Part shown: one piece after another, positions 1 through 64,000 of the stretch | Numbering within the stretch: the stretch's first letter is position 1 | Layout of the letters: every line of letters begins with the position of its first letter | Source of the DNA: Tetrapyrgos nigripes | Taxonomy: Eukaryota > Basidiomycota > Agaricomycetes > Agaricales > Campanellaceae | DNA length: 64,000 nt | Reading direction: 5' to 3' | Assembly: GCA_013368315.1 (NCBI GenBank) | Contig: JAACJM010000101.1 | Location: 247,909 to 311,908 of the forward strand | Position numbers and translations under genes: made by a program | The notes under the pieces: generated by a model | Database searches by the model: none | The model's input: the letters and a program-made list of their open reading frames with translations, nothing else | Told to the model about the DNA's origin: nothing

Positions 1-470
1 CTCAGTTTTACAGAGAGGGAAGGCACATAGATGTAGAGATGTGCCAATGTGAAAGTGATTGAGGTAAATGATAGACATGGAAGATAGTTGGATGTAAAAT
101 TGGAAGCAATTGATGATGCAATGTGTGAAATGAGGATACATACCAAGTAGTCATTTGGATTCTCCCTGGTCACTAGATCACTGGTTACCAACCTCTCTTC
201 ACCTGCCCGCCATGGTCTTCTTAGCTTTGGTTGTACTCATTGCACTCTGTAGATTACTCACTGGTGAGACAGACCCCCTGGGACACAGTTGGGTGTGAAG
301 TAGGTTTCAAAGTGTCTATAAATCCAGGGTCCAGACTCCATAAGGATGCAAAAGGATACAGGTATGGTAATCTGGGACTCAGGAGGACCTTTGTTGAAAG
401 TAGTACATTGTCAAGGGAAGTGGTGGTGCAAATCTTCAAATATTGGACCAAGAGATAGGCTATTAGAGAG
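1..470. other. Intergenic, no gene seen
   Basis: I see no convincing gene here. The short open frames overlap on both strands, have no splice pattern and match no family I recognise. CpG is sparse, as in the other repeat-derived parts of the window. Confidence 0.5.
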
Positions 471-1470
471 GTTGTGCAAAGCCAACTGCTGCCACATGTG
501 GCTTAGTCAGTGTGTGCTGAGCAGTTGGCTTGAAATCATGTGTGCAACAACCAGCAGCCATATCCTACTCGTCAGTTGAAAACTGCCCTCCATCTTGCCA
601 CATACCCCTTGCATGCCCCCAAAGTTGTGCTAGAGAGCTTACTGGGCAGCTTTCTTTACCACTGTACTTCGGAAATGTCAGAGCGATGGCAGGAACATTT
701 TACAACAGTTATTGGCATATATGTGTGTAGACTGCTTTCTAAATGGTTTCTGGGTCTGACTATGACACAATAGGGCTGTTGTAGCTCTGGTACCATATAT
801 GTGTATGCTGGCACCAAGAAATGCCGCTGTAGTCTACTGTACTATCTCAATCAATTTGCAACAGGGTTGTGACTGTGACCCCATCTTGCAAAAAAAATTT
901 TCACAATTCTAGCTGAGTGACCTGTGACAGAGGAAATTTTTTGCGAATTTCGCGAAATTTAGACCTGTTTCGAGCTGTTTTTGGTAGATTTTTTAGTGAC
1001 TGTTTGGTTGTCCCTTTTGTGAATGGACCTCTGTGACCATGGACAGCTCAGGAAAATTCGTGAATTTTTGGGGGCCGTGACACATGACTTGCAAATTGAT
1101 TGAAATAGTACAGTATCCCTCTCACCACTGACACTTTGGCACAACTTTCCCTTTCCTGTTGCCTTCCTCCATTCATCAATCAAGTCTTTGGTCTCCAATG
1201 ACCTTCTCAGAACCTCATTATCTCTGCCACAAGCCTCCATAACAATTATACATCAAATCCCTCTGTTACACTGTATTTTTCTGATAATCCCTTGGCTATT
1301 TCATGACACTACTCCTGGATGACCACACTGTCATACAAAGTACTTGTTTTTTGTGTGCACCCTGTATATATGTTAATACACTCCTTGCAACTTGTGCACA
1401 TGATTTCAAGCCAACTGCTCAGCACACACTGACTAAGCCACATGTGGCAGTGGTTGGCTTTGTGCAACAT
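471..1470. mobile_element. Inverted-repeat (TIR) element, about 1 kb, non-autonomous
   Basis: Positions 471-548 reappear inverted at 1,386-1,470, roughly 80 bp per arm. Each arm also contains a smaller inverted repeat (AGCCAACTGCT facing AGCAGTTGGCT) around a palindromic CCACATGTGG core, so each end can fold by itself. Just outside, CTATT occurs on both sides (about 461-465 and 1,471-1,475), a possible 5-bp target duplication. The interior holds no plausible transposase. I infer a non-autonomous DNA transposon of unassigned superfamily. Confidence 0.65.
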
Positions 1471-1634
1471 CTCTATTCTTGAGTGTAGATTTTAAAGTGA
1501 AGCACGAGTAGGTAGCAAAGGGGAACAAGGATTCTGAGGCAGCTGGGCACTCAGAGTGGTCTTTGGCAGTACTTGACGAAAGAGGAAGGTACCACATCAC
1601 CTGAGTCCTAAGACCTAAATCTGTCTCACTCTCT

Positions 1635-1766
1635 CACACAGAAAATACAAAAATATCCACTCAGCAGAAAGGTGTACAGAAACAGACTTTTTTTACAGAT
1701 ATATCTTATATCAGTAGTAGTGATGTGATCTATCCATCGAGCAGATATTTTTATCTTTTTGGCATG
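1635..1766. mobile_element. MITE, CAYGCC family, copy 1
   Basis: This 132-bp element has inverted ends (CACACAGAAAATAC facing TTTTTGGCATG) and is flanked by TCT on both sides (1,632-1,634 and 1,767-1,769), a 3-bp target duplication. Its interior closely matches the copy at 20,893-21,024. The first bases are degenerate (CACACA instead of CACGCC). It is too short to code for anything. Confidence 0.8.
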
Positions 1767-1770
1767 TCTT

Positions 1771-4700
1771 TGAGGACACATCAGATCATAACCCTACTCA
1801 ACACTTTCAACGTAGGGGTCTGGCTCTGAGAGACTATCAACAAGCTAGCCAATTCTGTCCCTGCATCCCTGCATTCAAAGTGTTGACACCTGTAACCAAG
1901 GGCATGGGAGAATATCTGGCACATAGGGTAGAGGAGTTGGGGGGTCTACTCAAACCAAAATTTTTTTGCCCTGCAAGGGGATGACAGACTCGAAAATTTT
2001 AACTGGTCCCCCTCCCCTCCTGCCTTATAAGGCATATCAAAGCTCACATAATCTTCCCAATAATGTAATATTGGTCATCCAGATAAGATTAAATTGAAGA
2101 TAAGATTTGTCAGTCTACCACTGCTCAGGTCTTTTGAGTGTAAATTCAGGAAAACATGCACGTCCTCGAGAGCAGTGAGTGGGAGGGAGGGGCAAAAGCC
2201 AAAAAGAAATGGCAATGAACTGGAAGGGCATGTGTCATTTGCACATCATCCTTCTTTCACCACAACAACAACGATCTGCAATGACTATGGACTGGACTAG
2301 GATTCTACCACACCAAAAACTCTCTGCTAGCAGGGTGGGTGGGTATGGGTAAAGTGGGCATGATGTCATGATCTAGAGTGGCCAGGGTGAAGGTCTTGAA
2401 AGAGGATGGATGGATGGATGAATGAATGAGTGTAATTCATGCTATTTGCTATTACGAGGCAGCGACTTGAGACTCATTGGATGCATTTTCGTTCATCTCC
2501 TTCACACCCTATGTCTCTTGAGTAGATAAGCACAGTGCAGATTGCTGGAATGCAGAGAGAAATTGGAGTGTAGACTTAAGGATCGACACATAGCTTTCCA
2601 GGTAAAAAAGTAGCATTAACATGAGCATTGTAAATCAAAATACAATTGTGATCTGTCTAATAACCTCGTCAGTCACCCACTGTTTTACCAGTCAAAATAC
2701 TTAAACATGAACATTCACCACCACTCCCCCTCCTCCCCCACCATACTCTCCTTCCATCCACATGCCAAAGGTCAAATAAAATGATCTTCCAGACTTGCAT
2801 ATGTATAAAACCTAGGAAAAAGTATATTTCTGTTTTTCATGCCACAATAAGCCAGTCCAACTTAATCCCTTCTCCCTTCTTCCACCTCACATCCAAATCT
2901 CCCAGCATTCCCTTTCCTTGCACCATCTCTGCTTCCTCAGCACACAATGAGACATACACACACCCCAACGTCCTTGTCCAGATATAGGAGAAAAAGAAAA
3001 CATAGAAAGGATGAGTATTTGGGGTGAGTAGAAATGATGAGCAATGAGGAAGAGAAAAGGTCCAAGAATCAAGAAAAGAAAGGATAGTCATGCACAAATT
3101 TCTGAAACAATATCACAATAGCTTGACACCTCGACACCTACTAACACTCCCATAGCTCTTGCTTTTGCTCTGGCCTCCCTTCCCTATTCCTATCCTGATT
3201 CCTGACTTGTCTGATTCCTATTGGCCTGAGTTACCATGGTGGTGACAGCTACAGGTGCCTACGACGAAAAGGGAGGGTATATGAAGATGTTTAAAGGTAG
3301 AGGATAAGGCAGTGGGGTAGGGGGAAAATTAGAGAGTGGGAGAAAGGACGTTCAGTATGTCATCCCCAACTCTAACCAAAGGGAGGAGAGGGACATGTAG
3401 CTGGTCCTGGCAAGGGGGGTTTAAAATTTGAAATAGAGATCTCTGCAGCAGTTTCCTCCACCACTGCCATCTTGAGTGTCATCTAAACTTTGAGCTGCAA
3501 TCCAGCCTGTTCCTGGACTCTTCTTCCAACAAAAACTCACAAGTCAGCTCAACTGGTGCATGGCATTGCTCTTGTCATTTCTGGTTCTAGAGGCTACCGT
3601 TTTACGCTCTCTGCACTGTTGACAATGACAAGCCTAGCATCTTCTGCCCATTTCTGTGTGTTATTGTGTGACAGTCACAAGTGCCTACCAGCATATCCAG
3701 TACTCTGGACTCTGGACCAAGTCGCTGCCTACCAATGCTGCAGTTCAATGCCCCCAATGTTTTGTCAAAGCGGCTAGTTATCCTGCATTCCTCATTGTGT
3801 CTGTCTTGTACTCTATTACTACACTCAATATACATTCTTGTTGTGCTTATACACCTCATTCCCATGTGATAGACAGTAGACCTGCACTGCAGCAATTTTC
3901 TGACCTTGCAAAGCTTTCTACCATTCTGCTCCCCACACTACCTACCTCTAACCACTCCTGAGGCCCCATCCCTCATTGCTGCTGTTTGTTCTGCTGCTGC
4001 AGCCAATATCAATTTTCTTTCTCTCCTCAGGCCTATATGAGGTGGGCCACTTTCGCAATGGTTCTATTCATACAATATTCAAACTGCACTGTGTGCAAAA
4101 GCAGCTAAAGCAACCACAGTTGGACACATGGTCCTGCATCTCAAATCAATGATTGGCTCCTTTCCCCCCATGGATGGTCATATCCTCTATATGGGCTGCA
4201 TTGATCCTCATCTCATCTTTGGGTGTGAGATAGCCCTAGTTCTCCTGTCCGACCCTCTCTTGCCTTCAGAAAGTTCAAGTCCCAGTTTTTCACAGATTGC
4301 TTGGAATCTCTTGCCACTCTTCCACTGTTGCTTTATATACAGAGACAGGAATCATGCAAATACTATAATGGAGCTAGCCCTTTGGTTTTACCTCTATGCC
4401 ATTGAATGACCATCTGATATGTACATGCAGCACTGATGGAATTAGTTTCCCTTCACTCTGCTGGCATACATACATATATAGTTTTCAGATCTCCTTAACA
4501 TTCTTGAATGTACACTGCCTACATCCCTCTTACCACTTCCACCCATCAAGGATTTCCTTGATTATGAGAAGGTAAAGGTATTTCATGAAAGTGTCATGAA
4601 ATGTGTACTTACTGGAAGTCTTATTTGCTACAAGTTAAGAAGGAACCTCTGTCTGAAGGGACTGGTCAGAAATACAATACAATGTGTATGCATGCATACC

Positions 4701-6600
4701 AGGTTACTGGCTTCTGATCACCCCTTCACAGTTGAAAGGCTACATTGGTCCAACAATCATAGAGAGTAGATACCCTTCCGAGACTGTTTGTGCAGATTTT
4801 GCCAGTGTGTGAAAAATACATACACAAAGCAACTCCTATCTATGTCCCACATGCCGTTATGCCCCTTCCTATGGTAGAGTGTAGCAAGTATGTACTTAAC
4901 CTAGTTCCATATTAGTCTGTATTCCTGTACCTAGCTTGGCTTGCTACCATCATTCAGATCTATGGCAGCCTCTGAGTTGTGAGCTTGTCTGTGTTGTGGT
5001 AGTAAGTCCTGGGGACCATGATGCTGGCACACATACAACCAAACAGCAGCCAAAAACGAATCCTGGCTACACAAAAACAAAGCAGATTTGTTTTTCAAAT
5101 GAAAGGTATCAAAATGAATTTGAATACCTTCCAATGATAAGGAGTTGAAACAAAAAGAGTGTCCATACCTTTCCGTTTATCTTTGATTGATCATGATAGA
5201 TATGTAGATGAGAGAGAAAATGAAAGGGAAACAAGACACTGCTTCAAACAGAGTCAGGGACTGGCACATGAAATGTGCCACTAGAATCAGGTTATCCTGG
5301 GAAAAGTAAAAACCTAGGCTCATGACCAGCCTGCCTTTTAGGAGCTGTTGATCGCTGGGCTCAGGAGCTGCTGTAGGCAAGGTGATGAACCTTGGTAGGT
5401 GTGAATGGAGTCTGAAAATCTTCATCTGGCTGTCAGTTTAATATAGAATACTGTAGCTTCTTGTACCTGCACAACCATGTGATGATGTTGCGTCTTCCAA
5501 TTGCTCTAGAACACGTTCATTTGTCCACGAAATAGTCTGAAATGCAGGAACTGAATTGACTGCTGCCATATGACATGGATTCTCATCGTTATGTACCTCA
5601 ATATCTGATGCCCAGTGGAAAATGACGCCAAGGATTTTTGACAAGAGATCTTGCCATCTGAGTTTGTCCGAATATTTCCAAGTAATTCTGTGTATTTCTG
5701 AGATCTTCTGGCAACACTCAGAGTGACAGTTCAAGACCAATACCAACAAATGCAATACGAAAAATGATGGCGATGGCTAGAACAATCATACAAGTGAACG
5801 AGTGTACTGGGAAGAGGGATGAGGTGAGCTGGGAAAAGAGAGTGAGAGAGTAAGGATGGCGGGATGACAGAGAGAAGAGTTGATCATTGGAAGGTTGACA
5901 GTTTTGACTTCTTGGTGGAGGATAAGGAGGGTATTTCATAATTACATAGAAGAAGTGTCAATAAACTAGGTATATCAGATAACATATACCTATCTCTATT
6001 CAAGCCACTCGAGCATTCATCACCATCACCATCATTCTCATCCTGTGGCAATTGCGAGAGACTATACAGCTCAAACTGAGCTCACTTCCCTGGATTGTAG
6101 AGTCCCAGCACGGGCCTTCAGATCCCAAAGAAATCTGTGCGTAATCAGAACAATCACTGTCAGATATATTGAGCATCACTCTGAATATCATATGCAAATT
6201 TGAATAATTGGAGGCCTAAAATCAAATTGCAAGTATGAGTTTCAATGAGAAAATGATAAGTATCATCCCCCTTGTGGTCTTTCCTTGTTTGTAGGCCCCA
6301 ATATCGTTTGAAAACCATAGGCAGCAAGACCCTGGAACACTGTGTGCATTAGTAAGAGAAGAGAAGAATAAAAGAACTGATTAAGAACATACAAATCACT
6401 TAGGAGTCTTCTTGATTCCAGCTGACTGTTCGAGTCACCTGAAACCAAAATTAGGATGCAAGTCAGTATCCATCCTGCAGCTTGCAATGGAGTTCCACAC
6501 TTAGTAAACCTGCACTCTCATGTACCCTGAAAACTTTACTATACCTGTTGGCAGTTTGTCATCTAATATCCCACCTTAGTTATTGTATGAGTCATCACAA
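1771..6600. other. CpG-poor decayed repeat DNA without a recognisable gene
   Basis: No gene can be supported across this stretch. It holds a GGAT/GAAT microsatellite near 2,404-2,430. The longest frames are 5,438-5,755 (minus, 105 aa) and 3,656-3,961 (plus, 101 aa). Both lack a recognised domain. The minus frame has a plausible exon-like composition near its end but no clear partner exons. The texture suggests old transposon remains. Confidence 0.4.
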
Positions 6601-6678
6601 AGATTGACGTAGCCACCTCCCACCCAAAACACGATGAAGGACAGGCTTCTGAAAAAGGTGGACAGAGTCTATGGCAAG

Positions 6679-6686
6679 TATAAAAG
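6679..6686 (+). promoter_or_regulatory. TATA box of the epoxide hydrolase gene
   Basis: TATAAAAG lies about 55 bp upstream of the first codon of the signal-peptide reading frame. Pyrimidine-rich sequence typical of a fungal start region follows it. It supports a gene start near 6,734 rather than at the internal ATG at 6,836. Confidence 0.6.
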
Positions 6687-9600
6687 CTGGGCTCTAGCCT
6701 CCACTCTGTTCTATCCTCTTTCCTTCTCAACTGATAATATTCTCCAAGATCCTTGCCTTACTCCTCATTGCCACCAGTGCCACTCAGGCTCAGGCCTCAC
6801 CTATCCAAAGCCAAATTGATGTTGTTCTTCCATGAATGGATACCCTGTCTCCCTTTAACCCTTCGCTCTTTAAAGACCTCAATGTCTCCAGAGGGCTAGA
6901 ATACCACTATTACGCAGCTCCTGCTGATACTGGGAAACCTACCCTCCTCTTCCTTCATGGATTTCCAAGCTCCTTTTATGATTGGCACCACCAGGTCTCG
7001 TTCTTCCAAGATAAGGGATATGGATTAATCGTGCCAGACATGCTGGGCTATGGAGGTACAGTGAAGCTGTTGGATCTTGAGGCGTATGCTTCAAGTCTCA
7101 TCAGCAAGGATATCGTCAATATCTTGGACACTGAAAGGATTGACCAGGTGACCGTGGTTGGGCATGATTGGTGAGTCCTACTTTGAGGACATCCACTATA
7201 ATTCAGGATGATTGTTGACGCTGCTACTTGAACGAATAGGGGATCAAAAATCGCTGCATGTCTTGTAGATTACTTTCCAGAGTGCTTCCATGCCTTTGGA
7301 TTCTTGGATGTAGGATATATTGCTCCAATCATCTTTGCTGCTCTGTTCAATGATACCATGGCTGCAGTGAGTAAATATTTCACTTTTATCTTATTAAACT
7401 GAAGTGGCATGCTTATGCACATGTATATTATGAGGCTGAATGAAATGAGGATGAGTTGTTTACACTGCATTTCTGGGCTTGTTAGCAATGTTGTGGGCAG
7501 TTTTTTAAAAAAGAAAAAATAAATTCCAAAAAGGGAAGAGGAGGAAGAGGAGGAAGAAGGAAGAGAGAGTTTGGTATGTACTTACTATATGTACCAAAAT
7601 GACACTCTATTGAGAATTTCTGAAGGGTTCCGAGCCTCAGAAGAGCTTAGTGCAAGCTCACTGCAGACTGAAACACATGAGACGTGGCATCACACAAAAA
7701 ATTGGTAGTTTAATCCTCTTTTGGTCATGGTAACTGGGTAGACCAAGTCACTGGCTCAAATAGCAATCCCAAAAAGGATTTACTCAATTTTTCATGTCAG
7801 CAATGGCAGTGTCTGGTCTTTGCCTCAGAGCACGTCACTGTGTATGCGTCATCATTGGCAGCTCTCTTCTACTTTGTATACCTGCTGGCTGCTGAAGCAG
7901 TCAGTGTACCCACTCTGAACAAACTGGAAAACCTGGTGTTGTCCAACACACACATCACATACATCTATGGGGGCCTGGGGGCATGTTCTATATGTATGGA
8001 ATGTACTAGGATGGATTTAGGTGAGTGGTTCTAATGTACAAGACAGCTATCATTAAATTGCAAGATACTTCTTTGCAGCCACTGTCAGAATGTCATTGCC
8101 TGCATCACACTGCCCACACTGTGTCTGTGGTTTGGACACAAACTGCATACACTTCCTAGTCAACTGATTACACACTGAGCATGTATGCTGGCACCTATAC
8201 CAAGCATTTGCTCCATTGCAATCTCCTGGTCCTCTCCCACATCTTTGACAGTGATGACGTTGACAACTCTTTGGCTGTGGTTTTGGGGGTTGGGAACTAA
8301 GGACACATTGTTGGCTGATCCGGACCACTTTTGAGAGATGTGGGCGAGAATTTGAGGTTGAGATTGAAGTATTTGCTTGGGACAAGGAGGCTGAGTTTGT
8401 ATTACTGTCATGTAGACGGTCAATCTGATGTGTAAATAAAGCATTGGCAATCACATGCCCCATTTCAATGTCTGGAATATCAACGAAGCCCTGAGTTACT
8501 TCACACTGTGTCAAAAGCTGATCAACGGCATGAATGATCATTGTTGCATGCTTGGGATCACGGGTTTGCTTTTTGATAGATGTAATGGCCTCAAACGCCT
8601 GCGCAATTGATTGTTTGATATTGCTTTCTTGACCAGTCACCCATTGCAAAGTGTGAGAGCCGTTCCGATAGCTAAGGGAAGAAAATGTATTAGTTATTAA
8701 CCAGTATACATGAGGACCAAATCACTCACCTTGTAGTAAACATTGTCATCTCTATCCACACAATTCATTCCATAGCTTGGCAGCATTTGGTCCCACCTTT
8801 CCAGAGCCTAGAAGGAACTCACTGGGCCATTCTTTGACAAGAGTATTGAATAGCTGACACACCTTCACAGTATGTGCTAGAAGGATTGCTTTTTGGGTGC
8901 CCTGTAACTTTGCAAGGAACCCCTGCCTTTGCTTGTTATGGACTCCCTCAATGAATTCACCCATTCCTGATGCAACTCGAATGGATTCTGGTATCAGTAG
9001 GACACCCATTTTCTTTTTCATCTGCTTGTAGAGTTTCCCATTAACCCATGCAAGCGATATTGACAAGTCAAGGGTGATCTCAAGATCTTGAATATTGTTG
9101 ATGAGCCAGATAGAATCATGTCCTTGGTATTTCTGACCAACCTATAAAATGCAGTCAGTGTATCTGCTTAAAAAATGTGTAAGTCATCATGTACCAGAAG
9201 ATTGTGCCACAAAATGAACACTAGAAGGCAGGCCTTCATATGCTATATTGATGATCCCTGAGTAGGCATCCAAGGCTGCAAGTGGGTATGAACTCCACCC
9301 TCTACCATATTTGTACCCCATATACATCGCCAGATGGGGAGAGCTCCAGCCCTGTAGTCCAGACCAATGCAGTAGTAGAGAGCAATTCCAGGTGGGTCTG
9401 AAACATATCCATTGCGAACGAGATCTAAGATGTTCTTTGCAGTCTCCCAAGTTGATGAATTAAATAATGGCAGTTGAGTTTTTGTGTCCTTTGAAGGACC
9501 AAATTTGGCAAAGACAGCATGTACATGAGAGTATAGCTCTTCGACAGGAGGGATAGTACAATGACAGTGATGCCAGAGCCACTGAGGCATGAACCTGAGC

Positions 9601-11068
9601 ATATCCTCCCATTTGAGGTTTTTGGTGTTTAGCCATGCTTCAATATGGTGCTTGTCATTGGGGTGAGGAACAAACATTGCATCATGGAGTACTTGAGCAA
9701 AGGGAATGCATAATCCATGTGTATGAGAGATGTACAACATATTGAACACATGGAAGGCATCTTTACACACTCGGGACTGAATTTTGCTTTGGCACTCCTG
9801 GCAGGCAGGTCCTACTGACGCAAATGCAGCTTCACATAAATGAGTACTGTGCTTGTCTCGTTCAGCTGCATCTACTCCACCCAAGATTGTAGTAGAATTT
9901 TGTTCCACAGCATGATCCATCACTTCTGTAAGACAGCTGCAGTCATCATCCACATTTGGAGGCACTATGTCTGGTAGAGGTGGATGATGTGGGCATGCTA
10001 ACTGTACAGATGAAAGAGATGCTGGTGCAGGAGGTGATGGAAGTGAGTTTGTAATTTGGAGATATGTGCGGCTACATGCTATATTGAATGGTGTTGGCCT
10101 GAAGTCGGTTAGAGGCATCTTCTCATGCAAAGTCATTTTGGCAGCAGGTACAACCACCTTACGTACTTCAACAACTCGTCATGATGGTGTGATATTCAAC
10201 TTTTCGACTTGCTGGACTGATGTAGGGAGTAGTATATCATGAGCCACAACCTTTCTATGATCAGCACTGAGAATAACAACCTTGGTTCCATCTGGTGCTG
10301 TTTCACTGACTGGTTCAGGAGTTGATGAGGAGTTGATCTTGTTATACAGTACCAAGCTCACATACACATCTATCGCAGCATAACAGAGTTGTGCAGAAGT
10401 GAGCTGTTCTTCATTCCAATTAGAGCTAATACATTCACCATTGTTCTTCTTGAGGCACTGGTGGAGTAGTACAGCAGTAAGGTCTTCAAGAGAAGCGCAA
10501 GCCTCGGATATGAGGAAGTGTTCCTTGGCAAATGAACTGAGCTCCAAACCTCCAGAAAAGGTGTCACAGCCAGCTTCCTTTGCAAGAGCTTGCAAGTCAT
10601 GATTGACACCACAAATGACTTTGATGATGTGCTTCTCATGCAGAAAGATGATAAGCTGCTGAGGAAGACTTTTTGATTCAACATATTTTCTGATCTATGC
10701 CAGATTGTCAGTACTTTCTCACTGAAAAAATTTATGAGGTACCCATACCTGAAGAACAAGAATCTCCTTCTGATATGCTATCCACATCACTGCAATAGGT
10801 CCATGTCCAACAACACGCTCTCCTGGTCCATGGTATATATTCCATTCAGCATCTATTCCAGATACAGGCAAATCATCCATGATTACTTGAAGAGCATTAT
10901 TAATTTCAGCTACTCCACTTAGGGAAGTTAATGGGATCTTGACATCAGGAGGTAGAGTGAAAAGAGGAAGATGTGAATGTTTCTAGATAGGAGTGACACC
11001 TTTCCAAAGAGATGGGAAGCACTCTTCCAGCATGGGTTTGTCTGACATGTTGTCAGTGTATATGAGCT

Positions 11069-11582
11069 CAGGTTGTGAGTGTATCACAAATCTTATACTC
11101 ACCTAGTTCTCTGGTCTCTTGAAAGGAAGAAGAGATGAGGGGAAGTAGAGATAGGACTTAGGTTGATGAAGAAGAGATGCTTGTAGACACAAAAAGATGT
11201 TGTTAAGTCTGAGTCCTACTGGCTCAGACACTACAGCTTATATACAAGTACACTAAGACCCCAGGCACTGTCTAAGACCCCTGGTACTTAGCTGACTGAT
11301 GTGCTGACTGATACAACTAATACAGTTTACATGGATAAAAGGATAAACTACATAATAATAATGACACAGTAATACATTAGATGGGTAAAAGGATAAATGA
11401 CTCATTACTGATGATCAATAGATCATTTAAGGAAGGAGTCTAGACAATGGGTCTGGAAGCTATGATCTAGATCAATCTATATGGAGCTAGCCATGTGATA
11501 AGCTCTAAAGCAGTCATATGATAACCACATGTCACAGAGAATAGATCACAATACATGAATAGGGGTAAAGACTGTAAAAACA
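11069..11582 (-). mobile_element. Solo LTR (Copia-like) inserted in the exonuclease gene
   Basis: This 514-bp insert is flanked by GAGCT on both sides (11,064-11,068 and 11,583-11,587), a 5-bp target duplication. Collapsing the duplication brings the disrupted reading frame together in phase (SLKL|IYTDN). Read on the minus strand, the insert starts TGTTTTTACAG, carries a TATATAAGC promoter-like box and has a TTGTGATACACTC stretch near its end, as in fungal Copia LTRs. It lacks a clean CA end. There is no internal coding region, so it is a solo LTR. Confidence 0.7.
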
Positions 11583-13097
11583 GAGCTTCAAGGACTGGCT
11601 CATCTCCTTGAGAGCTGGAGTAAATTGTGAGTGTGCTTTGGTGGCCACGAAATCACATATGTGCAACTTGCCAAACTCATTGGTCAGAGAAAGGTTACCA
11701 ATAAATATGGCAACACCATCAACTTTGGCAACATGTTTTGCAAGCTAGTAAAGTGAGTAACTCATTGATACTCACTGAAGTATAATACTAACCTTATGAC
11801 TATGATCAATTGCTCCAATTTGGCAGGAGAGCATACCTGTATGCTGATTGAGAGTGTCCTTGTGTTTCTCAATAAATGAGTTGAAGACATCTTGGAACCA
11901 CTGTCCAGTAGGAATGTAACCATGAAATCCATCAGGGGACAAGTCTTCGAAGGGAGGAAAAGGTATATATTGGATGCCAGGGATCCCTTTTCGACAATTG
12001 AGTGTCTGAAGGTATTGAAGCTTGATCTCATCATAATGTCAAAGGTGCTGCATGCAGAACATATCAGTGACCTGATGGGCACCCATGCCATTCTGTATGC
12101 ATGAGCACAGGATCCCTAGAGCTTGAAGAGGTAGCCTGCTCCTTGTTGTCAGGAGAGCAGGAAACTCTGCCCTTAGTTCAGCAGGAAGCCTAACCATAAT
12201 CCGACTATGCCAGCTACAGAATTCGCATTGGCATGTTCTGCACCTGTAGCTCCACTCAAAGATCCAAAAGCAGCAGTCTACATCAACAATATGCCATGGA
12301 CACTGCACATGTCCATCCCTGGTAAGAGGATGATTATGTCCAGGAGTTGGACAAGTGATGCTCTTGCCACCAAGAAGAAGCAACAGATTCCAAAGAAAGA
12401 ATGCTGGAATGAAGAGGTCACTGGGGCAAAGGTTGACTTTAGAGAGAATGAACCAGATGTTTTTTGCAGGAGCCAGAACTGGCCTGAGACATACACATCT
12501 GGTAATCCATTACATTCACTGCTAATCTGTGTGAGTGCATTGTCGAGAGCAGACTGGAACCATCTTGGGTATGGCTGATGTTGGTTTTTATGAGGATTTT
12601 GGGTACCTGACTTGCCAGCTATGCTGTCATGCTCATCGTCATCATCATCCTCACTATCTTCAGTACCTAACCCATTGGGAGCCAGAGAATACAAGTAATC
12701 CTCTGGTGTGTCTTCTTCAAAATCGACAAGATGCAATGCAATGTCATTAGTAGGGTTAACCAAAGGAATGCTGGATTGCATGTGATGAGGAGGATCCTCC
12801 TCAGCCTGCAGTTCCTGTACACAATCAAAAGGTGATGGATGCGATGGCAATGATGTAATAGGATCAGTAGAGGAAGAAGGGATACTTGTTAGATGTGGGT
12901 TATCTTGGATCATGTCTTCCTCTGGCTGTAGTTGATTTACAGACTCAAGAAGTGGCAACAATGACAATGATGATGCGATAGGAGGTGTCACCAAAAGAGG
13001 GAATGAAGATGGAGATATAGACATAGTTGTTGATGGAAATTGAAGGATGTGTGCTGGTGCAGCTGTTGATGTGGGCTGAGACAAAGCTGAAGCAGCG

Positions 13098-13576
13098 TGT
13101 TACAATTTCTCACCCCTATTCTATAGGACTCTCTGACTCGCTCTTTCTTTTCTTTTCTTTTCCTTACTTTGTTTCATTTCTTCTTATCTAACACATGTTT
13201 CCCTTTCGTTTGCCATGCTCTATCCTTGCTTTCTTTCTTACATGTGTAGTACACATGTCTATTATTACTTACATATTGCTTACATGCATCATATGCATGT
13301 TTCTTATTAGTTACATGCTGTTTGACACAGCTATTACAGATGATTTACATTCGTTACACACATTGTACTCTGACTCGTAGTTACAAGATATCCTTGTATA
13401 TAGGTAGAGTACTCTTTGAGCTAGATTCCCCAGCTTGACCTTATACATCTTTCTACAAGTCTTACTTTGAGTAACACTCGTCTTCAGAAGTCTTGCTCAA
13501 ACCTTTCTTTGATAGAAAGGCTCAACGAACAAACAAACAAAAGGCGAAACCTTGAAGTACGACTTCTGTCATAACA
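13098..13576 (+). mobile_element. Solo LTR (TGTTA...TAACA type)
   Basis: This 479-bp sequence has perfect short inverted ends, TGTTA and TAACA. It is closely related over its whole length to the interrupted LTR at 54,691-57,092. Its flanks CAGCG and TGGCG may be a diverged 5-bp target duplication. Counting one copy keeps the surrounding exonuclease-gene frame open (HLPA|ASALSQP). No retroelement coding region adjoins it. Confidence 0.75.
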
Positions 13577-14861
13577 TGGCGGGTAGGTGTCCTGAATGTT
13601 GGAGACAGAATACTGGCTGTCCAGAGGAGCTAGGCTGGTTAACAAGCTCACTCCATGATGCTGTAGACGAGCCAGTTCCCGGAACATGCTGCAAAAAAGG
13701 TTGAGTAATTATAAAAACACAGAAAGGAGGATAAGAAAGTAAAAAGTAGAATAAAGCTAAAAATGAAGAAAACATGACATACCAGACCAGAATTCGCATT
13801 ATAAGATGTCCTTTGCCACTCTGGGACCTTTCTAGGTGCCCTCTTTTCTTTTTTGGCACACCTTGGGGAACAGCAGTATCACTGTGTACCATCCCAACTT
13901 CCCCATCTGTAAGCTCAATAGTTCTTGCCTTCTTGTTCTTGGAGCCTTTTGGGTGGCCAGGACATCATTTAGGGACAAGTAGAAGTACAGATTCTTCAGA
14001 TTCTTTAGGTAGTGGTGCTTGGGGAAAGGACTTCTAGGCGAAACCTTGAAAACTGAATGAAATGTCTAAGGACTCAGACATCAGACAAAGATTGGAGGGA
14101 AAGATAGTATATTGAGGCAGTAGATAGCAATAATAAGAAGCTAGAAGAGCCAGGAGAATGTGTCGAAACATGTCTTAACATTTGTGGAGGTCCTGTCATG
14201 TTCACTGTTGATGAGATGTTAGATGGGTTCTGATATTCAGTCCTCTACTGGACAGACCACATGGCGACTACCAAAAATGGATGTATTATTAATATTCGCT
14301 ATTGGTATCGCTATTTGCCCACAACACAAATAGCAAGCCTTTTTCTGCAGGTGGCTATGTCAATTACGTCCTGACTTCTCCTGACTGTCTCTTTCCGCAG
14401 CCCCTCTTTTGTCTGGCTCTTTTCTGTTTTAATTCTGACAGCTTACAGGGTTAATGAAGCAGCAACTATTCAGCATAGGGTGACTAGTCAATAGAGCTCA
14501 CCAAGTAGAGTGCTGAAGAGAAAGCTAGTAGAGCTTAGATGTGAATTGCTTGAAGAGCAGATAGAACTAGATATTGTTCTGTAGTAACTGCAACTTTACA
14601 GAGAGCTTTTATACTAGATAAAGAGTATGTAATTACTAATATCTACATCGTCCATGGACATACCTAGAGATGAAGAGGATATTGCCATTGGCCATATTGC
14701 TATCTACAGAGATATCACTACATTGTAAGAGATAAGAGTAATGTCCAGAGAATGTCCTGGAGGACTAGCCATACTTATAACTACATAGAAGTTTCATAAT
14801 AACTCCATATAGAATCATAGTTACTATACATGGAAGGTATATATTTCAACAAGGGTCAAAT

Positions 14862-15875
14862 GTGTTCCTTTCAATCTCCTTTATCCCTCTCTCATACCAC
14901 CATGAAGCTCTTTTGCACATATTTTCTGTTTGCTGCTCCATTTTTACTTTGGTTATGTGTAAACTTGGGCTTGATTACTTCAACTCCAATCCTGCCATTA
15001 CAGTCAGTCTGAGTGTTCACAAGCGCAGCCAGGCAGACTGCGCAGATTTCGCTCACCTAAGTTTCCTCTTCCATTCTGGCTCTAGTCTCAATTTTACAGC
15101 GTTTCTCTACAACCAGCCAATGTTCCTCAACATTTACAGCACATCTCACTCCACACTAGGTGTCAATGACTTCAATTGCCGCCTTGCTAATCCAGTTGCA
15201 ACTGATGTAAACCCATGCTCGTCCAATTCCAGAGATTTTGTCTGTGATGCTTACTGCTTGGGCTTCTTTGCATCTATCCTTGGGTATATGGCACCTGTCT
15301 ATAATGAATCAAAGCTTCTCAATGTTTCTTATGCTCCTCCATGTAAACTAGGTCTTGAACACAACCTTGCTGTTTTGGTTATGCCTCAGGAGAACTCATT
15401 CCAATTGGCTTGCGGAAATCTTGTTCATGTCAGAAGTTCTTCTTTTTCTTATGCTTCTATTCTTGGTTCCCATCACAGTGTGCCATTTCATCATCTTGGC
15501 TCAATGTCGCTCTATGATTGTGGCTCAACGCCACTTGATGACCACAGCTCAACGTTGTTTTACTATGCCCATGATTCAATGTCTCTTTATCATTACAACT
15601 TAATGTCGTATGATGATCAGCTCTCAATGTCCTCGCTGTACATTGGTTCTATCTTAACGTTGTATATCAGATATCATATCAGGGTTGTTCTTTCAGTTAC
15701 TCAGATGCTTTTTTATCATCAGATCCATCTTATGCTGGCATGCTCACTCATTCTCTGTCCCCATACATGTATCACTCAGCCTTTCATGGGGTATTATGGG
15801 TCAGAAGAAGAGACGCTGGCTTTGAATTTGAAGTTTGTGATCCTATTATCAGATCCAGTGAAGAAGGGGATGTAA
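14862..15875 (+). other. 337-codon open frame inside element A, not recognised
   Basis: This is the longest open frame in the window by simple length, but I recognise no domain. The composition (many Ser, Leu, Tyr, His) and the imprecise repeats of a short CTCAA-type motif around 15,480-15,620 look more like low-complexity DNA than a protein. An overlapping short frame from 14,902 would begin with a hydrophobic, signal-like stretch. It may be captured cargo or chance. Confidence 0.15.
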
Positions 15876-16986
15876 ATAATGGCTATGGGAGGACTTTCAT
15901 ATGCAGAAGTATATGTACTGGTTAAACTTAATATTTGTATTGGAGTTTTTTAGTACCAAGAAGTTTAACAAAATAATGTGTACATTAAAACTGGGTCTAC
16001 GATGGCCTCGTATTTGCCACGCTTCAGCGCTGGCCCACACCCACTTCATTTAGTCTAAAGCCTTCCTTGGCTACGAGAATTTCGGGTTCTTCGATTATCT
16101 AGCTCGCGATGGGACTGATCAGGATATCGTCGACCACACCGAATCCTTCTGGGACATATGGTACATCAACGATAGACGTGTTGCCACAGGTGATTTTGTC
16201 ACGCCTAAGGTAGGTTTTTGGATTTATCTACCTGACAAATGCAGGACTCATTCTCAATTGTCTTTGCACCGATTGCAGGAACGAGCTTTCCAGACCGAGT
16301 TCTACAATCAGAATGGTTGGACAGCTCCTCTAAACTGGTACAAAATCATCATTGGCGATGTTGACAGGGAGGATAATAAAAGTCAGTAGTTTCTCGATGT
16401 CTGCTAGTTATAGCCCAGTAAATGCTCATCAATTCATTCCTAGGAATCCCTCAAGAAAACACCTTACCCCAAAAGCCTGTCTTCTTCGGCTCTGCAAGCC
16501 GCGATTATTATTCCCTCTCCGCTTTGTGGTTTGAGTTTACTATCACATCAATGGGCAGCAACGGTACATTGACGACTCGAGAGTACAATTCTGGTCATTG
16601 CGTTCAGATGCAAGCTAAGGATGAAGCTAATAAGGATCTTCTTCAATGGATTGAAGGCCTTTAGTTGAGCAAATGCTGATCATCGAAGAAGGATGTCGTT
16701 GTTGAAATGTTTAAGTTACTAGTACTTCTACTGGTTTCTAGACTCGAGTAGTACTACAATAAATATAGTGATGTTTGGTGTTTCCTTCAAGGAATTTGTG
16801 CCACACTTGTTGTGCACATCGTATTTCTTCCCCCATTTCATTAATGTTTGCCATTGAAAACTTGAGGATAGGTCAAAGATGTTGCATAGAAAAGGCGGGT
16901 TGTCGAAGAGGCTCACGATATAGTACTTCATTAAAGATAGCGTACTGACGATAGGAATAGGTTGAGGATTCGGCAAATAGTATCTA

Positions 16987-17264
16987 TGAAAGAGGTGTAG
17001 GCCAGCGCCCAGGCGTGGCGAGTACGCGACCGGAAGGAATCAATAATGTCGAGAAATAAAAATACGTAGCTTTAGCCCTAAGTAGAACACTGTAACAAAA
17101 AATCTAGTCTGACTCTTTCGACCTGTATTGCTTCCGCAGTCCGGACCATGACCCGGATTATGGACCAGTGGACAAGTCATATGCGGATGGGTCAAAGGAA
17201 AAAATCAGAAACAAGAGCACGGAAAAATTCAGGAACAACTCAGCCTCATTCTTCGGCCTTGTAA
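16987..17264 (-). mobile_element. Helentron-like element, copy B (278 bp)
   Basis: Read on the minus strand, it begins TTACAAGGCCGAAGAATGAGG, as in copy C. It ends with CGTACTCGCCACGC, the hairpin GCCA-CGC-(CTGG)-GCG-C-TGGC and CACCTCTTTCA. The next base is T, and there is no flanking duplication. Between the ends is non-coding sequence only, so it is a short non-autonomous member of the family. Confidence 0.75.
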
Positions 17265-17599
17265 CTTTTAGATAAATCCATTATACCAATCTTCGATCTC
17301 CCAAGCTCTTGAACGCCACCGTATCCTTTACTGCGAACAATCAAGGTATTCTCTTGATCCTGTCTTATGACAGACACAGTGAAGAATATATAGTTTTCAC
17401 TTTCTCCCGCATAGCCCCAGGCAAGTAGATTGAATGCCGAGAGGCACTTTGAATTTTCGGAATTTGGAGAATCAAAACTTGATTGGACAACCAACATCAT
17501 GATTCAGAGCGGTGGTGCGATAACTCGGTGCAGATACGTAGCTCAGACGGATTCGGGAGATATCACATCCATGATACCATGTGCTTCTCTGGATGCCTC

Positions 17600-17818
17600 T
17601 GAAACAACGATGGTAGTTTTTAGAGGAAGAAACAATGATACGAGAAGTTTGGAGCTCTGAGCTCAATTCCACTGATAGCTATCTGTATTCGGGAGTGGTG
17701 GAGGTGATCAGGCATCTTGGCCGGGACGGCTTTCTAAGTGGTGAAGATATAAACCAGTTTCTGAGCTCCGTGGTACTTCAAAAACCCGCAGAGAATTTCC
17801 CTTCGAGTGAGTAGTACT
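17600..17818 (+). other. Conserved coding-like stretch upstream of the peptide gene (fragment)
   Basis: The frame reading REVWSSELNS, SYLYSGVVEV, HLGRDGF and SGEDINQF is preserved between this copy and 29,120-29,300. Most changes are conservative, which suggests it once coded for, or still belongs to, a protein exon. It is followed by a conserved GTGAGT that could be a splice donor. I do not recognise the family, and the frame has no clear start. Confidence 0.3.
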
Positions 17819-17883
17819 TCATCTCTACCTATACTATAGCCACTTGTTAATTTTGTCTTGAAGTTTCAAAGCAAAGAACAGAA

Positions 17884-18109
17884 ATGCAGCTATTTAACAC
17901 TCAGAAAGCTTTCATCACAGCTGCTCTCTTGATCATGACGATTTCCCTCATGTTGGTCATTGGGAAGGCAGACGCGAAGCCAGTCACCGATAAGTTTGGT
18001 AAGTGATTCTATGAATAACAGCGGATTTCTATATCTAATTATAGAGATCATCTTCTGTGTGCTTGTAAAGTGTGGATGCACAAACCCGTCTTGCAGCGTA
18101 GGCTGCTAA
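17884..18109 (+). CDS. Small cysteine-rich secreted peptide, copy 1 (splice-shifted)
   Basis: Exon 1 (17,884-17,998) encodes a signal peptide (MQLFNTQKAF..., hydrophobic core, GKADA cleavage-like end) and KPVTDK. Exon 2 (18,071-18,109) can encode KCGCTNPSC SVGC. The donor is GTAAGT. Compared with copy 2, the acceptor region reads TAAAG instead of TAGGG, which moves the AG by two bases and puts the cysteine frame out of phase with exon 1. The gene may therefore be inactive, or may use another junction. No function is known; the downstream neighbour sequence is duplicated with it. Confidence 0.4.
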
Positions 18110-18299
18110 ATGTAACCCAGAAATCACTTCTCTCTGTCTGGAAATTATATAAATCTGGACAGCTCTTTTGGTATTACTTCTTGGTATTACTCCTTTCTTG
18201 GATAGATAGGTATCAAAGCCATATATTTATTTCTACTTCTTTCAAAGAATGAGAGCCACTCACGCGAAGACACACTCAGAGTCGGATTGACCTTACAAT

Positions 18300-18728
18300 T
18301 CAGCAGTAAGTAGTCATGAAATCTGAGGAGTATTTCTGAATATAGGAAGCGTTGGCCTTCATACACAAAGTTTTGGCCACGCTCATATGCACAGACAAAT
18401 AGCAGAGATAGGGGCTACCAGACGACGTGTCTGATGCGAGCTTCACCGTTTTTGGTAAATTTCTCAGGCTCAAAAATCGTTGATCTGATGCGTCCTCGAG
18501 GGTGCTAGCAGCTTCGGACTTGGGCTCGGGATTAGGATGCAGTCGAAAGACGGGATCTGGGAAGCGTTTAGAGGGGAAAGGAGATTGGCAGAGTAGAGGG
18601 AAGGACGCAAAGATCTGCCCACAAGTAGTTCTTCCTTCGAACTTCCTTCGAATCTTCAAGGCGTCCGCGTCCTTCAGCTGGCTCGTCCCTCCCATCAGCA
18701 GCCCAGAGCTGCATCCAGAGTCGTTCAT
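18300..18728 (-). CDS. Hypothetical 142-aa frame in the duplicated block
   Basis: This open frame has no recognised domain. The corresponding place in copy 2 (29,760-30,190) is interrupted by several stops and indels, so coding potential is not conserved. It may be chance, or a gene alive only in this copy. Confidence 0.2.
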   Translation of the reverse strand: MNDSGCSSGLLMGGTSQLKDADALKIRRKFEGRTTCGQIFASFPLLCQSPFPSKRFPDPVFRLHPNPEPKSEAASTLEDASDQRFLSLRNLPKTVKLASDTSSGSPYLCYLSVHMSVAKTLCMKANASYIQKYSSDFMTTYC

Positions 18729-19365
18729 TTTGTGCTAATACGAGGCTAGCTCTGCTGAAGAGGAAATCCGTAACGAGGCCTTGTTATGTTTAGGAATCAT
18801 TTGGGCGTAGGGCATGTAGCCCGGTGGGGAGAAGAAAGGTATGTCGGCCATCCTGTACGGTAGGGCTGTGGTGGTTCCCTGTTATTCTACCATCACTTAC
18901 GTATAGGAGGGTTTTCATAGTCTACCTGCGGTATGCCCCAGCCGCACTTGTATCAGGGAGGTTTTGGTGAAGGAAGCTGCCAGTTTAACTTCCATGTGGA
19001 AACTGCCTTGTTTACGCCGTCAATGAATTCTGTTAGCACATCGATATCATGGATACTATCAATATCTATCGAAAGTTCGCTGGAAGCAGGTACAATCTTT
19101 TCAATGACAGTCAGCAGGTCTGAGATCCAAGTTCGCTTTTTCGCTCTTGACAGTTTAAAGCTTTCTTCGACATCCACTCGTACATAAGTGTCCGATGGAC
19201 GCCGCAAGGCATATTGCAAGAATTTTAGAGCTAGCTGCATACGCCGATAGGTAAAGGAATCGATGCAGACTTTGGGCGCAGTTTTGCGGAGTTTGAAAAG
19301 GATAGCTAAAGGGCCAAGGCCTAAAGCCTACAGCCTTCGGCAAAGGCTGCTTTCGGGTTGTGCCG

Positions 19366-19448
19366 GACTGGTGGCGTGTGAAACTTAGAACCCGTGAAAA
19401 AGTTGTGAAGCTCGACATAAGTTAACTCGGCCTTTAAGGGCCTCGTAA
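19366..19448 (-). repeat. 5' fragment of a second TTACGAGGC-ended repeat family
   Basis: Read on the minus strand, it begins TTACGAGGCCCTTAAAGGCC and continues with GAGTTAACTTATGTCGA. It matches 55,340-55,421 closely. The first bases are those of the Helentron-like copies, but the rest differs, so it looks like a sister subfamily. I did not find its 3' end. Confidence 0.5.
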
Positions 19449-19467
19449 TCGGCTTTAGCGCTCAATC

Positions 19468-19965
19468 GTGGTTTACTTAAATCTTATATCTTATATCCGT
19501 TTGGGAGGTGCTGGATCAGGCGACGGACGTTTCTTCCTCAACATCGGGTGGCTACCTCTCCCTGCGCAAGATGCCGTCGGACTCTCCGTCTTAGTCTCAA
19601 GCTATACCTGTCCCAGTTCATGGTACATAAGATTATTGTGCTTCAAGGATAATTCACTGCTCACAGGGAGTCAGGGAAATTCCTTGAAGCTGGAATCTGT
19701 GGTTTACGGTATGTTAAGACTCCAACGCAGACTTATCCCGTGCAAAGCCAAGCTAACCTCGCAATTTTTAATACAGGCTGCTACATCGTCACTTTCAGCA
19801 TGGCAATGCATATTATGAACCAGCGCAAAGAGGGGGTCAGCGTCCTAGCTCGATGGGATTTTTGGGCGCTAGTCCTACTTTGCTTGATCGCTGCCACAGT
19901 CGTAACGGTGACCGATCTTATTGCGAACGCCTCGATCCATGACCTTCCAGGCTTCAGATTCATAG
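19468..19965 (+). pseudogene. Fragment of a fungal multi-pass membrane protein
   Basis: An intron with GTATGT donor, GCTAAC branch and TACAG acceptor (19,709-19,776) joins short exons. The second exon (19,777-19,965) codes for two hydrophobic spans (CYIVTFSMAMHI and WALVLLCLIAATVV) separated by a basic loop. The style matches the large agaricomycete families of orphan seven-span proteins. Start and remaining spans are missing and the downstream frame breaks up after 20,020. Confidence 0.35.
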
Positions 19966-20610
19966 GTTCAACATATTATCCAGTAAAATTCTATTTCTTG
20001 TGTCTAAATTTCTATTTTCATTAATGAATAATGTAGGATACTGGCTGAAATGGGTTATGTTTTTGCAAAGTAACTTGAAGTCCTGGCAGTCTTGACCAAT
20101 ACTGGTTTTCCTCAAGGATTCTGGAGGATTGTGTTCTCGTATGTCATTACCGCCCTTAACGGTGCCCTAGGTCGGTCAGGTAAAGGTTCACATGATAGTG
20201 GCAGTATGAACAAAGCAGAAGAAGAACACGTCGTTTGAAATGTTCAGTGAGAGGTCTAGTTACCAGTTTGTTCGTGTCGCAATCGCAAATGTAACTAAGC
20301 AGAATGCCGAGTTTTCCTATGATTTAGGTTGTACAGAGGATAGGAGCAAGATATGAGTACTAAGTGATATTACTGAAAACTGTTTGGATAACGAGACGAC
20401 GTAAAGAATAAAGAGATTGATCGCCGTTCAAGAACCCGCCCTAGTACCGCCAGTTCTTCCGCGATCTCGCTATCTTACATACCCCAACTTCCCTCCTGCC
20501 CCTCACCTTTCAGCCGATGACATGATGATCATTCACATTCTAGCTTCCTCCCAGTGCCTTCTCTCCTTCCCCTTCTTATTTATCCTGAAATATCTCTACA
20601 TACTACCTCT

Positions 20611-20740
20611 CACGCCGAAAAGACAAAAATATCCGCTCGACGGATAGATGACATTATTATGCTGATATAAGATGTTTCTGTACAAAAATGTGTTTCTGTA
20701 CGCCTTTCTGCCGAGCGGATATTTTTGTATTTTCGGCGTG
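20611..20740. mobile_element. MITE, CAYGCC family, copy 2
   Basis: This 130-bp element has near-perfect inverted ends (CACGCCGAAAAGACAAAAAT facing ATTTTTGTATTTTCGGCGTG) and TCT duplicated on both sides (20,608-20,610 and 20,741-20,743). The paralogous block at about 24,890 has a single TCC at the same place and no insert, which confirms the boundaries. Confidence 0.9.
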
Positions 20741-20892
20741 TCTGCATCCTCACTCTCATTGCATAATCGCGACTCCCATCTCCCGCTGTACCCCTTCTGA
20801 CAGCCAAAATGAATGATTGTTCTCGGTCCCATGCCATACCGACTGTCGATTTCTCATCTTTTCAGGCTCCACACGATTCCCGACTTTACAAA

Positions 20893-21024
20893 CACGCCGA
20901 AAATACAAAAATATCCACTCGGCAGAAAGGCGTACGGAAACACACTTTTTTTACAGATATATCTTATATCAGTAGTAGTGATTTGATCTATTCGTCGAGT
21001 GGATATTTTTGTCTTTTCAGCGTG
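20893..21024. mobile_element. MITE, CAYGCC family, copy 3
   Basis: This 132-bp element has inverted ends CACGCCGAAAATAC and TCTTTTCAGCGTG. AAA is duplicated on both sides (20,890-20,892 and 21,025-21,027). The paralogous block near 25,035 reads ACTTTACAAAG with no insert. Its interior matches copy 1 at 1,635-1,766. Confidence 0.9.
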
Positions 21025-21082
21025 AAAGCGTCAAGTGATAACCCAGGTTGAGAATATATAGAATGGAAACGCGATGGGGAGG

Positions 21083-21315
21083 TTACGAGGCCCTTTTAAG
21101 GGACTCGTTCCTACAAACCTGCCGTTTGCTGTGTGGCTATGCTGAAATGGTCCACCGGTTCGGTTACTTATCTTTTGCATTCCGATCCCGATGTCGGCAA
21201 TTGCCATATTGTCTTGGCATCAATAATCATTCAGTCGGCACACCATGCCGGTCTCATCACGGTTTACAGGGGCTCGTTATCGTGCCACGCGCAGCGATGG
21301 CCCACATTTCCCTCG
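21083..21315 (+). mobile_element. Helentron-like element, copy D (233 bp)
   Basis: It begins TTACGAGGCCC and has the 3' hairpin GCCA-CGC-(GCA)-GCG-A-TGGC followed by CCACATTTCCCTCG. The flanks GGGGAGG|TTGGG correspond to GGGGGGG|TTGGG at the empty site near 25,087-25,097. It therefore inserted with no target duplication, immediately 5' of a T. Confidence 0.8.
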
Positions 21316-22087
21316 TTGGGTGTACGTTGGTAGAAGGACTCGGAAGCAATCAGCGTAGGCCTTGCCGTTTTGTCTGGGTTCCTCCATAAGTCTGTAGCGG
21401 ATTTTATATGGCATCATTCTTTCAGAGTTCGTAGATTAAGGAACTTGTCAGGGGGATAATTCATGGAACCACTGAAATGTCGTTCCTGGTATGACAGCAT
21501 TTGCGTTCTGACATTTATTTCGAGTTTTCTCTCTTTCACGGTGGACATTTGCTTTAATTGCTTGTAATTACAGGAAAAAAACGACCCCCACTCCTCAGGC
21601 TTGTACTTCAACAGGTATATCGTTCCCTTTTTCAGTCAGTTGTTGCAAATTTGAAATGAAAGCCGATAGGTGGTTCGCTTTGTATACAACCGGAGGTCTG
21701 TAAATTGCAGCCCTCGGTTGATCTGCTTACTGGGATACAAATTTTAACACAGATTGCGACATCTTTTTCATTCAATTTCTGCAAAGCACTCACGCTGTCT
21801 GTTTCTATCCCGTCCAAAAGTGTTATAGATCAGAGAGGCGTAACGTCAAGCGGACAGGGTGATGAAAACACGAATACCTGGGCCGTCTGGCTCGGACTGC
21901 TTTTGCAATCAGTGTCGACCTCATGATAACAATTTGTCGCTGCAGGAGGCACAAGGCGTATTTAAGCCATTTCGTTTAAGACATTAAGGCCATCCTGAGT
22001 CCCAGTACGCCCCAATATCAGAAACAGACCCTTGCCGTTCTCTTGCGTCAAATCGTTTAAAACACTCACTACTCCTCCTTCAAGTCA

Positions 22088-24512
22088 ATGCTTTGCCTCC
22101 TATCAGCCTTGTCATTGTTGCTCCTCTATGGAACGCGTACTCTCGCTGTTAGCGTCTCTGCAGTACCTCCCGTCCGCCTCGAACCGAGAGCATTCGTTTC
22201 TGGTCCTTGGGGTTTAACGCAACCAGGAACTACTGGCGTCAGCGCTATGCAACTTGCAGTGACCTCAGAATCGACTGTCATTATTCTGGATAAAGTGTAC
22301 GTGTACTATACTGCCACTTAAGCTACCTTCAAGCTTACCATCGTTCCCCGACCACTATCTCCAAGTGAACATAACCCCTTACTGTCCAGAATCACATCGC
22401 ATGGGCTTCCGAGCTCAATTTGAATTCAAATCAAGTGCGACCTTTGAACCCATTGAGCAACACCTGGTGCGCGACAGGTAGTTTCTTGGGGAACGGTACT
22501 CTTGTCAGCTCCGGAGGGAATCCTATCGTTTTGAATACAGGTCAGTTTTATACTTACTCTTCTTGTGCCGAGTCGAAGATACTTACTTTTACGACTGTCA
22601 GGCAATAGTGGACTTCAAGCTATTCGCTTATTTACTCCTTGCACTGATGGAAGCTGTGATATCTTCGAGGATCCCAATAATCTTCATCTAACTTCGAACA
22701 GGTGGTATCCTTCCTCGGTGAGTCTCTTCCATGACAACTTTTCAGTTCCTCACGTTCATTCCACCGGCTCTAGGTTAGAATCGATGATGGATCCGTCCTG
22801 ATCTATGGTGGGTCAACCGTCGGAGGGTAAGTATTCTGCATATCTTGCCAATAATCTTCTTTGCGTACTATGTGCTTCCAGTTTCCAGAATGGAGCTAGT
22901 CAAAACAATCCAACCTACGAATTCTTCCCGCCAAAGAACATCAATGGTATGCTACTGTTCACGCTTGATACTAGCCTGTTTACTTAGATCGAATGCTGCT
23001 TAATTTCAAGGATTTAATGGCGTGCGAATACCTAGTCAATTCCTCAAAGACACCCTTAATGGCAACCATTTCCCTATTCTGATGATGCTACCAGATGGCA
23101 ACATCTTCGTCGCAGCGAATCAGCAAGCCATGTTGCTCAACTGGAAAACGAACACTGAGAGACGTCTTCCTAACATCCCCAATGGTGTCCGAATTACGTA
23201 CGTCTGTCTGCCTGGCAAAACTAGGTTGAATGTTCGTCCAACTAATCTCATCTATGGGCCTAGTTCACCGTATTCAGCCGGAGCTGTTCTTTTACCCCTC
23301 AAACCTGACAACGACTACACTCCGGAAGTCATGATCTGTGGAGGCTCAACCATCTCCGATAAAGTGAACCCCTCTACATTGTCCTCCCAGACTCCTGCTT
23401 CTGATCAATGCGCGAGGATGGTTCTCAACACCAATGGAATCAACGCCGGCTGGAGTGTTGAGACCATGCCGCAGGCTCGAATCATGCCAGAGCTTATTCT
23501 CTTACCAGACGGGAGAGTAGTAATCATCAATGGGGCGCAGACAGGCGTTGCGGGGTACGGAAATGTACGTCTGAATGTCCTTTTATTTCCTTTCCTGATT
23601 CTACGTCTAATCATTTGGGTGAATAGGTCGGAAAACAGGTCGGATCCAGTAATGCTGACAATCCAGCACTCAGCCCAGTTCTCTACGATCCCAATGCTGC
23701 TCCTGGAAATCGTTTCTCGTCCACTGGTATTTCATCGCAGATTGCACGGATTTATCACTCTACCGCCACTTTGACCCCTAGTGGTAATATCTTGGTTGGT
23801 AAGTGCTTCGACTTGTTCATTTGCAGTCGAGTGAAATGAAGCTCTCTACCACTTACAGCGGGCTCGAATCCAAACGGAGACGTTCAGACCAGAAAATATC
23901 CAACTGAATACAGGTGAGCTGAATTAAACTAGTTTACTGTTCATTCGATGCTCACTAACTGATGTGGATGACATACAGATTCGAGTACTTCTCTCCTCCG
24001 TACATGTCCCAATCTCGTCCCTCTTATACCGGTCTCCCAGCAACTGTTGCTTACGGTTCTACTTTCAAGCTCTCCGTACAGCTGCCTGATAATACCGACG
24101 TCTCAGTTGCTTTGATCGATTTGGGCTTCGCTACTCACGGTGTTCATATGGATCATCGATTTGTTCAGCTAGAATCTAACTTGTCCAGCGACAGAAAGAC
24201 TTTGACGGTCACTGGTCCACCGTCAGGGACTCACTATCCACCGGGACCTGCATACTTATACGTCGTTACCAACAATGGTGTTCCGAGTATCGGACATAAG
24301 ACTCTCGTTGGAACAGGAACCTCTCCGCCTGTAGACGTAGATGCTATAGCCAAGTAAGTTTCCTCAGCGATCCGTGTTATTTCCCATCGTGATTTTGATT
24401 TGTTTCCAGTATGCGTAGTAGCGCTCGCACACACGCAAACTTGGACCCTCCAGCGCCATCTCCAACTGTAGGCGAAGGAAGCAATGTCGCAGACGCTGTG
24501 ATACCAATCTAG
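22088..24512 (+). CDS. Glyoxal oxidase (copper radical oxidase, AA5_1)
   Basis: Glyoxal oxidase oxidises simple aldehydes to acids outside the cell and supplies hydrogen peroxide to ligninolytic peroxidases in wood-decay fungi. Translation starts at 22,088 with a signal peptide ([10 protein letters not shown]...). Family landmarks appear in order: WCATGSFL (Cys of the Cys-Tyr cofactor), RWYPSS (its Tyr), a series of kelch-like GG repeats, [11 protein letters not shown] (copper-binding Tyr-His), SNPNGDV, SPPYMSQ and [11 protein letters not shown] (copper-binding His). All the copper and radical residues are present. Several short GT-AG introns interrupt the frame, for example near 22,298-22,390, 22,540-22,601, 22,828-22,881, 22,946-23,011, 23,566-23,627 and 23,800-23,859. 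I saw no inactivating lesion. It is the only clear lignocellulose-related gene here and lies between two copies of a duplicated block. Confidence 0.9.
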
Positions 24513-24569
24513 TAGTCAGCAGTACTTACACGGGATAATCTTGCTGCCGAACATTCTTTTTCAATTGTA

Positions 24570-25170
24570 AAATGTAACTAGGCAGAATGCCGAGTTTTCC
24601 TATGATTTAGGTTGTACAGATGATATGAGTACTAAGTGATATCCTTGAAAAGCGTTTGGATAACGAGACAACGTAAAGAGATTGATCACCACTCAAGAAC
24701 CCGCCCTAGTACCACCAGTTCTTCCGCGATCTCGCTATCTTACATACCCCAACTTCCTTCCTGCCCCTCGATCTTCTGGTCTTCCAACCTTTCAGCCGAT
24801 GACATGATGATCATTCGCATTCTAGCTTCCTCTCGGTGCCTTCTCTCCTTCCCCTTCTTCTTATTTATCCCGAAATATCTCTACGTTACCTCCGCGTCCT
24901 CATTACATACTCGCTATTCCCATCTCCCGCTGTACACCTTCTGACAGCCAAAATGAATGATTGTTCTCGGTCTCATGCCATACTGACTGACGATTTCTCA
25001 TCCTTTCAGACTCTCCACGATTCCCGACTTTACAAAGCCGCGTCAAGTGATAACCCAGGTCGAGAATATATAGAATAGAAACGAGATGGGGGGGTTGGGT
25101 ATACGACAGTAGAAGATCACCCAAGGACTCGGAAGCAATCAGCATAGGCCTTGGCGTTTTGTTTGGGGAT
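24570..25170. repeat. Glyoxal-oxidase-flanking block, copy 2 (empty-site copy)
   Basis: About 0.6 kb just downstream of glyoxal oxidase, repeated from 20,287-21,385. It lacks the two MITEs and element D found in copy 1, so it records the pre-insertion state of three sites. Divergence between copies is mostly transitions. Confidence 0.85.
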
Positions 25171-25236
25171 AGAATAAGAATATGAGAGAGGAGTAATTGG
25201 GAGGGAATCCGGGGGTCTAAGGCCGACTAAACCAAA

Positions 25237-25906
25237 CTAGGGCTGATCACCATACTGTATCGAGAGCTTGGTGGATAGGGAAATCCCGTAAGTAAGCGTA
25301 CCGTACAGGGGTTCTCTAGCCGACCCCTTCATCCTCAGGACCTTATTCCCATCTTCTCTATCTTCCACCTCATACACGTCTCGAGGTGGTGATGGATCTT
25401 CGAGGATGCTTATGACGTGGACGTCAATGTTAACTTCAACATTGGTGAAGGCTATGTTTTGGGCTTCGGTTCGGTTCGGTTCGGAAGGAGGTGGTGTTGA
25501 TCATGCTTTGGTTTTAGCGGACGAAGTCTCGGGGTGCCGCTATATAATTATGTCTCTTGTCGTTATCATATCGTAGCGTGTCCGGACCCGAGGGGGTATC
25601 GGAATTGCGGTCCGGTACACTCCGAGAGATGGGTCGAGCAAAGGAGAGAGGAAAATGAGCGACGAGATGAAGGTAGGAGTATTGACAGGGACAGTGGAGA
25701 TGTACATCTTGGTCTATAAATATCTATAACAATCAGTCTCCGAAATGCCTGGTAATCGCAGCACATGCAAACTCACCTAGTACTCTGGTTCTCAGCTTCA
25801 CGTTACAGTCATCCCCCAGCCCGTCTTTCTCATTTCTAGATCTTCGCCTTGGTGCCCTGGTCCAATCTTGTAGCTCCTCGCGTAACTCTGCCTCTTGACG
25901 TTCCAT
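25237..25906 (-). CDS. Partial gene, unrecognised protein
   Basis: Two coding-like pieces lie on this strand. An exon with ATG at 25,906 (MERQEAELRE, basic RRRSRNEK) runs to a GTGAGT donor at 25,776. A last exon from about 25,455 to the stop at 25,237 reads NVEVNIDVHVIS, EDPSPPRDVYEVE and GTLTYGISLS, with natural protein composition. I could not fix the junctions between them, and a GGTTC microsatellite at about 25,465-25,485 sits at the second exon's border. The family is unknown. Confidence 0.35.
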
Positions 25907-26291
25907 CACCAGTGTAGGAAGAAGAGAGACACGTCGTAGCTTTACACCTATATACGTTGACCCAAGAAAAACACCGATTATGCATACAGTGTGGTATACG
26001 CTCTATCCGGTCAAATTCGTCATCCAAGGCCAAACGCCGGCGCGCCGCGTAAAATAAAGAAGATGGAAGGGTGATTAGAAGGAAAAGGGGGCTGGACGTT
26101 GGACGCAGTGATAGAAGAATTGGGAGGAATAGCACTGGATGGATGCATGGGGAGGGAGAGCAGGGGGTGAAAGGGGGAAGGGGGAAGGTGGTCATGGACT
26201 GGGAGTTGTGAGAGATTGACAGCAACCCTGGCATAAGAGTCCGAGACACGTAACGGTGATATCTGATAACTTATCAGTCTACTGTCACTGA

Positions 26292-26520
26292 TATAAAACC
26301 CGGAATACACACCGTCATGAAGGTAGAAAAACTCCCTTTACATTCTTCATATCGCAAATTCCGACCTTAACATTCCTCCAAATCTCGTCGTCTTCTCGTG
26401 TCATACGATTTCACGCTTCCCTCCAGAACCATGTCGTCTCTCTGGTCAAAATTCGCCTACACTTTCCCGGCCTTCTCTTCATTCTCGTTCCCAAATTCTG
26501 ACCACTGTGATTTTGTCTGA
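26292..26520 (+). other. TATA box and 29-codon open frame
   Basis: TATAAAA at 26,292-26,298 is followed by a pyrimidine-rich leader and ACCATGTCG at 26,428-26,436. The frame is open to a stop at 26,518-26,520 (MSSLWSKFAY..., 29 aa). It looks like a promoter with the first exon of a truncated gene, or a very small gene. Region 26,520-27,700 holds other short frames on the minus strand (for example 26,675-26,863) that I cannot assign. Confidence 0.3.
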
Positions 26521-27710
26521 GTGAACGATAGACGTTTGTTTTTGATGAGTAGTCGGCGTAGAAGAAACGGTACACGGAGCTGTGCCGTGTGCAATGACAT
26601 GACACGGGACAGAAAGATGGATGAACGGAGGGGGTCAGGTAGAAGGAAAGACGTGAATGTATCGTAAACCATTCTCAACACTCATATTCCAATATCCAAC
26701 TTGACTGGTTTCTCTCTGAAACACGAAACGGAGACGAAAATGGAGGACAATGTGAAGGTAAGATGGAAGGGCCGAGTGTCGCAGTAGGAGAGTGTGGACG
26801 TGTCGCCCACGCAGCGGAGGCTGAGCCTGATACGAAGAGGGAGGGTTTGTGGAAGCGTGCCATGTGTCATTTGTCAATGGATGAAGGGGGTTGTGAAATG
26901 GGAAGGTAAGGAGATGCAGATAGAGACGGGGAGGACGGAGGAGAGTCAACGATTGAGGCGCCTTGTGAAGAGTCTTCAGTTAGTTACCTCGACAGGGATA
27001 TATTTTAATGAAGACGAACTCACCTCAGGCTTAGAGCGACAATGCTCGTCCTGAAGTCCAGCACTCAGCTCACCCTACAGTTCCCCAACCGAGGCTCTAA
27101 CAAGCAAATTCCTGACTAGCAGCGAACGGTACGAGGTATGGCACTGGAAAGGGTGTCGCAGACAGCAGCTGAGGGTGTCCATAAAGGGAGCAGTGCTTTG
27201 GGTTAGGCGACTGCAAGGTTCTTGTTCTTCTGACGAGATTGGTTTCTACTGAGTCGAGCAAATGCTTGCTCTACAATGTCCTACTTCCTTCTGAGTATAT
27301 GGGTCAGTAAAAGGTGAAAGAGACCCAAAGTGGAACGAAATCTCACCATATCCAGCTCTTCGCAGTCCCTTTCTCTCCTCAGCCAGGTCTCATGGCTTCT
27401 CATAGCCAGCACACACGGCGGCAGGGTGAGAGCATTCTCAACAGGCACGTGATTTCCTCAATTTTCGTCCGTGATTTCGGAGGTAGCTCACCGGGTTTGG
27501 AAGCTGATATAGACCGGTGTACTGCGACGAACATCTGCAGTGGTTATTAAAGATCCCATCGAATCTGTTGAGGAAAACTAGGGGAAGGTTGGTACAGCTG
27601 CAAGTTTCAAAGGAACTCTGCTGCTTATCTCGTTATGAAATTCCCCTCATACAGCCTTGAGCTTTGGGTCTATTTGCACAGTCTCACAAGACACTCACTC
27701 TCCTTTTACC

Positions 27711-28543
27711 ATGGACGGTATTGTACAGACTTCCTCGTATCAACAACACTCGTCTCTGTCCATCTCTTCTTCTCAAGAATGCATCAGCCCGGATGACGCG
27801 GGGAATAACCCGGCATCGCACTCAGTCCTTGAAACGGACACAGTCCCTTCAGACTACGAATCCGTCAGTGTCAATTCGGAGGAGAGCTTTGAGGATTACA
27901 CTTCTGGCGAGTTCACAGAAGCAAATGAGAAGCCAATTGAACGAATTGTTGTGGCGTGTGTCATTTGCTTTCTCTTTATGTACATTGAGCTTATTTCTGC
28001 GCTCCGCTGCAGGATGATGATTCATTCATGAAACGGGTAGCAGACGTGATCAGCACCTCGGTACAAAACAGCTTCGGGGACTTGGAGAAAACTTTGGTGA
28101 CTATAAGCGGAGTCATGGAGGTATTGATCAAGCAGACGGAGGTAAGGTTGAGCGCGTTGGAGCAGGAAAATAAGGAGTTAAAGAAGGAGTTGAGTGAGAC
28201 TAAGGCTCAAGAAATGAGGGATGAGATGAAGGAGATGGTGACGAGGTTGGAGATTTTGGAGAAGGAGAACAAGGAGGTGAAAAGGGAACATGTCATGGAT
28301 TCCACGAAATTGATTTCTACCTTCGCAATGAGCAAAGACGATCTGAAGGAGGTCTTGAATGAGACCAACGCGGAGAATAGAAGGATCACCACCATTGTAG
28401 ATCGTCTTGACAGGAGCTCGGGATGGGACTGCCCTCAGCTTGAAGATCTGAACAGCGAGCAGAGACAGATATGTGAGCGGAGTAAAAAGGAATGGAACGA
28501 AGAATGGGCTAAGCAGCGCCTCCTATATTATTGTGCATGTTAG
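27711..28543 (+). CDS. Coiled-coil protein, hypothetical
   Basis: Exon 1 (27,711-27,947) starts at ACCATGG and is Ser/Thr/Glu-rich (DYESVSVNSEES). Exon 2 (28,013-28,543) follows an intron with a weak GTTGTG donor and a TGCAG acceptor. The predicted protein is 255 aa. Residues about 110-190 form Leu/Glu/Lys heptads (ALEQENKELKKEL, LEILEKENKEVKRE) typical of a coiled coil, probably for dimerisation. There is no signal peptide and no other domain. The junction is inferred from frame continuity. Confidence 0.55.
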
Positions 28544-28778
28544 ACTGATAGTGAGTAGGGTAACGTCTTTAGCTCGGAATTTTTGTCGCAGGTGCATATT
28601 AAGACTTTACAAAAGCGAATTGAAGTTGCCGATTCCGAAAGCTTAAAAATTATAAGATAATGGGACTTGTAGGTGCAAAGGAGGAAGAGACTGAGTGTAA
28701 TAACTGTAGTCTATGAACGATAACATAAAATGAGCCGAGAATGATATAACGTAGTAACTACGGTGGCGTTTACTAATT

Positions 28779-28814
28779 GTTCGCAGTAGGGGATAGCCTG
28801 ACCCTACTGCGAAC
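28779..28814. repeat. Perfect 13-bp hairpin
   Basis: GTTCGCAGTAGGG (28,779-28,791) and its exact complement (28,802-28,814) surround a 10-nt loop at the upstream border of the peptide-gene block. A single related ACTGCGAAC lies at the border of copy 1 near 17,330. It may be an insertion scar or a transcript-ending structure. Confidence 0.6.
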
Positions 28815-30347
28815 TCGGAACAGTTGAGGTATCCTCCTGATCATGTCTCATAGCACAGTGAAGAATATATGGATTTCACTTGTAAGGCTCCCGCAGAGCC
28901 CCGGCCCCCAGGCAAATTGATTGAATACCGATTGGTTATTTTGAAAACCGAGAGCCAATAATTTTACGAACTGCGTTGAGCGCATCTCCTCTTAGAGAAT
29001 CAAAACTTGATTGGACACTATGCCGATATGAATCAAAGCGGTGGTGCAATGACTCGGTGCTGATGCGTAGTGCTCAGACGCGTTTGGGAGATATCACATT
29101 GATGATACCATCCACTTCTCTAAGAATAAAAGAATTGTGGAGTTCTGAGCTCAATTCCTCTGGTAGCTATCTGTATTCGGGAGTAGTCGAGGTGGTGAAG
29201 CATCTTGGCCGGGACAGTTTTCCAAGTGGTGAAGATATAAACCAGTTTCCGAGACCCATGGTACTTCAGAAACCCGCAGAAAATTTCCCTCTGAGTGAGT
29301 ACCTCTCATCTCTACCTATATAGCCACTTATTGATTTGGCCTTGAACTTTCAAAGAAAAGAACAGAAATGCAGCTATTCAACACTCAGAAAGCTTTCACC
29401 GCAGTTGCCCTCTTGACAATTTCCCTCATGCTAGTCATTGGGAAGGCAAATGCGAAGCCAGTCACTGATAAGCCTGGTAAGTGGTTCTATGAATACCATC
29501 AGATTCTAGCATCTAATTATGGAGATCACTGCTTCCGTGTGCTTGTAGGGTGTGTATGCACAGGCCTGGATTGTACCGCAGGCTGCTAAATGTACCACAT
29601 AAATTACTTCTCTCTGTCTGGAAATTGTATAAAGTTAGACAACTATTCTACCTTATTTCATGGAGACCGGATAGGTACCAAAGCCATATATTTATACTTA
29701 CTTCTACAAAGAATGAGAAGCACACCGCAAAAGGTAGACTACAATTCAGCAGTAAGTGGTCATGTTTTGAGGAGTTTATTTCTGAATAAGTATAGGAAGT
29801 ATCGAAGGTTGGCCTTCATACACAAGATTTTGGACACGCTCATTTGCACAGACAAATAGCAAAGATAGGGGCTACGAGAACGCGAGCTGATACTTAATTT
29901 TCTCAAGCTCAAAAGAAATCGTTGATCTGATGCGAGGGGGATGGCTGCTTCAGATTTGGGCTCAGGTTTATGGTGCAGTAGAAAGACGGGATCTTGGAAG
30001 CGTTTAGAGGAGAACGGAGACTTGCAGGGTAGAGAGAAGGACGCAAAGATCTGCCCTCAAGTACCGTGTTCGGCGAAAGCTGAGGCACGTCTAAGTATTT
30101 CGAGTCATCGACGCGTCTGCGTTCTTCAGCTAGCTCGTCCTTCCCATCGCCATCGCCAGACCAGATCTACATCTCGAGTTGTTCATTTTGTGCTAATACG
30201 AGACTAGTTCCGCCAGGAGGATTTGGGCGTGGGGCATGTAGCCCGGTTAGGGGAAGAAAGATATGTCGGCCATGCATCTTGTACGATAGGGCTGTGCTGG
30301 TTCCCTGTTATTCTACCATCACCTACGTATAAGAAGGGTTTTCATAG
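28806..30347. repeat. Duplicated block, copy 2 (peptide-gene block)
   Basis: This is the same block as 17,328-18,925, in the same orientation. The match stops exactly at 30,347, where element C begins, and resumes after element C at 35,139 (TCTACCTGCGGTATGCC). The duplication is therefore older than the insertion. Confidence 0.8.
29368..29589 (+). CDS. Small cysteine-rich secreted peptide, copy 2 (intact)
   Basis: Exons 29,368-29,476 and 29,549-29,589 are joined by a GTAAGT...TTGTAG intron and encode 49 aa. Residues 1-29 are a signal peptide ending GKANA. The mature part would be only about 20 aa: KPVTDKPG followed by CVCTGLDCTAGC, four cysteines in twelve residues that could make two disulfides or bind metal. 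The start is fixed by the signal peptide. A paralogue lies 11.5 kb upstream at 17,884. I recognise no family and assign no function. Confidence 0.55.
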   Translation: MQLFNTQKAFTAVALLTISLMLVIGKANAKPVTDKPGKWFYEYHQILASNYGDHCFRVLVGCVCTGLDCTAGC

Positions 30348-31523
30348 TTACGAGGCCGAAGAATGAGGCTGAGTTTTATACACTCCTTTTCCGCGTGTGG
30401 CTATGTTGCATTTGTGCCCCGGTTTTTTCCGCGCTTCATTCCAATCTCATCCGAGTTGAGTTTCCGTGCAGCTTGTTCATGTGTCCAGTCTGGTGATAGC
30501 ATGACACGGTCATTGAACACGCGTCTTTGAACACGCGTCTTGAGTAACCTTTCCGCGTCCAAAAAAAATTCACACTTTGTTTCATTGACTTTCACATCAA
30601 CTTCCAAATGGCGTTGTGTATCTGTATTGTCTAGTCCTGATTCTATAGCAAGTTCTATGTGATTCTATTGCATCAGTTTTGGATTCTGGAGGACTGATTG
30701 GCAATTGTTCTGGTAGACATAGACCTGAAGGGCTTCATCAGAGTCTAGTATGGGATGTAGATGAAAAATTTGAGTCTACGCTGCATAAATATATTTCTTG
30801 GATAATACTGGAAAAAGAAGAGACAAAACATCATGCAAAGAAAAAGCAATCAGGTAATTTTGTACCTATTGATATGACCAGTCTGGATTGCAATGAAATG
30901 AAGGACAAATCAATTTCAATTCTTTCAGAAGAAACCAGTGTATCTGAACAAGCTCCAAGAACAGAAAGAGCCACTTTTCTTGGTGAAAGTGATAATTTCT
31001 CCTCTATTTTAATGAATGAGCTTTCAGCCACTTTCCAGTCAAACTCATCAAACTACGCTGATATCAGAGATCAAATATGAAGACAGCTTTCTATAATTGA
31101 TCCTGATGCTTTTCCAGATGGGGCTTATGCAGATACGAGCGATGTCCTGCATGAGTTGATGCGGTCAGTCAATCCCACCACTAAGAGAACAGTTTTCTGC
31201 GGTAACAACCACTTCTCGCTTCGGGAGAGGATGCAACACAATCTCCTGTTGACTCGGACTACTGGTACTTATCAGTCAACTCAAGCTTGCGTGTCTCATT
31301 TTGTGGAGCCATGGGCTGATCAATGTCCCTCTTGTCACTCAGACATGCTTCGGAAATACACATTCCAAAGATTCCCCAAATTTTTCCTAATGTCAATACC
31401 TTATGAGTGCAATATGCAGATTCAGAATATCATACATGTGCCTCAAGGAGCTGAGTCAAAACAGTATCACATAAATGGTATTATTTATTTCGGAAATGAT
31501 CACTTCATTACTAGGATGTTTGA

Positions 31524-34500
31524 CAGTGTTCTACTTTAAGGCCTTAAATCGACATTTTGAAATCTTTAAGGCTTAAGGCACTTAAAGGGTTAAATTTAAG
31601 CCATTTTTTTAAGGTTTAAAGTCTCGAAAAAAAAAAAAATTAAGGAGATATTATCGTACTCTAGCCTATGTATTCTTCGTCTGTATCTATCTCTATAGCA
31701 CCGTCATCAAGCCGTTCATCCTCCTCAGCATCGGCGAGAGCCTCCATAAGCGCAGCTTCTTCATTAATCACGGTCCGAGGGAGACGTGCCGGATGTGGTA
31801 AACCACCAAATAACGACTCGAGCTTCATTGAAGCGGGTTTTGTGCATCTTGGCATAGACTCGAGCACAGCTTGCAGTCGTGGTAGGCTAGTCAAATGATC
31901 AGAATCAATGTCCAAGTTCCATTCATCTATATTTTCCTGCCACTCTGCCTCTCGTGCCTCTGTAATCCATTTGGCCATTTCTATGCGCCAGCTTTCCACC
32001 GAATTCACAAGAGCACGTCCCCGCTCTGTCTCATCCTCATCATGTAGATCCTCCAGAAGATCACTATAACGGGGGACAGCAAGGAGCTTTGCAACAGATG
32101 ACTCCCTATGATTTTTGCGAGAGGTTCTGGGCTTGAGAAGGCCAGCCTTCTGATTCTCGTATCTGATGTCAGAAGAGACCTTAATTAGAGTTCAAATCAG
32201 TTGAATTCTAAAAGGTGAGTACTTTAAAAACATACCTTTGTTTGTTTCTCGATCTTCAAGAGTCCAAGACGATTGCGGCGAGGAGATTGTGTAAACTTTG
32301 CTCTAGAAAAGGTTCGTTCACAGCCGGCTTGATTCACAATAATTGTGAAGATGTTGATTGCAAATTGCGCTAGGTCTTTGACTTCATCGGATTGTAGGTA
32401 TGTGTTCCACCAAAAAATCGGATCATCGCCCTGTTCAAAGCTAATTCAGAAATGTTTGAACTCTGAATTATTGAAAATATTACCATAGCCTCCCTGAATT
32501 CCTGTCGATCTTCAGGTTTTGATTCGAATGGTGACGTAGAAGCAAGAAATTGAAAGAAAGCTGTGGAAACCTTCTTTTCTTTGAGCTTACGCTCATCGGC
32601 TGTGTCGGTGTTGTCTGGGCGGCTACTCATACGGCGGTAAAGCTAGGATTGCAACAGAGAATTAGCTTCCGAATAGATGGTGTAACAATGCTCACCCATC
32701 GAATAATATTATTAGCTTTGAAATGATCTAGGTTTGCGCGAGGACCAAAGCGTGAAAGTCCTTCCCATGGATTGAGAATTAATGCGGCCAGAAAGAGTGG
32801 TTGATCGCAATCTTTCCAACGCTTCTCAATACGATTGACCATCTCTGTACGGAGCTCAAACTCGGGATGTCCAGAGAAATGTAAATAAATTCCTGCAATA
32901 CTCAGAAGGACTTGATCGGCTCGAGTGGAATCCTTCTGATTGATGTTCGTTCCATAGCAGATAGGCTCAATATCACCGATGACCATCTCGAGAGCATTCC
33001 AGAAAGAATAATCTCGAGTTCCATGTGCATCTTGAATTAAATTACATGCCTTGATTGCCTCATCCTCCAGTCGCTGCTTTTCACTATATTTAGCGGCACC
33101 TACTTGTGCAGCAATGATAGCAGCTCTGGATTGAAGGACTGCAAGTTGCAATGCATCCTTCAAGTCATAGAGACGTACAAAAGCCACGTAATGAGTGGTC
33201 CACCGTGTGAGGTTAGCAACAAGATAGACGAGAATAATGATTTGACCGAGATTACGGTCTGTGCTGATGTTTGCCTGGGCTCCATCAAAGATCTTCCGAA
33301 CTTTTCCATGATTATTGATCCAACCAAGGAGGAAGGTTGCTTCCTCGGAGACCATTCTAGCCAGTTCGTAGACTTTGAAATAGTCCCCGAGTATAAGTTG
33401 GAACTGAATGGATGATCAGATATTGGAAACCAAAGCAGCGGAAGCTTCACTCACCTGATGAGCCCAACACGATGGAAGGATCAAATCAGGTCGTTTTTTC
33501 GCCAGTACCGCACGTCCCTTTTTACTTCCACCATCTGCATCAGTAACAAGGTATATAACTGCACACTTGTAATCTTTCTCCGTCTTCTCTATCATCTTCT
33601 CGAACTGTTCACACTGAGCATCACCATCCTTTGGCAGGGAAGTGACATCCTGGAGTTCGAGGCTATATGACTGAAATTACAGTAGTAAGTTTCATTTCTG
33701 ATTCGTAAAATAGTTTCCTACCTTCCGATCAACATTCACGCATATTGCAGCGATCGAATTCTTCTTAAGATCCTTCCATTGGTCCGTTCTGAGCCAGAGT
33801 AAGTAAGTTAGAGCTTATTCTGCATTTAAAAATATGTAGAACTCACGAGAGTCCTAGAACTCGACTCTTGAGAATATCCCCCAGCTTTATTTTGACCCTC
33901 TTTGCCTCTTTATCAAGTAGACGGCCTCCCAACACTCGCGCAGTTGGCATGATATTCACAGCCTCCTTCCTCAACATCCCAATTAACTTCAACATCTCAA
34001 CGTCTTCAAACAAGCTATCCTTTGATGTCGTTGATACAGCAGCTCGCAGTGCTTGCCGTTGAATGGCCTCCACCTCAAATTTACTCAGCGGCATATCTCG
34101 CGGGGTGTATAACTTGAGTTCTGCCTGCTTGAGCTTCTTTCGTGGGGTAGGATCAAGCTCAGTGGAAGTGGAAGATGACGCATTGCTCAATTCAGAAAGT
34201 TGTCGTTTGAGCTTCGTGGTGGGTTTATTGCTACTGGAGTTTTTGCTCGGCATCTTCTGCTTCTCTGCCTCGGCTATAGCCTCAGCAGAACTATAGGGAC
34301 ACGGATCGTTTCTCTTTGAACCCAGAATGTGCGTAATGAAACATTTCTTTTCACCTCGAATACTTCCAGCTGATGTGCATGCTACAGAAGGCAACATGGT
34401 CATTTTATGCTAACGTGCATTATAGATAAGTGTTACTCACCAGTGTCAAAGGCAGCTTTTCTTTTCTCCAGCTTTGTTGCCTCGTCATCATGTCTTATTT

Positions 34501-34922
34501 CCTCCTCCAGTGCAGCGGCATGCTCTTCTTCATGATGGGAAACACAGCCTTTACACCAGGCTATGTGATGAACAGAGTTTTGCAGTGGTCCTTCGTGAAA
34601 ATAGGCCCAGAGAGGATTTTTGGCAGTAGCCATAGAGTAGGTAGCTTCATGATGGACTCAAATACCTAGTAGCTTCAGGAACTTGTGGTACGATTCTTCT
34701 ACTTTTCGAGTCTGTCTACCTTGGTCTCGCACGCAACTCGCTAGACTATCATTTTTGACTCGCCGCAACTCGCTACACTATCATTCTTGCTCGTAATTCA
34801 CTTGACTATCATTCCTCCGGACCTTAAGGCTTAAAGATCTCACTCGGAAAATTTTAAGCCTTAAATTTAAGGGTATTTAAGCCTTAAAGCTTAAACGGGC
34901 TTAAGCCTTTGGTAGAACACTG
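31524..34922 (-). mobile_element. hAT transposon, apparently complete
   Basis: This 3,399-bp element has terminal inverted repeats CAGTGTTCTAC and a perfect 8-bp target duplication ATGTTTGA (31,516-31,523 and 34,923-34,930), the hAT hallmark. Both ends continue with repeated TTAAGGC/GCCTTAA subterminal motifs that could bind transposase. One gene fills the interior. It interrupts the protease-like frame of element C precisely. Confidence 0.92.
31661..34633 (-). CDS. hAT transposase
   Basis: This enzyme would excise and insert the surrounding element. It starts at 34,633 with a BED-like zinc-finger region (LWAYF, CKGC, HH). A basic linker (TPRKKLKQAE) follows, then a DUF659-like RNase H region (GLSTDQWKDL, YLVTDADGG, CWAHQ) and a C-terminal dimerisation region (FAINIFTIIVNQAGCERTFSRAK) near the end. 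Seven short introns all have GT-AG borders, at about 34,388-34,441, 33,788-33,846, 33,671-33,722, 33,406-33,454, 32,645-32,695, 32,435-32,485 and 32,181-32,237. No stop interrupts the joined exons. With intact ends and target duplication, the element may still be mobile. Confidence 0.85.
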
Positions 34923-35302
34923 ATGTTTGATGGTGCCCATGAATGGGTCTATGACGGCATTGGAACTCTCCAAATGTCCAAGCTAACAATGACGCTCTGG
35001 AATTCTTTGCGCATAAGAAGGCTGTAGTGGTCCTTTATGTCTTTAGCGAAAATGGAATATAGTTTAATTCTTATTTAATTGACTGAACCCTGCGGCCTCG
35101 TACTCGCCACGCGTTAGCGATGGCCCACACCCCTTTCATCTACCTGCGGTATGCCGCATCAGTGGCTGCCGTTGCCAAGCTATTCACATAGACGCTCCTC
35201 ATTGCTTTTCCTTCTTATCACCTTTCATGAGACGTCACCTACATCTGTCAGCGGGACAAAGCACTAGTGCTTCTGAACTGTGGCTGAGATGATTGATAGC
35301 AA

Positions 35303-36286
35303 GGGCATCTGGTTTTTCAAGCTCACGGTCAAGTTCATACTCAAGCTCACACTCAAGCTCACTCAAGCTCACTCAAGTTACACTTAATGTTCCCCCAGCT
35401 ACTCTTGAGCCCTCTCACAATGATGCAAAAACTGCTTATATGTCCTAAAATGCCTTTGATATGCCATAATTTCTCTTGAATATGTCTAAACTGTTTCTAG
35501 CTTTGAAATCTATTGACATTGTCTCTGAATCATAAAACCTCATTGATCAGGATCTGCCTGTCCTCTATGGACTACCATATTCATAAAGCAAGCTATCTAA
35601 CAATGGGGAAAATCTAAGAAAAATTGAACATTCTATGTCTGTAAATTATGTACTTGACTCAGTAGAGGCTAAACCAATGTGCAGTGAACAATGTGGTATG
35701 CATAATATACATTTTCTCAATGAATGAACCTTCGAATGTAAGTAAAATGAAGTGTAGTAAAGTTCACTAGACTAGGATAAGCACACCCATACCCAAAAAG
35801 GAAAGTCAAGCTCACTCAAGCTCACACTCAAGCTTCCTCCAGCTACTCTTGATCCATCTCAAAGGCTTCTTATATGCCCTTAAATGTCTTTGATATTCAC
35901 TACTTTACCTTGAATAGGTCTAACTTATTTTTTAGCTTGTAAATCTATTGCCATTGCCTCTGAATCAGAAAGCCTCATTTATAAAGATCTTCCTGTTCCA
36001 TCTGGATTACCATATCTATCTAATGCAGTTGGAAAAGTCTAGGAAAAACTGAGTATTGTATCTCTGCATTTGTCAAAAATCATGTACTTGACTCAGCAGA
36101 GGCTAAACCAAGATGTAATGAAGAATGTGGTATACATAATATAATGAATGAACCCTTCAGTGTGAGTAGCTTGTTGTCAAATGAAGTGTAGTGAAGTTGG
36201 CTACACTAGAGATAAGCACAGCCACACCCCAAATAGAAAGTCAAGCTCACGCGGCTTGACTGTGAGCTTGAAAATCTGGTGGCCCC
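35303..36286. mobile_element. MULE-like non-autonomous element with internal tandem duplication
   Basis: Ends are inverted (GGGCATCTGGTTTTTCAAGC facing GCTTGAAAATCTGGTGGCCC). Flanks are TGATAGCAA and TGATTGCAA, a 9-bp target duplication with one mismatch, which fits Mutator-like elements. The interior is two tandem copies of a unit of about 440 bp (roughly 35,365-35,805 and 35,806-36,240), each starting with CTCAAGCTCA repeats. No transposase is present. Confidence 0.75.
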
Positions 36287-36370
36287 TGATTGCAATAATG
36301 GATCAAATAGGTTGAAGGCGGTTGGTGTACAGCGGTTCAGTAAACCCTTATATGATTTAGAAAAGCTGGG

Positions 36371-37010
36371 TCTTACTCTACACGATCAACCTTCCACACT
36401 TTCCCTCTCTCTTTAAGGTGAGTTCTTCTGCTTCCTTATTCCACATGTATCACCAAGTAAAATCAGATAGTATTTATTCCAGTTATAATCGTCCGACATC
36501 CAAATCCCCTTCATGTTCTCCTCGACTCCGGCCCTAGCTGTTCTCTCAACATTAATCGTACTTTTCTCAACATCCTCCACACAAATTCTTCAAGCTAAAG
36601 CTGCTCCAAGTACTTTTCCTGCTTCTCTTCCAGTCTTATCATGTCGTAAGATAGAGTTTGAACGATCATGGCATCGTGAGTCCCATTTGTTATCAGTTGT
36701 CTCTCTTTGCTGACGATGTTTCATCGGATGCGTTCAATCAAATGTGAGCAGCTTTGTGATGGCCCTTCATGTTCGTATTGTTGAAGACTTATGCCTTTTG
36801 ATCTGCACATTAATTTGGAACTTGGCAGCTAGCCCGACAGGGCCTGAGCAGAAGGGGTTCAACAATGGTGCTTTGATGAAGTTGAAGTTGAATATGCGAA
36901 GCTTGGGCTATCGGCTCGTATTTATTGGGGTTTTACTCATGCCACTCACTCATTTTATATGGTTCCTTTACCCATTCCCTACCATAATGCCAGAAGTTCC
37001 CTCCTTGTAG
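36371..37010 (+). pseudogene. Degenerate secreted-protein gene
   Basis: A signal-peptide-like start (MFSSTPALAVLSTLIVLFS) lies at 36,513 and is followed by a GTGAGT donor near 36,679. Downstream pieces in other frames (CDGPSCSYC; LGLSARIYWGFTHATHSF) look like exon remains but contain stops. I do not recognise the family. It sits between two transposons in CpG-poor DNA and is probably dead. Confidence 0.25.
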
Positions 37011-37176
37011 TACTAGCCAGGTCCTAATGGGGCCACTTGGAGTGTATCTATCTATCTAAACTCATATACTCGGTGTAGACCAGATTGCAACCTAGTTATA
37101 ATCATATTATGAGGAGTATAGTCCAGTTACTTCACACTATAGCGTGAAGTAATCTCGATAATAGGATTATAACAGA

Positions 37177-37823
37177 CATGCCAAAAATACCAAAATATCC
37201 GCTCAACAGATAGGTGACCAGGTAGGTGTATGAAAAGGAGATACATCCATAGTCTAGATAGTGATCCAAATGGATTATGTGTCAGTAAGCTAGATATTTG
37301 AACAGAAACTTGATATATTCAGATGCCTTTCAGTACATTTGATGGGTGAGCAGACACATTGCCTATCAAATCTATTGAAAAACTACAAAAAGATCTTGAA
37401 TCAGGGCTCCAGACATGGTTACAGATATGCGTCCAGAAAGACAATAAATCTGGTTTCCTGATATGGGTGCCAGTAGTTCATTTGTCTGTAGAACGGATAT
37501 ACCAGTACTACAAAGAAATGAACTATCGCGACATCCAGACTTATTGTCTTTTTGGACGCATATCCGTAACCATTGCGTAACCATGTCCGGAGCCCTGATT
37601 TAAGGTCTTTTTGTACTTCTTTCAAGAGCTTTGATACAGAATATGTCCACACACCAATCAAATATACTAAAAGGCATCTATATACAGCAAGTTTCTGTTC
37701 AAATATCTAGCTTACAGATACATCATCTTTTTGGGCTTATATCTAGCTTCCAAATATATCTTGTTTTCATACACATATCCGGTCACCTATCCATTGAGTG
37801 GATAAATTGGTCTTTTTGGTGTG
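37177..37823. mobile_element. Long foldback element, CAYGCC family
   Basis: This 647-bp element is flanked by AGA on both sides (37,174-37,176 and 37,824-37,826). Its ends (CATGCCAAAAATACCAAAAT facing TGGTCTTTTTGGTGTG) belong to the family of the 130-bp MITEs. Nearly the whole element is one imperfect palindrome. A tighter inverted repeat (37,383-37,460 against 37,530-37,617) sits at the centre, so a transcript would form a long hairpin. Confidence 0.75.
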
Positions 37824-37892
37824 AGACCACATATTTGTTTGATTTTGAATGAACAGGAATAGGATAAGGGTAGAGTCACATACCCTCTGGAT

Positions 37893-38141
37893 ATGGAATC
37901 TTGGAAAATTGAATGGGAGGAGGACAGGTATCCCAGATATGAGATGATCTCAACAGGACAAGATGGATCAGAAACACTTCATATTGTGCCGCTAAATACA
38001 ATTTGGCAGCCCCAGGCTAAGCATTGTACTTGGTTGACAGGCTTCTGGAAAAGAAGTACTATTATCTGCAATGTGCATCCAGCACATTATCTTTGGCTTA
38101 TTAAATCTCCTTCAGTTGATGTGATTCAGAGAAAGTCATGA
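37893..38141 (+). other. Unassigned 82-codon frame
   Basis: The frame contains a DGSETLHIVPLNTI stretch of the kind seen near the end of basidiomycete transposase-like proteins, but it is too short for a call. The stretch 38,150-39,300 holds no gene I can support. Confidence 0.2.
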
Positions 38142-39312
38142 ACACAAATGGTATTATGAAACATATGTACCTGACACAGAAGGAAGAGGTTCAAAGTTGA
38201 GAGGAGCATGGGTGTTTCTTTGTAGATGCAAAACAATAATGTGGTTCTGGATTGAAACCTACTAAAATAGTAATCGGCTTGCCAGCTAGGCCTGGCCTCT
38301 TCTCACCAAGTAATATACAAGACAATTGCAAGGTAAGTTGATGACTGGATGTCATGGTTTGCGAAGGTGGCCGCGTTGATGTGAAATTTCGGTCTCCACT
38401 TCAACGTCCGCATCACAGAATACTACTTACTGAGCGAACGCCTCTCGCCCCCTCTCACCTCACTCCCGGGACCTTTGCAAGGGTCATAGTGCATGTGTAA
38501 GGGGTAGGAATGAGTGGAAATCCTGCGTTTCCTCTAAGGTGCATGCTTGTCTTCCCTGCCAGTGCCATACTCTCAAACAGATTTTTCTGATATATATGAC
38601 TTCTGTAATTTGTACACTCTGAAAATGTGATCTTCTCTTCATTTTTGATATCTCCTGCTGCTCTTCCCAAATCCCCGGATTCTTATACGCAGTGAAGAAG
38701 GATCCTCAACACCCTCCATCACCACTCCATCACCCGTGCTGCGTCCCAAATACAGGAACAGTGCCATCTTGAAGGCAAGCTAACAAAAAAAGATGAAATC
38801 ACATCTCATGCATAGCATATACGTGCAGCATCTTGGTACTATCCAAACTATACTTGAATGATTGGCCCATCTCATCTCAACCACTGTCTTCTATCAATGC
38901 ATCACCACTGATTTTCCGAGTCATCGTATGATTGATGAGGTACTAGCATCGTTCCATGGCCCATGAAAATCTTTCGCGGAGGTAGAGCACGCCCAGAGTC
39001 ACAGAGTATCCTTGGGAGTGAGTCTTAGCTCTTCAACTTTTTCTTCTGGCTGGAAATGACGAGGAACTGCATTGTCTAGGGCTAGGGTAACAATGAAAAG
39101 AATCATCAGAATACGCGATCAAGATAAATGATTGATGGGTGGATCGTTTCTCAGAGAGGTATACTGTATCACACGGCGCCAAAAGCCTACATACTAATAG
39201 CTCCAGGATGTCAGGGTTCTGCGATTGCATTCCTCTTCCTTCCCTTCCCCTTCCTGTTTTCCATTCACCCCTTTGTCTAACACGGGCCAGAGGTAGATAG
39301 TCATTTACACTG

Positions 39313-41366
39313 ATGGTATCGTAAGTAAAACCTTCCATTCTTCCCTGTCTTGCGTCTTATCGTTTCACACCAGCCTTCGCGTGCACATAACTCTGCACAG
39401 CCTCCTATCTCTTCTACCTCTTTCAGCACGCTCACTGACAATCCAACCCATCCAACTACCCCAAATAATAACACCTGGAGCTCAAGGCATTATTGCTTGG
39501 CAGCGCAACACTGGTGGCCCAGGGTCCAAGGACCCCGACAATTGGCATTTCGAATTCTTTCAGAATGGCGCACAGATTGGTTCCGACATCCCTGTTCCCC
39601 ATCATGCTGCAGCTAGTGGAACGATGACACTCACAGTACCGTTGGATGCGACTGCTGAGTAAGTAACTGACTTGTGCTTCCTAATTCTACGTATTGTTTC
39701 GTTTTCTCTGATGTTTTACTCACCAGTGCACTTCTACAGCTCTTTGCTGTCGATGGCCAAGCGTGAGTACTAGCTGCAAGGTTCTTCATTCCTACCTATT
39801 TCTCAATATTTTGCTTCGAAAAAATTGGCATACTAATATTCATTCTGAATTAAACATCCAGTACCACTGCGTTTGCCGGGTTTCCTGGAGTCTTTGTTCT
39901 GCCTACCCAGCCACCTACTCGGTCTTTCTCAACTCAAAGCAAGGACTCGTACGTGCTTCAAATTGTGCTTGTTTTCGTTCTCATTGTGCTGACCTGCGTC
40001 CTTTGAAGGCATACTGATTCGCCTTTCTCGACGGCTTCAAGCATCACATCCAATGACAAGCCTTCAGATGCCAGTGCTGCGTGCGTGTACCGGTTGCAAG
40101 AGTTCTTTCATTCCGCATGCTCATCTCTCGAATAAGATTTGAAGCCACTTCCACGACAATCAGTGATACAAGTACATTCTTGACAATGTAAGTTGTGGCA
40201 TACCTTCACAACGATTAAAATTGACGGTTACTGGGCCTGAAGATCTGTCTCGTCCTCGTGAGTTGCATACAATATTGCTTCGACCTCCCTTCTTATTTGG
40301 TTTCTACTGGACAGACCCTCTGTCGCTATCGGAGGAGGTACTGACTCAACAGCTTCAGGGACAGACCATACTTCGTTATTCACAACGTGAGCATGATTTA
40401 GAGTTCATCGCCATAGGACATCTTGAGACTCTAATTACAATCAGGACTTTCAATGACAATCCACTGTCTACAAACATGGGAATCTCCGGAGATGCGACAG
40501 CTACAGCGCCCATCACAACGACCACAGCTGTAGTTGGCAACCATCATTCCAATCGAACAGCCGTCATCGCCGACAGTGTCATAGGAACTCTCATCGTACT
40601 CCTTCTCCTGATGTTCCTGTATTGCTTCTGGCGACGAAGAGGATTAAAACGGCAACGACAAGCTAATAATGACCATACATCCTTTCGCAGAGATATGATG
40701 ATACGTAACTCCGACACTCCCATTCTTCACACCGGTTTAACTTCAGCCTCCCTTGCTAACGAGCACACTCTGAAGCTGAAGGATTTTCAGAGAAAAGTCG
40801 AACTGCTTTCACGTTCTGTTGGAGGGGAAATTGGCGGAATTCTTGGAAACGGAGTCAAAACTAACACAGCAAACGAGAAGGGCAAGGTGGTGGCGGACTC
40901 CTATCGCATATCATCAACAGTGTCATCAACCAGATCTTCTACATCTGACGACGAAACCACTCTTTCCTTGGCCATGGGTCAGTACAGTTACTCTTCAGCA
41001 CATGATCATATCCTCGAAGTGACACAGGAAGAAATAAAATCTCCAGCCCTCACTACCCTATCCTCTGAAACCCCTTGTTCGACTGACTCGGGTTCCAGTC
41101 TCACGAGTATTCCAATTCCAGCTTTGACAGAGCGCCAAATGAATATCCAAGCACAGATTATGGATCTTCAACAGCGGATGATCGGGAAATCAAGAAATAG
41201 TTCAGCGAGAGAGCTTCATGACCTTTGGGAGGAGATCAAACGTTTGGAGAAGTTGAATAAGACGGACTGGGCGTTGGAGTTGACGGATGTACTTCCTCTG
41301 GGACTTGGTTCGGAACTTGGCATGAGATTGGGACAAAGGCGTAGTAGTGTGGGTGTCGCTACTTGA
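39313..41366 (+). CDS. Single-pass membrane protein with secreted Ig-like N-terminal part
   Basis: The coding part of exon 1 is only 8 nt (39,313-39,320). A GTAAGT...CACCAG intron leads to exon 2 (from 39,374) and gives a good signal peptide (MVSLRVHITLHSLLSLLPL). Next come a short beta-rich ectodomain (IITPGAQGIIAWQR, WHFEFFQNG), a Ser/Thr-rich stalk spread over small exons, a transmembrane span (VIGTLIVLLLLMFLYCFW, about 40,580-40,635) followed by RRRGLKRQR (so the C-terminus is cytosolic), and a long Ser-rich tail with a helical segment (IQAQIMDLQQRM, ELHDLWEEIKRLEKL). Other exon borders are near 39,659, 39,727, 39,761, 39,862, 39,951, 40,008, 40,081, 40,163 and 40,188. The last exon starts at 40,445. 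Such proteins are common in mushrooms; wall sensing is a guess. Confidence 0.6.
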
Positions 41367-42099
41367 TAGGAGGAGGAGGAGGAGGAGCGTATTTCCTGGG
41401 CTAGGACCAAGAACTAATATGAAGATGAAGTTAATGGACATGGAAAATTTCTACTGACAGTTTTGGTATCTAGTAGTCCTTTTTGAAACTTCAATTACGA
41501 GTAATTACTGCCTTCTCAAAGTTTCTCTATACATTGGCGATGAGACGCAAATTTACAAGCCTATGGCAGATATTAGGCAAGTAGGTAAGTGGTATTTGGT
41601 ATATAAGTACATCTAAAGGATTAAAGGACATGGGTATGACTATATATCTTAGGGAAGGCGAGAATCTGGGAATGAATGGAGATATCAAGAACCGGACCAT
41701 GTTCCAAGAACAGAAGAAAAAACGAAAAGAGGAATGGAACACAATGTGTATGTATGCGTGTGCAGTTTGCAGAGCATGATGGATATGGATATGTACAGAG
41801 ATGGGTATAGATAGATACGGAGGGAAGGAGGGGGACTGCGCCATGGTGGAACGAGACCAGACAACTATGCTATACCCAGACAAAAAAAAAATCACTGATG
41901 GGCAAAACTTGAATCAACCAGCGACGGTAAGAGAAAGAGAGGTCACTTCGGCAAATATGTACTTCTATCTTTGTGCTATATTTTCATGCGTACCTGTTGG
42001 GATATGCGTTGGGATTCTTCTATCTTGTATCCTTTACCTCTTTTGTCAGCTAGGAAAAAAAATAATATAAAATGTAAGCAGTGAATCGTGGAACGTGCT

Positions 42100-43900
42100 C
42101 ATTGAGGAGGATTCTATTACCTGATGAACGACAGGCAATTACTCAGTACGCATCCATCCATTCTGATATCGCTGGGATTGGACGCGACGGTGCTCGTAAA
42201 ATACTCGAGCTTGTCTGAGAAACGAGGCAAAACGGAAAACCAAAGAGAAAGAGAGAAAAGAGAAATGGGAGAAAGAAAGCGAGCCAAATACGAAAGACGA
42301 AGGAAAGAAAGACCGGAGGTAAAATAAAATCCAACAAACCGAAACCCATGACAAGGAACGAAGAAAGAGTACTAGGATTAAGATTAAGACCAAGGACTCG
42401 GGGAAAGGGTTGGAAGGTAAACTCCAAGGCACAGCCAGGAACGGGACAATGACAATGAAGATGAGGCTGAAAAAGGAGAAGGAAAACAGAAGAAGAAAAG
42501 AAGACAGAAGATGAGAAAGATGAGAAAGATAAGAAAAAAGAATATAGCGCACTTGCTGAACCAAACGAAATGCAAAATATCCCCAAATGCCTCCACCCCT
42601 AGTGCTAAGAAATCTCGTTCAAAGTAACACGGATTCCATAACTTGCAATTGGCTTTGCTGTTTTGGGGAACGAGTCTTCTGCGAGGCTTCTACTACTCCT
42701 ACGACGGCAGGTAGAGTGAATAGAATAGAGGTATATACATATCTGAAGCCGAAGTGGTAAGGAGTGAGAAGGACGGGGGTAGGAGAACAGAGTTGGAAGG
42801 GTGAGGTAGTTAGCGTACGCCGTAGATAACGAGAATCAGAATGATAGACGAATGATAGAAGAAAGAAGAAAGAATAACGAAACACCAACAAAAAAGGAAA
42901 AGAGAGAAAGAAGGTGGGACGCTGACGGCGATGATACTAAGAGGGATAAATATAAACAAAGGCGAATAAAACATGACGAGGAAAAAATAGAAGGAAGGAA
43001 TAGAGGAAAGAAAGCCTGAGTGTGATATGAGAAATGAATACGAATAACTAATACGGATATGAGAGAGGATGCGGATATTAATAGATACGAGAGGACGAGG
43101 ACGGGATATCGGTAGGCAATGGAGTGGGTCGAGAGATTGGGATATGCATAGGCAAGGACGGGTACGTGTATGGATGAGAGAAGGGAAGGGAGAAGGGCGA
43201 GAATAGGACCAACACCAAAACACCCGAACCTTAAAAGAGAAAGAAACGAAGACGGAAGAGTAAGAAGGTACGAGGAAAAGACTGAAGACACTCACCGGTT
43301 CTCGCCCTCGTTCCTTTCATCCCATTATTCTCTCAAACCATTCGTACACCATAGTTGGATTATAAGATAGGACTTGAGGAGGTTGATGCGGCTACCTATC
43401 CTCTTCCTTCCTATAAGCAGAAGAAGCCGTAGGAGACCCGAACGAAGGCATATGCGGAAGAGTTGCTGATGGGGTGGGATGTTCTGAGTGTACTGTGTAT
43501 GCGGATTGTACACGTATGGGTGTAGGTAGGGAGGAAGATGAAGAGGGAAGACATCTGTTTGATGGTGATACTCGGAGAGACTTGGCAGGTTGTTTTCGAT
43601 CTAAGAACAGTCACAACCAGTATAGCGCACCTGATGTCGAGAATGACAAGATTCGGAACGGATTGGCCAACGTCTCACTGCAAAAGAGGTGGAGGTTTGG
43701 ATGTAGAAGGAAAGTAGAGAGTGAGATTGATTAGTATGAGGAGGAAAAGGAAAGAGGGAGAGGAGGAGAGAGGAAGAGAGGAAGAGAGATAAAGAAGCGA
43801 GATAGGATAAAGCGAAGAGTAAAGCAAGACGCACGTCAAATAATTAATCCACTTTACCCCCGTCTCCTTATCCCTGTCCTCCTTATCGCTACCAGTGGCA
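42100..43900. other. Strongly purine-rich tract on the + strand
   Basis: For about 1.8 kb the + strand is mostly A and G, with many GAAAGA, GGAAGA and GAGAGG runs. The long minus-strand frames here translate to Phe/Ser/Leu strings and are an artefact of the composition, not genes. I see no gene between 41,370 and 43,680. Confidence 0.55.
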
Positions 43901-44179
43901 CCCTTCCTTAGCCCCTCTACCAACATCCTGCCCATCTCGAACATAACTACCTCATAATCCTTCAGTGCCTGCATACTCATTCCGTGGTTGCACAGGACAC
44001 CTTTTCAAGCGTGTAAAGAGAAAGAAGAAGCGACGACGAGAGCTTGGAGGATTGATTGTTGGATTGACCGACGGCATAGGCAGCTGAGGGAATGCAGAAA
44101 GGGCCCAGTGTATAGATCTTCGACAAGGGCCGTTTCGAGTTGTCCAGGGAAATAGGATTGCGCTGGCCAAAGATTTCAA
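43675..44179 (-). pseudogene. Gene fragment, unrecognised
   Basis: Two coding-like pieces lie on this strand: KRPLSKIYTLGPFCIPSAAY (44,080-44,140) and MSMQALKDYEVVMFEMGRML (43,920-43,980). The second runs into low-complexity DNA at 43,850 after a possible donor. They may be consecutive exons of one gene, but I cannot join them or name a family. Confidence 0.25.
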
Positions 44180-44204
44180 AGACGGCTTGTTTTTGGCAGT
44201 TCTA

Positions 44205-44381
44205 GATGACCTTTGAGGGTGGATGAGGGAAGGAAAACACGTTTGAAGCTCGTCCTGCTGGTTGGTGGTCTAGGGTCATCGACGTCGACTAGTGACGCGT
44301 CGTGCTTTGTAAGCGGGAGCGGCACTTGCGGCGTTCTGCAAACACCCGAACCGTGAGAGGTTGCGAGAAAGCGCCTCGTAA
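44205..44381 (-). repeat. Copy of the TTACGAGGC-ended sister repeat
   Basis: Read on the minus strand it starts TTACGAGGCGC. Its far part (TTCAAACGTGTTTTCCTTCC) matches the copy at 55,179-55,421. The middle differs. It has the same 5' end as the 19,366-19,448 copy. Confidence 0.5.
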
Positions 44382-44728
44382 CATTGCAGCAAGGCAGTGA
44401 ATCGTCCATATACCTTCTGCTATCAACGTCAAGGAGTCATCTGTTTCCTACCACCGCTTCTGAGACTTCAGGAATTTTTTACAGACAAATGGTAGGAAAA
44501 ACCGACCAGGCTCACTAACGAGCTATTCTCAGACTGTTACATGCATAAATTTTTTTCTATCAAAATTCATAGGATGGAGAGAGAACCGCAATTTTTCTTG
44601 AGGGTAAAGAGAATCATCATTTCGTATGTTTCAGAATCGGACGCAGAAATTCAAGACAAACCTAAAGTCTGGCTTTAGTAACGACAGCAGGCTTCAAGAG
44701 ACGATGAGAGAACGTACTGCAAGAATCA

Positions 44729-45412
44729 CTAAACTCCATAATGGACGAATGGGATCCACTTCACAAATTCCATTTCACCAACCTCCTTTCGCAGATGTTC
44801 AACAGCTGCATGAAGTGCATACGCTGCACTCTGTCTCGGGTTCCGAGTCACCAGTTTGTCGTGATGCCCCCAGGGACTTCGCAAATATTTGACAGCCGCA
44901 TGAAGTGCATACGCTGTACCGACCTCCTTTCGCAAATGTTCATACGCTGCACTCTGGCTCGGGTTCCTAGTCTCCAGTTCGTCACGATGCCCCAAGAGAT
45001 TTTCATAGACTTTATCAGCAACTATAGGTGCGTCCCTGTCACTGATTGACCACATGGTAGCAACAACACTTGGATAACCTACAGCAAGCATACCAGCTGC
45101 AAGATGGACAGCTTCTTCAGGGAGGTTCTCATCACCTGTTGCTGTCTGACATACGAAGAGAACTGCGAGTTCCGCCTTCTCAAGGGATAAGCGCATCAAG
45201 TCTTGGAGCTTGAGGTTTCCAACATTAAGAGCGAATGCGCTGTCGAGAGGGTTTATCGAGTCTTGAATTCCATGGCAAGCAAGATGGACAATCTCATACT
45301 TGCTCAATTCTCTCTTGACAGTGTCGACAACAGCTTCGTCATGAGTAAGATGGCAGCTCATCATCCTCTTATTAGTACACCTTCTCCACACTTTACTCAC
45401 ATCTTCTTTCAC
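44729..45412 (-). CDS. CHAT-domain protein, C-terminal part
   Basis: CHAT domains are caspase-like peptidase folds, usually at the end of TPR repeat proteins. The sequence has VHLACHG (His of the dyad), then LFVCQTATGDE (Cys), AAGMLAVGYPSVVATMW, and the ending FVKWIPFVHYGV typical of mushroom members. Both catalytic residues are present. Between the CHAT core and the end, a unit containing RNP-QSAAYALHAAV and HLRKEVG is duplicated (DNA at about 44,805-44,890 and 44,900-44,995). The TPR part expected upstream is absent; polypyrimidine DNA lies there. It is probably a truncated gene. Confidence 0.65.
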   Translation of the reverse strand: MKEDVSKVWRRCTNKRMMSCHLTHDEAVVDTVKRELSKYEIVHLACHGIQDSINPLDSAFALNVGNLKLQDLMRLSLEKAELAVLFVCQTATGDENLPEEAVHLAAGMLAVGYPSVVATMWSISDRDAPIVADKVYENLLGHRDELETRNPSQSAAYEHLRKEVGTAYALHAAVKYLRSPWGHHDKLVTRNPRQSAAYALHAAVEHLRKEVGEMEFVKWIPFVHYGV

Positions 45413-45451
45413 TTTACTTACATCTTTTCTTCTTCTCCTCTTCCTCTGATG

Positions 45452-46606
45452 TCACCTCTTCTCTCTTCTCTGTCTCTCCCAAATGGCCTCTGTATGTACA
45501 TAACATGGGTTGTTAAGGATGTCGAGAGAGGCGGAGGAGTGGATGATGGAAACGATGTCGATGACATTGGAAGAAGACGGGCTGTCGGTTGCGATTTTCA
45601 ACTTGTCCAAAGCAGAAGCCAGGTCGTCGGAGTATTCTGCTGCGTTTTCTTCTTCCTTTGTTTCACCAACTCGTCTCACACCTTCCAACCGAGCTATAGC
45701 CGCTGCAAGCCCTACTTTGACTGCTCTTAATCATTCTGGACGTTCTACAATAGCTGAAAGGTCTCTGGAACGGATGTATCGATGTTGATAGCACGCATCT
45801 TGGATAAAGATGGCGGTGTTGGGTGGAGGCGGGATGCCGGGAGGCATCGTACGCGTAGCAAGACATAAATAAAGGCAACGAGGTCAATGTGATGTGATGT
45901 CATCACTTTAGGGCAGGTCATGTCGTGCTCACCTTTCTTTCCCAATGTCCTTTCCTCTGATACGTTGCTGATTGTAAACGAACTTCTTCTTTTTTTCAAG
46001 GACTATGTCCCATGCAAGCTTTCTTCACCCTCATCTTCATCAATAAGCTTCCAGTATAACTGTGCATGGGCGTCAACTTGGTCAACTTTCTTCAAGGGTT
46101 TGGGTTCATTTTGGGACCCCTGGATATCCTCTGCCTGTCCAATGCGCCAACATCTACCGAATATGATACCATGACCTCTACTAGTAGTGGGCGGTTCGGT
46201 CAGTTGAAAATGCAATACACTCACGTTGAAGAGCAGGTGTACATGTAGGCGCTTTGTGCTCTTATCCTTACGGCTTCTAGCTTTCTCCGAGTCGTTTGCC
46301 CGTATGAGGGAAATTTGGCTCAAAAGATGCTCAACCCACAACCGTGTTGCTCTTCTCGGGGATGGTAAAGATTGTCTCAAATCCACATGGAGCTCGTTGC
46401 GTTAGTGTCTGTTGGATGATCAGGGCTCCGTCAGAGTTTGCCATACGCAATGGATGTGGACCTCGAACAGATCTCTCATTTCGGTGTTGGTTTTCGCTTT
46501 TGACTGGTGTTGTGACCGATGAGATAGGCGTACTAGATAGGCGTTGTCTTTGGTGTTCCAGTGGCAGTAGGCTGTGTCTCGACCTGGGATAGCTCGAAGC
46601 TCCCAC
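45452..46606 (-). pseudogene. Probable N-terminal remnant of the same CHAT protein
   Basis: Scattered frames on the same strand read RGPHPLRMANSDG (about 46,440-46,480), TRLWVEHLLSQISL (46,310-46,350) and YSDDLASALDKLKIA (45,590-45,640). The first resembles the C2-like start seen in front of TPR-CHAT proteins, from memory. Stops and frame changes separate them, and most TPR sequence is missing. Confidence 0.3.
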
Positions 46607-46902
46607 GGACTACTAGTATCTATTCTTTCGTACTTTCTTCCTTTCGTATTTAGGTTCATCGAGGTCGACATACCTTAGTCTATTCTTTCGGCGGAGATGA
46701 ATATCATTCTTATCTCGAATCGAAGCTCGACGGCAGGAAATAATGCAATAGCATAGTTCATTCAGGCTATAGAGTGGCAGGAGGTTACAGTATGTTACAC
46801 ACCTAAATTTGAGTGATTTTCGTCACTGTCCGGGATGTCCGAAGGTGGCGTACCTGTGGTATTGCATCAACGAAGGTTCTACTGGCTGGGGAGCGCTAGC
46901 TG

Positions 46903-47460
46903 ATGTACCTATCGGCCGAAGAGATGATAATCATCGAAGAGAGAGAATCTGGAAGTACTATGCTCGAGATCATGATGAGAGAAGCAACTAGTAATGGTAC
47001 GAGACTTGACTTGAAGTCCCAAGCGCTCATTTATTGGACGCATGCCAGTGCACACTACAGTCGGACCCCTGCGATCAGCGCAACCGCCGGACTGATTTCC
47101 TTCGCCCACCCTGCATTTCTTCCCCAATACTGTCGTCGATCTTCGACCCGAGATAAGGAAAGGATATTGCTGGAGTACCGATACGTTCGTGGGAGCTTCG
47201 AACTATCGCAAGTCGAGACACAGCATTTCCGTGCTAAAAGTAGTGAAACTGGATCCGCTACAACGTTTTGGCCAATTGCAATTCGTGATCTGTTGTTTGA
47301 TACTCTCTTGATAATAATCAGTGACTTAAAGGAACTGAATCCAGTGAAGGCTCGAGGAAGAGCTCGTGATCTGTTGTTGGATACTTGTCTCGGGCAACAG
47401 CGACGAACATCAGACTTCTTTTCCGCAATTCAAATCTCAAGAATATGCGCTATCTCCTGA
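46903..47460 (+). CDS. Hypothetical 185-aa open frame
   Basis: An ATG-initiated frame without recognised domain, signal peptide or introns. Composition is reasonable (IRDLLFDTLLIIISDLKELN), but an overlapping minus frame and the neighbouring degenerate gene make its reality uncertain. Confidence 0.25.
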   Translation: MYLSAEEMIIIEERESGSTMLEIMMREATSNGTRLDLKSQALIYWTHASAHYSRTPAISATAGLISFAHPAFLPQYCRRSSTRDKERILLEYRYVRGSFELSQVETQHFRAKSSETGSATTFWPIAIRDLLFDTLLIIISDLKELNPVKARGRARDLLLDTCLGQQRRTSDFFSAIQISRICAIS

Positions 47461-47655
47461 CTCGAGTCTTCGTAGTGATTCCAGCATAGTCTATTTACTT
47501 TGATGATAGATTATATGTTTATCACTTCTGGTGAGTTCCCAACTCCTTCGATTAGACTACCATAAATGCAGCCTTCCATCCAGCCCCTCCGACTCGTAAG
47601 CTCTCGTCATCTGTCAGCCCAAACCTAATTCCTGCAGACTGCGACTCCTAGTAGT

Positions 47656-49859
47656 ATGGCATCTCCAGCACCATCCGCCAAAGCGTATTTCGAGACATGG
47701 GGTCTTCATATGATAGCTTACGCCATTGATCTTGTGTGAGTCGTCTCTTCGAGTCCACTAGGGAATGTATGCTCACAGAATGTTTGAACAGCCTGTACGG
47801 GATCGCACTGGTAATACTTTTCCTCAATTCACGGTACATTGACTGACAGCCCCTCCAAAAGATGCTCGTGATGTTGTACTTCCATTCGCACAGCATGAAG
47901 GATACCCTCATTACGAGGATTACAGTAAGTGTCCAGCTTTCGCCGTTGACGTTGAACCGATTACATTAGCTAATGTTGAATTAATGATTCTAGGTTGGGC
48001 TTTTACTGTGAGTAGTTTATCGTCATGAAATCCATCCCGGCGCTACACACCGTCGTTTGCCTCTAGGTTCTTCTCCACCTCCCATGTCGTCTTCGTGAGC
48101 CATCAGAATTTTACCGCCTTCGTGACCGACTATTCCAACCCCGGACAACTCGATAAACAAGTTCTGTGAGTCTTCGCGAGCTCGGATTTTCTGCAACCTT
48201 TTCTAACGAGAAAAATGGTTCAGTTCTGGCCCAGTGTGTAATAACTCTCGATGTAACGTCGAACTCTCACGAACCATCTTTTTGCGCAGGGTCTACTCAC
48301 ATCCTTGGTCTCTGATCATCTTTCTACCAAATGAAATGCATGCGCTAATCAATTGAAACAGTATCTAACGGCCTTGACTGCTCAGATGTAAGCGAGATTG
48401 TCCGGCTGTCGTCGTGTATCGTCATTCTAACCCTCAAGGTCTTAAAAAAGGTTCTTTGCCGGTAGAATATGGATACGTACGCCTTTTAACTCGGTGACTT
48501 TGGTCCTACGTCTGACTTCACAGCGTAGTGGCAAAACACGGAAGGAAGGTTTTACTCGTAACACCAGTGGTAAAGGCCTTTTGTGACTCTGTTTGAAGTA
48601 ACTTGATGATCCCAATGGTATTCACAGGTAGTTCTTTCGCTGCTTCAACTAGGCAAGTGTTTCTACTTCATTCCGACGATCATGAATGGTCCCTGAATAC
48701 CTTCCTGCCACATAGGGTTTGGCATTGGTGAGTTCGAGCCATACATTCTCTCATGAAGAGACACCGAACTTCTTTCCCAGCCCAGTGTGTTATGATGTGA
48801 GGAAGCAACAGCTTTTTTATCTCTCTAAATTAAGACATGACCTCTGTCAGTATGAGAGTGGGGACTTTTAGCCACCTTGATTCAACTGCGGTGAGTGAAT
48901 TCTGTCGTATCTGGCTCTACAAGATAATCGACTCACTTGCTATCCCAGAAATACAACTGTACTCAAGGGGCCATGAGTGCGGCATGTGATGTAGTCATTA
49001 CAACTCTTTTCTGCTGGCTTCTCAACAGTTCTCGCACCTCCAGCCGAAGGTCAGTAGTGGATATACAATATCTTTGTTTCATCACTGACTTGAATCGACA
49101 ATGGTCTCGACTCTCAACAGGACCAACACTGTGATTGACAAACTGATTTTGTATGCTATCAATCGTGGTGCCGCGACTAGGTATGTTGCCCTCTACAAGA
49201 ATATCCGGCTTCGAGTTATCTGATACGAATTTTGATCTAGCACGGCAGCTGTAATTGGATTGGTGTTGGTGCGTGCTCGAATGATTGGACCGATGTCAAG
49301 TCAAATACCAATCATCCCGTCTAGTTTGTAACGAAACCGCACACCTTCCTGTTGTGAGAAACTTGCAATTATTGGACTATGAAATCGAACGCTTAGCACT
49401 CCTTCCACAGCATGATCTTCTTCTTTGCAAGCACCCAGCGTAAGTATGATGGCATCATTTTCCTCCCCTTGTAGAACTTACATCACCGGTTCAATAGTCT
49501 ATGTGATTTCAGTGGCAAGCATGTACGTTTTCCTTTCGCTTCTCAAAATACGAATTCACCTTCGAGTGACCACGGGTTTCTAGGCTGATCACAAGGGATT
49601 CCTTGCGAGACCAACTTAGGAATGCCCCGGAGACAAGTCTTCAACTCAGTACCTTCCAAGTTGCCAGTGGTAAAAACGGAGGTAATAGTGAAAGCATCGT
49701 AAGCATACTTTCTATCTCTACCACGAGTCTACGACTCGGCGCCTTCTCACTCATCTGCTGGTCTAGGTGCCGAATGTTGTATCTTGGAACTCGAAGAAAG
49801 AATCTAGCTTGCATAGGGGACAAGAATTTCACTCAGGTGAAACCGTCAGCATGGCCTGA
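47656..49859 (+). CDS. DUF6534-type multi-span membrane protein
   Basis: An intron-dense gene of the agaricomycete DUF6534 family (orphan seven-span membrane proteins). It starts MASPAPSAKAYFETWG at 47,656. Small exons follow, each with a hydrophobic piece (LYGIALV; CDVVITTLFCWLLN). The diagnostic C-terminal region is SRTSSRRTNTVIDKLILYAINRGAAT|AAVIGLVL, interrupted by introns at about 49,049-49,121, 49,180-49,241 and 49,268 onward. The cytosolic tail LITRDSLRDQLRNAPET continues across an intron (49,699-49,767) to VPNVVSWNSKK and the stop at 49,857-49,859. Not every exon in 47,740-48,900 could be placed. Function is unknown for the family. Confidence 0.6.
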
Positions 49860-50557
49860 AAGAAAAGTGGTTGGTTTTAAATTTGTACTACTATATAACA
49901 GGCTTGTTCATATTTATATATGACCTATGCGTTTCCTGACATGAATCCTTTCTCGCTCTCGTTATATATGATCGAAAAAGGCTTCCATCGACTGAGTAGT
50001 ATTCAACACGAGATCCGTAGGAGACACCACTGTAATCAGAACCAAGACAATTTGGATTCATCCGCCAGTTCAGGCAGGATTAGGCATTCATTTTAATGAC
50101 ACTGGTAAGTATGTGCCTGTATCACCCCATCTTCACATTCTCTCTAGGCTCTTATGATGCAACATTGACGCAGGTGGCGAACTATGATGGCGGCACCTTC
50201 GACGGTAGTGCCAATACACGGGATGTGGTTATCCACACAGTGTTGCAGCATATATACTTATTGTAGAGCTCAATAACTATTAACAAAACTCTTCATAGTC
50301 CGTCGCTCTCGCACGAAGAATGATCAGTCCGAATATGTAACGTAATGGTGTATTTGCATATCAGTACACGTAGGCTTAGATATCTTAGATCGTATAGCGA
50401 TGCTTACAAACTGTAAATAGACGGTAGACGAAGCCCTGGAGACATAGAGCTACTATCTTTTGATTAATAGTCATTTATAATAATGATAAGCACAATTTGA
50501 TCTTCTTCTGCGAGACTTCTTCTGAGGTTTCGCCTTCCAAAGTCCATCACTTCAAAT

Positions 50558-52732
50558 TTAATTGTAATCTGGCCCCAGGACAATTCTCGCCTTCTCCTCC
50601 CCACCCTCTATCCGAATCCAAGTATCCACCTCTGTGTCGGGTTTCGGGGACTTGAAGACGAGGTTGCGGACGCCGAACCTAGAGTTAGAAGGAAGAGGTC
50701 ATGAGTATGATGTAAAGGCTGAGACAGAGCAAGGAAGGAGCAAAGACACAACGAAGAATACAAGATACATAGGAGTTAAAAGACAAGACAAAGAACGGAA
50801 AACGGACAACAAAGACAAAAGACAAGACGTCCCAGGAAAACTTGGACTCACCCCCACCCATCCTGCGTATACCCTCCATACCCTCCATGTTTATCAAAGC
50901 AAAATATCACCTTCTTGGTAGGTTCCCGAGCGCACCATTCGTTTCCGTGATCTGTGTAGCGAAGCAAGCGTTAGCGGGAATAGACTGGAACTCGAGAGGC
51001 ACCAAGTGTACGAGAGGTGTAATAAAGGAAGAGAGAAAGACTCGGAACTCACCATGCCCTGAAATAACCCCCTTGAGATTCTTCACCTTCCCCGTCAACG
51101 CGTTCCAGAATGATCCGTCTTTACCTATCGTCGAAGGGTTGGAGGCTTGGGCGGATCCTGAGCCGAGTTGGTCCGCTGGATAATACATCGTCGGATGTAG
51201 TACCATGATGGGAGGATGAGAAGCAGGCGCGGAGAAGTGGAGAAGATATGAATAAAAAAGGTTGGGAGAGACAAACACAGGCGCGTACGCACCATTCAAC
51301 CCAGGCTCCTTCCCGCTATCGATATTCTTCTGGAGGTCTATGGCGAAGTGGCTGCAGATGGGAGTGGGTAAGTCCAACCTTCCCAGAAAAACAAGAATAA
51401 ATTACTTACGGAGGAATATGAACAAAAGCCAGTGCTGCCCTCCCCTTCCCATCTCCCTGCGCGTCTGCAGCTCCCCACGCCGCATCCATCCTCCCCACTT
51501 CACTCTCTATCCACCCCGCAACACTCTCATGTACCCAATCATCCGCTCCTTTCAGTCCGTTGCTTGCCGAATCCTGCGGAACCGGGTGCCAAGGGTTGGT
51601 GTCAATAAAACCTCCGCGGGAGTCAAAGAACCAGAGAATGAGAGAGGGGGAGGGGGCGTCTTGGGTTTGGTATATCTGTGTGGGGTGGACGCGGGGGGAG
51701 GATGAAAGCAAACGAGTCAACGTCAGGCGAACAAGAGAATAAAAACCAAGAAGAAACTCACAGGAACCCAACAATTCCCCGGCCCATGCCTACTCACACC
51801 GTCCCCATCCGAGTCGTCCTTGTCTCCGCCCACACCAGGAGGAGAAGTCCGTGTATAACTAAGTGGTGCCTGAGCTTGTTCACGTTTGATAATGTCGAGG
51901 TGGGTAATGTTGTTCTGGTTGTCGTGGTTCTGTATGGGTGAAGGGGGGAGTGAGTATGAGTACGGATGGTGAGAAGAGGGAATGATGGGCAACGGAAGGA
52001 GGCAAGGAATAAAGGTCGAAGTCAGAAGGGGAAAGAGAAAAATACAGATGAGGGATGACGGGAAGCACCGGGAAGAAGGTGAGAGGAGACACGTACACCT
52101 TGAGTGGTAGAAAAAGGAATCTTGAGAGTGTTGAGTGGAGCGACGATTTGATCGATGAGTTTGGTTGCGTTTTCTTTGAAGGTGTCTGAAGAAGAGGAGC
52201 TATCAATGATTGCTTATACGGAGAGAAGTAAAAGGACTCACTTTCCCCGGTAATCATGTCGCCTGAAGGTACAGTAGAGCTAGTGAGACATTCAGAGCAA
52301 GAACAAGATAAGGGAGTACACACCGTTCAGAACGCTACACGAGCAACGCGTACGATGACCTTCGTCAGCGACCGCACCATCAACAACCAACCATCCACTC
52401 ACACATAATCCGGCTTCTCATCCGCCAAAACCGTCTTCATCAAATTGATACTCGACGCATCATGTTCCGGCCCCCACGAATCCCAGGGATTTTCACCGAA
52501 ATGTTGGTCGGAGAAGATGGTTATTTTGAAGGTGCCGTCTTTCCGGAAGACGAGACGAGGTTTGTCGGGGTATGGGTTGATGTCTGTGATGACGTTGGGT
52601 TAGAATTAGAGAGACTTAGCACAAGCGAAGAACAAGGGGGGACAACTTACCCTCTTTTCTAGTCATTGGTGCACTGTATGTATCGACGTCAAACGTAGAA
52701 AGGAGGGTTAGAAGGGGAAGGAATAGCTTCAT
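50558..52732 (-). CDS. Secreted calcineurin-like metallophosphoesterase, left-arm copy
   Basis: This is a two-metal phosphoesterase of the calcineurin-like fold, probably extracytoplasmic. The start at 52,732 gives a signal peptide (MKLFLPLLTLLSTF). Metal-site motifs appear in order: FSDQHFGE (DxH), LNGDMITGE (GD), TQGNHDN (GNHD), FVHIPPH (late His), GVISGHGNEW (GH). Then come DKHGGYGG and the last exon VRNLVFKSPKPDTE, ending at 50,558. About eight short introns are visible, several falling inside motifs. The left-arm frame is open throughout. An in-frame upstream ATG (52,849) would add a second hydrophobic stretch; I prefer 52,732. Most of the gene lies inside the palindrome and is mirrored at 62,496. 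Confidence 0.8.
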
Positions 52733-52959
52733 CGTTAGGGTTCGAAGTAAGAGAAAAAGGAAGAGTAGAGCTGCGAGCTTAAAAGTGGTGGTATGCATCA
52801 GTACATGGTCGTCGGGGTCATCGCTCCACCCTGGCAAGGTTGGATCCAACGGTGGTCGTATGCATCGCTTTGGACGATTCCTCAGGCCTCAGGCCTCAGG
52901 CGCAGCAAGGAACGTTAGAACGGCAGGGGGGTTGGTCGTGGTTGAGGTTTGAGGTGGAA

Positions 52960-53330
52960 AGATGCTCAAAGCCTTCTCACGAGTTGCCATGTCATCGTTC
53001 GTAAGTTAGTAACCGCGAAAAACGACACCGGCCATAACCGACTATTTCCGACTATTTCCGGAAATCTGTCGAACATCTGCTCCTGCCAATCACCTAGGAA
53101 AGAGCCAGAAAAAAGTCGGAAAATGGCCGTATACCAGATTTTTTCAGAAAGGATTCTGGCTGTTTCTGGCCGCATCCGGGCAAAAGTCGACGACGGCGTT
53201 CTGACTGGGCCAGATATAGTCAGACAGAAATTATCCGATTCGTAGTCTAATACAGTACAATACACGATTTCTGCTTCTTCTGGAACCTTCTGGCCATTTC
53301 CGGGTATCTCTGACTCCTTCATCATCGGTC
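52960..53330. other. Short-motif-rich non-coding stretch
   Basis: Repeats of CGACTATTTCCG and TTCTGGC/GCCAGAA motifs open frames on both strands (119 aa and 98 aa), mirrored at 61,903-62,279. The two-strand openness and repeated motifs suggest a repeat, not a protein. Confidence 0.4.
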
Positions 53331-53420
53331 ACCGCCAAATAATACAAAGTCCCCGTCGCAACTAAAGACACGAGTCAGCGGCAGAACAGATAATTCTGAG
53401 TAAGAGCATACATACCTTGA

Positions 53421-54533
53421 CTAGACGCGCTTGCGCTTTCCAAGCTTAGCTTTGGCGTTTTCGCCTTTGACGGCACCGACTCCCGCTTGGTATTTCTGAA
53501 CGAAACCAGGTCAGCAAACAAATTTGAAAGCATAAAATGAAAAGACACAAACGTTTTTCTGCTCTTGAGTCATCTGCTTAACTTCCTTTTTGAAATCGAC
53601 GTCGGTAACCTCACCATCAGGCGAAGCTTTGAACGAGTCCTATTTATAGGACGAGTCTTATTGTGAGGTCAAATGGTCGCACTTATCGCATCCTGGGAAA
53701 ACATATCTTATTTTGTTTACACGGCAGACTCGGCACCAAATACCTTCTCCGCAAATTCTCCGTCGAGTGACCAGAGTCTAGGATCTCTTCAGAGTCGATC
53801 ATTCAATTGATTTTGTGCAAGAGGATGAGGACTCGTACCTGCCGCTGTATACAGCGGCCTGCACTAGCATATTTAACTTCCTTTTTGAAATCGACGTCGG
53901 TAACCTCACCATCAGGCGAAGCTTTGATGAGATCTCGTAAAAAGAAGTTGCTAGAACCGTTATAATCAGCAATCTACAATACAAGAGAAGATTGAGAGGA
54001 CTTGCTTGATAGTCGCCGTTGGACCAACCACAGCCAGCTTCAATTTCTTCTTGGCCGGCTTTGAGCCCGAGGCAGTTTGATTGGCGCCAGGTCCAGGTTC
54101 ATCTATACCAGACGATGAGCTAGCAGGAGTTTGAGGTGCAAGGGGAGGCTGGGTCTTCCCGGGTACTCGAGGAATGTCAAGATCGGAACTAGAAAGTGTA
54201 TTCAGTAACCACCAAACATATTACAAGTGCTTACTCACAGTTTCTCAAAATTATTCGCCTATAAGAAATACAACATTAGTGAACGATGAAAAAGAAAGAA
54301 GTCAAGGATACATACACGTCTCCGGGTTGCACCATGTGTGCGAAGCCATGGCGGAATTGCATTGATGCCATTAGTTTTCGCCTCTGCAGATAGATCGAGG
54401 CCAACGTCAGGTTCAGACACTGGAGTAGCAGTTACAGAGGATGCAGAGTTTGTGACGAGTGCCAAGGAGTCCTTAATTGATGCATCCAGAAGGTCTTCGC
54501 AAGGCTCAGAAGGAACACCGCCTCCAGCGTTGG
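53421..54533 (-). CDS. Lysine-rich, probably nuclear protein, C-terminal exons, left-arm copy
   Basis: Exons on this strand read ANAGGGVPSEPCEDLLDASI, INAIPPWLRTHGATRRR|ANNFEKL, SDLDIPRVPGKTQPPL, SGSKPAKKKLKLAVVGPT, a repeated IKASPDGEVTDVDFKKEVK and a final KYQAGVGAVKGENAK...KRKRV ending at 53,421. The basic tail looks like a nuclear localisation signal. A 53-bp stretch encoding SPDGEVTDVDFKKEV occurs twice (about 53,581-53,633 and 53,877-53,929), probably a local duplication. The 5' exons are missing; an LTR begins at 54,691. The family is unknown. Confidence 0.5.
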
Positions 54534-55178
54534 CTAATCAACAAACGCGAAAAGAAGAATCACATGGAAAGTGACTGTAAGTCTGTAACGCGTTTTCACA
54601 TGAATGTGACTCTAGCGTCTTAAGTGTACCAAATCTGACTCTGAGTCATTTTGAAGGTCGAAATATAGGGAATTCCAGAACAAGGCGCACTGTTACAATT
54701 TCTCACCCCTATTCTATGGAACTCTCTGACTTGCTCTTTCTTTTCTTTACTTTGTTTCATTTCTTCTTATCTAACACATGTTTCCCTTTTGTTCACCATG
54801 CTCTATCCTTGCTTTCTCTCTCACATGTGTAGTATGCATGTCTACTATTACTTACACATTGTTTACCTCCCTGCCCATATCTGCAGCCCCTGTATTTATT
54901 AACATGACCAAACAATGACATTATCTCAATATCTTTGTGACCGGTAACTAAAGTTCTCTCACTTTGTTCTCTTTTTTCTTCGTCTTGTCCTTTTTTACTG
55001 GGGAAAGGTGCCACTGCTTCACATGGCAAATTACAAGGCCCATTATTGGATAAATAAAATGGTTTCATATGCAGTAAAAAATCAGATAGAGCCCAATATC
55101 TCAATGTAACAACGCCTTCAATTATAAATGACCTTGGATTGGGTGGAGGAAGCCATAGTGATTCAGAGAGCAGCTCTT

Positions 55179-55421
55179 GGTGACTTTTGACGGCTACTGA
55201 GGGAAGGAAAACACATCTGAAGCTTGTTGTGGTTGGGCCTGTAGTCGTTGACAGCGGAAAGGACTTGTGACGTACTCACATTGTATCAAGCGTCAGTTGA
55301 AATGGCAGTGTTTGGGCACTTTGGAGCGCTGAGGTGGCGTGTAAAAGTTAGAACCCATGAGAACCTTTGGTACTCAATTGGGGGGTCGACATAAGTTAAC
55401 TCGGCCTAAAGGGCCTCGTAA
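55179..55421 (-). repeat. Sister repeat with TTACGAGGC end, left-arm copy
   Basis: Read on the minus strand it begins TTACGAGGCCCTTTAGGCC and continues GAGTTAACTTATGTCGA. It matches 19,366-19,448 at the start and 44,205-44,381 at the far part (TGTTTTCCTTCCCTCA), so it links those two fragments into one family. Confidence 0.55.
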
Positions 55422-56348
55422 TATCGCTTTCCTTTCTCTTTTGATCTTTTTCATTTTTCATTATTTTCTGTCTCTTGATCTCTCATCTTCTTATTCATTG
55501 CTTGCTTTCTGTTTTTCGCCTCTCTTCTCTCTTTCTTCTTCTTCATCTCTTGCTGGTTGGAGACATATTTGGCCCTCAGGCAAAAGGGTGAGAGTTTGAA
55601 TACATAGCACATGTCTTTTAGACAATCATAGACTGGGCTCATTACTTTTTCTCTCTTTCTTATGCTTTATCTTACAACAAACCCTCCTACTCATTTTTTC
55701 TTCAGCTATGACACCCACATCTCTTTGTACATCCTGGAGACATTCATGCCAATGACCAGGAATGCTCATTATCTTCCTCCACACACTATTTGTGCACAAG
55801 ATGGAGAGAGGAGGCTGCCCTAGACGGTAAGGATGAAACACACCATCTACATTTTGGAAAGAACAAGGGAGAAGAAGACATAGAGACATACAATGAGAAT
55901 ATGAGGTATCAGTGTCTCAGGTGAGCTAGATACGTCTTAACACTGTGTATCTTACCTTCTCTCCTCGTTTGTTGGCCTTCTGTATGTGTTCCTGTCTACG
56001 TCGCTACCATTATATCTCCCAACTGCTCATCCTATATCCTGCCCTCATACACCTTGACCTACTCATGAAAGACATCTCTTCTAGGCCTTGGATCATGCCG
56101 ACACAGTGTACATTTGTCTCATTGTCATCCTGAATTGAATATGTAAAAGTTTCAGGGTATGTATACATGTCTGTACCCTGTGGGTTCTGCTCATGCCCTG
56201 CTTAATCTGTCCAACCCTCTGAGCACTTCCATACAGCCAGGGGCAGTAGATACCTGTACTGATCCCTAACTGTACTACTAGGGGAAAGAATGACATGAAT
56301 TATTGAGTGCTGTACTCTGTATGACTATTGCTCCAATTGATTTACTGG

Positions 56349-56480
56349 CTATAAATATCCAACAGACAGTGCAGTTTGATAATCCCCCGGTTCTCCAGAC
56401 AATGTTCTACAAGCCAGTATTTGCTATTGCTTTTATCCTTTTCTCTGCCTTGTCTGTTGGCGCTCAACAAGGTCAACAAT
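56349..56480 (+). pseudogene. Promoter and signal-peptide exon of a secreted protein, stranded in a transposon nest
   Basis: A CTATAAAT box at 56,349-56,356 is followed about 45 bp later by ATG at 56,402. It opens a clean signal peptide (MFYKPVFAIAFILFSALSV, then GAQQGQQ) ending at a GTACGT donor (56,481). An AACACAG acceptor-like site at 56,540-56,547 is followed at once by copy F. The rest of the gene is absent. It looks like a captured or beheaded hydrophobin-style secreted gene; the family cannot be named from 26 residues. Confidence 0.4.
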
Positions 56481-56551
56481 GTACGTGATCTCTCTTCTTC
56501 ATATTTCACCTCAAACTGATATTAATCCCTGTCAAATGTAAACACAGGCAA

Positions 56552-56752
56552 TTATGAGGCCCTTTAGGGTCTCATTCTCATAATCTGACATTCCCGAGTG
56601 TGGTTGTGCTTGATAGGTGTACCAGGTGTTTCCACAAAAATGCGTGGTCTCCAACACCCATTTGACACCCATCATCCAATACCAAACAGTCGACACTCAC
56701 TCCTTTTGGGCCTCGTCATTGCCACACAGAGTGGTGGCACACATCTCCTTCA
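56552..56752 (+). mobile_element. Helentron-like element, copy F (201 bp)
   Basis: It starts TTATGAGGCCC. The 3' part has GGGCCTCGTCATT, the hairpin GCCA-CAC-(AGA)-GTG-G-TGGC and CACATCTCCTTCA, followed by T. The stem pairs CAC/GTG where the other copies have CGC/GCG, a compensatory change. It is mirrored in the right arm at 58,459-58,660. Confidence 0.7.
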
Positions 56753-57157
56753 TTGTTTACATGCATCGCATGCATGTTTCCCTTGCTCCTATCTTATACA
56801 TGCATTGTATGCATATCTCTTATTACTTACATGCTGTTTGACATAGCTATTACAGACGATTTACATGCTTTACACACATTGTACTTTGACTCATAGTTAC
56901 AAGACATCTTTGTATATAGGTAGAGTATTCTTCAAGCTAGATTCCTCAGCTTGACCTTATACATCTTTCTACAAGTCTTACTTCAAGTAATACTCATCTT
57001 CAGAAGTCTTGCTCAAACCTTTCTTTGATAGAAAGGCTCAACGAACGAACGAACAAAAAGCAAAACCTTGAAGTATGACTTCTGTCATAACATGCACTGT
57101 GTCTCAGATGTGGCAGACAACTACTAGTACTTAGTATGATAATGCCTAGCTACAAGA

Positions 57158-57600
57158 CTACAGCTCATTTGGTCCATTGTTATTTGGATCATCATTGATG
57201 CCTATGAGATCAATATCCTCCAAGCCAGACTTCTCAATAACAAACCACAAGTCTGCTCTTCCATCTTGCTGCAAAGGCAGAGGTTGCATGGAGACTACTG
57301 AGATGATAGACATCACCTCAACAAGCTTCAGAGATTTAGGGTTACAGGAACTGTGTTGAATACAAACCAGGTCCAACTCGATAGATTTCCAGAGCTCTAT
57401 GGAGAATGGTATGCACACATGGCCAACAAAAGTGAAGGCGATCAACCCAGTGTTGATAGTAAATCTTTTCATACTCATCAACAAACTGAACAAGGTACTT
57501 GTGTGCTAATTGCACTTCGTCATCTGTAACTGAGTGCTGGAGGACAATTCGTACTCCAGTGACAAGGAGGCAGAAAATTTTTCCAGTACTGAGTGGGAAG
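57158..57600 (-). pseudogene. Plavaka-like (CACTA-type) transposase fragment, left-arm copy
   Basis: Pieces read VTDDEVQLAHKYLVQFVDEYEKIYY, DRLHFCWPCVHTILH and GPGLYSTQF, then in another frame VVSMQPLPLQ and DLWFVIEKSGLEDIDL. These are the order and motifs of the C-terminal part of Plavaka-type proteins in mushrooms, from memory. The palindrome turns inside this frame, so the N-terminal part is missing. Confidence 0.5.
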
Positions 57601-57609
57601 TAACCTCCT

Positions 57610-58054
57610 ACTGCGAGGTACTTCCACTCAGGATTTTCTGCCTCCTTGTCACTGGAGTACGAATTGTCCTCCAGCACTCAGTTACAGATGACGAAGTGCA
57701 ATTAGCACACAAGTACCTTGTTCAGTTTGTTGATGAGTATGAAAAAGATTTACTATCAACACTGGGTTGATCGCCTTCACTTTTGTTGGCCATGTGTGCA
57801 TACCATTCTCCATAGAGCTCTGGAAATCTATCGAGTTGGACCTGGTTTGTATTCAACACAGTTCCTGTAACCCTAAATCTCTGAAGCTTGTTGAGGTGAT
57901 GTCTATCATCTCAGTAGTCTCCATGCAACCTCTGCCTTTGCAGCAAGATGGAAGAGCAGACTTGTGGTTTGTTATTGAGAAGTCTGGCTTGGAGGATATT
58001 GATCTCATAGGCATCAATGATGATCCAAATAACAATGGACCAAATGAGCTGTAG
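57610..58054 (+). pseudogene. Plavaka-like transposase fragment, right-arm copy
   Basis: Mirror of 57,158-57,600. It has one extra A in the run at about 57,740-57,746, which shifts the frame after VDEYEK where the left arm reads on. Confidence 0.45.
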
Positions 58055-58119
58055 TCTTGTAGCTAGGCATTATCATACTAAGTACTAGTAGTTGTCTGCC
58101 ACATCTGAGACACAGTGCA

Positions 58120-60531
58120 TGTTATGACAGAAGTCATACTTCAAGGTTTTGCTTTTTGTTCGTTCGTTCGTTGAGCCTTTCTATCAAAGAAAGGTTTGAG
58201 CAAGACTTCTGAAGATGAGTATTACTTGAAGTAAGACTTGTAGAAAGATGTATAAGGTCAAGCTGAGGAATCTAGCTTGAAGAATACTCTACCTATATAC
58301 AAGATGTCTTGTAACTATGAGTCAAAGTACAATGTGTGTAAAGCATGTAAATCGTCTGTAATAGCTATGTCAAACAGCATGTAAGTAATAAGAGATATGC
58401 ATACAATGCATGTATAAGATAGGAGCAAGGGAAACATGCATGCGATGCATGTAAACAATGAAGGAGATGTGTGCCACCACTCTGTGTGGCAAATGACGAG
58501 GCCCAAAAGGAGTGAGTGTCGACTGTTTGGTATTGGATGATGGGTGTCAAATGGGTGTTGGAGACCACGCATTTTTGTGGAAACACCTGGTACACCTATC
58601 AAGCACAACCACACTCGGGAATGTCAGATTATGAGAATGAGACCCTAAAGGGCCTCATAATTGCCTGTGTTTACATTTGACAGGGATTAATATCAGTTTG
58701 AGGTGAAATATGAAGAAGAGAGATCACGTACATTGTTGACCTTGTTAGAGCGCCAACAGACAAGGCAGAGAAAAGGATAAAAGCAATAGCAAATACTGGC
58801 TTGTAGAACATTGTCTGGAGAACCGGGGGATTATCAAACTGCACTGTCTGTTGGATATTTATAGCCAGTAAATCAATTGGAGCAATAGTCATACAGAGTA
58901 CAGCACTCAATAATTCATGTCATTCTTTCCCCTAGTAGTACAGTTAGGGATCAGTACAGGTATCTACTGCCCCTGGCTGTATGGAAGTGCTCAGAGGGTT
59001 GGACAGATTAAGCAGGGCATGAGCAGAACCCACAGGGTACAGACATGTATACATACCCTGAAACTTTTACATATTCAATTCAGGATGACAATGAGACAAA
59101 TGTACACTGTGTCGGCATGATCCAAGGCCTAGAAGAGATGTCTTTCATGAGTAGGTCAAGGTGTATGAGGGCAGGATATAGGATGAGCAGTTGGGAGATA
59201 TAATGGTAGCGACGTAGACAGGAACACATACAGAAGGCCAACAAACGAGGAGAGAAGGTAAGATACACAGTGTTAAGACGTATCTAGCTCACCTGAGACA
59301 CTGATACCTCATATTCTCATTGTATGTCTCTATGTCTTCTTCTCCCTTGTTCTTTCCAAAATGTAGATGGTGTGTTTCATCCTTACCGTCTAGGGCAGCC
59401 TCCTCTCTCCATCTTGTGCACAAATAGTGTGTGGAGGAAGATAATGAGCATTCCTGGTCATTGGCATGAATGTCTCCAGGATGTACAAAGAGATGTGGGT
59501 GTCATAGCTGAAGAAAAAATGAGTAGGAGGGTTTTGTTGTAAGATAAAGCATAAGAAAGAGAGAAAAAGTAATGAGCCCAGTCTATGATTGTCTAAAAGA
59601 CATGTGCTATGTATTCAAACTCTCACCCTTTTGCCTGAGGGCCAAATATGTCTCCAACCAGCAAGAGATGAAGAAGAAGAAAGAGAGAAGAGAGGCGAAA
59701 AACAGAAAGCAAGCAATGAATAAGAAGATGAGAGATCAAGAGACAGAAAATAATGAAAAATGAAAAAGATCAAAAAGAGAAAGGAAAGCGATATTACGAG
59801 GCCCTTTAGGCCGAGTTAACTTATGTCGACCCCCCCAATTGAGTACCAAAGGTTCTCATGGGTTCTAACTTTTACACGCCACCCCTCAGCGCTCCAAAGT
59901 GCCCAAACACTGCCATTTCAACTGACGCTTGATACAATGTGAGTACGTCACAAGTCCTTTCCGCTGTCAACGACTACAGGCCCAACCACAACAAGCTTCA
60001 GATGTGTTTTCCTTCCCTCAGTAGCCGTCAAAAGTCACCAAGAGCTGCTCTCTGAATCACTATGGCTTCCTCCACCCAATCCAAGGTCATTTATAATTGA
60101 AGGCGTTGTTACAATTGAGATATTAGGGCTCTATCTGATTTTTTTACTGCATATGAAACCATTTTATTTATCCAATAATGGGCCTTGTAATTTGCCATGT
60201 GAAGCAGTGGCACCTTTCCCCAGTAAAAAAGGACAAGACGAAGAAAAAAGAGAACAAAGTGAGAGAACTTTAGTTACCGGTCACAAAGATATTGAGATAA
60301 TGTCATTGTTTGGTCATGTTAATAAATACAGGGGCTGCAGATATGGGCAGGGAGGTAAACAATGTGTAAGTAATAGTAGACATGCATACTACACATGTGA
60401 GAGAGAAAGCAAGGATAGAGCATGGTGAACAAAAGGGAAACATGTGTTAGATAAGAAGAAATGAAACAAAGTAAAGAAAAGAAAAGAGCAAGTCAGAGAG
60501 TTCCATAGAATAGGGGTGAGAAATTGTAACA
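58120..60531 (-). mobile_element. Interrupted solo LTR, right-arm copy
   Basis: Mirror of the LTR at 54,691-57,092, including the nested insert with copy F (58,459-58,660), the stranded signal-peptide exon (with an extra base in GCTCTAACAAGG) and the sister repeat near 59,790-60,040. Confidence 0.7.
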
Positions 60532-60688
60532 GTGCGCCTTGTTCTGGAATTCCCTATATTTCGACCTTCAAAATGACTCAGAGTCAGATTTGGTACACTT
60601 AAGACGCTAGAGTCACATTCATGTGAAAACGCGTTACAGACTTACAGTCACTTTCCATGTGATTCTTCTTTTCGCGTTTGTTGATTAG

Positions 60689-61807
60689 CCAACGCTGGAG
60701 GCGGTGTTTCCTTCTGAGCCTTGCGAAGACCTTCTGGATGCATCAATTAAGGACTCCTTGGCACTCGTCACAAAACTCTGCATCCTCTGTAACTGCTACT
60801 CCAGTGTCTGAACCTGACGTTGGCCTCGATCTATCTGCAGAGGCGAAAACTAATGGCATCAATGCAATTCCGCCATGGCTTCGCACACATGGTGCAACCC
60901 GGAGACGTGTATGTATTCCTTGACTTCTTTCTTTTTCATCGTTCACTAATGTTGTATTTCTTATAGGCGAATAATTTTGAGAAACTGTGAGTAAGCACTT
61001 GTAATATGTTTGGTGGTTACTGAATACACTTTTCTAGTTCCGATCTTGACATTCCTCGAGTACCCCGGGAAGACCCAGCCTCCCCTTGCACCTCAAACTC
61101 CTGCTAGCTCATCGTCTGGTATAGATGAACCTGGACCTGGCGCCAATCAAACTGCCTCGGCTCAAAGCCGGCCAAGAAGAAATTGAAGCTGGCTGTGGTT
61201 GGTCCAACGGCGACTATCAAGCAAGTCCTCTCAATCTTCTCTTGTATTGTAGATTGCTGATTATAACGGTTCTAGGCAACTTTCTTTTTACGAGATCTCA
61301 TCAAAGCTTCGCCTGATGGTGAGGTTACCGACGTCGATTTCAAAAAGGAAGTTAAATATGCTAGTGCAGGCCGCTGTATACAGCGGCAGGTACGAGTCCT
61401 CATCCTCTTGCACAAAATCAATTGAATGATCGACTCTGAAGAGATCCTAGACTCTGGTCACTCGACGGAGAATTTGCGGAGAAGGTATTTGGTGCCGAGT
61501 CTGCCGTGTAAACAAAATAAGATATGTTTTCCCAGGATGCGATAAGTGCGACCATTTGACCTCACAATAAGACTCGTCCTATAAATAGGACTCGTTCAAA
61601 GCTTCGCCTGATGGTGAGGTTACCGACGTCGATTTCAAAAAGGAAGTTAAGCAGATGACTCAAGAGCAGAAAAACGTTTGTGTCTTTTCATTTTATGCTT
61701 TCAAATTTGTTTGCTGACCTGGTTTCGTTCAGAAATACCAAGCGGGAGTCGGTGCCGTCAAAGGCGAAAACGCCAAAGCTAAGCTTGGAAAGCGCAAGCG
61801 CGTCTAG
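60689..61807 (+). pseudogene. Lysine-rich protein gene, right-arm copy with frame-breaking indels
   Basis: Mirror of 53,421-54,533. Relative to the left arm it has an extra T (GTGTTTCC near 60,706), an extra C (TACCCCGGG near 61,060) and a missing G (CTCGGCTC near 61,157). These shift the frame that is open in the left arm. The pattern fits sequencing error better than gene decay. Confidence 0.5.
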
Positions 61808-62495
61808 TCAAGGTATGTATGCTCTTACTCAGAATTATCTGTTCTGCCGCTGACTCGTGTCTTTAGTTGCGACGGGGACTTTGTATTATTTGGCGGTGAC
61901 CGATGATGAAGGAGTCAGAGATACCCGGAAATGGCCAGAAGGTTCCAGAAGAAGCAGAAATCGTGTATTGTACTGTATTAGACTACGAATCGGATAATTT
62001 CTGTCTGACTATATCTGGCCCAGTCAGAACGCCGTCGTCGACTTTTGCCCGGATGCGGCCAGAAACAGCCAGAATCCTTTCTGAAAAAATCTGGTATACG
62101 GCCATTTTCCGACTTTTTTCTGGCTCTTTCCTAGGTGATTGGCAGGAGCAGATGTTCGACAGATTTCCGGAAATAGTCGGAAATAGTCGGTTATGGCCGG
62201 TGTCGTTTTTCGCGGTTACTAACTTACGAACGATGACATGGCAACTCGTGAGAAGGCTTTGAGCATCTTTCCACCTCAAACCTCAACCACGACCAACCCC
62301 CCTGCCGTTCTAACGTTCCTTGCTGCGCCTGAGGCCTGAGGCCTGAGGAATCGTCCAAAGCGATGCATACGACCACCGTTGGATCCAACCTTGCCAGGGT
62401 GGAGCGATGACCCCGACGACCATGTACTGATGCATACCACCACTTTTAAGCTCGCAGCTCTACTCTTCCTTTTTCTCTTACTTCGAACCCTAACG

Positions 62496-64000
62496 ATGAA
62501 GCTATTCCTTCCCCTTCTAACCCTCCTTTCTACGTTTGACGTCGATACATACAGTGCACCAATGACTAGAAAAGAGGGTAAGTTGTCCCCCCTTGTTCTT
62601 CGCTTGTGCTAAGTCTCTCTAATTCTAACCCAACGTCATCACAGACATCAACCCATACCCCGACAAACCTCGTCTCGTCTTCCGGAAAGACGGCACCTTC
62701 AAAATAACCATCTTCTCCGACCAACATTTCGGTGAAAATCCCTGGGATTCGTGGGGGCCGGAACATGATGCGTCGAGTATCAATTTGATGAAGACGGTTT
62801 TGGCGGATGAGAAGCCGGATTATGTGTGAGTGGATGGTTGGTTGTTGATGGTGCGGTCGCTGACGAAGGTCATCGTACGCGTTGCTCGTGTAGCGTTCTG
62901 AACGGTGTGTACTCCCTTATCTTGTTCTTGCTCTGAATGTCTCACTAGCTCTACTGTACCTTCAGGCGACATGATTACCGGGGAAAGTGAGTCCTTTTAC
63001 TTCTCTCCGTATAAGCAATCATTGATAGCTCCTCTTCTTCAGACACCTTCAAAGAAAACGCAACCAAACTCATCGATCAAATCGTCGCTCCACTCAACAC
63101 TCTCAAGATTCCTTTTTCTACCACTCAAGGTGTACGTGTCTCCTCTCACCTTCTTCCCGGTGCTTCCCGTCATCCCTCATCTGTATTTTTCTCTTTCCCC
63201 TTCTGACTTCGACCTTTATTCCTTGCCTCCTTCCGTTGCCCATCATTCCCTCTCTCACCATCCGTACTCATACTCACTCCCCCTTCACCCATACAGAACC
63301 ACGACAACCAGAACAACATTACCCACCTCGACATTATCAAACGTGAACAAGCTCAGGCACCACTTAGTTATACACGGACTTCTCCTCCTGGTGTGGGCGG
63401 AGACAAGGACGACTCGGATGGGGACGGTGTGAGTAGGCATGGGCCGGGGAATTGTTGGGTTCCTGTGAGTTTCTTCTTGGTTTTTATTCTCTTGTTCGCC
63501 TGACGTTGACTCGTTTGCTTTCATCCTCCCCGCGTCCACCCCACACAGATATACCAAACCCAAGACGCCCCCTCCCCCTCTCTCATTCTCTGGTTCTTTG
63601 ACTCCCGCGGAGGTTTTATTGACACCAACCCTTGGCACCCGGTTCCGCAGGATTCGGCAAGCAACGGACTGAAAGGAGCGGATGATTGGGTACATGAGAG
63701 TGTTGCGGGGTGGATAGAGAGTGAAGTGGGGAGGATGGATGCGGCGTGGGAGCTGCAGACGCGCAGGGAGATGGGAAGGGGAGGGCAGCACTGGCTTTTG
63801 TTCATATTCCTCCGTAAGTAATTTATTCTTGTTTTTCTGGGAAGGTTGGACTTACCCACTCCCATCTGCAGCCACTTCGCCATAGACCTCCAGAAGAATA
63901 TCGATAGCGGGAAGGAGCCTGGGTTGAATGGTGCGTACGCGCCTGTGTTTGTCTCTCCCAACCTTTTTTATCATATTTCTCCACTTCTCGCGCCTGCTTC
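62496..64000 (+). CDS. Metallophosphoesterase, right-arm copy (runs off the window)
   Basis: Mirror of the left-arm gene from its start at 62,496. The motifs DQHFGE, NGDMITGE and GNHDN are intact. Near 63,745 a G is missing (GTGGGAGC instead of GTGGGGAGC), which shifts the frame before the VHIPPH motif. Intron homopolymers are also shorter (near 63,285 and 63,528). The gene continues past 64,000. Confidence 0.6.

Follow-up and report, generated by a model that had tools for sequence, protein, structure and literature searches.

Copies of the family in the window

The window (the whole stretch of 64,000 nucleotides of Tetrapyrgos nigripes DNA that was analysed) contains six copies of a transposon family. 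Five of them, A, B, C, D and F, had been described in an earlier note, and the positions and ends that it gave for these were all confirmed (Table 1). The sixth, F', lies together with F inside a palindrome of 99.3% identity in the assembly, which spans 51,220-64,000 and reaches the end of the 311,908-nt contig. Because F' mirrors F within this palindrome, the two represent one insertion at most, and two independent insertions are ruled out.

The family termini are TTAY at the 5' end and TTCA or CTCG at the 3' end, and the 3' ATIR lies upstream of the 3' hairpin, about 36 bp from the 3' end. In copy C the ATIR pair comprises 13 bp at 92% identity (30,349-30,361 and 35,090-35,102). Comparison with autonomous elements from elsewhere in the genome gave 85% identity between copy D and the C418 element over the first 60 bp, and 93.5% between copy B and the C83 element over the first 31 bp. 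Copy C matched the C83 element at 91.7% over 566 bp, 81.2% over 245 bp and 79% over the first 100 columns; judging by these alignments, it derives from the autonomous C83/C46 element by internal deletion.

Table 1. Features of the window and autonomous elements elsewhere in the genome.
Feature	Position	Strand	Remarks
Copy A	7,428-16,048	+	Probable non-autonomous Helitron2-type element; ends and paralogous empty sites
TIR transposon nested in A	7,476-14,339	gene on -	DUF6729 and 3'-5' exonuclease; Pfam, TIRs, joined-flank alignment to L031 and L028
3' ATIR of A	16,004-16,011	+	GGCCTCGT
3' hairpin of A	16,016-16,034	+	
Copy B	16,987-17,264	-	C-type 5' end; 3' ATIR degenerate; hairpin 17,001-17,019
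Empty site related to C	18,799-18,940	+	Junction TTTTCATAG^TCTACC; alignment ends 20 nt past the junction
Copy D	21,083-21,315	+	D-type 5' end; 5' hairpin ~21,085-21,108; 3' hairpin 21,284-21,301
Empty site related to D	25,040-25,167	+	83.6% over 128 columns; junction spanned
Copy C	30,348-35,138	+	Ends; alignment to C83 element
hAT-like transposon nested in C	31,524-34,922	gene on -	TIR CAGTGTTCTAC
3' ATIR of C	35,094-35,101	+	GGCCTCGT
3' hairpin of C	35,106-35,124	+	
Empty site related to L041 (contig C2)	54,996-55,227	+	84% over 236 columns; mirrored at 60,225-59,991
Copy F	56,552-56,752	+	Hairpin GCCACAC/GTGGTGGC 56,721-56,738; 5' hairpin ~56,554-56,575
Copy F'	58,459-58,660	-	Sixth copy; mirror duplicate of F
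Autonomous C418 element	C418:15477-23874		8,398 bp; D-type ends; one ORF of 2,578 aa
Autonomous C83 element			9,465 bp; C-type ends; ORF of 2,639 aa
Autonomous C46 element			9,621 bp; C-type ends; ORF of 2,625 aa

Transposons nested in copies A and C

The lengths of 8.6 kb for A and 4.8 kb for C reported earlier rest on correct coordinates but are inflated by nested transposons of 6,864 bp and 3,399 bp, respectively; when these are removed, A measures 1,749 bp and C 1,384 bp. The length of both copies comes mostly from nested insertions rather than from gene capture. The hAT-like transposon in C is flanked by an 8-bp target duplication, ATGTTTGA, at 31,516-31,523 and 34,923-34,930, and its gene gave a weak match to DUF659 (E = 0.0047, under the Pfam cut-off). 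We rejected this gene as cargo of C, since it belongs to a nested insertion with its own target duplication.

DUF6729 and PF01612 were both located inside A by Pfam, within a transposon that has TIRs of about 23 bp, pairs of which were also found elsewhere, and an 8-bp target duplication, CATTTCTG/TTTTTCTG, identical at 6 of 8 positions. Across the junction of this nested element the 5' part of A aligns without a break to L031 and L028, two relatives that lack the insertion. DUF6729 was thus rejected as the mobiliser of A, as it belongs to a separate nested transposon. The latter is possibly a relative of Dada, which has a DDE transposase, a DnaQ-like exonuclease in Laccaria, a 6-7 bp duplication and no TIRs (PMC3706591); it has the exonuclease in common with Laccaria Dada and differs from Dada in its TIRs and its longer duplication. 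A literature search for DUF6729 found no paper, and one for transposons with an exonuclease led to the Dada paper. The length of a Helitron copy, or a gene inside it, need not imply gene capture; nested transposons explain both long copies here.

Empty sites and the insertion site

Copy A sits in an intron of 66 nt (7,367-7,427 plus 16,049-16,053) of a gene that we read as putatively hydrolase-like; the one exon scanned with Pfam gave no match. Two paralogous sites without the insertion, C35:407590-407772 (95%) and C103:253565-253742 (87%), bear out the argument that A had interrupted a normal intron, and the empty sites claimed for C and D both hold. For the insertion of the C418 element, empty sites were found on C104 (twice, 99%), C8 (97%) and C105 (87%), covering 179-180 of the 180 query nucleotides; the C104 pair and the C8 site have the length of the matched part of the query and the C105 site is 19 nt shorter, all four being judged by match length and identity. 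A partial match of the C418 flanks on C102 (76%) was not counted, nor was the match of L034 to the joined L041 flanks (75% identity, junction poorly aligned). No spanning empty site for B or F was found within the window, and a search with the joined flanks of the C83 element found none either.

Multi-base target duplication was absent at all five insertions with empty sites (A, C, D, L041 and C418), as the earlier note had proposed for A, C and D, and a 1-bp duplication of T cannot be told from none at these sites. The note's claim that the insertion site is always followed by T stood in part: a T followed the element at 26 of 30 sampled loci, one element was followed by A and three loci had no recognisable end. 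The base before the element was examined in a separate set of 22 copies, 14 of which, all short, had been chosen for a T after the end, so that this set does not count for the following base. There A or G preceded 20 copies and T two, so that the site is R^T rather than T^T. A single T stands at the junction both in the empty site of C and in the joined flanks of C418, which matched three uninterrupted sites of equal length.

Abundance of the ends and autonomous elements

In the 98-Mb genome the family ends number in the hundreds, clearly more than chance would give. TTAYRAGGC gave 5,215 matches (1,868 in the reversed control), the 3' hairpin pattern 686, the C-type 5' end with up to two mismatches 324, and a pattern blind to the stem (ATIR, CCCACA and TTCAT) 487, the last three with no match in the reversed control. 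The shortest copy with family ends measures 115 bp and the longest 9.6 kb.

The search for autonomous partners that had been suggested for this family found Rep-helicase copies whose 5' and 3' ends are of the family's types (Table 1). The C83 and C46 elements are 99.6% identical over 7,709 bp and their flanks differ. In all three elements GGCCTCGT stands opposite TTACGAGGCC. Pfam scans of the C418 and C83 ORFs identified DUF6570, the Helitron Rep (Helitron_like_N in C418) and a PIF1 helicase, and the HxH and Walker A motifs were found in both. AP endonuclease gave no Pfam match in the C83 ORF at E up to 0.05, and none at E up to 0.01 in the ORFs of C418 and C132, both of which were scanned as two pieces. 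The C132 Rep (L062/L063) is accompanied by a related ATIR and hairpin and a different tail; its 5' end was looked for and not found.

To 15 of 150 Rep matches listed (152 found) we could assign a C-type 5' end that lies on the same strand and no more than 9 kb upstream, in eight cases at 4,023-4,304 bp, using 100 of the 324 C-type 5' ends; near the same 150 matches none lay on the wrong strand or downstream. An earlier count, which left out the lower-scoring tail with its full-length members and some partial matches, had given 14 of 95. Distances measured on a hand-picked set of 10 Reps and nine 3' ends are illustrative and do not enter these figures. RNA polymerase subunit B12.5 matched the C418 Rep at E = 0.0032, which we put down to chance.

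Terminal hairpins

When seven 3' ends were folded as DNA, pairing of GCCAC with its 3' partner into a hairpin gave the best structure in four, in A and B as described before and in F and C418 with a shifted bulge; other pairings were better in the C, D and C83 ends. A 5' hairpin involving the 5' ATIR formed in six of ten folded 5' ends (C418, D, F, L037, L040 and, with just its inner stem, L034), and was absent on folding from the C/C83-type end (including autonomous C83 and C46), A, L028 and L031.

The compensatory change that had been pointed out in F is real, although 12 of the 100 hairpins listed out of 686 have a broken A-C at this pair. Among 100 listed ends of the 487 that the stem-blind pattern matched, 663 of 700 stem cells were standard pairs, and both sides had changed in 24 cells, against a mean of 8.5 and a maximum of 17 in 2,000 shuffles, which ignore kinship. 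CpG decay can imitate paired changes, and the covariation may be mutational, arising from such decay and subfamily inheritance instead of selection for pairing. We regard this as possible but doubtful. A mutational origin is favoured by the predominance of C-to-T and G-to-A changes in the stem, by nine A-C and four G-T cells in pair 6, whose 19 A-T cells fall to nine when each hairpin is counted once, and by the small excess that distinct hairpins give (14, shuffle maximum 13). Selection for pairing is favoured by the high proportion of paired cells, by the occurrence of A-T on several loop backgrounds among the listed hairpins, and by the 5' hairpin of F, which has T-A where others have C-G.

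Classification of the family

Taken together, the sequence data indicate that the copies very probably belong, as non-autonomous members, to a large family of Helitron2-type rolling-circle transposons that has been active recently. The earlier note had read them as Helentron/Helitron2: the superfamily is upheld by the autonomous Rep-helicase copies, their shared ends and the C418 empty sites, but a Helentron in the strict sense, with RepHel fused to an AP endonuclease and insertion within TT (PMC4067079, available part), is very unlikely. Such an element would also have the subterminal inverted repeats, the 3' hairpin, the lack of a multi-base duplication and the many short copies seen here, according to that source; however, the C418, C132 and C83 ORFs gave no Pfam match to the endonuclease, T preceded the element in just the two copies mentioned, and the C and C418 junctions have one T. 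The ATIRs, the 3' hairpin, the single RepHel ORF and the lack of an AP endonuclease match in the ORFs scanned fit Helitron2.

There is scarcely any chance that it is a canonical Helitron (Helitron1) with 5' TC and 3' CTRR ends. Helitron1-like Reps do occur in this genome, as the C159 Rep matches Helraiser (7lcc) with E = 8.8e-51, but the C418 Rep had no Helraiser match at E up to 10, the termini are unlike TC...CTRR, and ATIRs are present. Just as improbable is the other alternative raised before, a new class mobilised by DUF6729-exonuclease proteins. It was suggested by the two domains inside A, but these lie in the nested TIR element with its own duplication, across whose junction A is contiguous with L031 and L028. 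DUF6729 was matched only 11 times in the genome, compared with hundreds of family ends, and a relative on C35 aligns with A in pieces, over roughly A positions 46 to 6,912 and not at the outer ends.

The probable Helitron2-type family described here belongs to a transposon type already known from fungi and algae. According to the available parts of the descriptions, Helitron2 has short ATIRs, the 3' one 20-30 bp from the end and before the 3' hairpin, a 5' T, and a RepHel without endonuclease, and includes a short family without target duplication, Helitron-1N1_CRe, and compensatory hairpin changes (Bao and Jurka, 2013, PMC3627910; RepHel summarised in PMC4067079). Our family agrees in its ATIRs, the order of ATIR and hairpin, the 5' T, the lack of duplication and the RepHel. 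It differs in that its 3' ATIR is slightly outside this distance, in its R^T site instead of TTTT^T/C, and in its C- and A-type ends, which have no 5' hairpin, whereas the published definition also includes one involving the 5' ATIR. FoHeli of Fusarium oxysporum, as far as covered in the part of PMC5148889 consulted, is likewise fungal and Helitron2-like, with ATIRs, hairpins, lengths of 5-11 kb, reconstructed pre-insertion sites and recent near-identical copies; its ATIR distance is 38-51 bp, and its termini (TCAG..ATTTT or TGCCT..CTCCTGT) and insertion site differ from ours. Helentrons and HINE/DINE-1, in the excerpt of PMC4067079, share subTIRs, a 3' palindrome and non-autonomous beside autonomous copies, and differ in the AP endonuclease and TT insertion, neither of which we met. 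The Pleurotus HELPO Helitrons resemble the family in a RepHel with PF14214 and PF05970, a 3' hairpin and no duplication, but have canonical T[C/G]..CTRR/CTTG ends and an ORF of about 1,400 aa (PMC4289320, in part).

Proposed transposition and the possible role of the 5' hairpin

By analogy with established Helitrons, the Rep, an HUH nuclease, would nick the 5' end at TTAY, the helicase, which is of PIF1 type, would peel off one strand, and the 3' ATIR and hairpin would stop the transfer. The single strand, probably by way of a circle, would then join at an R^T site and be made double-stranded by replication. Joined ends have been reported for FoHeli1. The short copies B, D and F, and C before it received its hAT, may have moved in trans, because their ends are kept.

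It seems to us an even chance that two related autonomous lineages exist with a common 3' ATIR and hairpin, both inserting at R^T without AP endonuclease: C418, D and F, with a 5' hairpin, and C83, C46, C and A, which would have lost it and yet spread recently. If this is true, the 5' hairpin would be dispensable for rolling-circle transposition. With hundreds of ends, several empty sites and autonomous partners with open frames, the family forms a clean high-copy natural data set for asking which structures at its ends a Helitron2-type transposon requires.

Ends and abundance of the family

We observed the ends of the family, its autonomous partners, its insertion site, the lack of a multi-base duplication and recent spread. 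The ends of the five copies named in the earlier note (A, B, C, D and F) were checked in the sequence and are as it had claimed, and a pattern scan of the window revealed an additional copy, F', at 58,459-58,660 on the minus strand. Identity between F and F' is 99.5% in their 200-bp flanks, and both copies are contained in a 99.3% palindrome at 51,220-64,000, which has its axis near 57.6 kb, has arms of roughly 6.4 kb and reaches the contig end; they were therefore counted as one insertion, perhaps doubled by assembly. The palindrome itself may have arisen as an artefact of fold-back assembly, or it may be a genuine inverted duplication.

The genome searched (98.46 Mb, 587 contigs) contains the window as C98:247909-311908; its size, short introns and gene content suggest a fungus. 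Family ends are commoner than chance: TTAYRAGGC had 5,215 occurrences and its reversed control 1,868, and there were 686 occurrences of the 3' hairpin pattern, 487 of a stem-blind 3' pattern (GGCCTCGT, 20-30 bases, CCCACA, 4-7 bases, TTCAT, the stem being ignored) and 324 of the 28-base 5' end of copy C (C-type, at most two mismatches), each against 0 for its control.

Autonomous Rep-helicase elements

Helitron_like_N had at least 152 matches in the genome, and autonomous Rep-helicase copies with family ends, which the earlier note had named as support for a Helentron, were found on contigs C418, C83 and C46. On C418 the ends (15,477-23,874) lie 8,398 bp apart and enclose one ORF of 2,578 aa with DUF6570, Helitron_like_N and PIF1 domains. 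The C83 (9,465 bp, ORF of 2,639 aa) and C46 (9,621 bp, 2,625 aa) elements have C-type sequence at both ends, and a scan of the C83 ORF gave the same three domains. The C83 and C418 proteins share 55.6% identity across 2,291 columns, and each contains HxH and Walker A motifs. Over 7,709 bp the C83 and C46 elements show 99.6% identity (100% across the first 221 bp) while their flanks differ, and thus they represent two separate recent insertions.

By coordinate comparison of 150 listed Rep matches with 100 listed C-type 5' ends of the 324, 15 of the 150 had such an end on their own strand no more than 9 kb upstream, at 4,023-4,304 bp in eight of the 15 pairs; among the matches listed, no end was found upstream on the wrong strand or downstream on either strand. 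One of the 15, on C37 (3,642 bp), belongs to another Rep length group and may be a chance pairing.

Copy C aligns with the C83 type at 91.7% over 566 bp and 81.2% over 245 bp and, judged by this alignment, is an internally deleted derivative of it. D matches the C418 type at 85% over the first 60 bp, and the match of A to the C83 element is restricted to the last 45 bp (80%). F matched neither the C83 nor the C418 element in the same comparison; its ends match L040 and L026.

Empty sites and target choice

The empty sites proposed for C, D and A were confirmed, with no junction duplication longer than one base. With A taken out, the intron of the window gene is 66 nt long (7,367-7,427 joined to 16,049-16,053) and has GT..AG ends. 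The joined flanks of A match C35:407590-407772 (183/183 nt, 95%) and C103:253565-253742 (87%), both uninterrupted at the junction; these sites are relatives of the intron hit by A. The joined flanks of the C418 element match C104 (two places, 99%), C8 (97%) and C105 (87%), covering 179-180 of 180 nt; judged by alignment coverage and length, three sites equal the query length and the C105 site is 19 nt shorter. The joined flanks of the C83 element gave half-matches only, and B and F had no empty site within the window.

Nested elements and empty sites in the window
Feature	Position	Length	Basis
hAT-like element nested in C	31,524-34,922	3,399 bp	TIR CAGTGTTCTAC, 8-bp duplication ATGTTTGA
TIR element nested in A	7,476-14,339	6,864 bp	DUF6729 and 3'-5' exonuclease
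Empty site for C	18,799-18,940		joined-flank match
Empty site for D	25,040-25,167		joined-flank match
Empty site for L041 (171-bp copy)	54,996-55,227; mirrored at 60,225-59,991 in the palindrome		joined-flank match

No duplication of more than one base was seen at any of the junctions read; as the elements start with TT and the site holds T, a 1-bp T duplication is indistinguishable from none. The base preceding 22 copies was A in 12, G in eight, T in two and C in none. The insertion site had been said always to be followed by T; among 30 loci chosen regardless of the following base this was so in 26, but one was followed by A and three had no recognisable end.

Terminal hairpins

In 100 listed of the 487 stem-blind ends, 663 of 700 stem cells formed standard pairs and 24 were changed on both sides (maxima in 2,000 shuffles, 655 and 17); for the 63 distinct hairpins the values were 406 of 441 and 14 (shuffle maxima, 404 and 13). 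Since the shuffles take no account of kinship and most of the changes are transitions, these counts support the stem without proving selection. The compensatory change described for F was upheld, but among 100 listed hairpins of 686 this pair was A-T in 21, G-C in 57, G-T in 10 and a broken A-C in 12.

On DNA folding, GCCAC with its 3' partner gave the best structure in four of seven ends, in A and B as the earlier note had drawn it and, with a displaced bulge, in F and C418; other pairings won in C, D and C83. A 5' hairpin was predicted for C418, D, F, L037 and L040 (in L034 the inner stem only) and was absent from the C/C83 end, A, L028 and L031. The 5' hairpin of F carries T-A where C418 and D carry C-G, and is kept.

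Nested transposons

The hAT-like element in C had a weak DUF659 match, below the cut-off (E=0.0047). The TIR element in A is flanked by an 8-bp duplication (6/8 identical), and its flanks, joined less 8 bp, are continuous with the 5' parts of L031 (83%, 60 bp) and L028 (85%, 60 columns). A new class carrying DUF6729 genes had been offered as the alternative; the DUF6729 of A sits in this separate element, and the A sequence on the two sides of that element, once joined, matches L031 and L028 uninterrupted, both of which count against it.

The same TIRs form inverted pairs at C35:77266/84203, with no clear duplication, and C31:211933/215789, with a perfect 8-bp duplication, CCTTGCCT. They delimit a low-copy TIR transposon (window 7476-14339, C35:77266-84225, C31:211933-215811), of which the A and C35 members contain DUF6729 and the C31 member had no DUF6729 match. 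In locus L054, the DUF6729 ORF encodes a WRN-like exonuclease (E=5.4e-5). No mention of DUF6729 was found in the literature searched. Because Dada transposases of Laccaria bicolor are reported to contain a DnaQ-like exonuclease (PMC3706591), our best guess is that this transposon is possibly a Dada relative having true TIRs; Dada is described as lacking TIRs and making duplications of 6-7 bp, whereas the nested element has TIRs and an 8-bp duplication. C35:74500-90500 also holds two DUF6729 genes in opposite orientations within a broken inverted repeat (arms 97.4% and 90.4%).

Relation to known Helitrons

The family resembles Helitron2, as outlined in PMC3627910, in its asymmetric terminal inverted repeats (ATIRs), 3' hairpin and absent duplication, and its Rep-helicase likewise lacks an endonuclease; it differs in having the 5' hairpin in one lineage only and a slightly longer ATIR distance. 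Of the Helentron/Helitron2 assignment in the earlier note, the Helitron2 part is therefore supported, but a strict Helentron in the sense of PMC4067079 was rejected: domain scans of the C418, C132 and C83 ORFs gave no AP endonuclease, and the insertion site is not TT. Helitron1 was also rejected: the family ends differ, and the C418 Rep gave no match to the Helitron1 reference Helraiser at E up to 10. Earlier work has reported compensatory hairpin changes (PMC3627910), has described pre-insertion sites for Helitron2-like elements of fungi (PMC5148889) and has documented Helitron2 in a mushroom (PMC12730594); no paper on this particular family was found in the Helitron literature searched, Repbase being outside that scope.

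For a Helitron2-type family, HUH nicking would be followed by strand displacement by the helicase, and transfer would end at the 3' ATIR-hairpin, presumably through a circular intermediate; joined ends have been reported for one FoHeli subgroup (PMC5148889). Short copies would be mobilised in trans.

A second Rep-helicase group (L062/L063 on C132 and L067 on C5) has a related ATIR and hairpin with a differing tail after the hairpin; the sequence there is GCCACGCGAAGCGATGGC in C132 and differs by one base in C5. No 5' end could be located for the C132 element. A separate Rep length group (match of about 540-550 bp; L009 on C159 and similar Reps), several with TGA stops, coexists with the Helitron2-type group in the same genome, and the C159 Rep matches Helraiser (E=8.8e-51).
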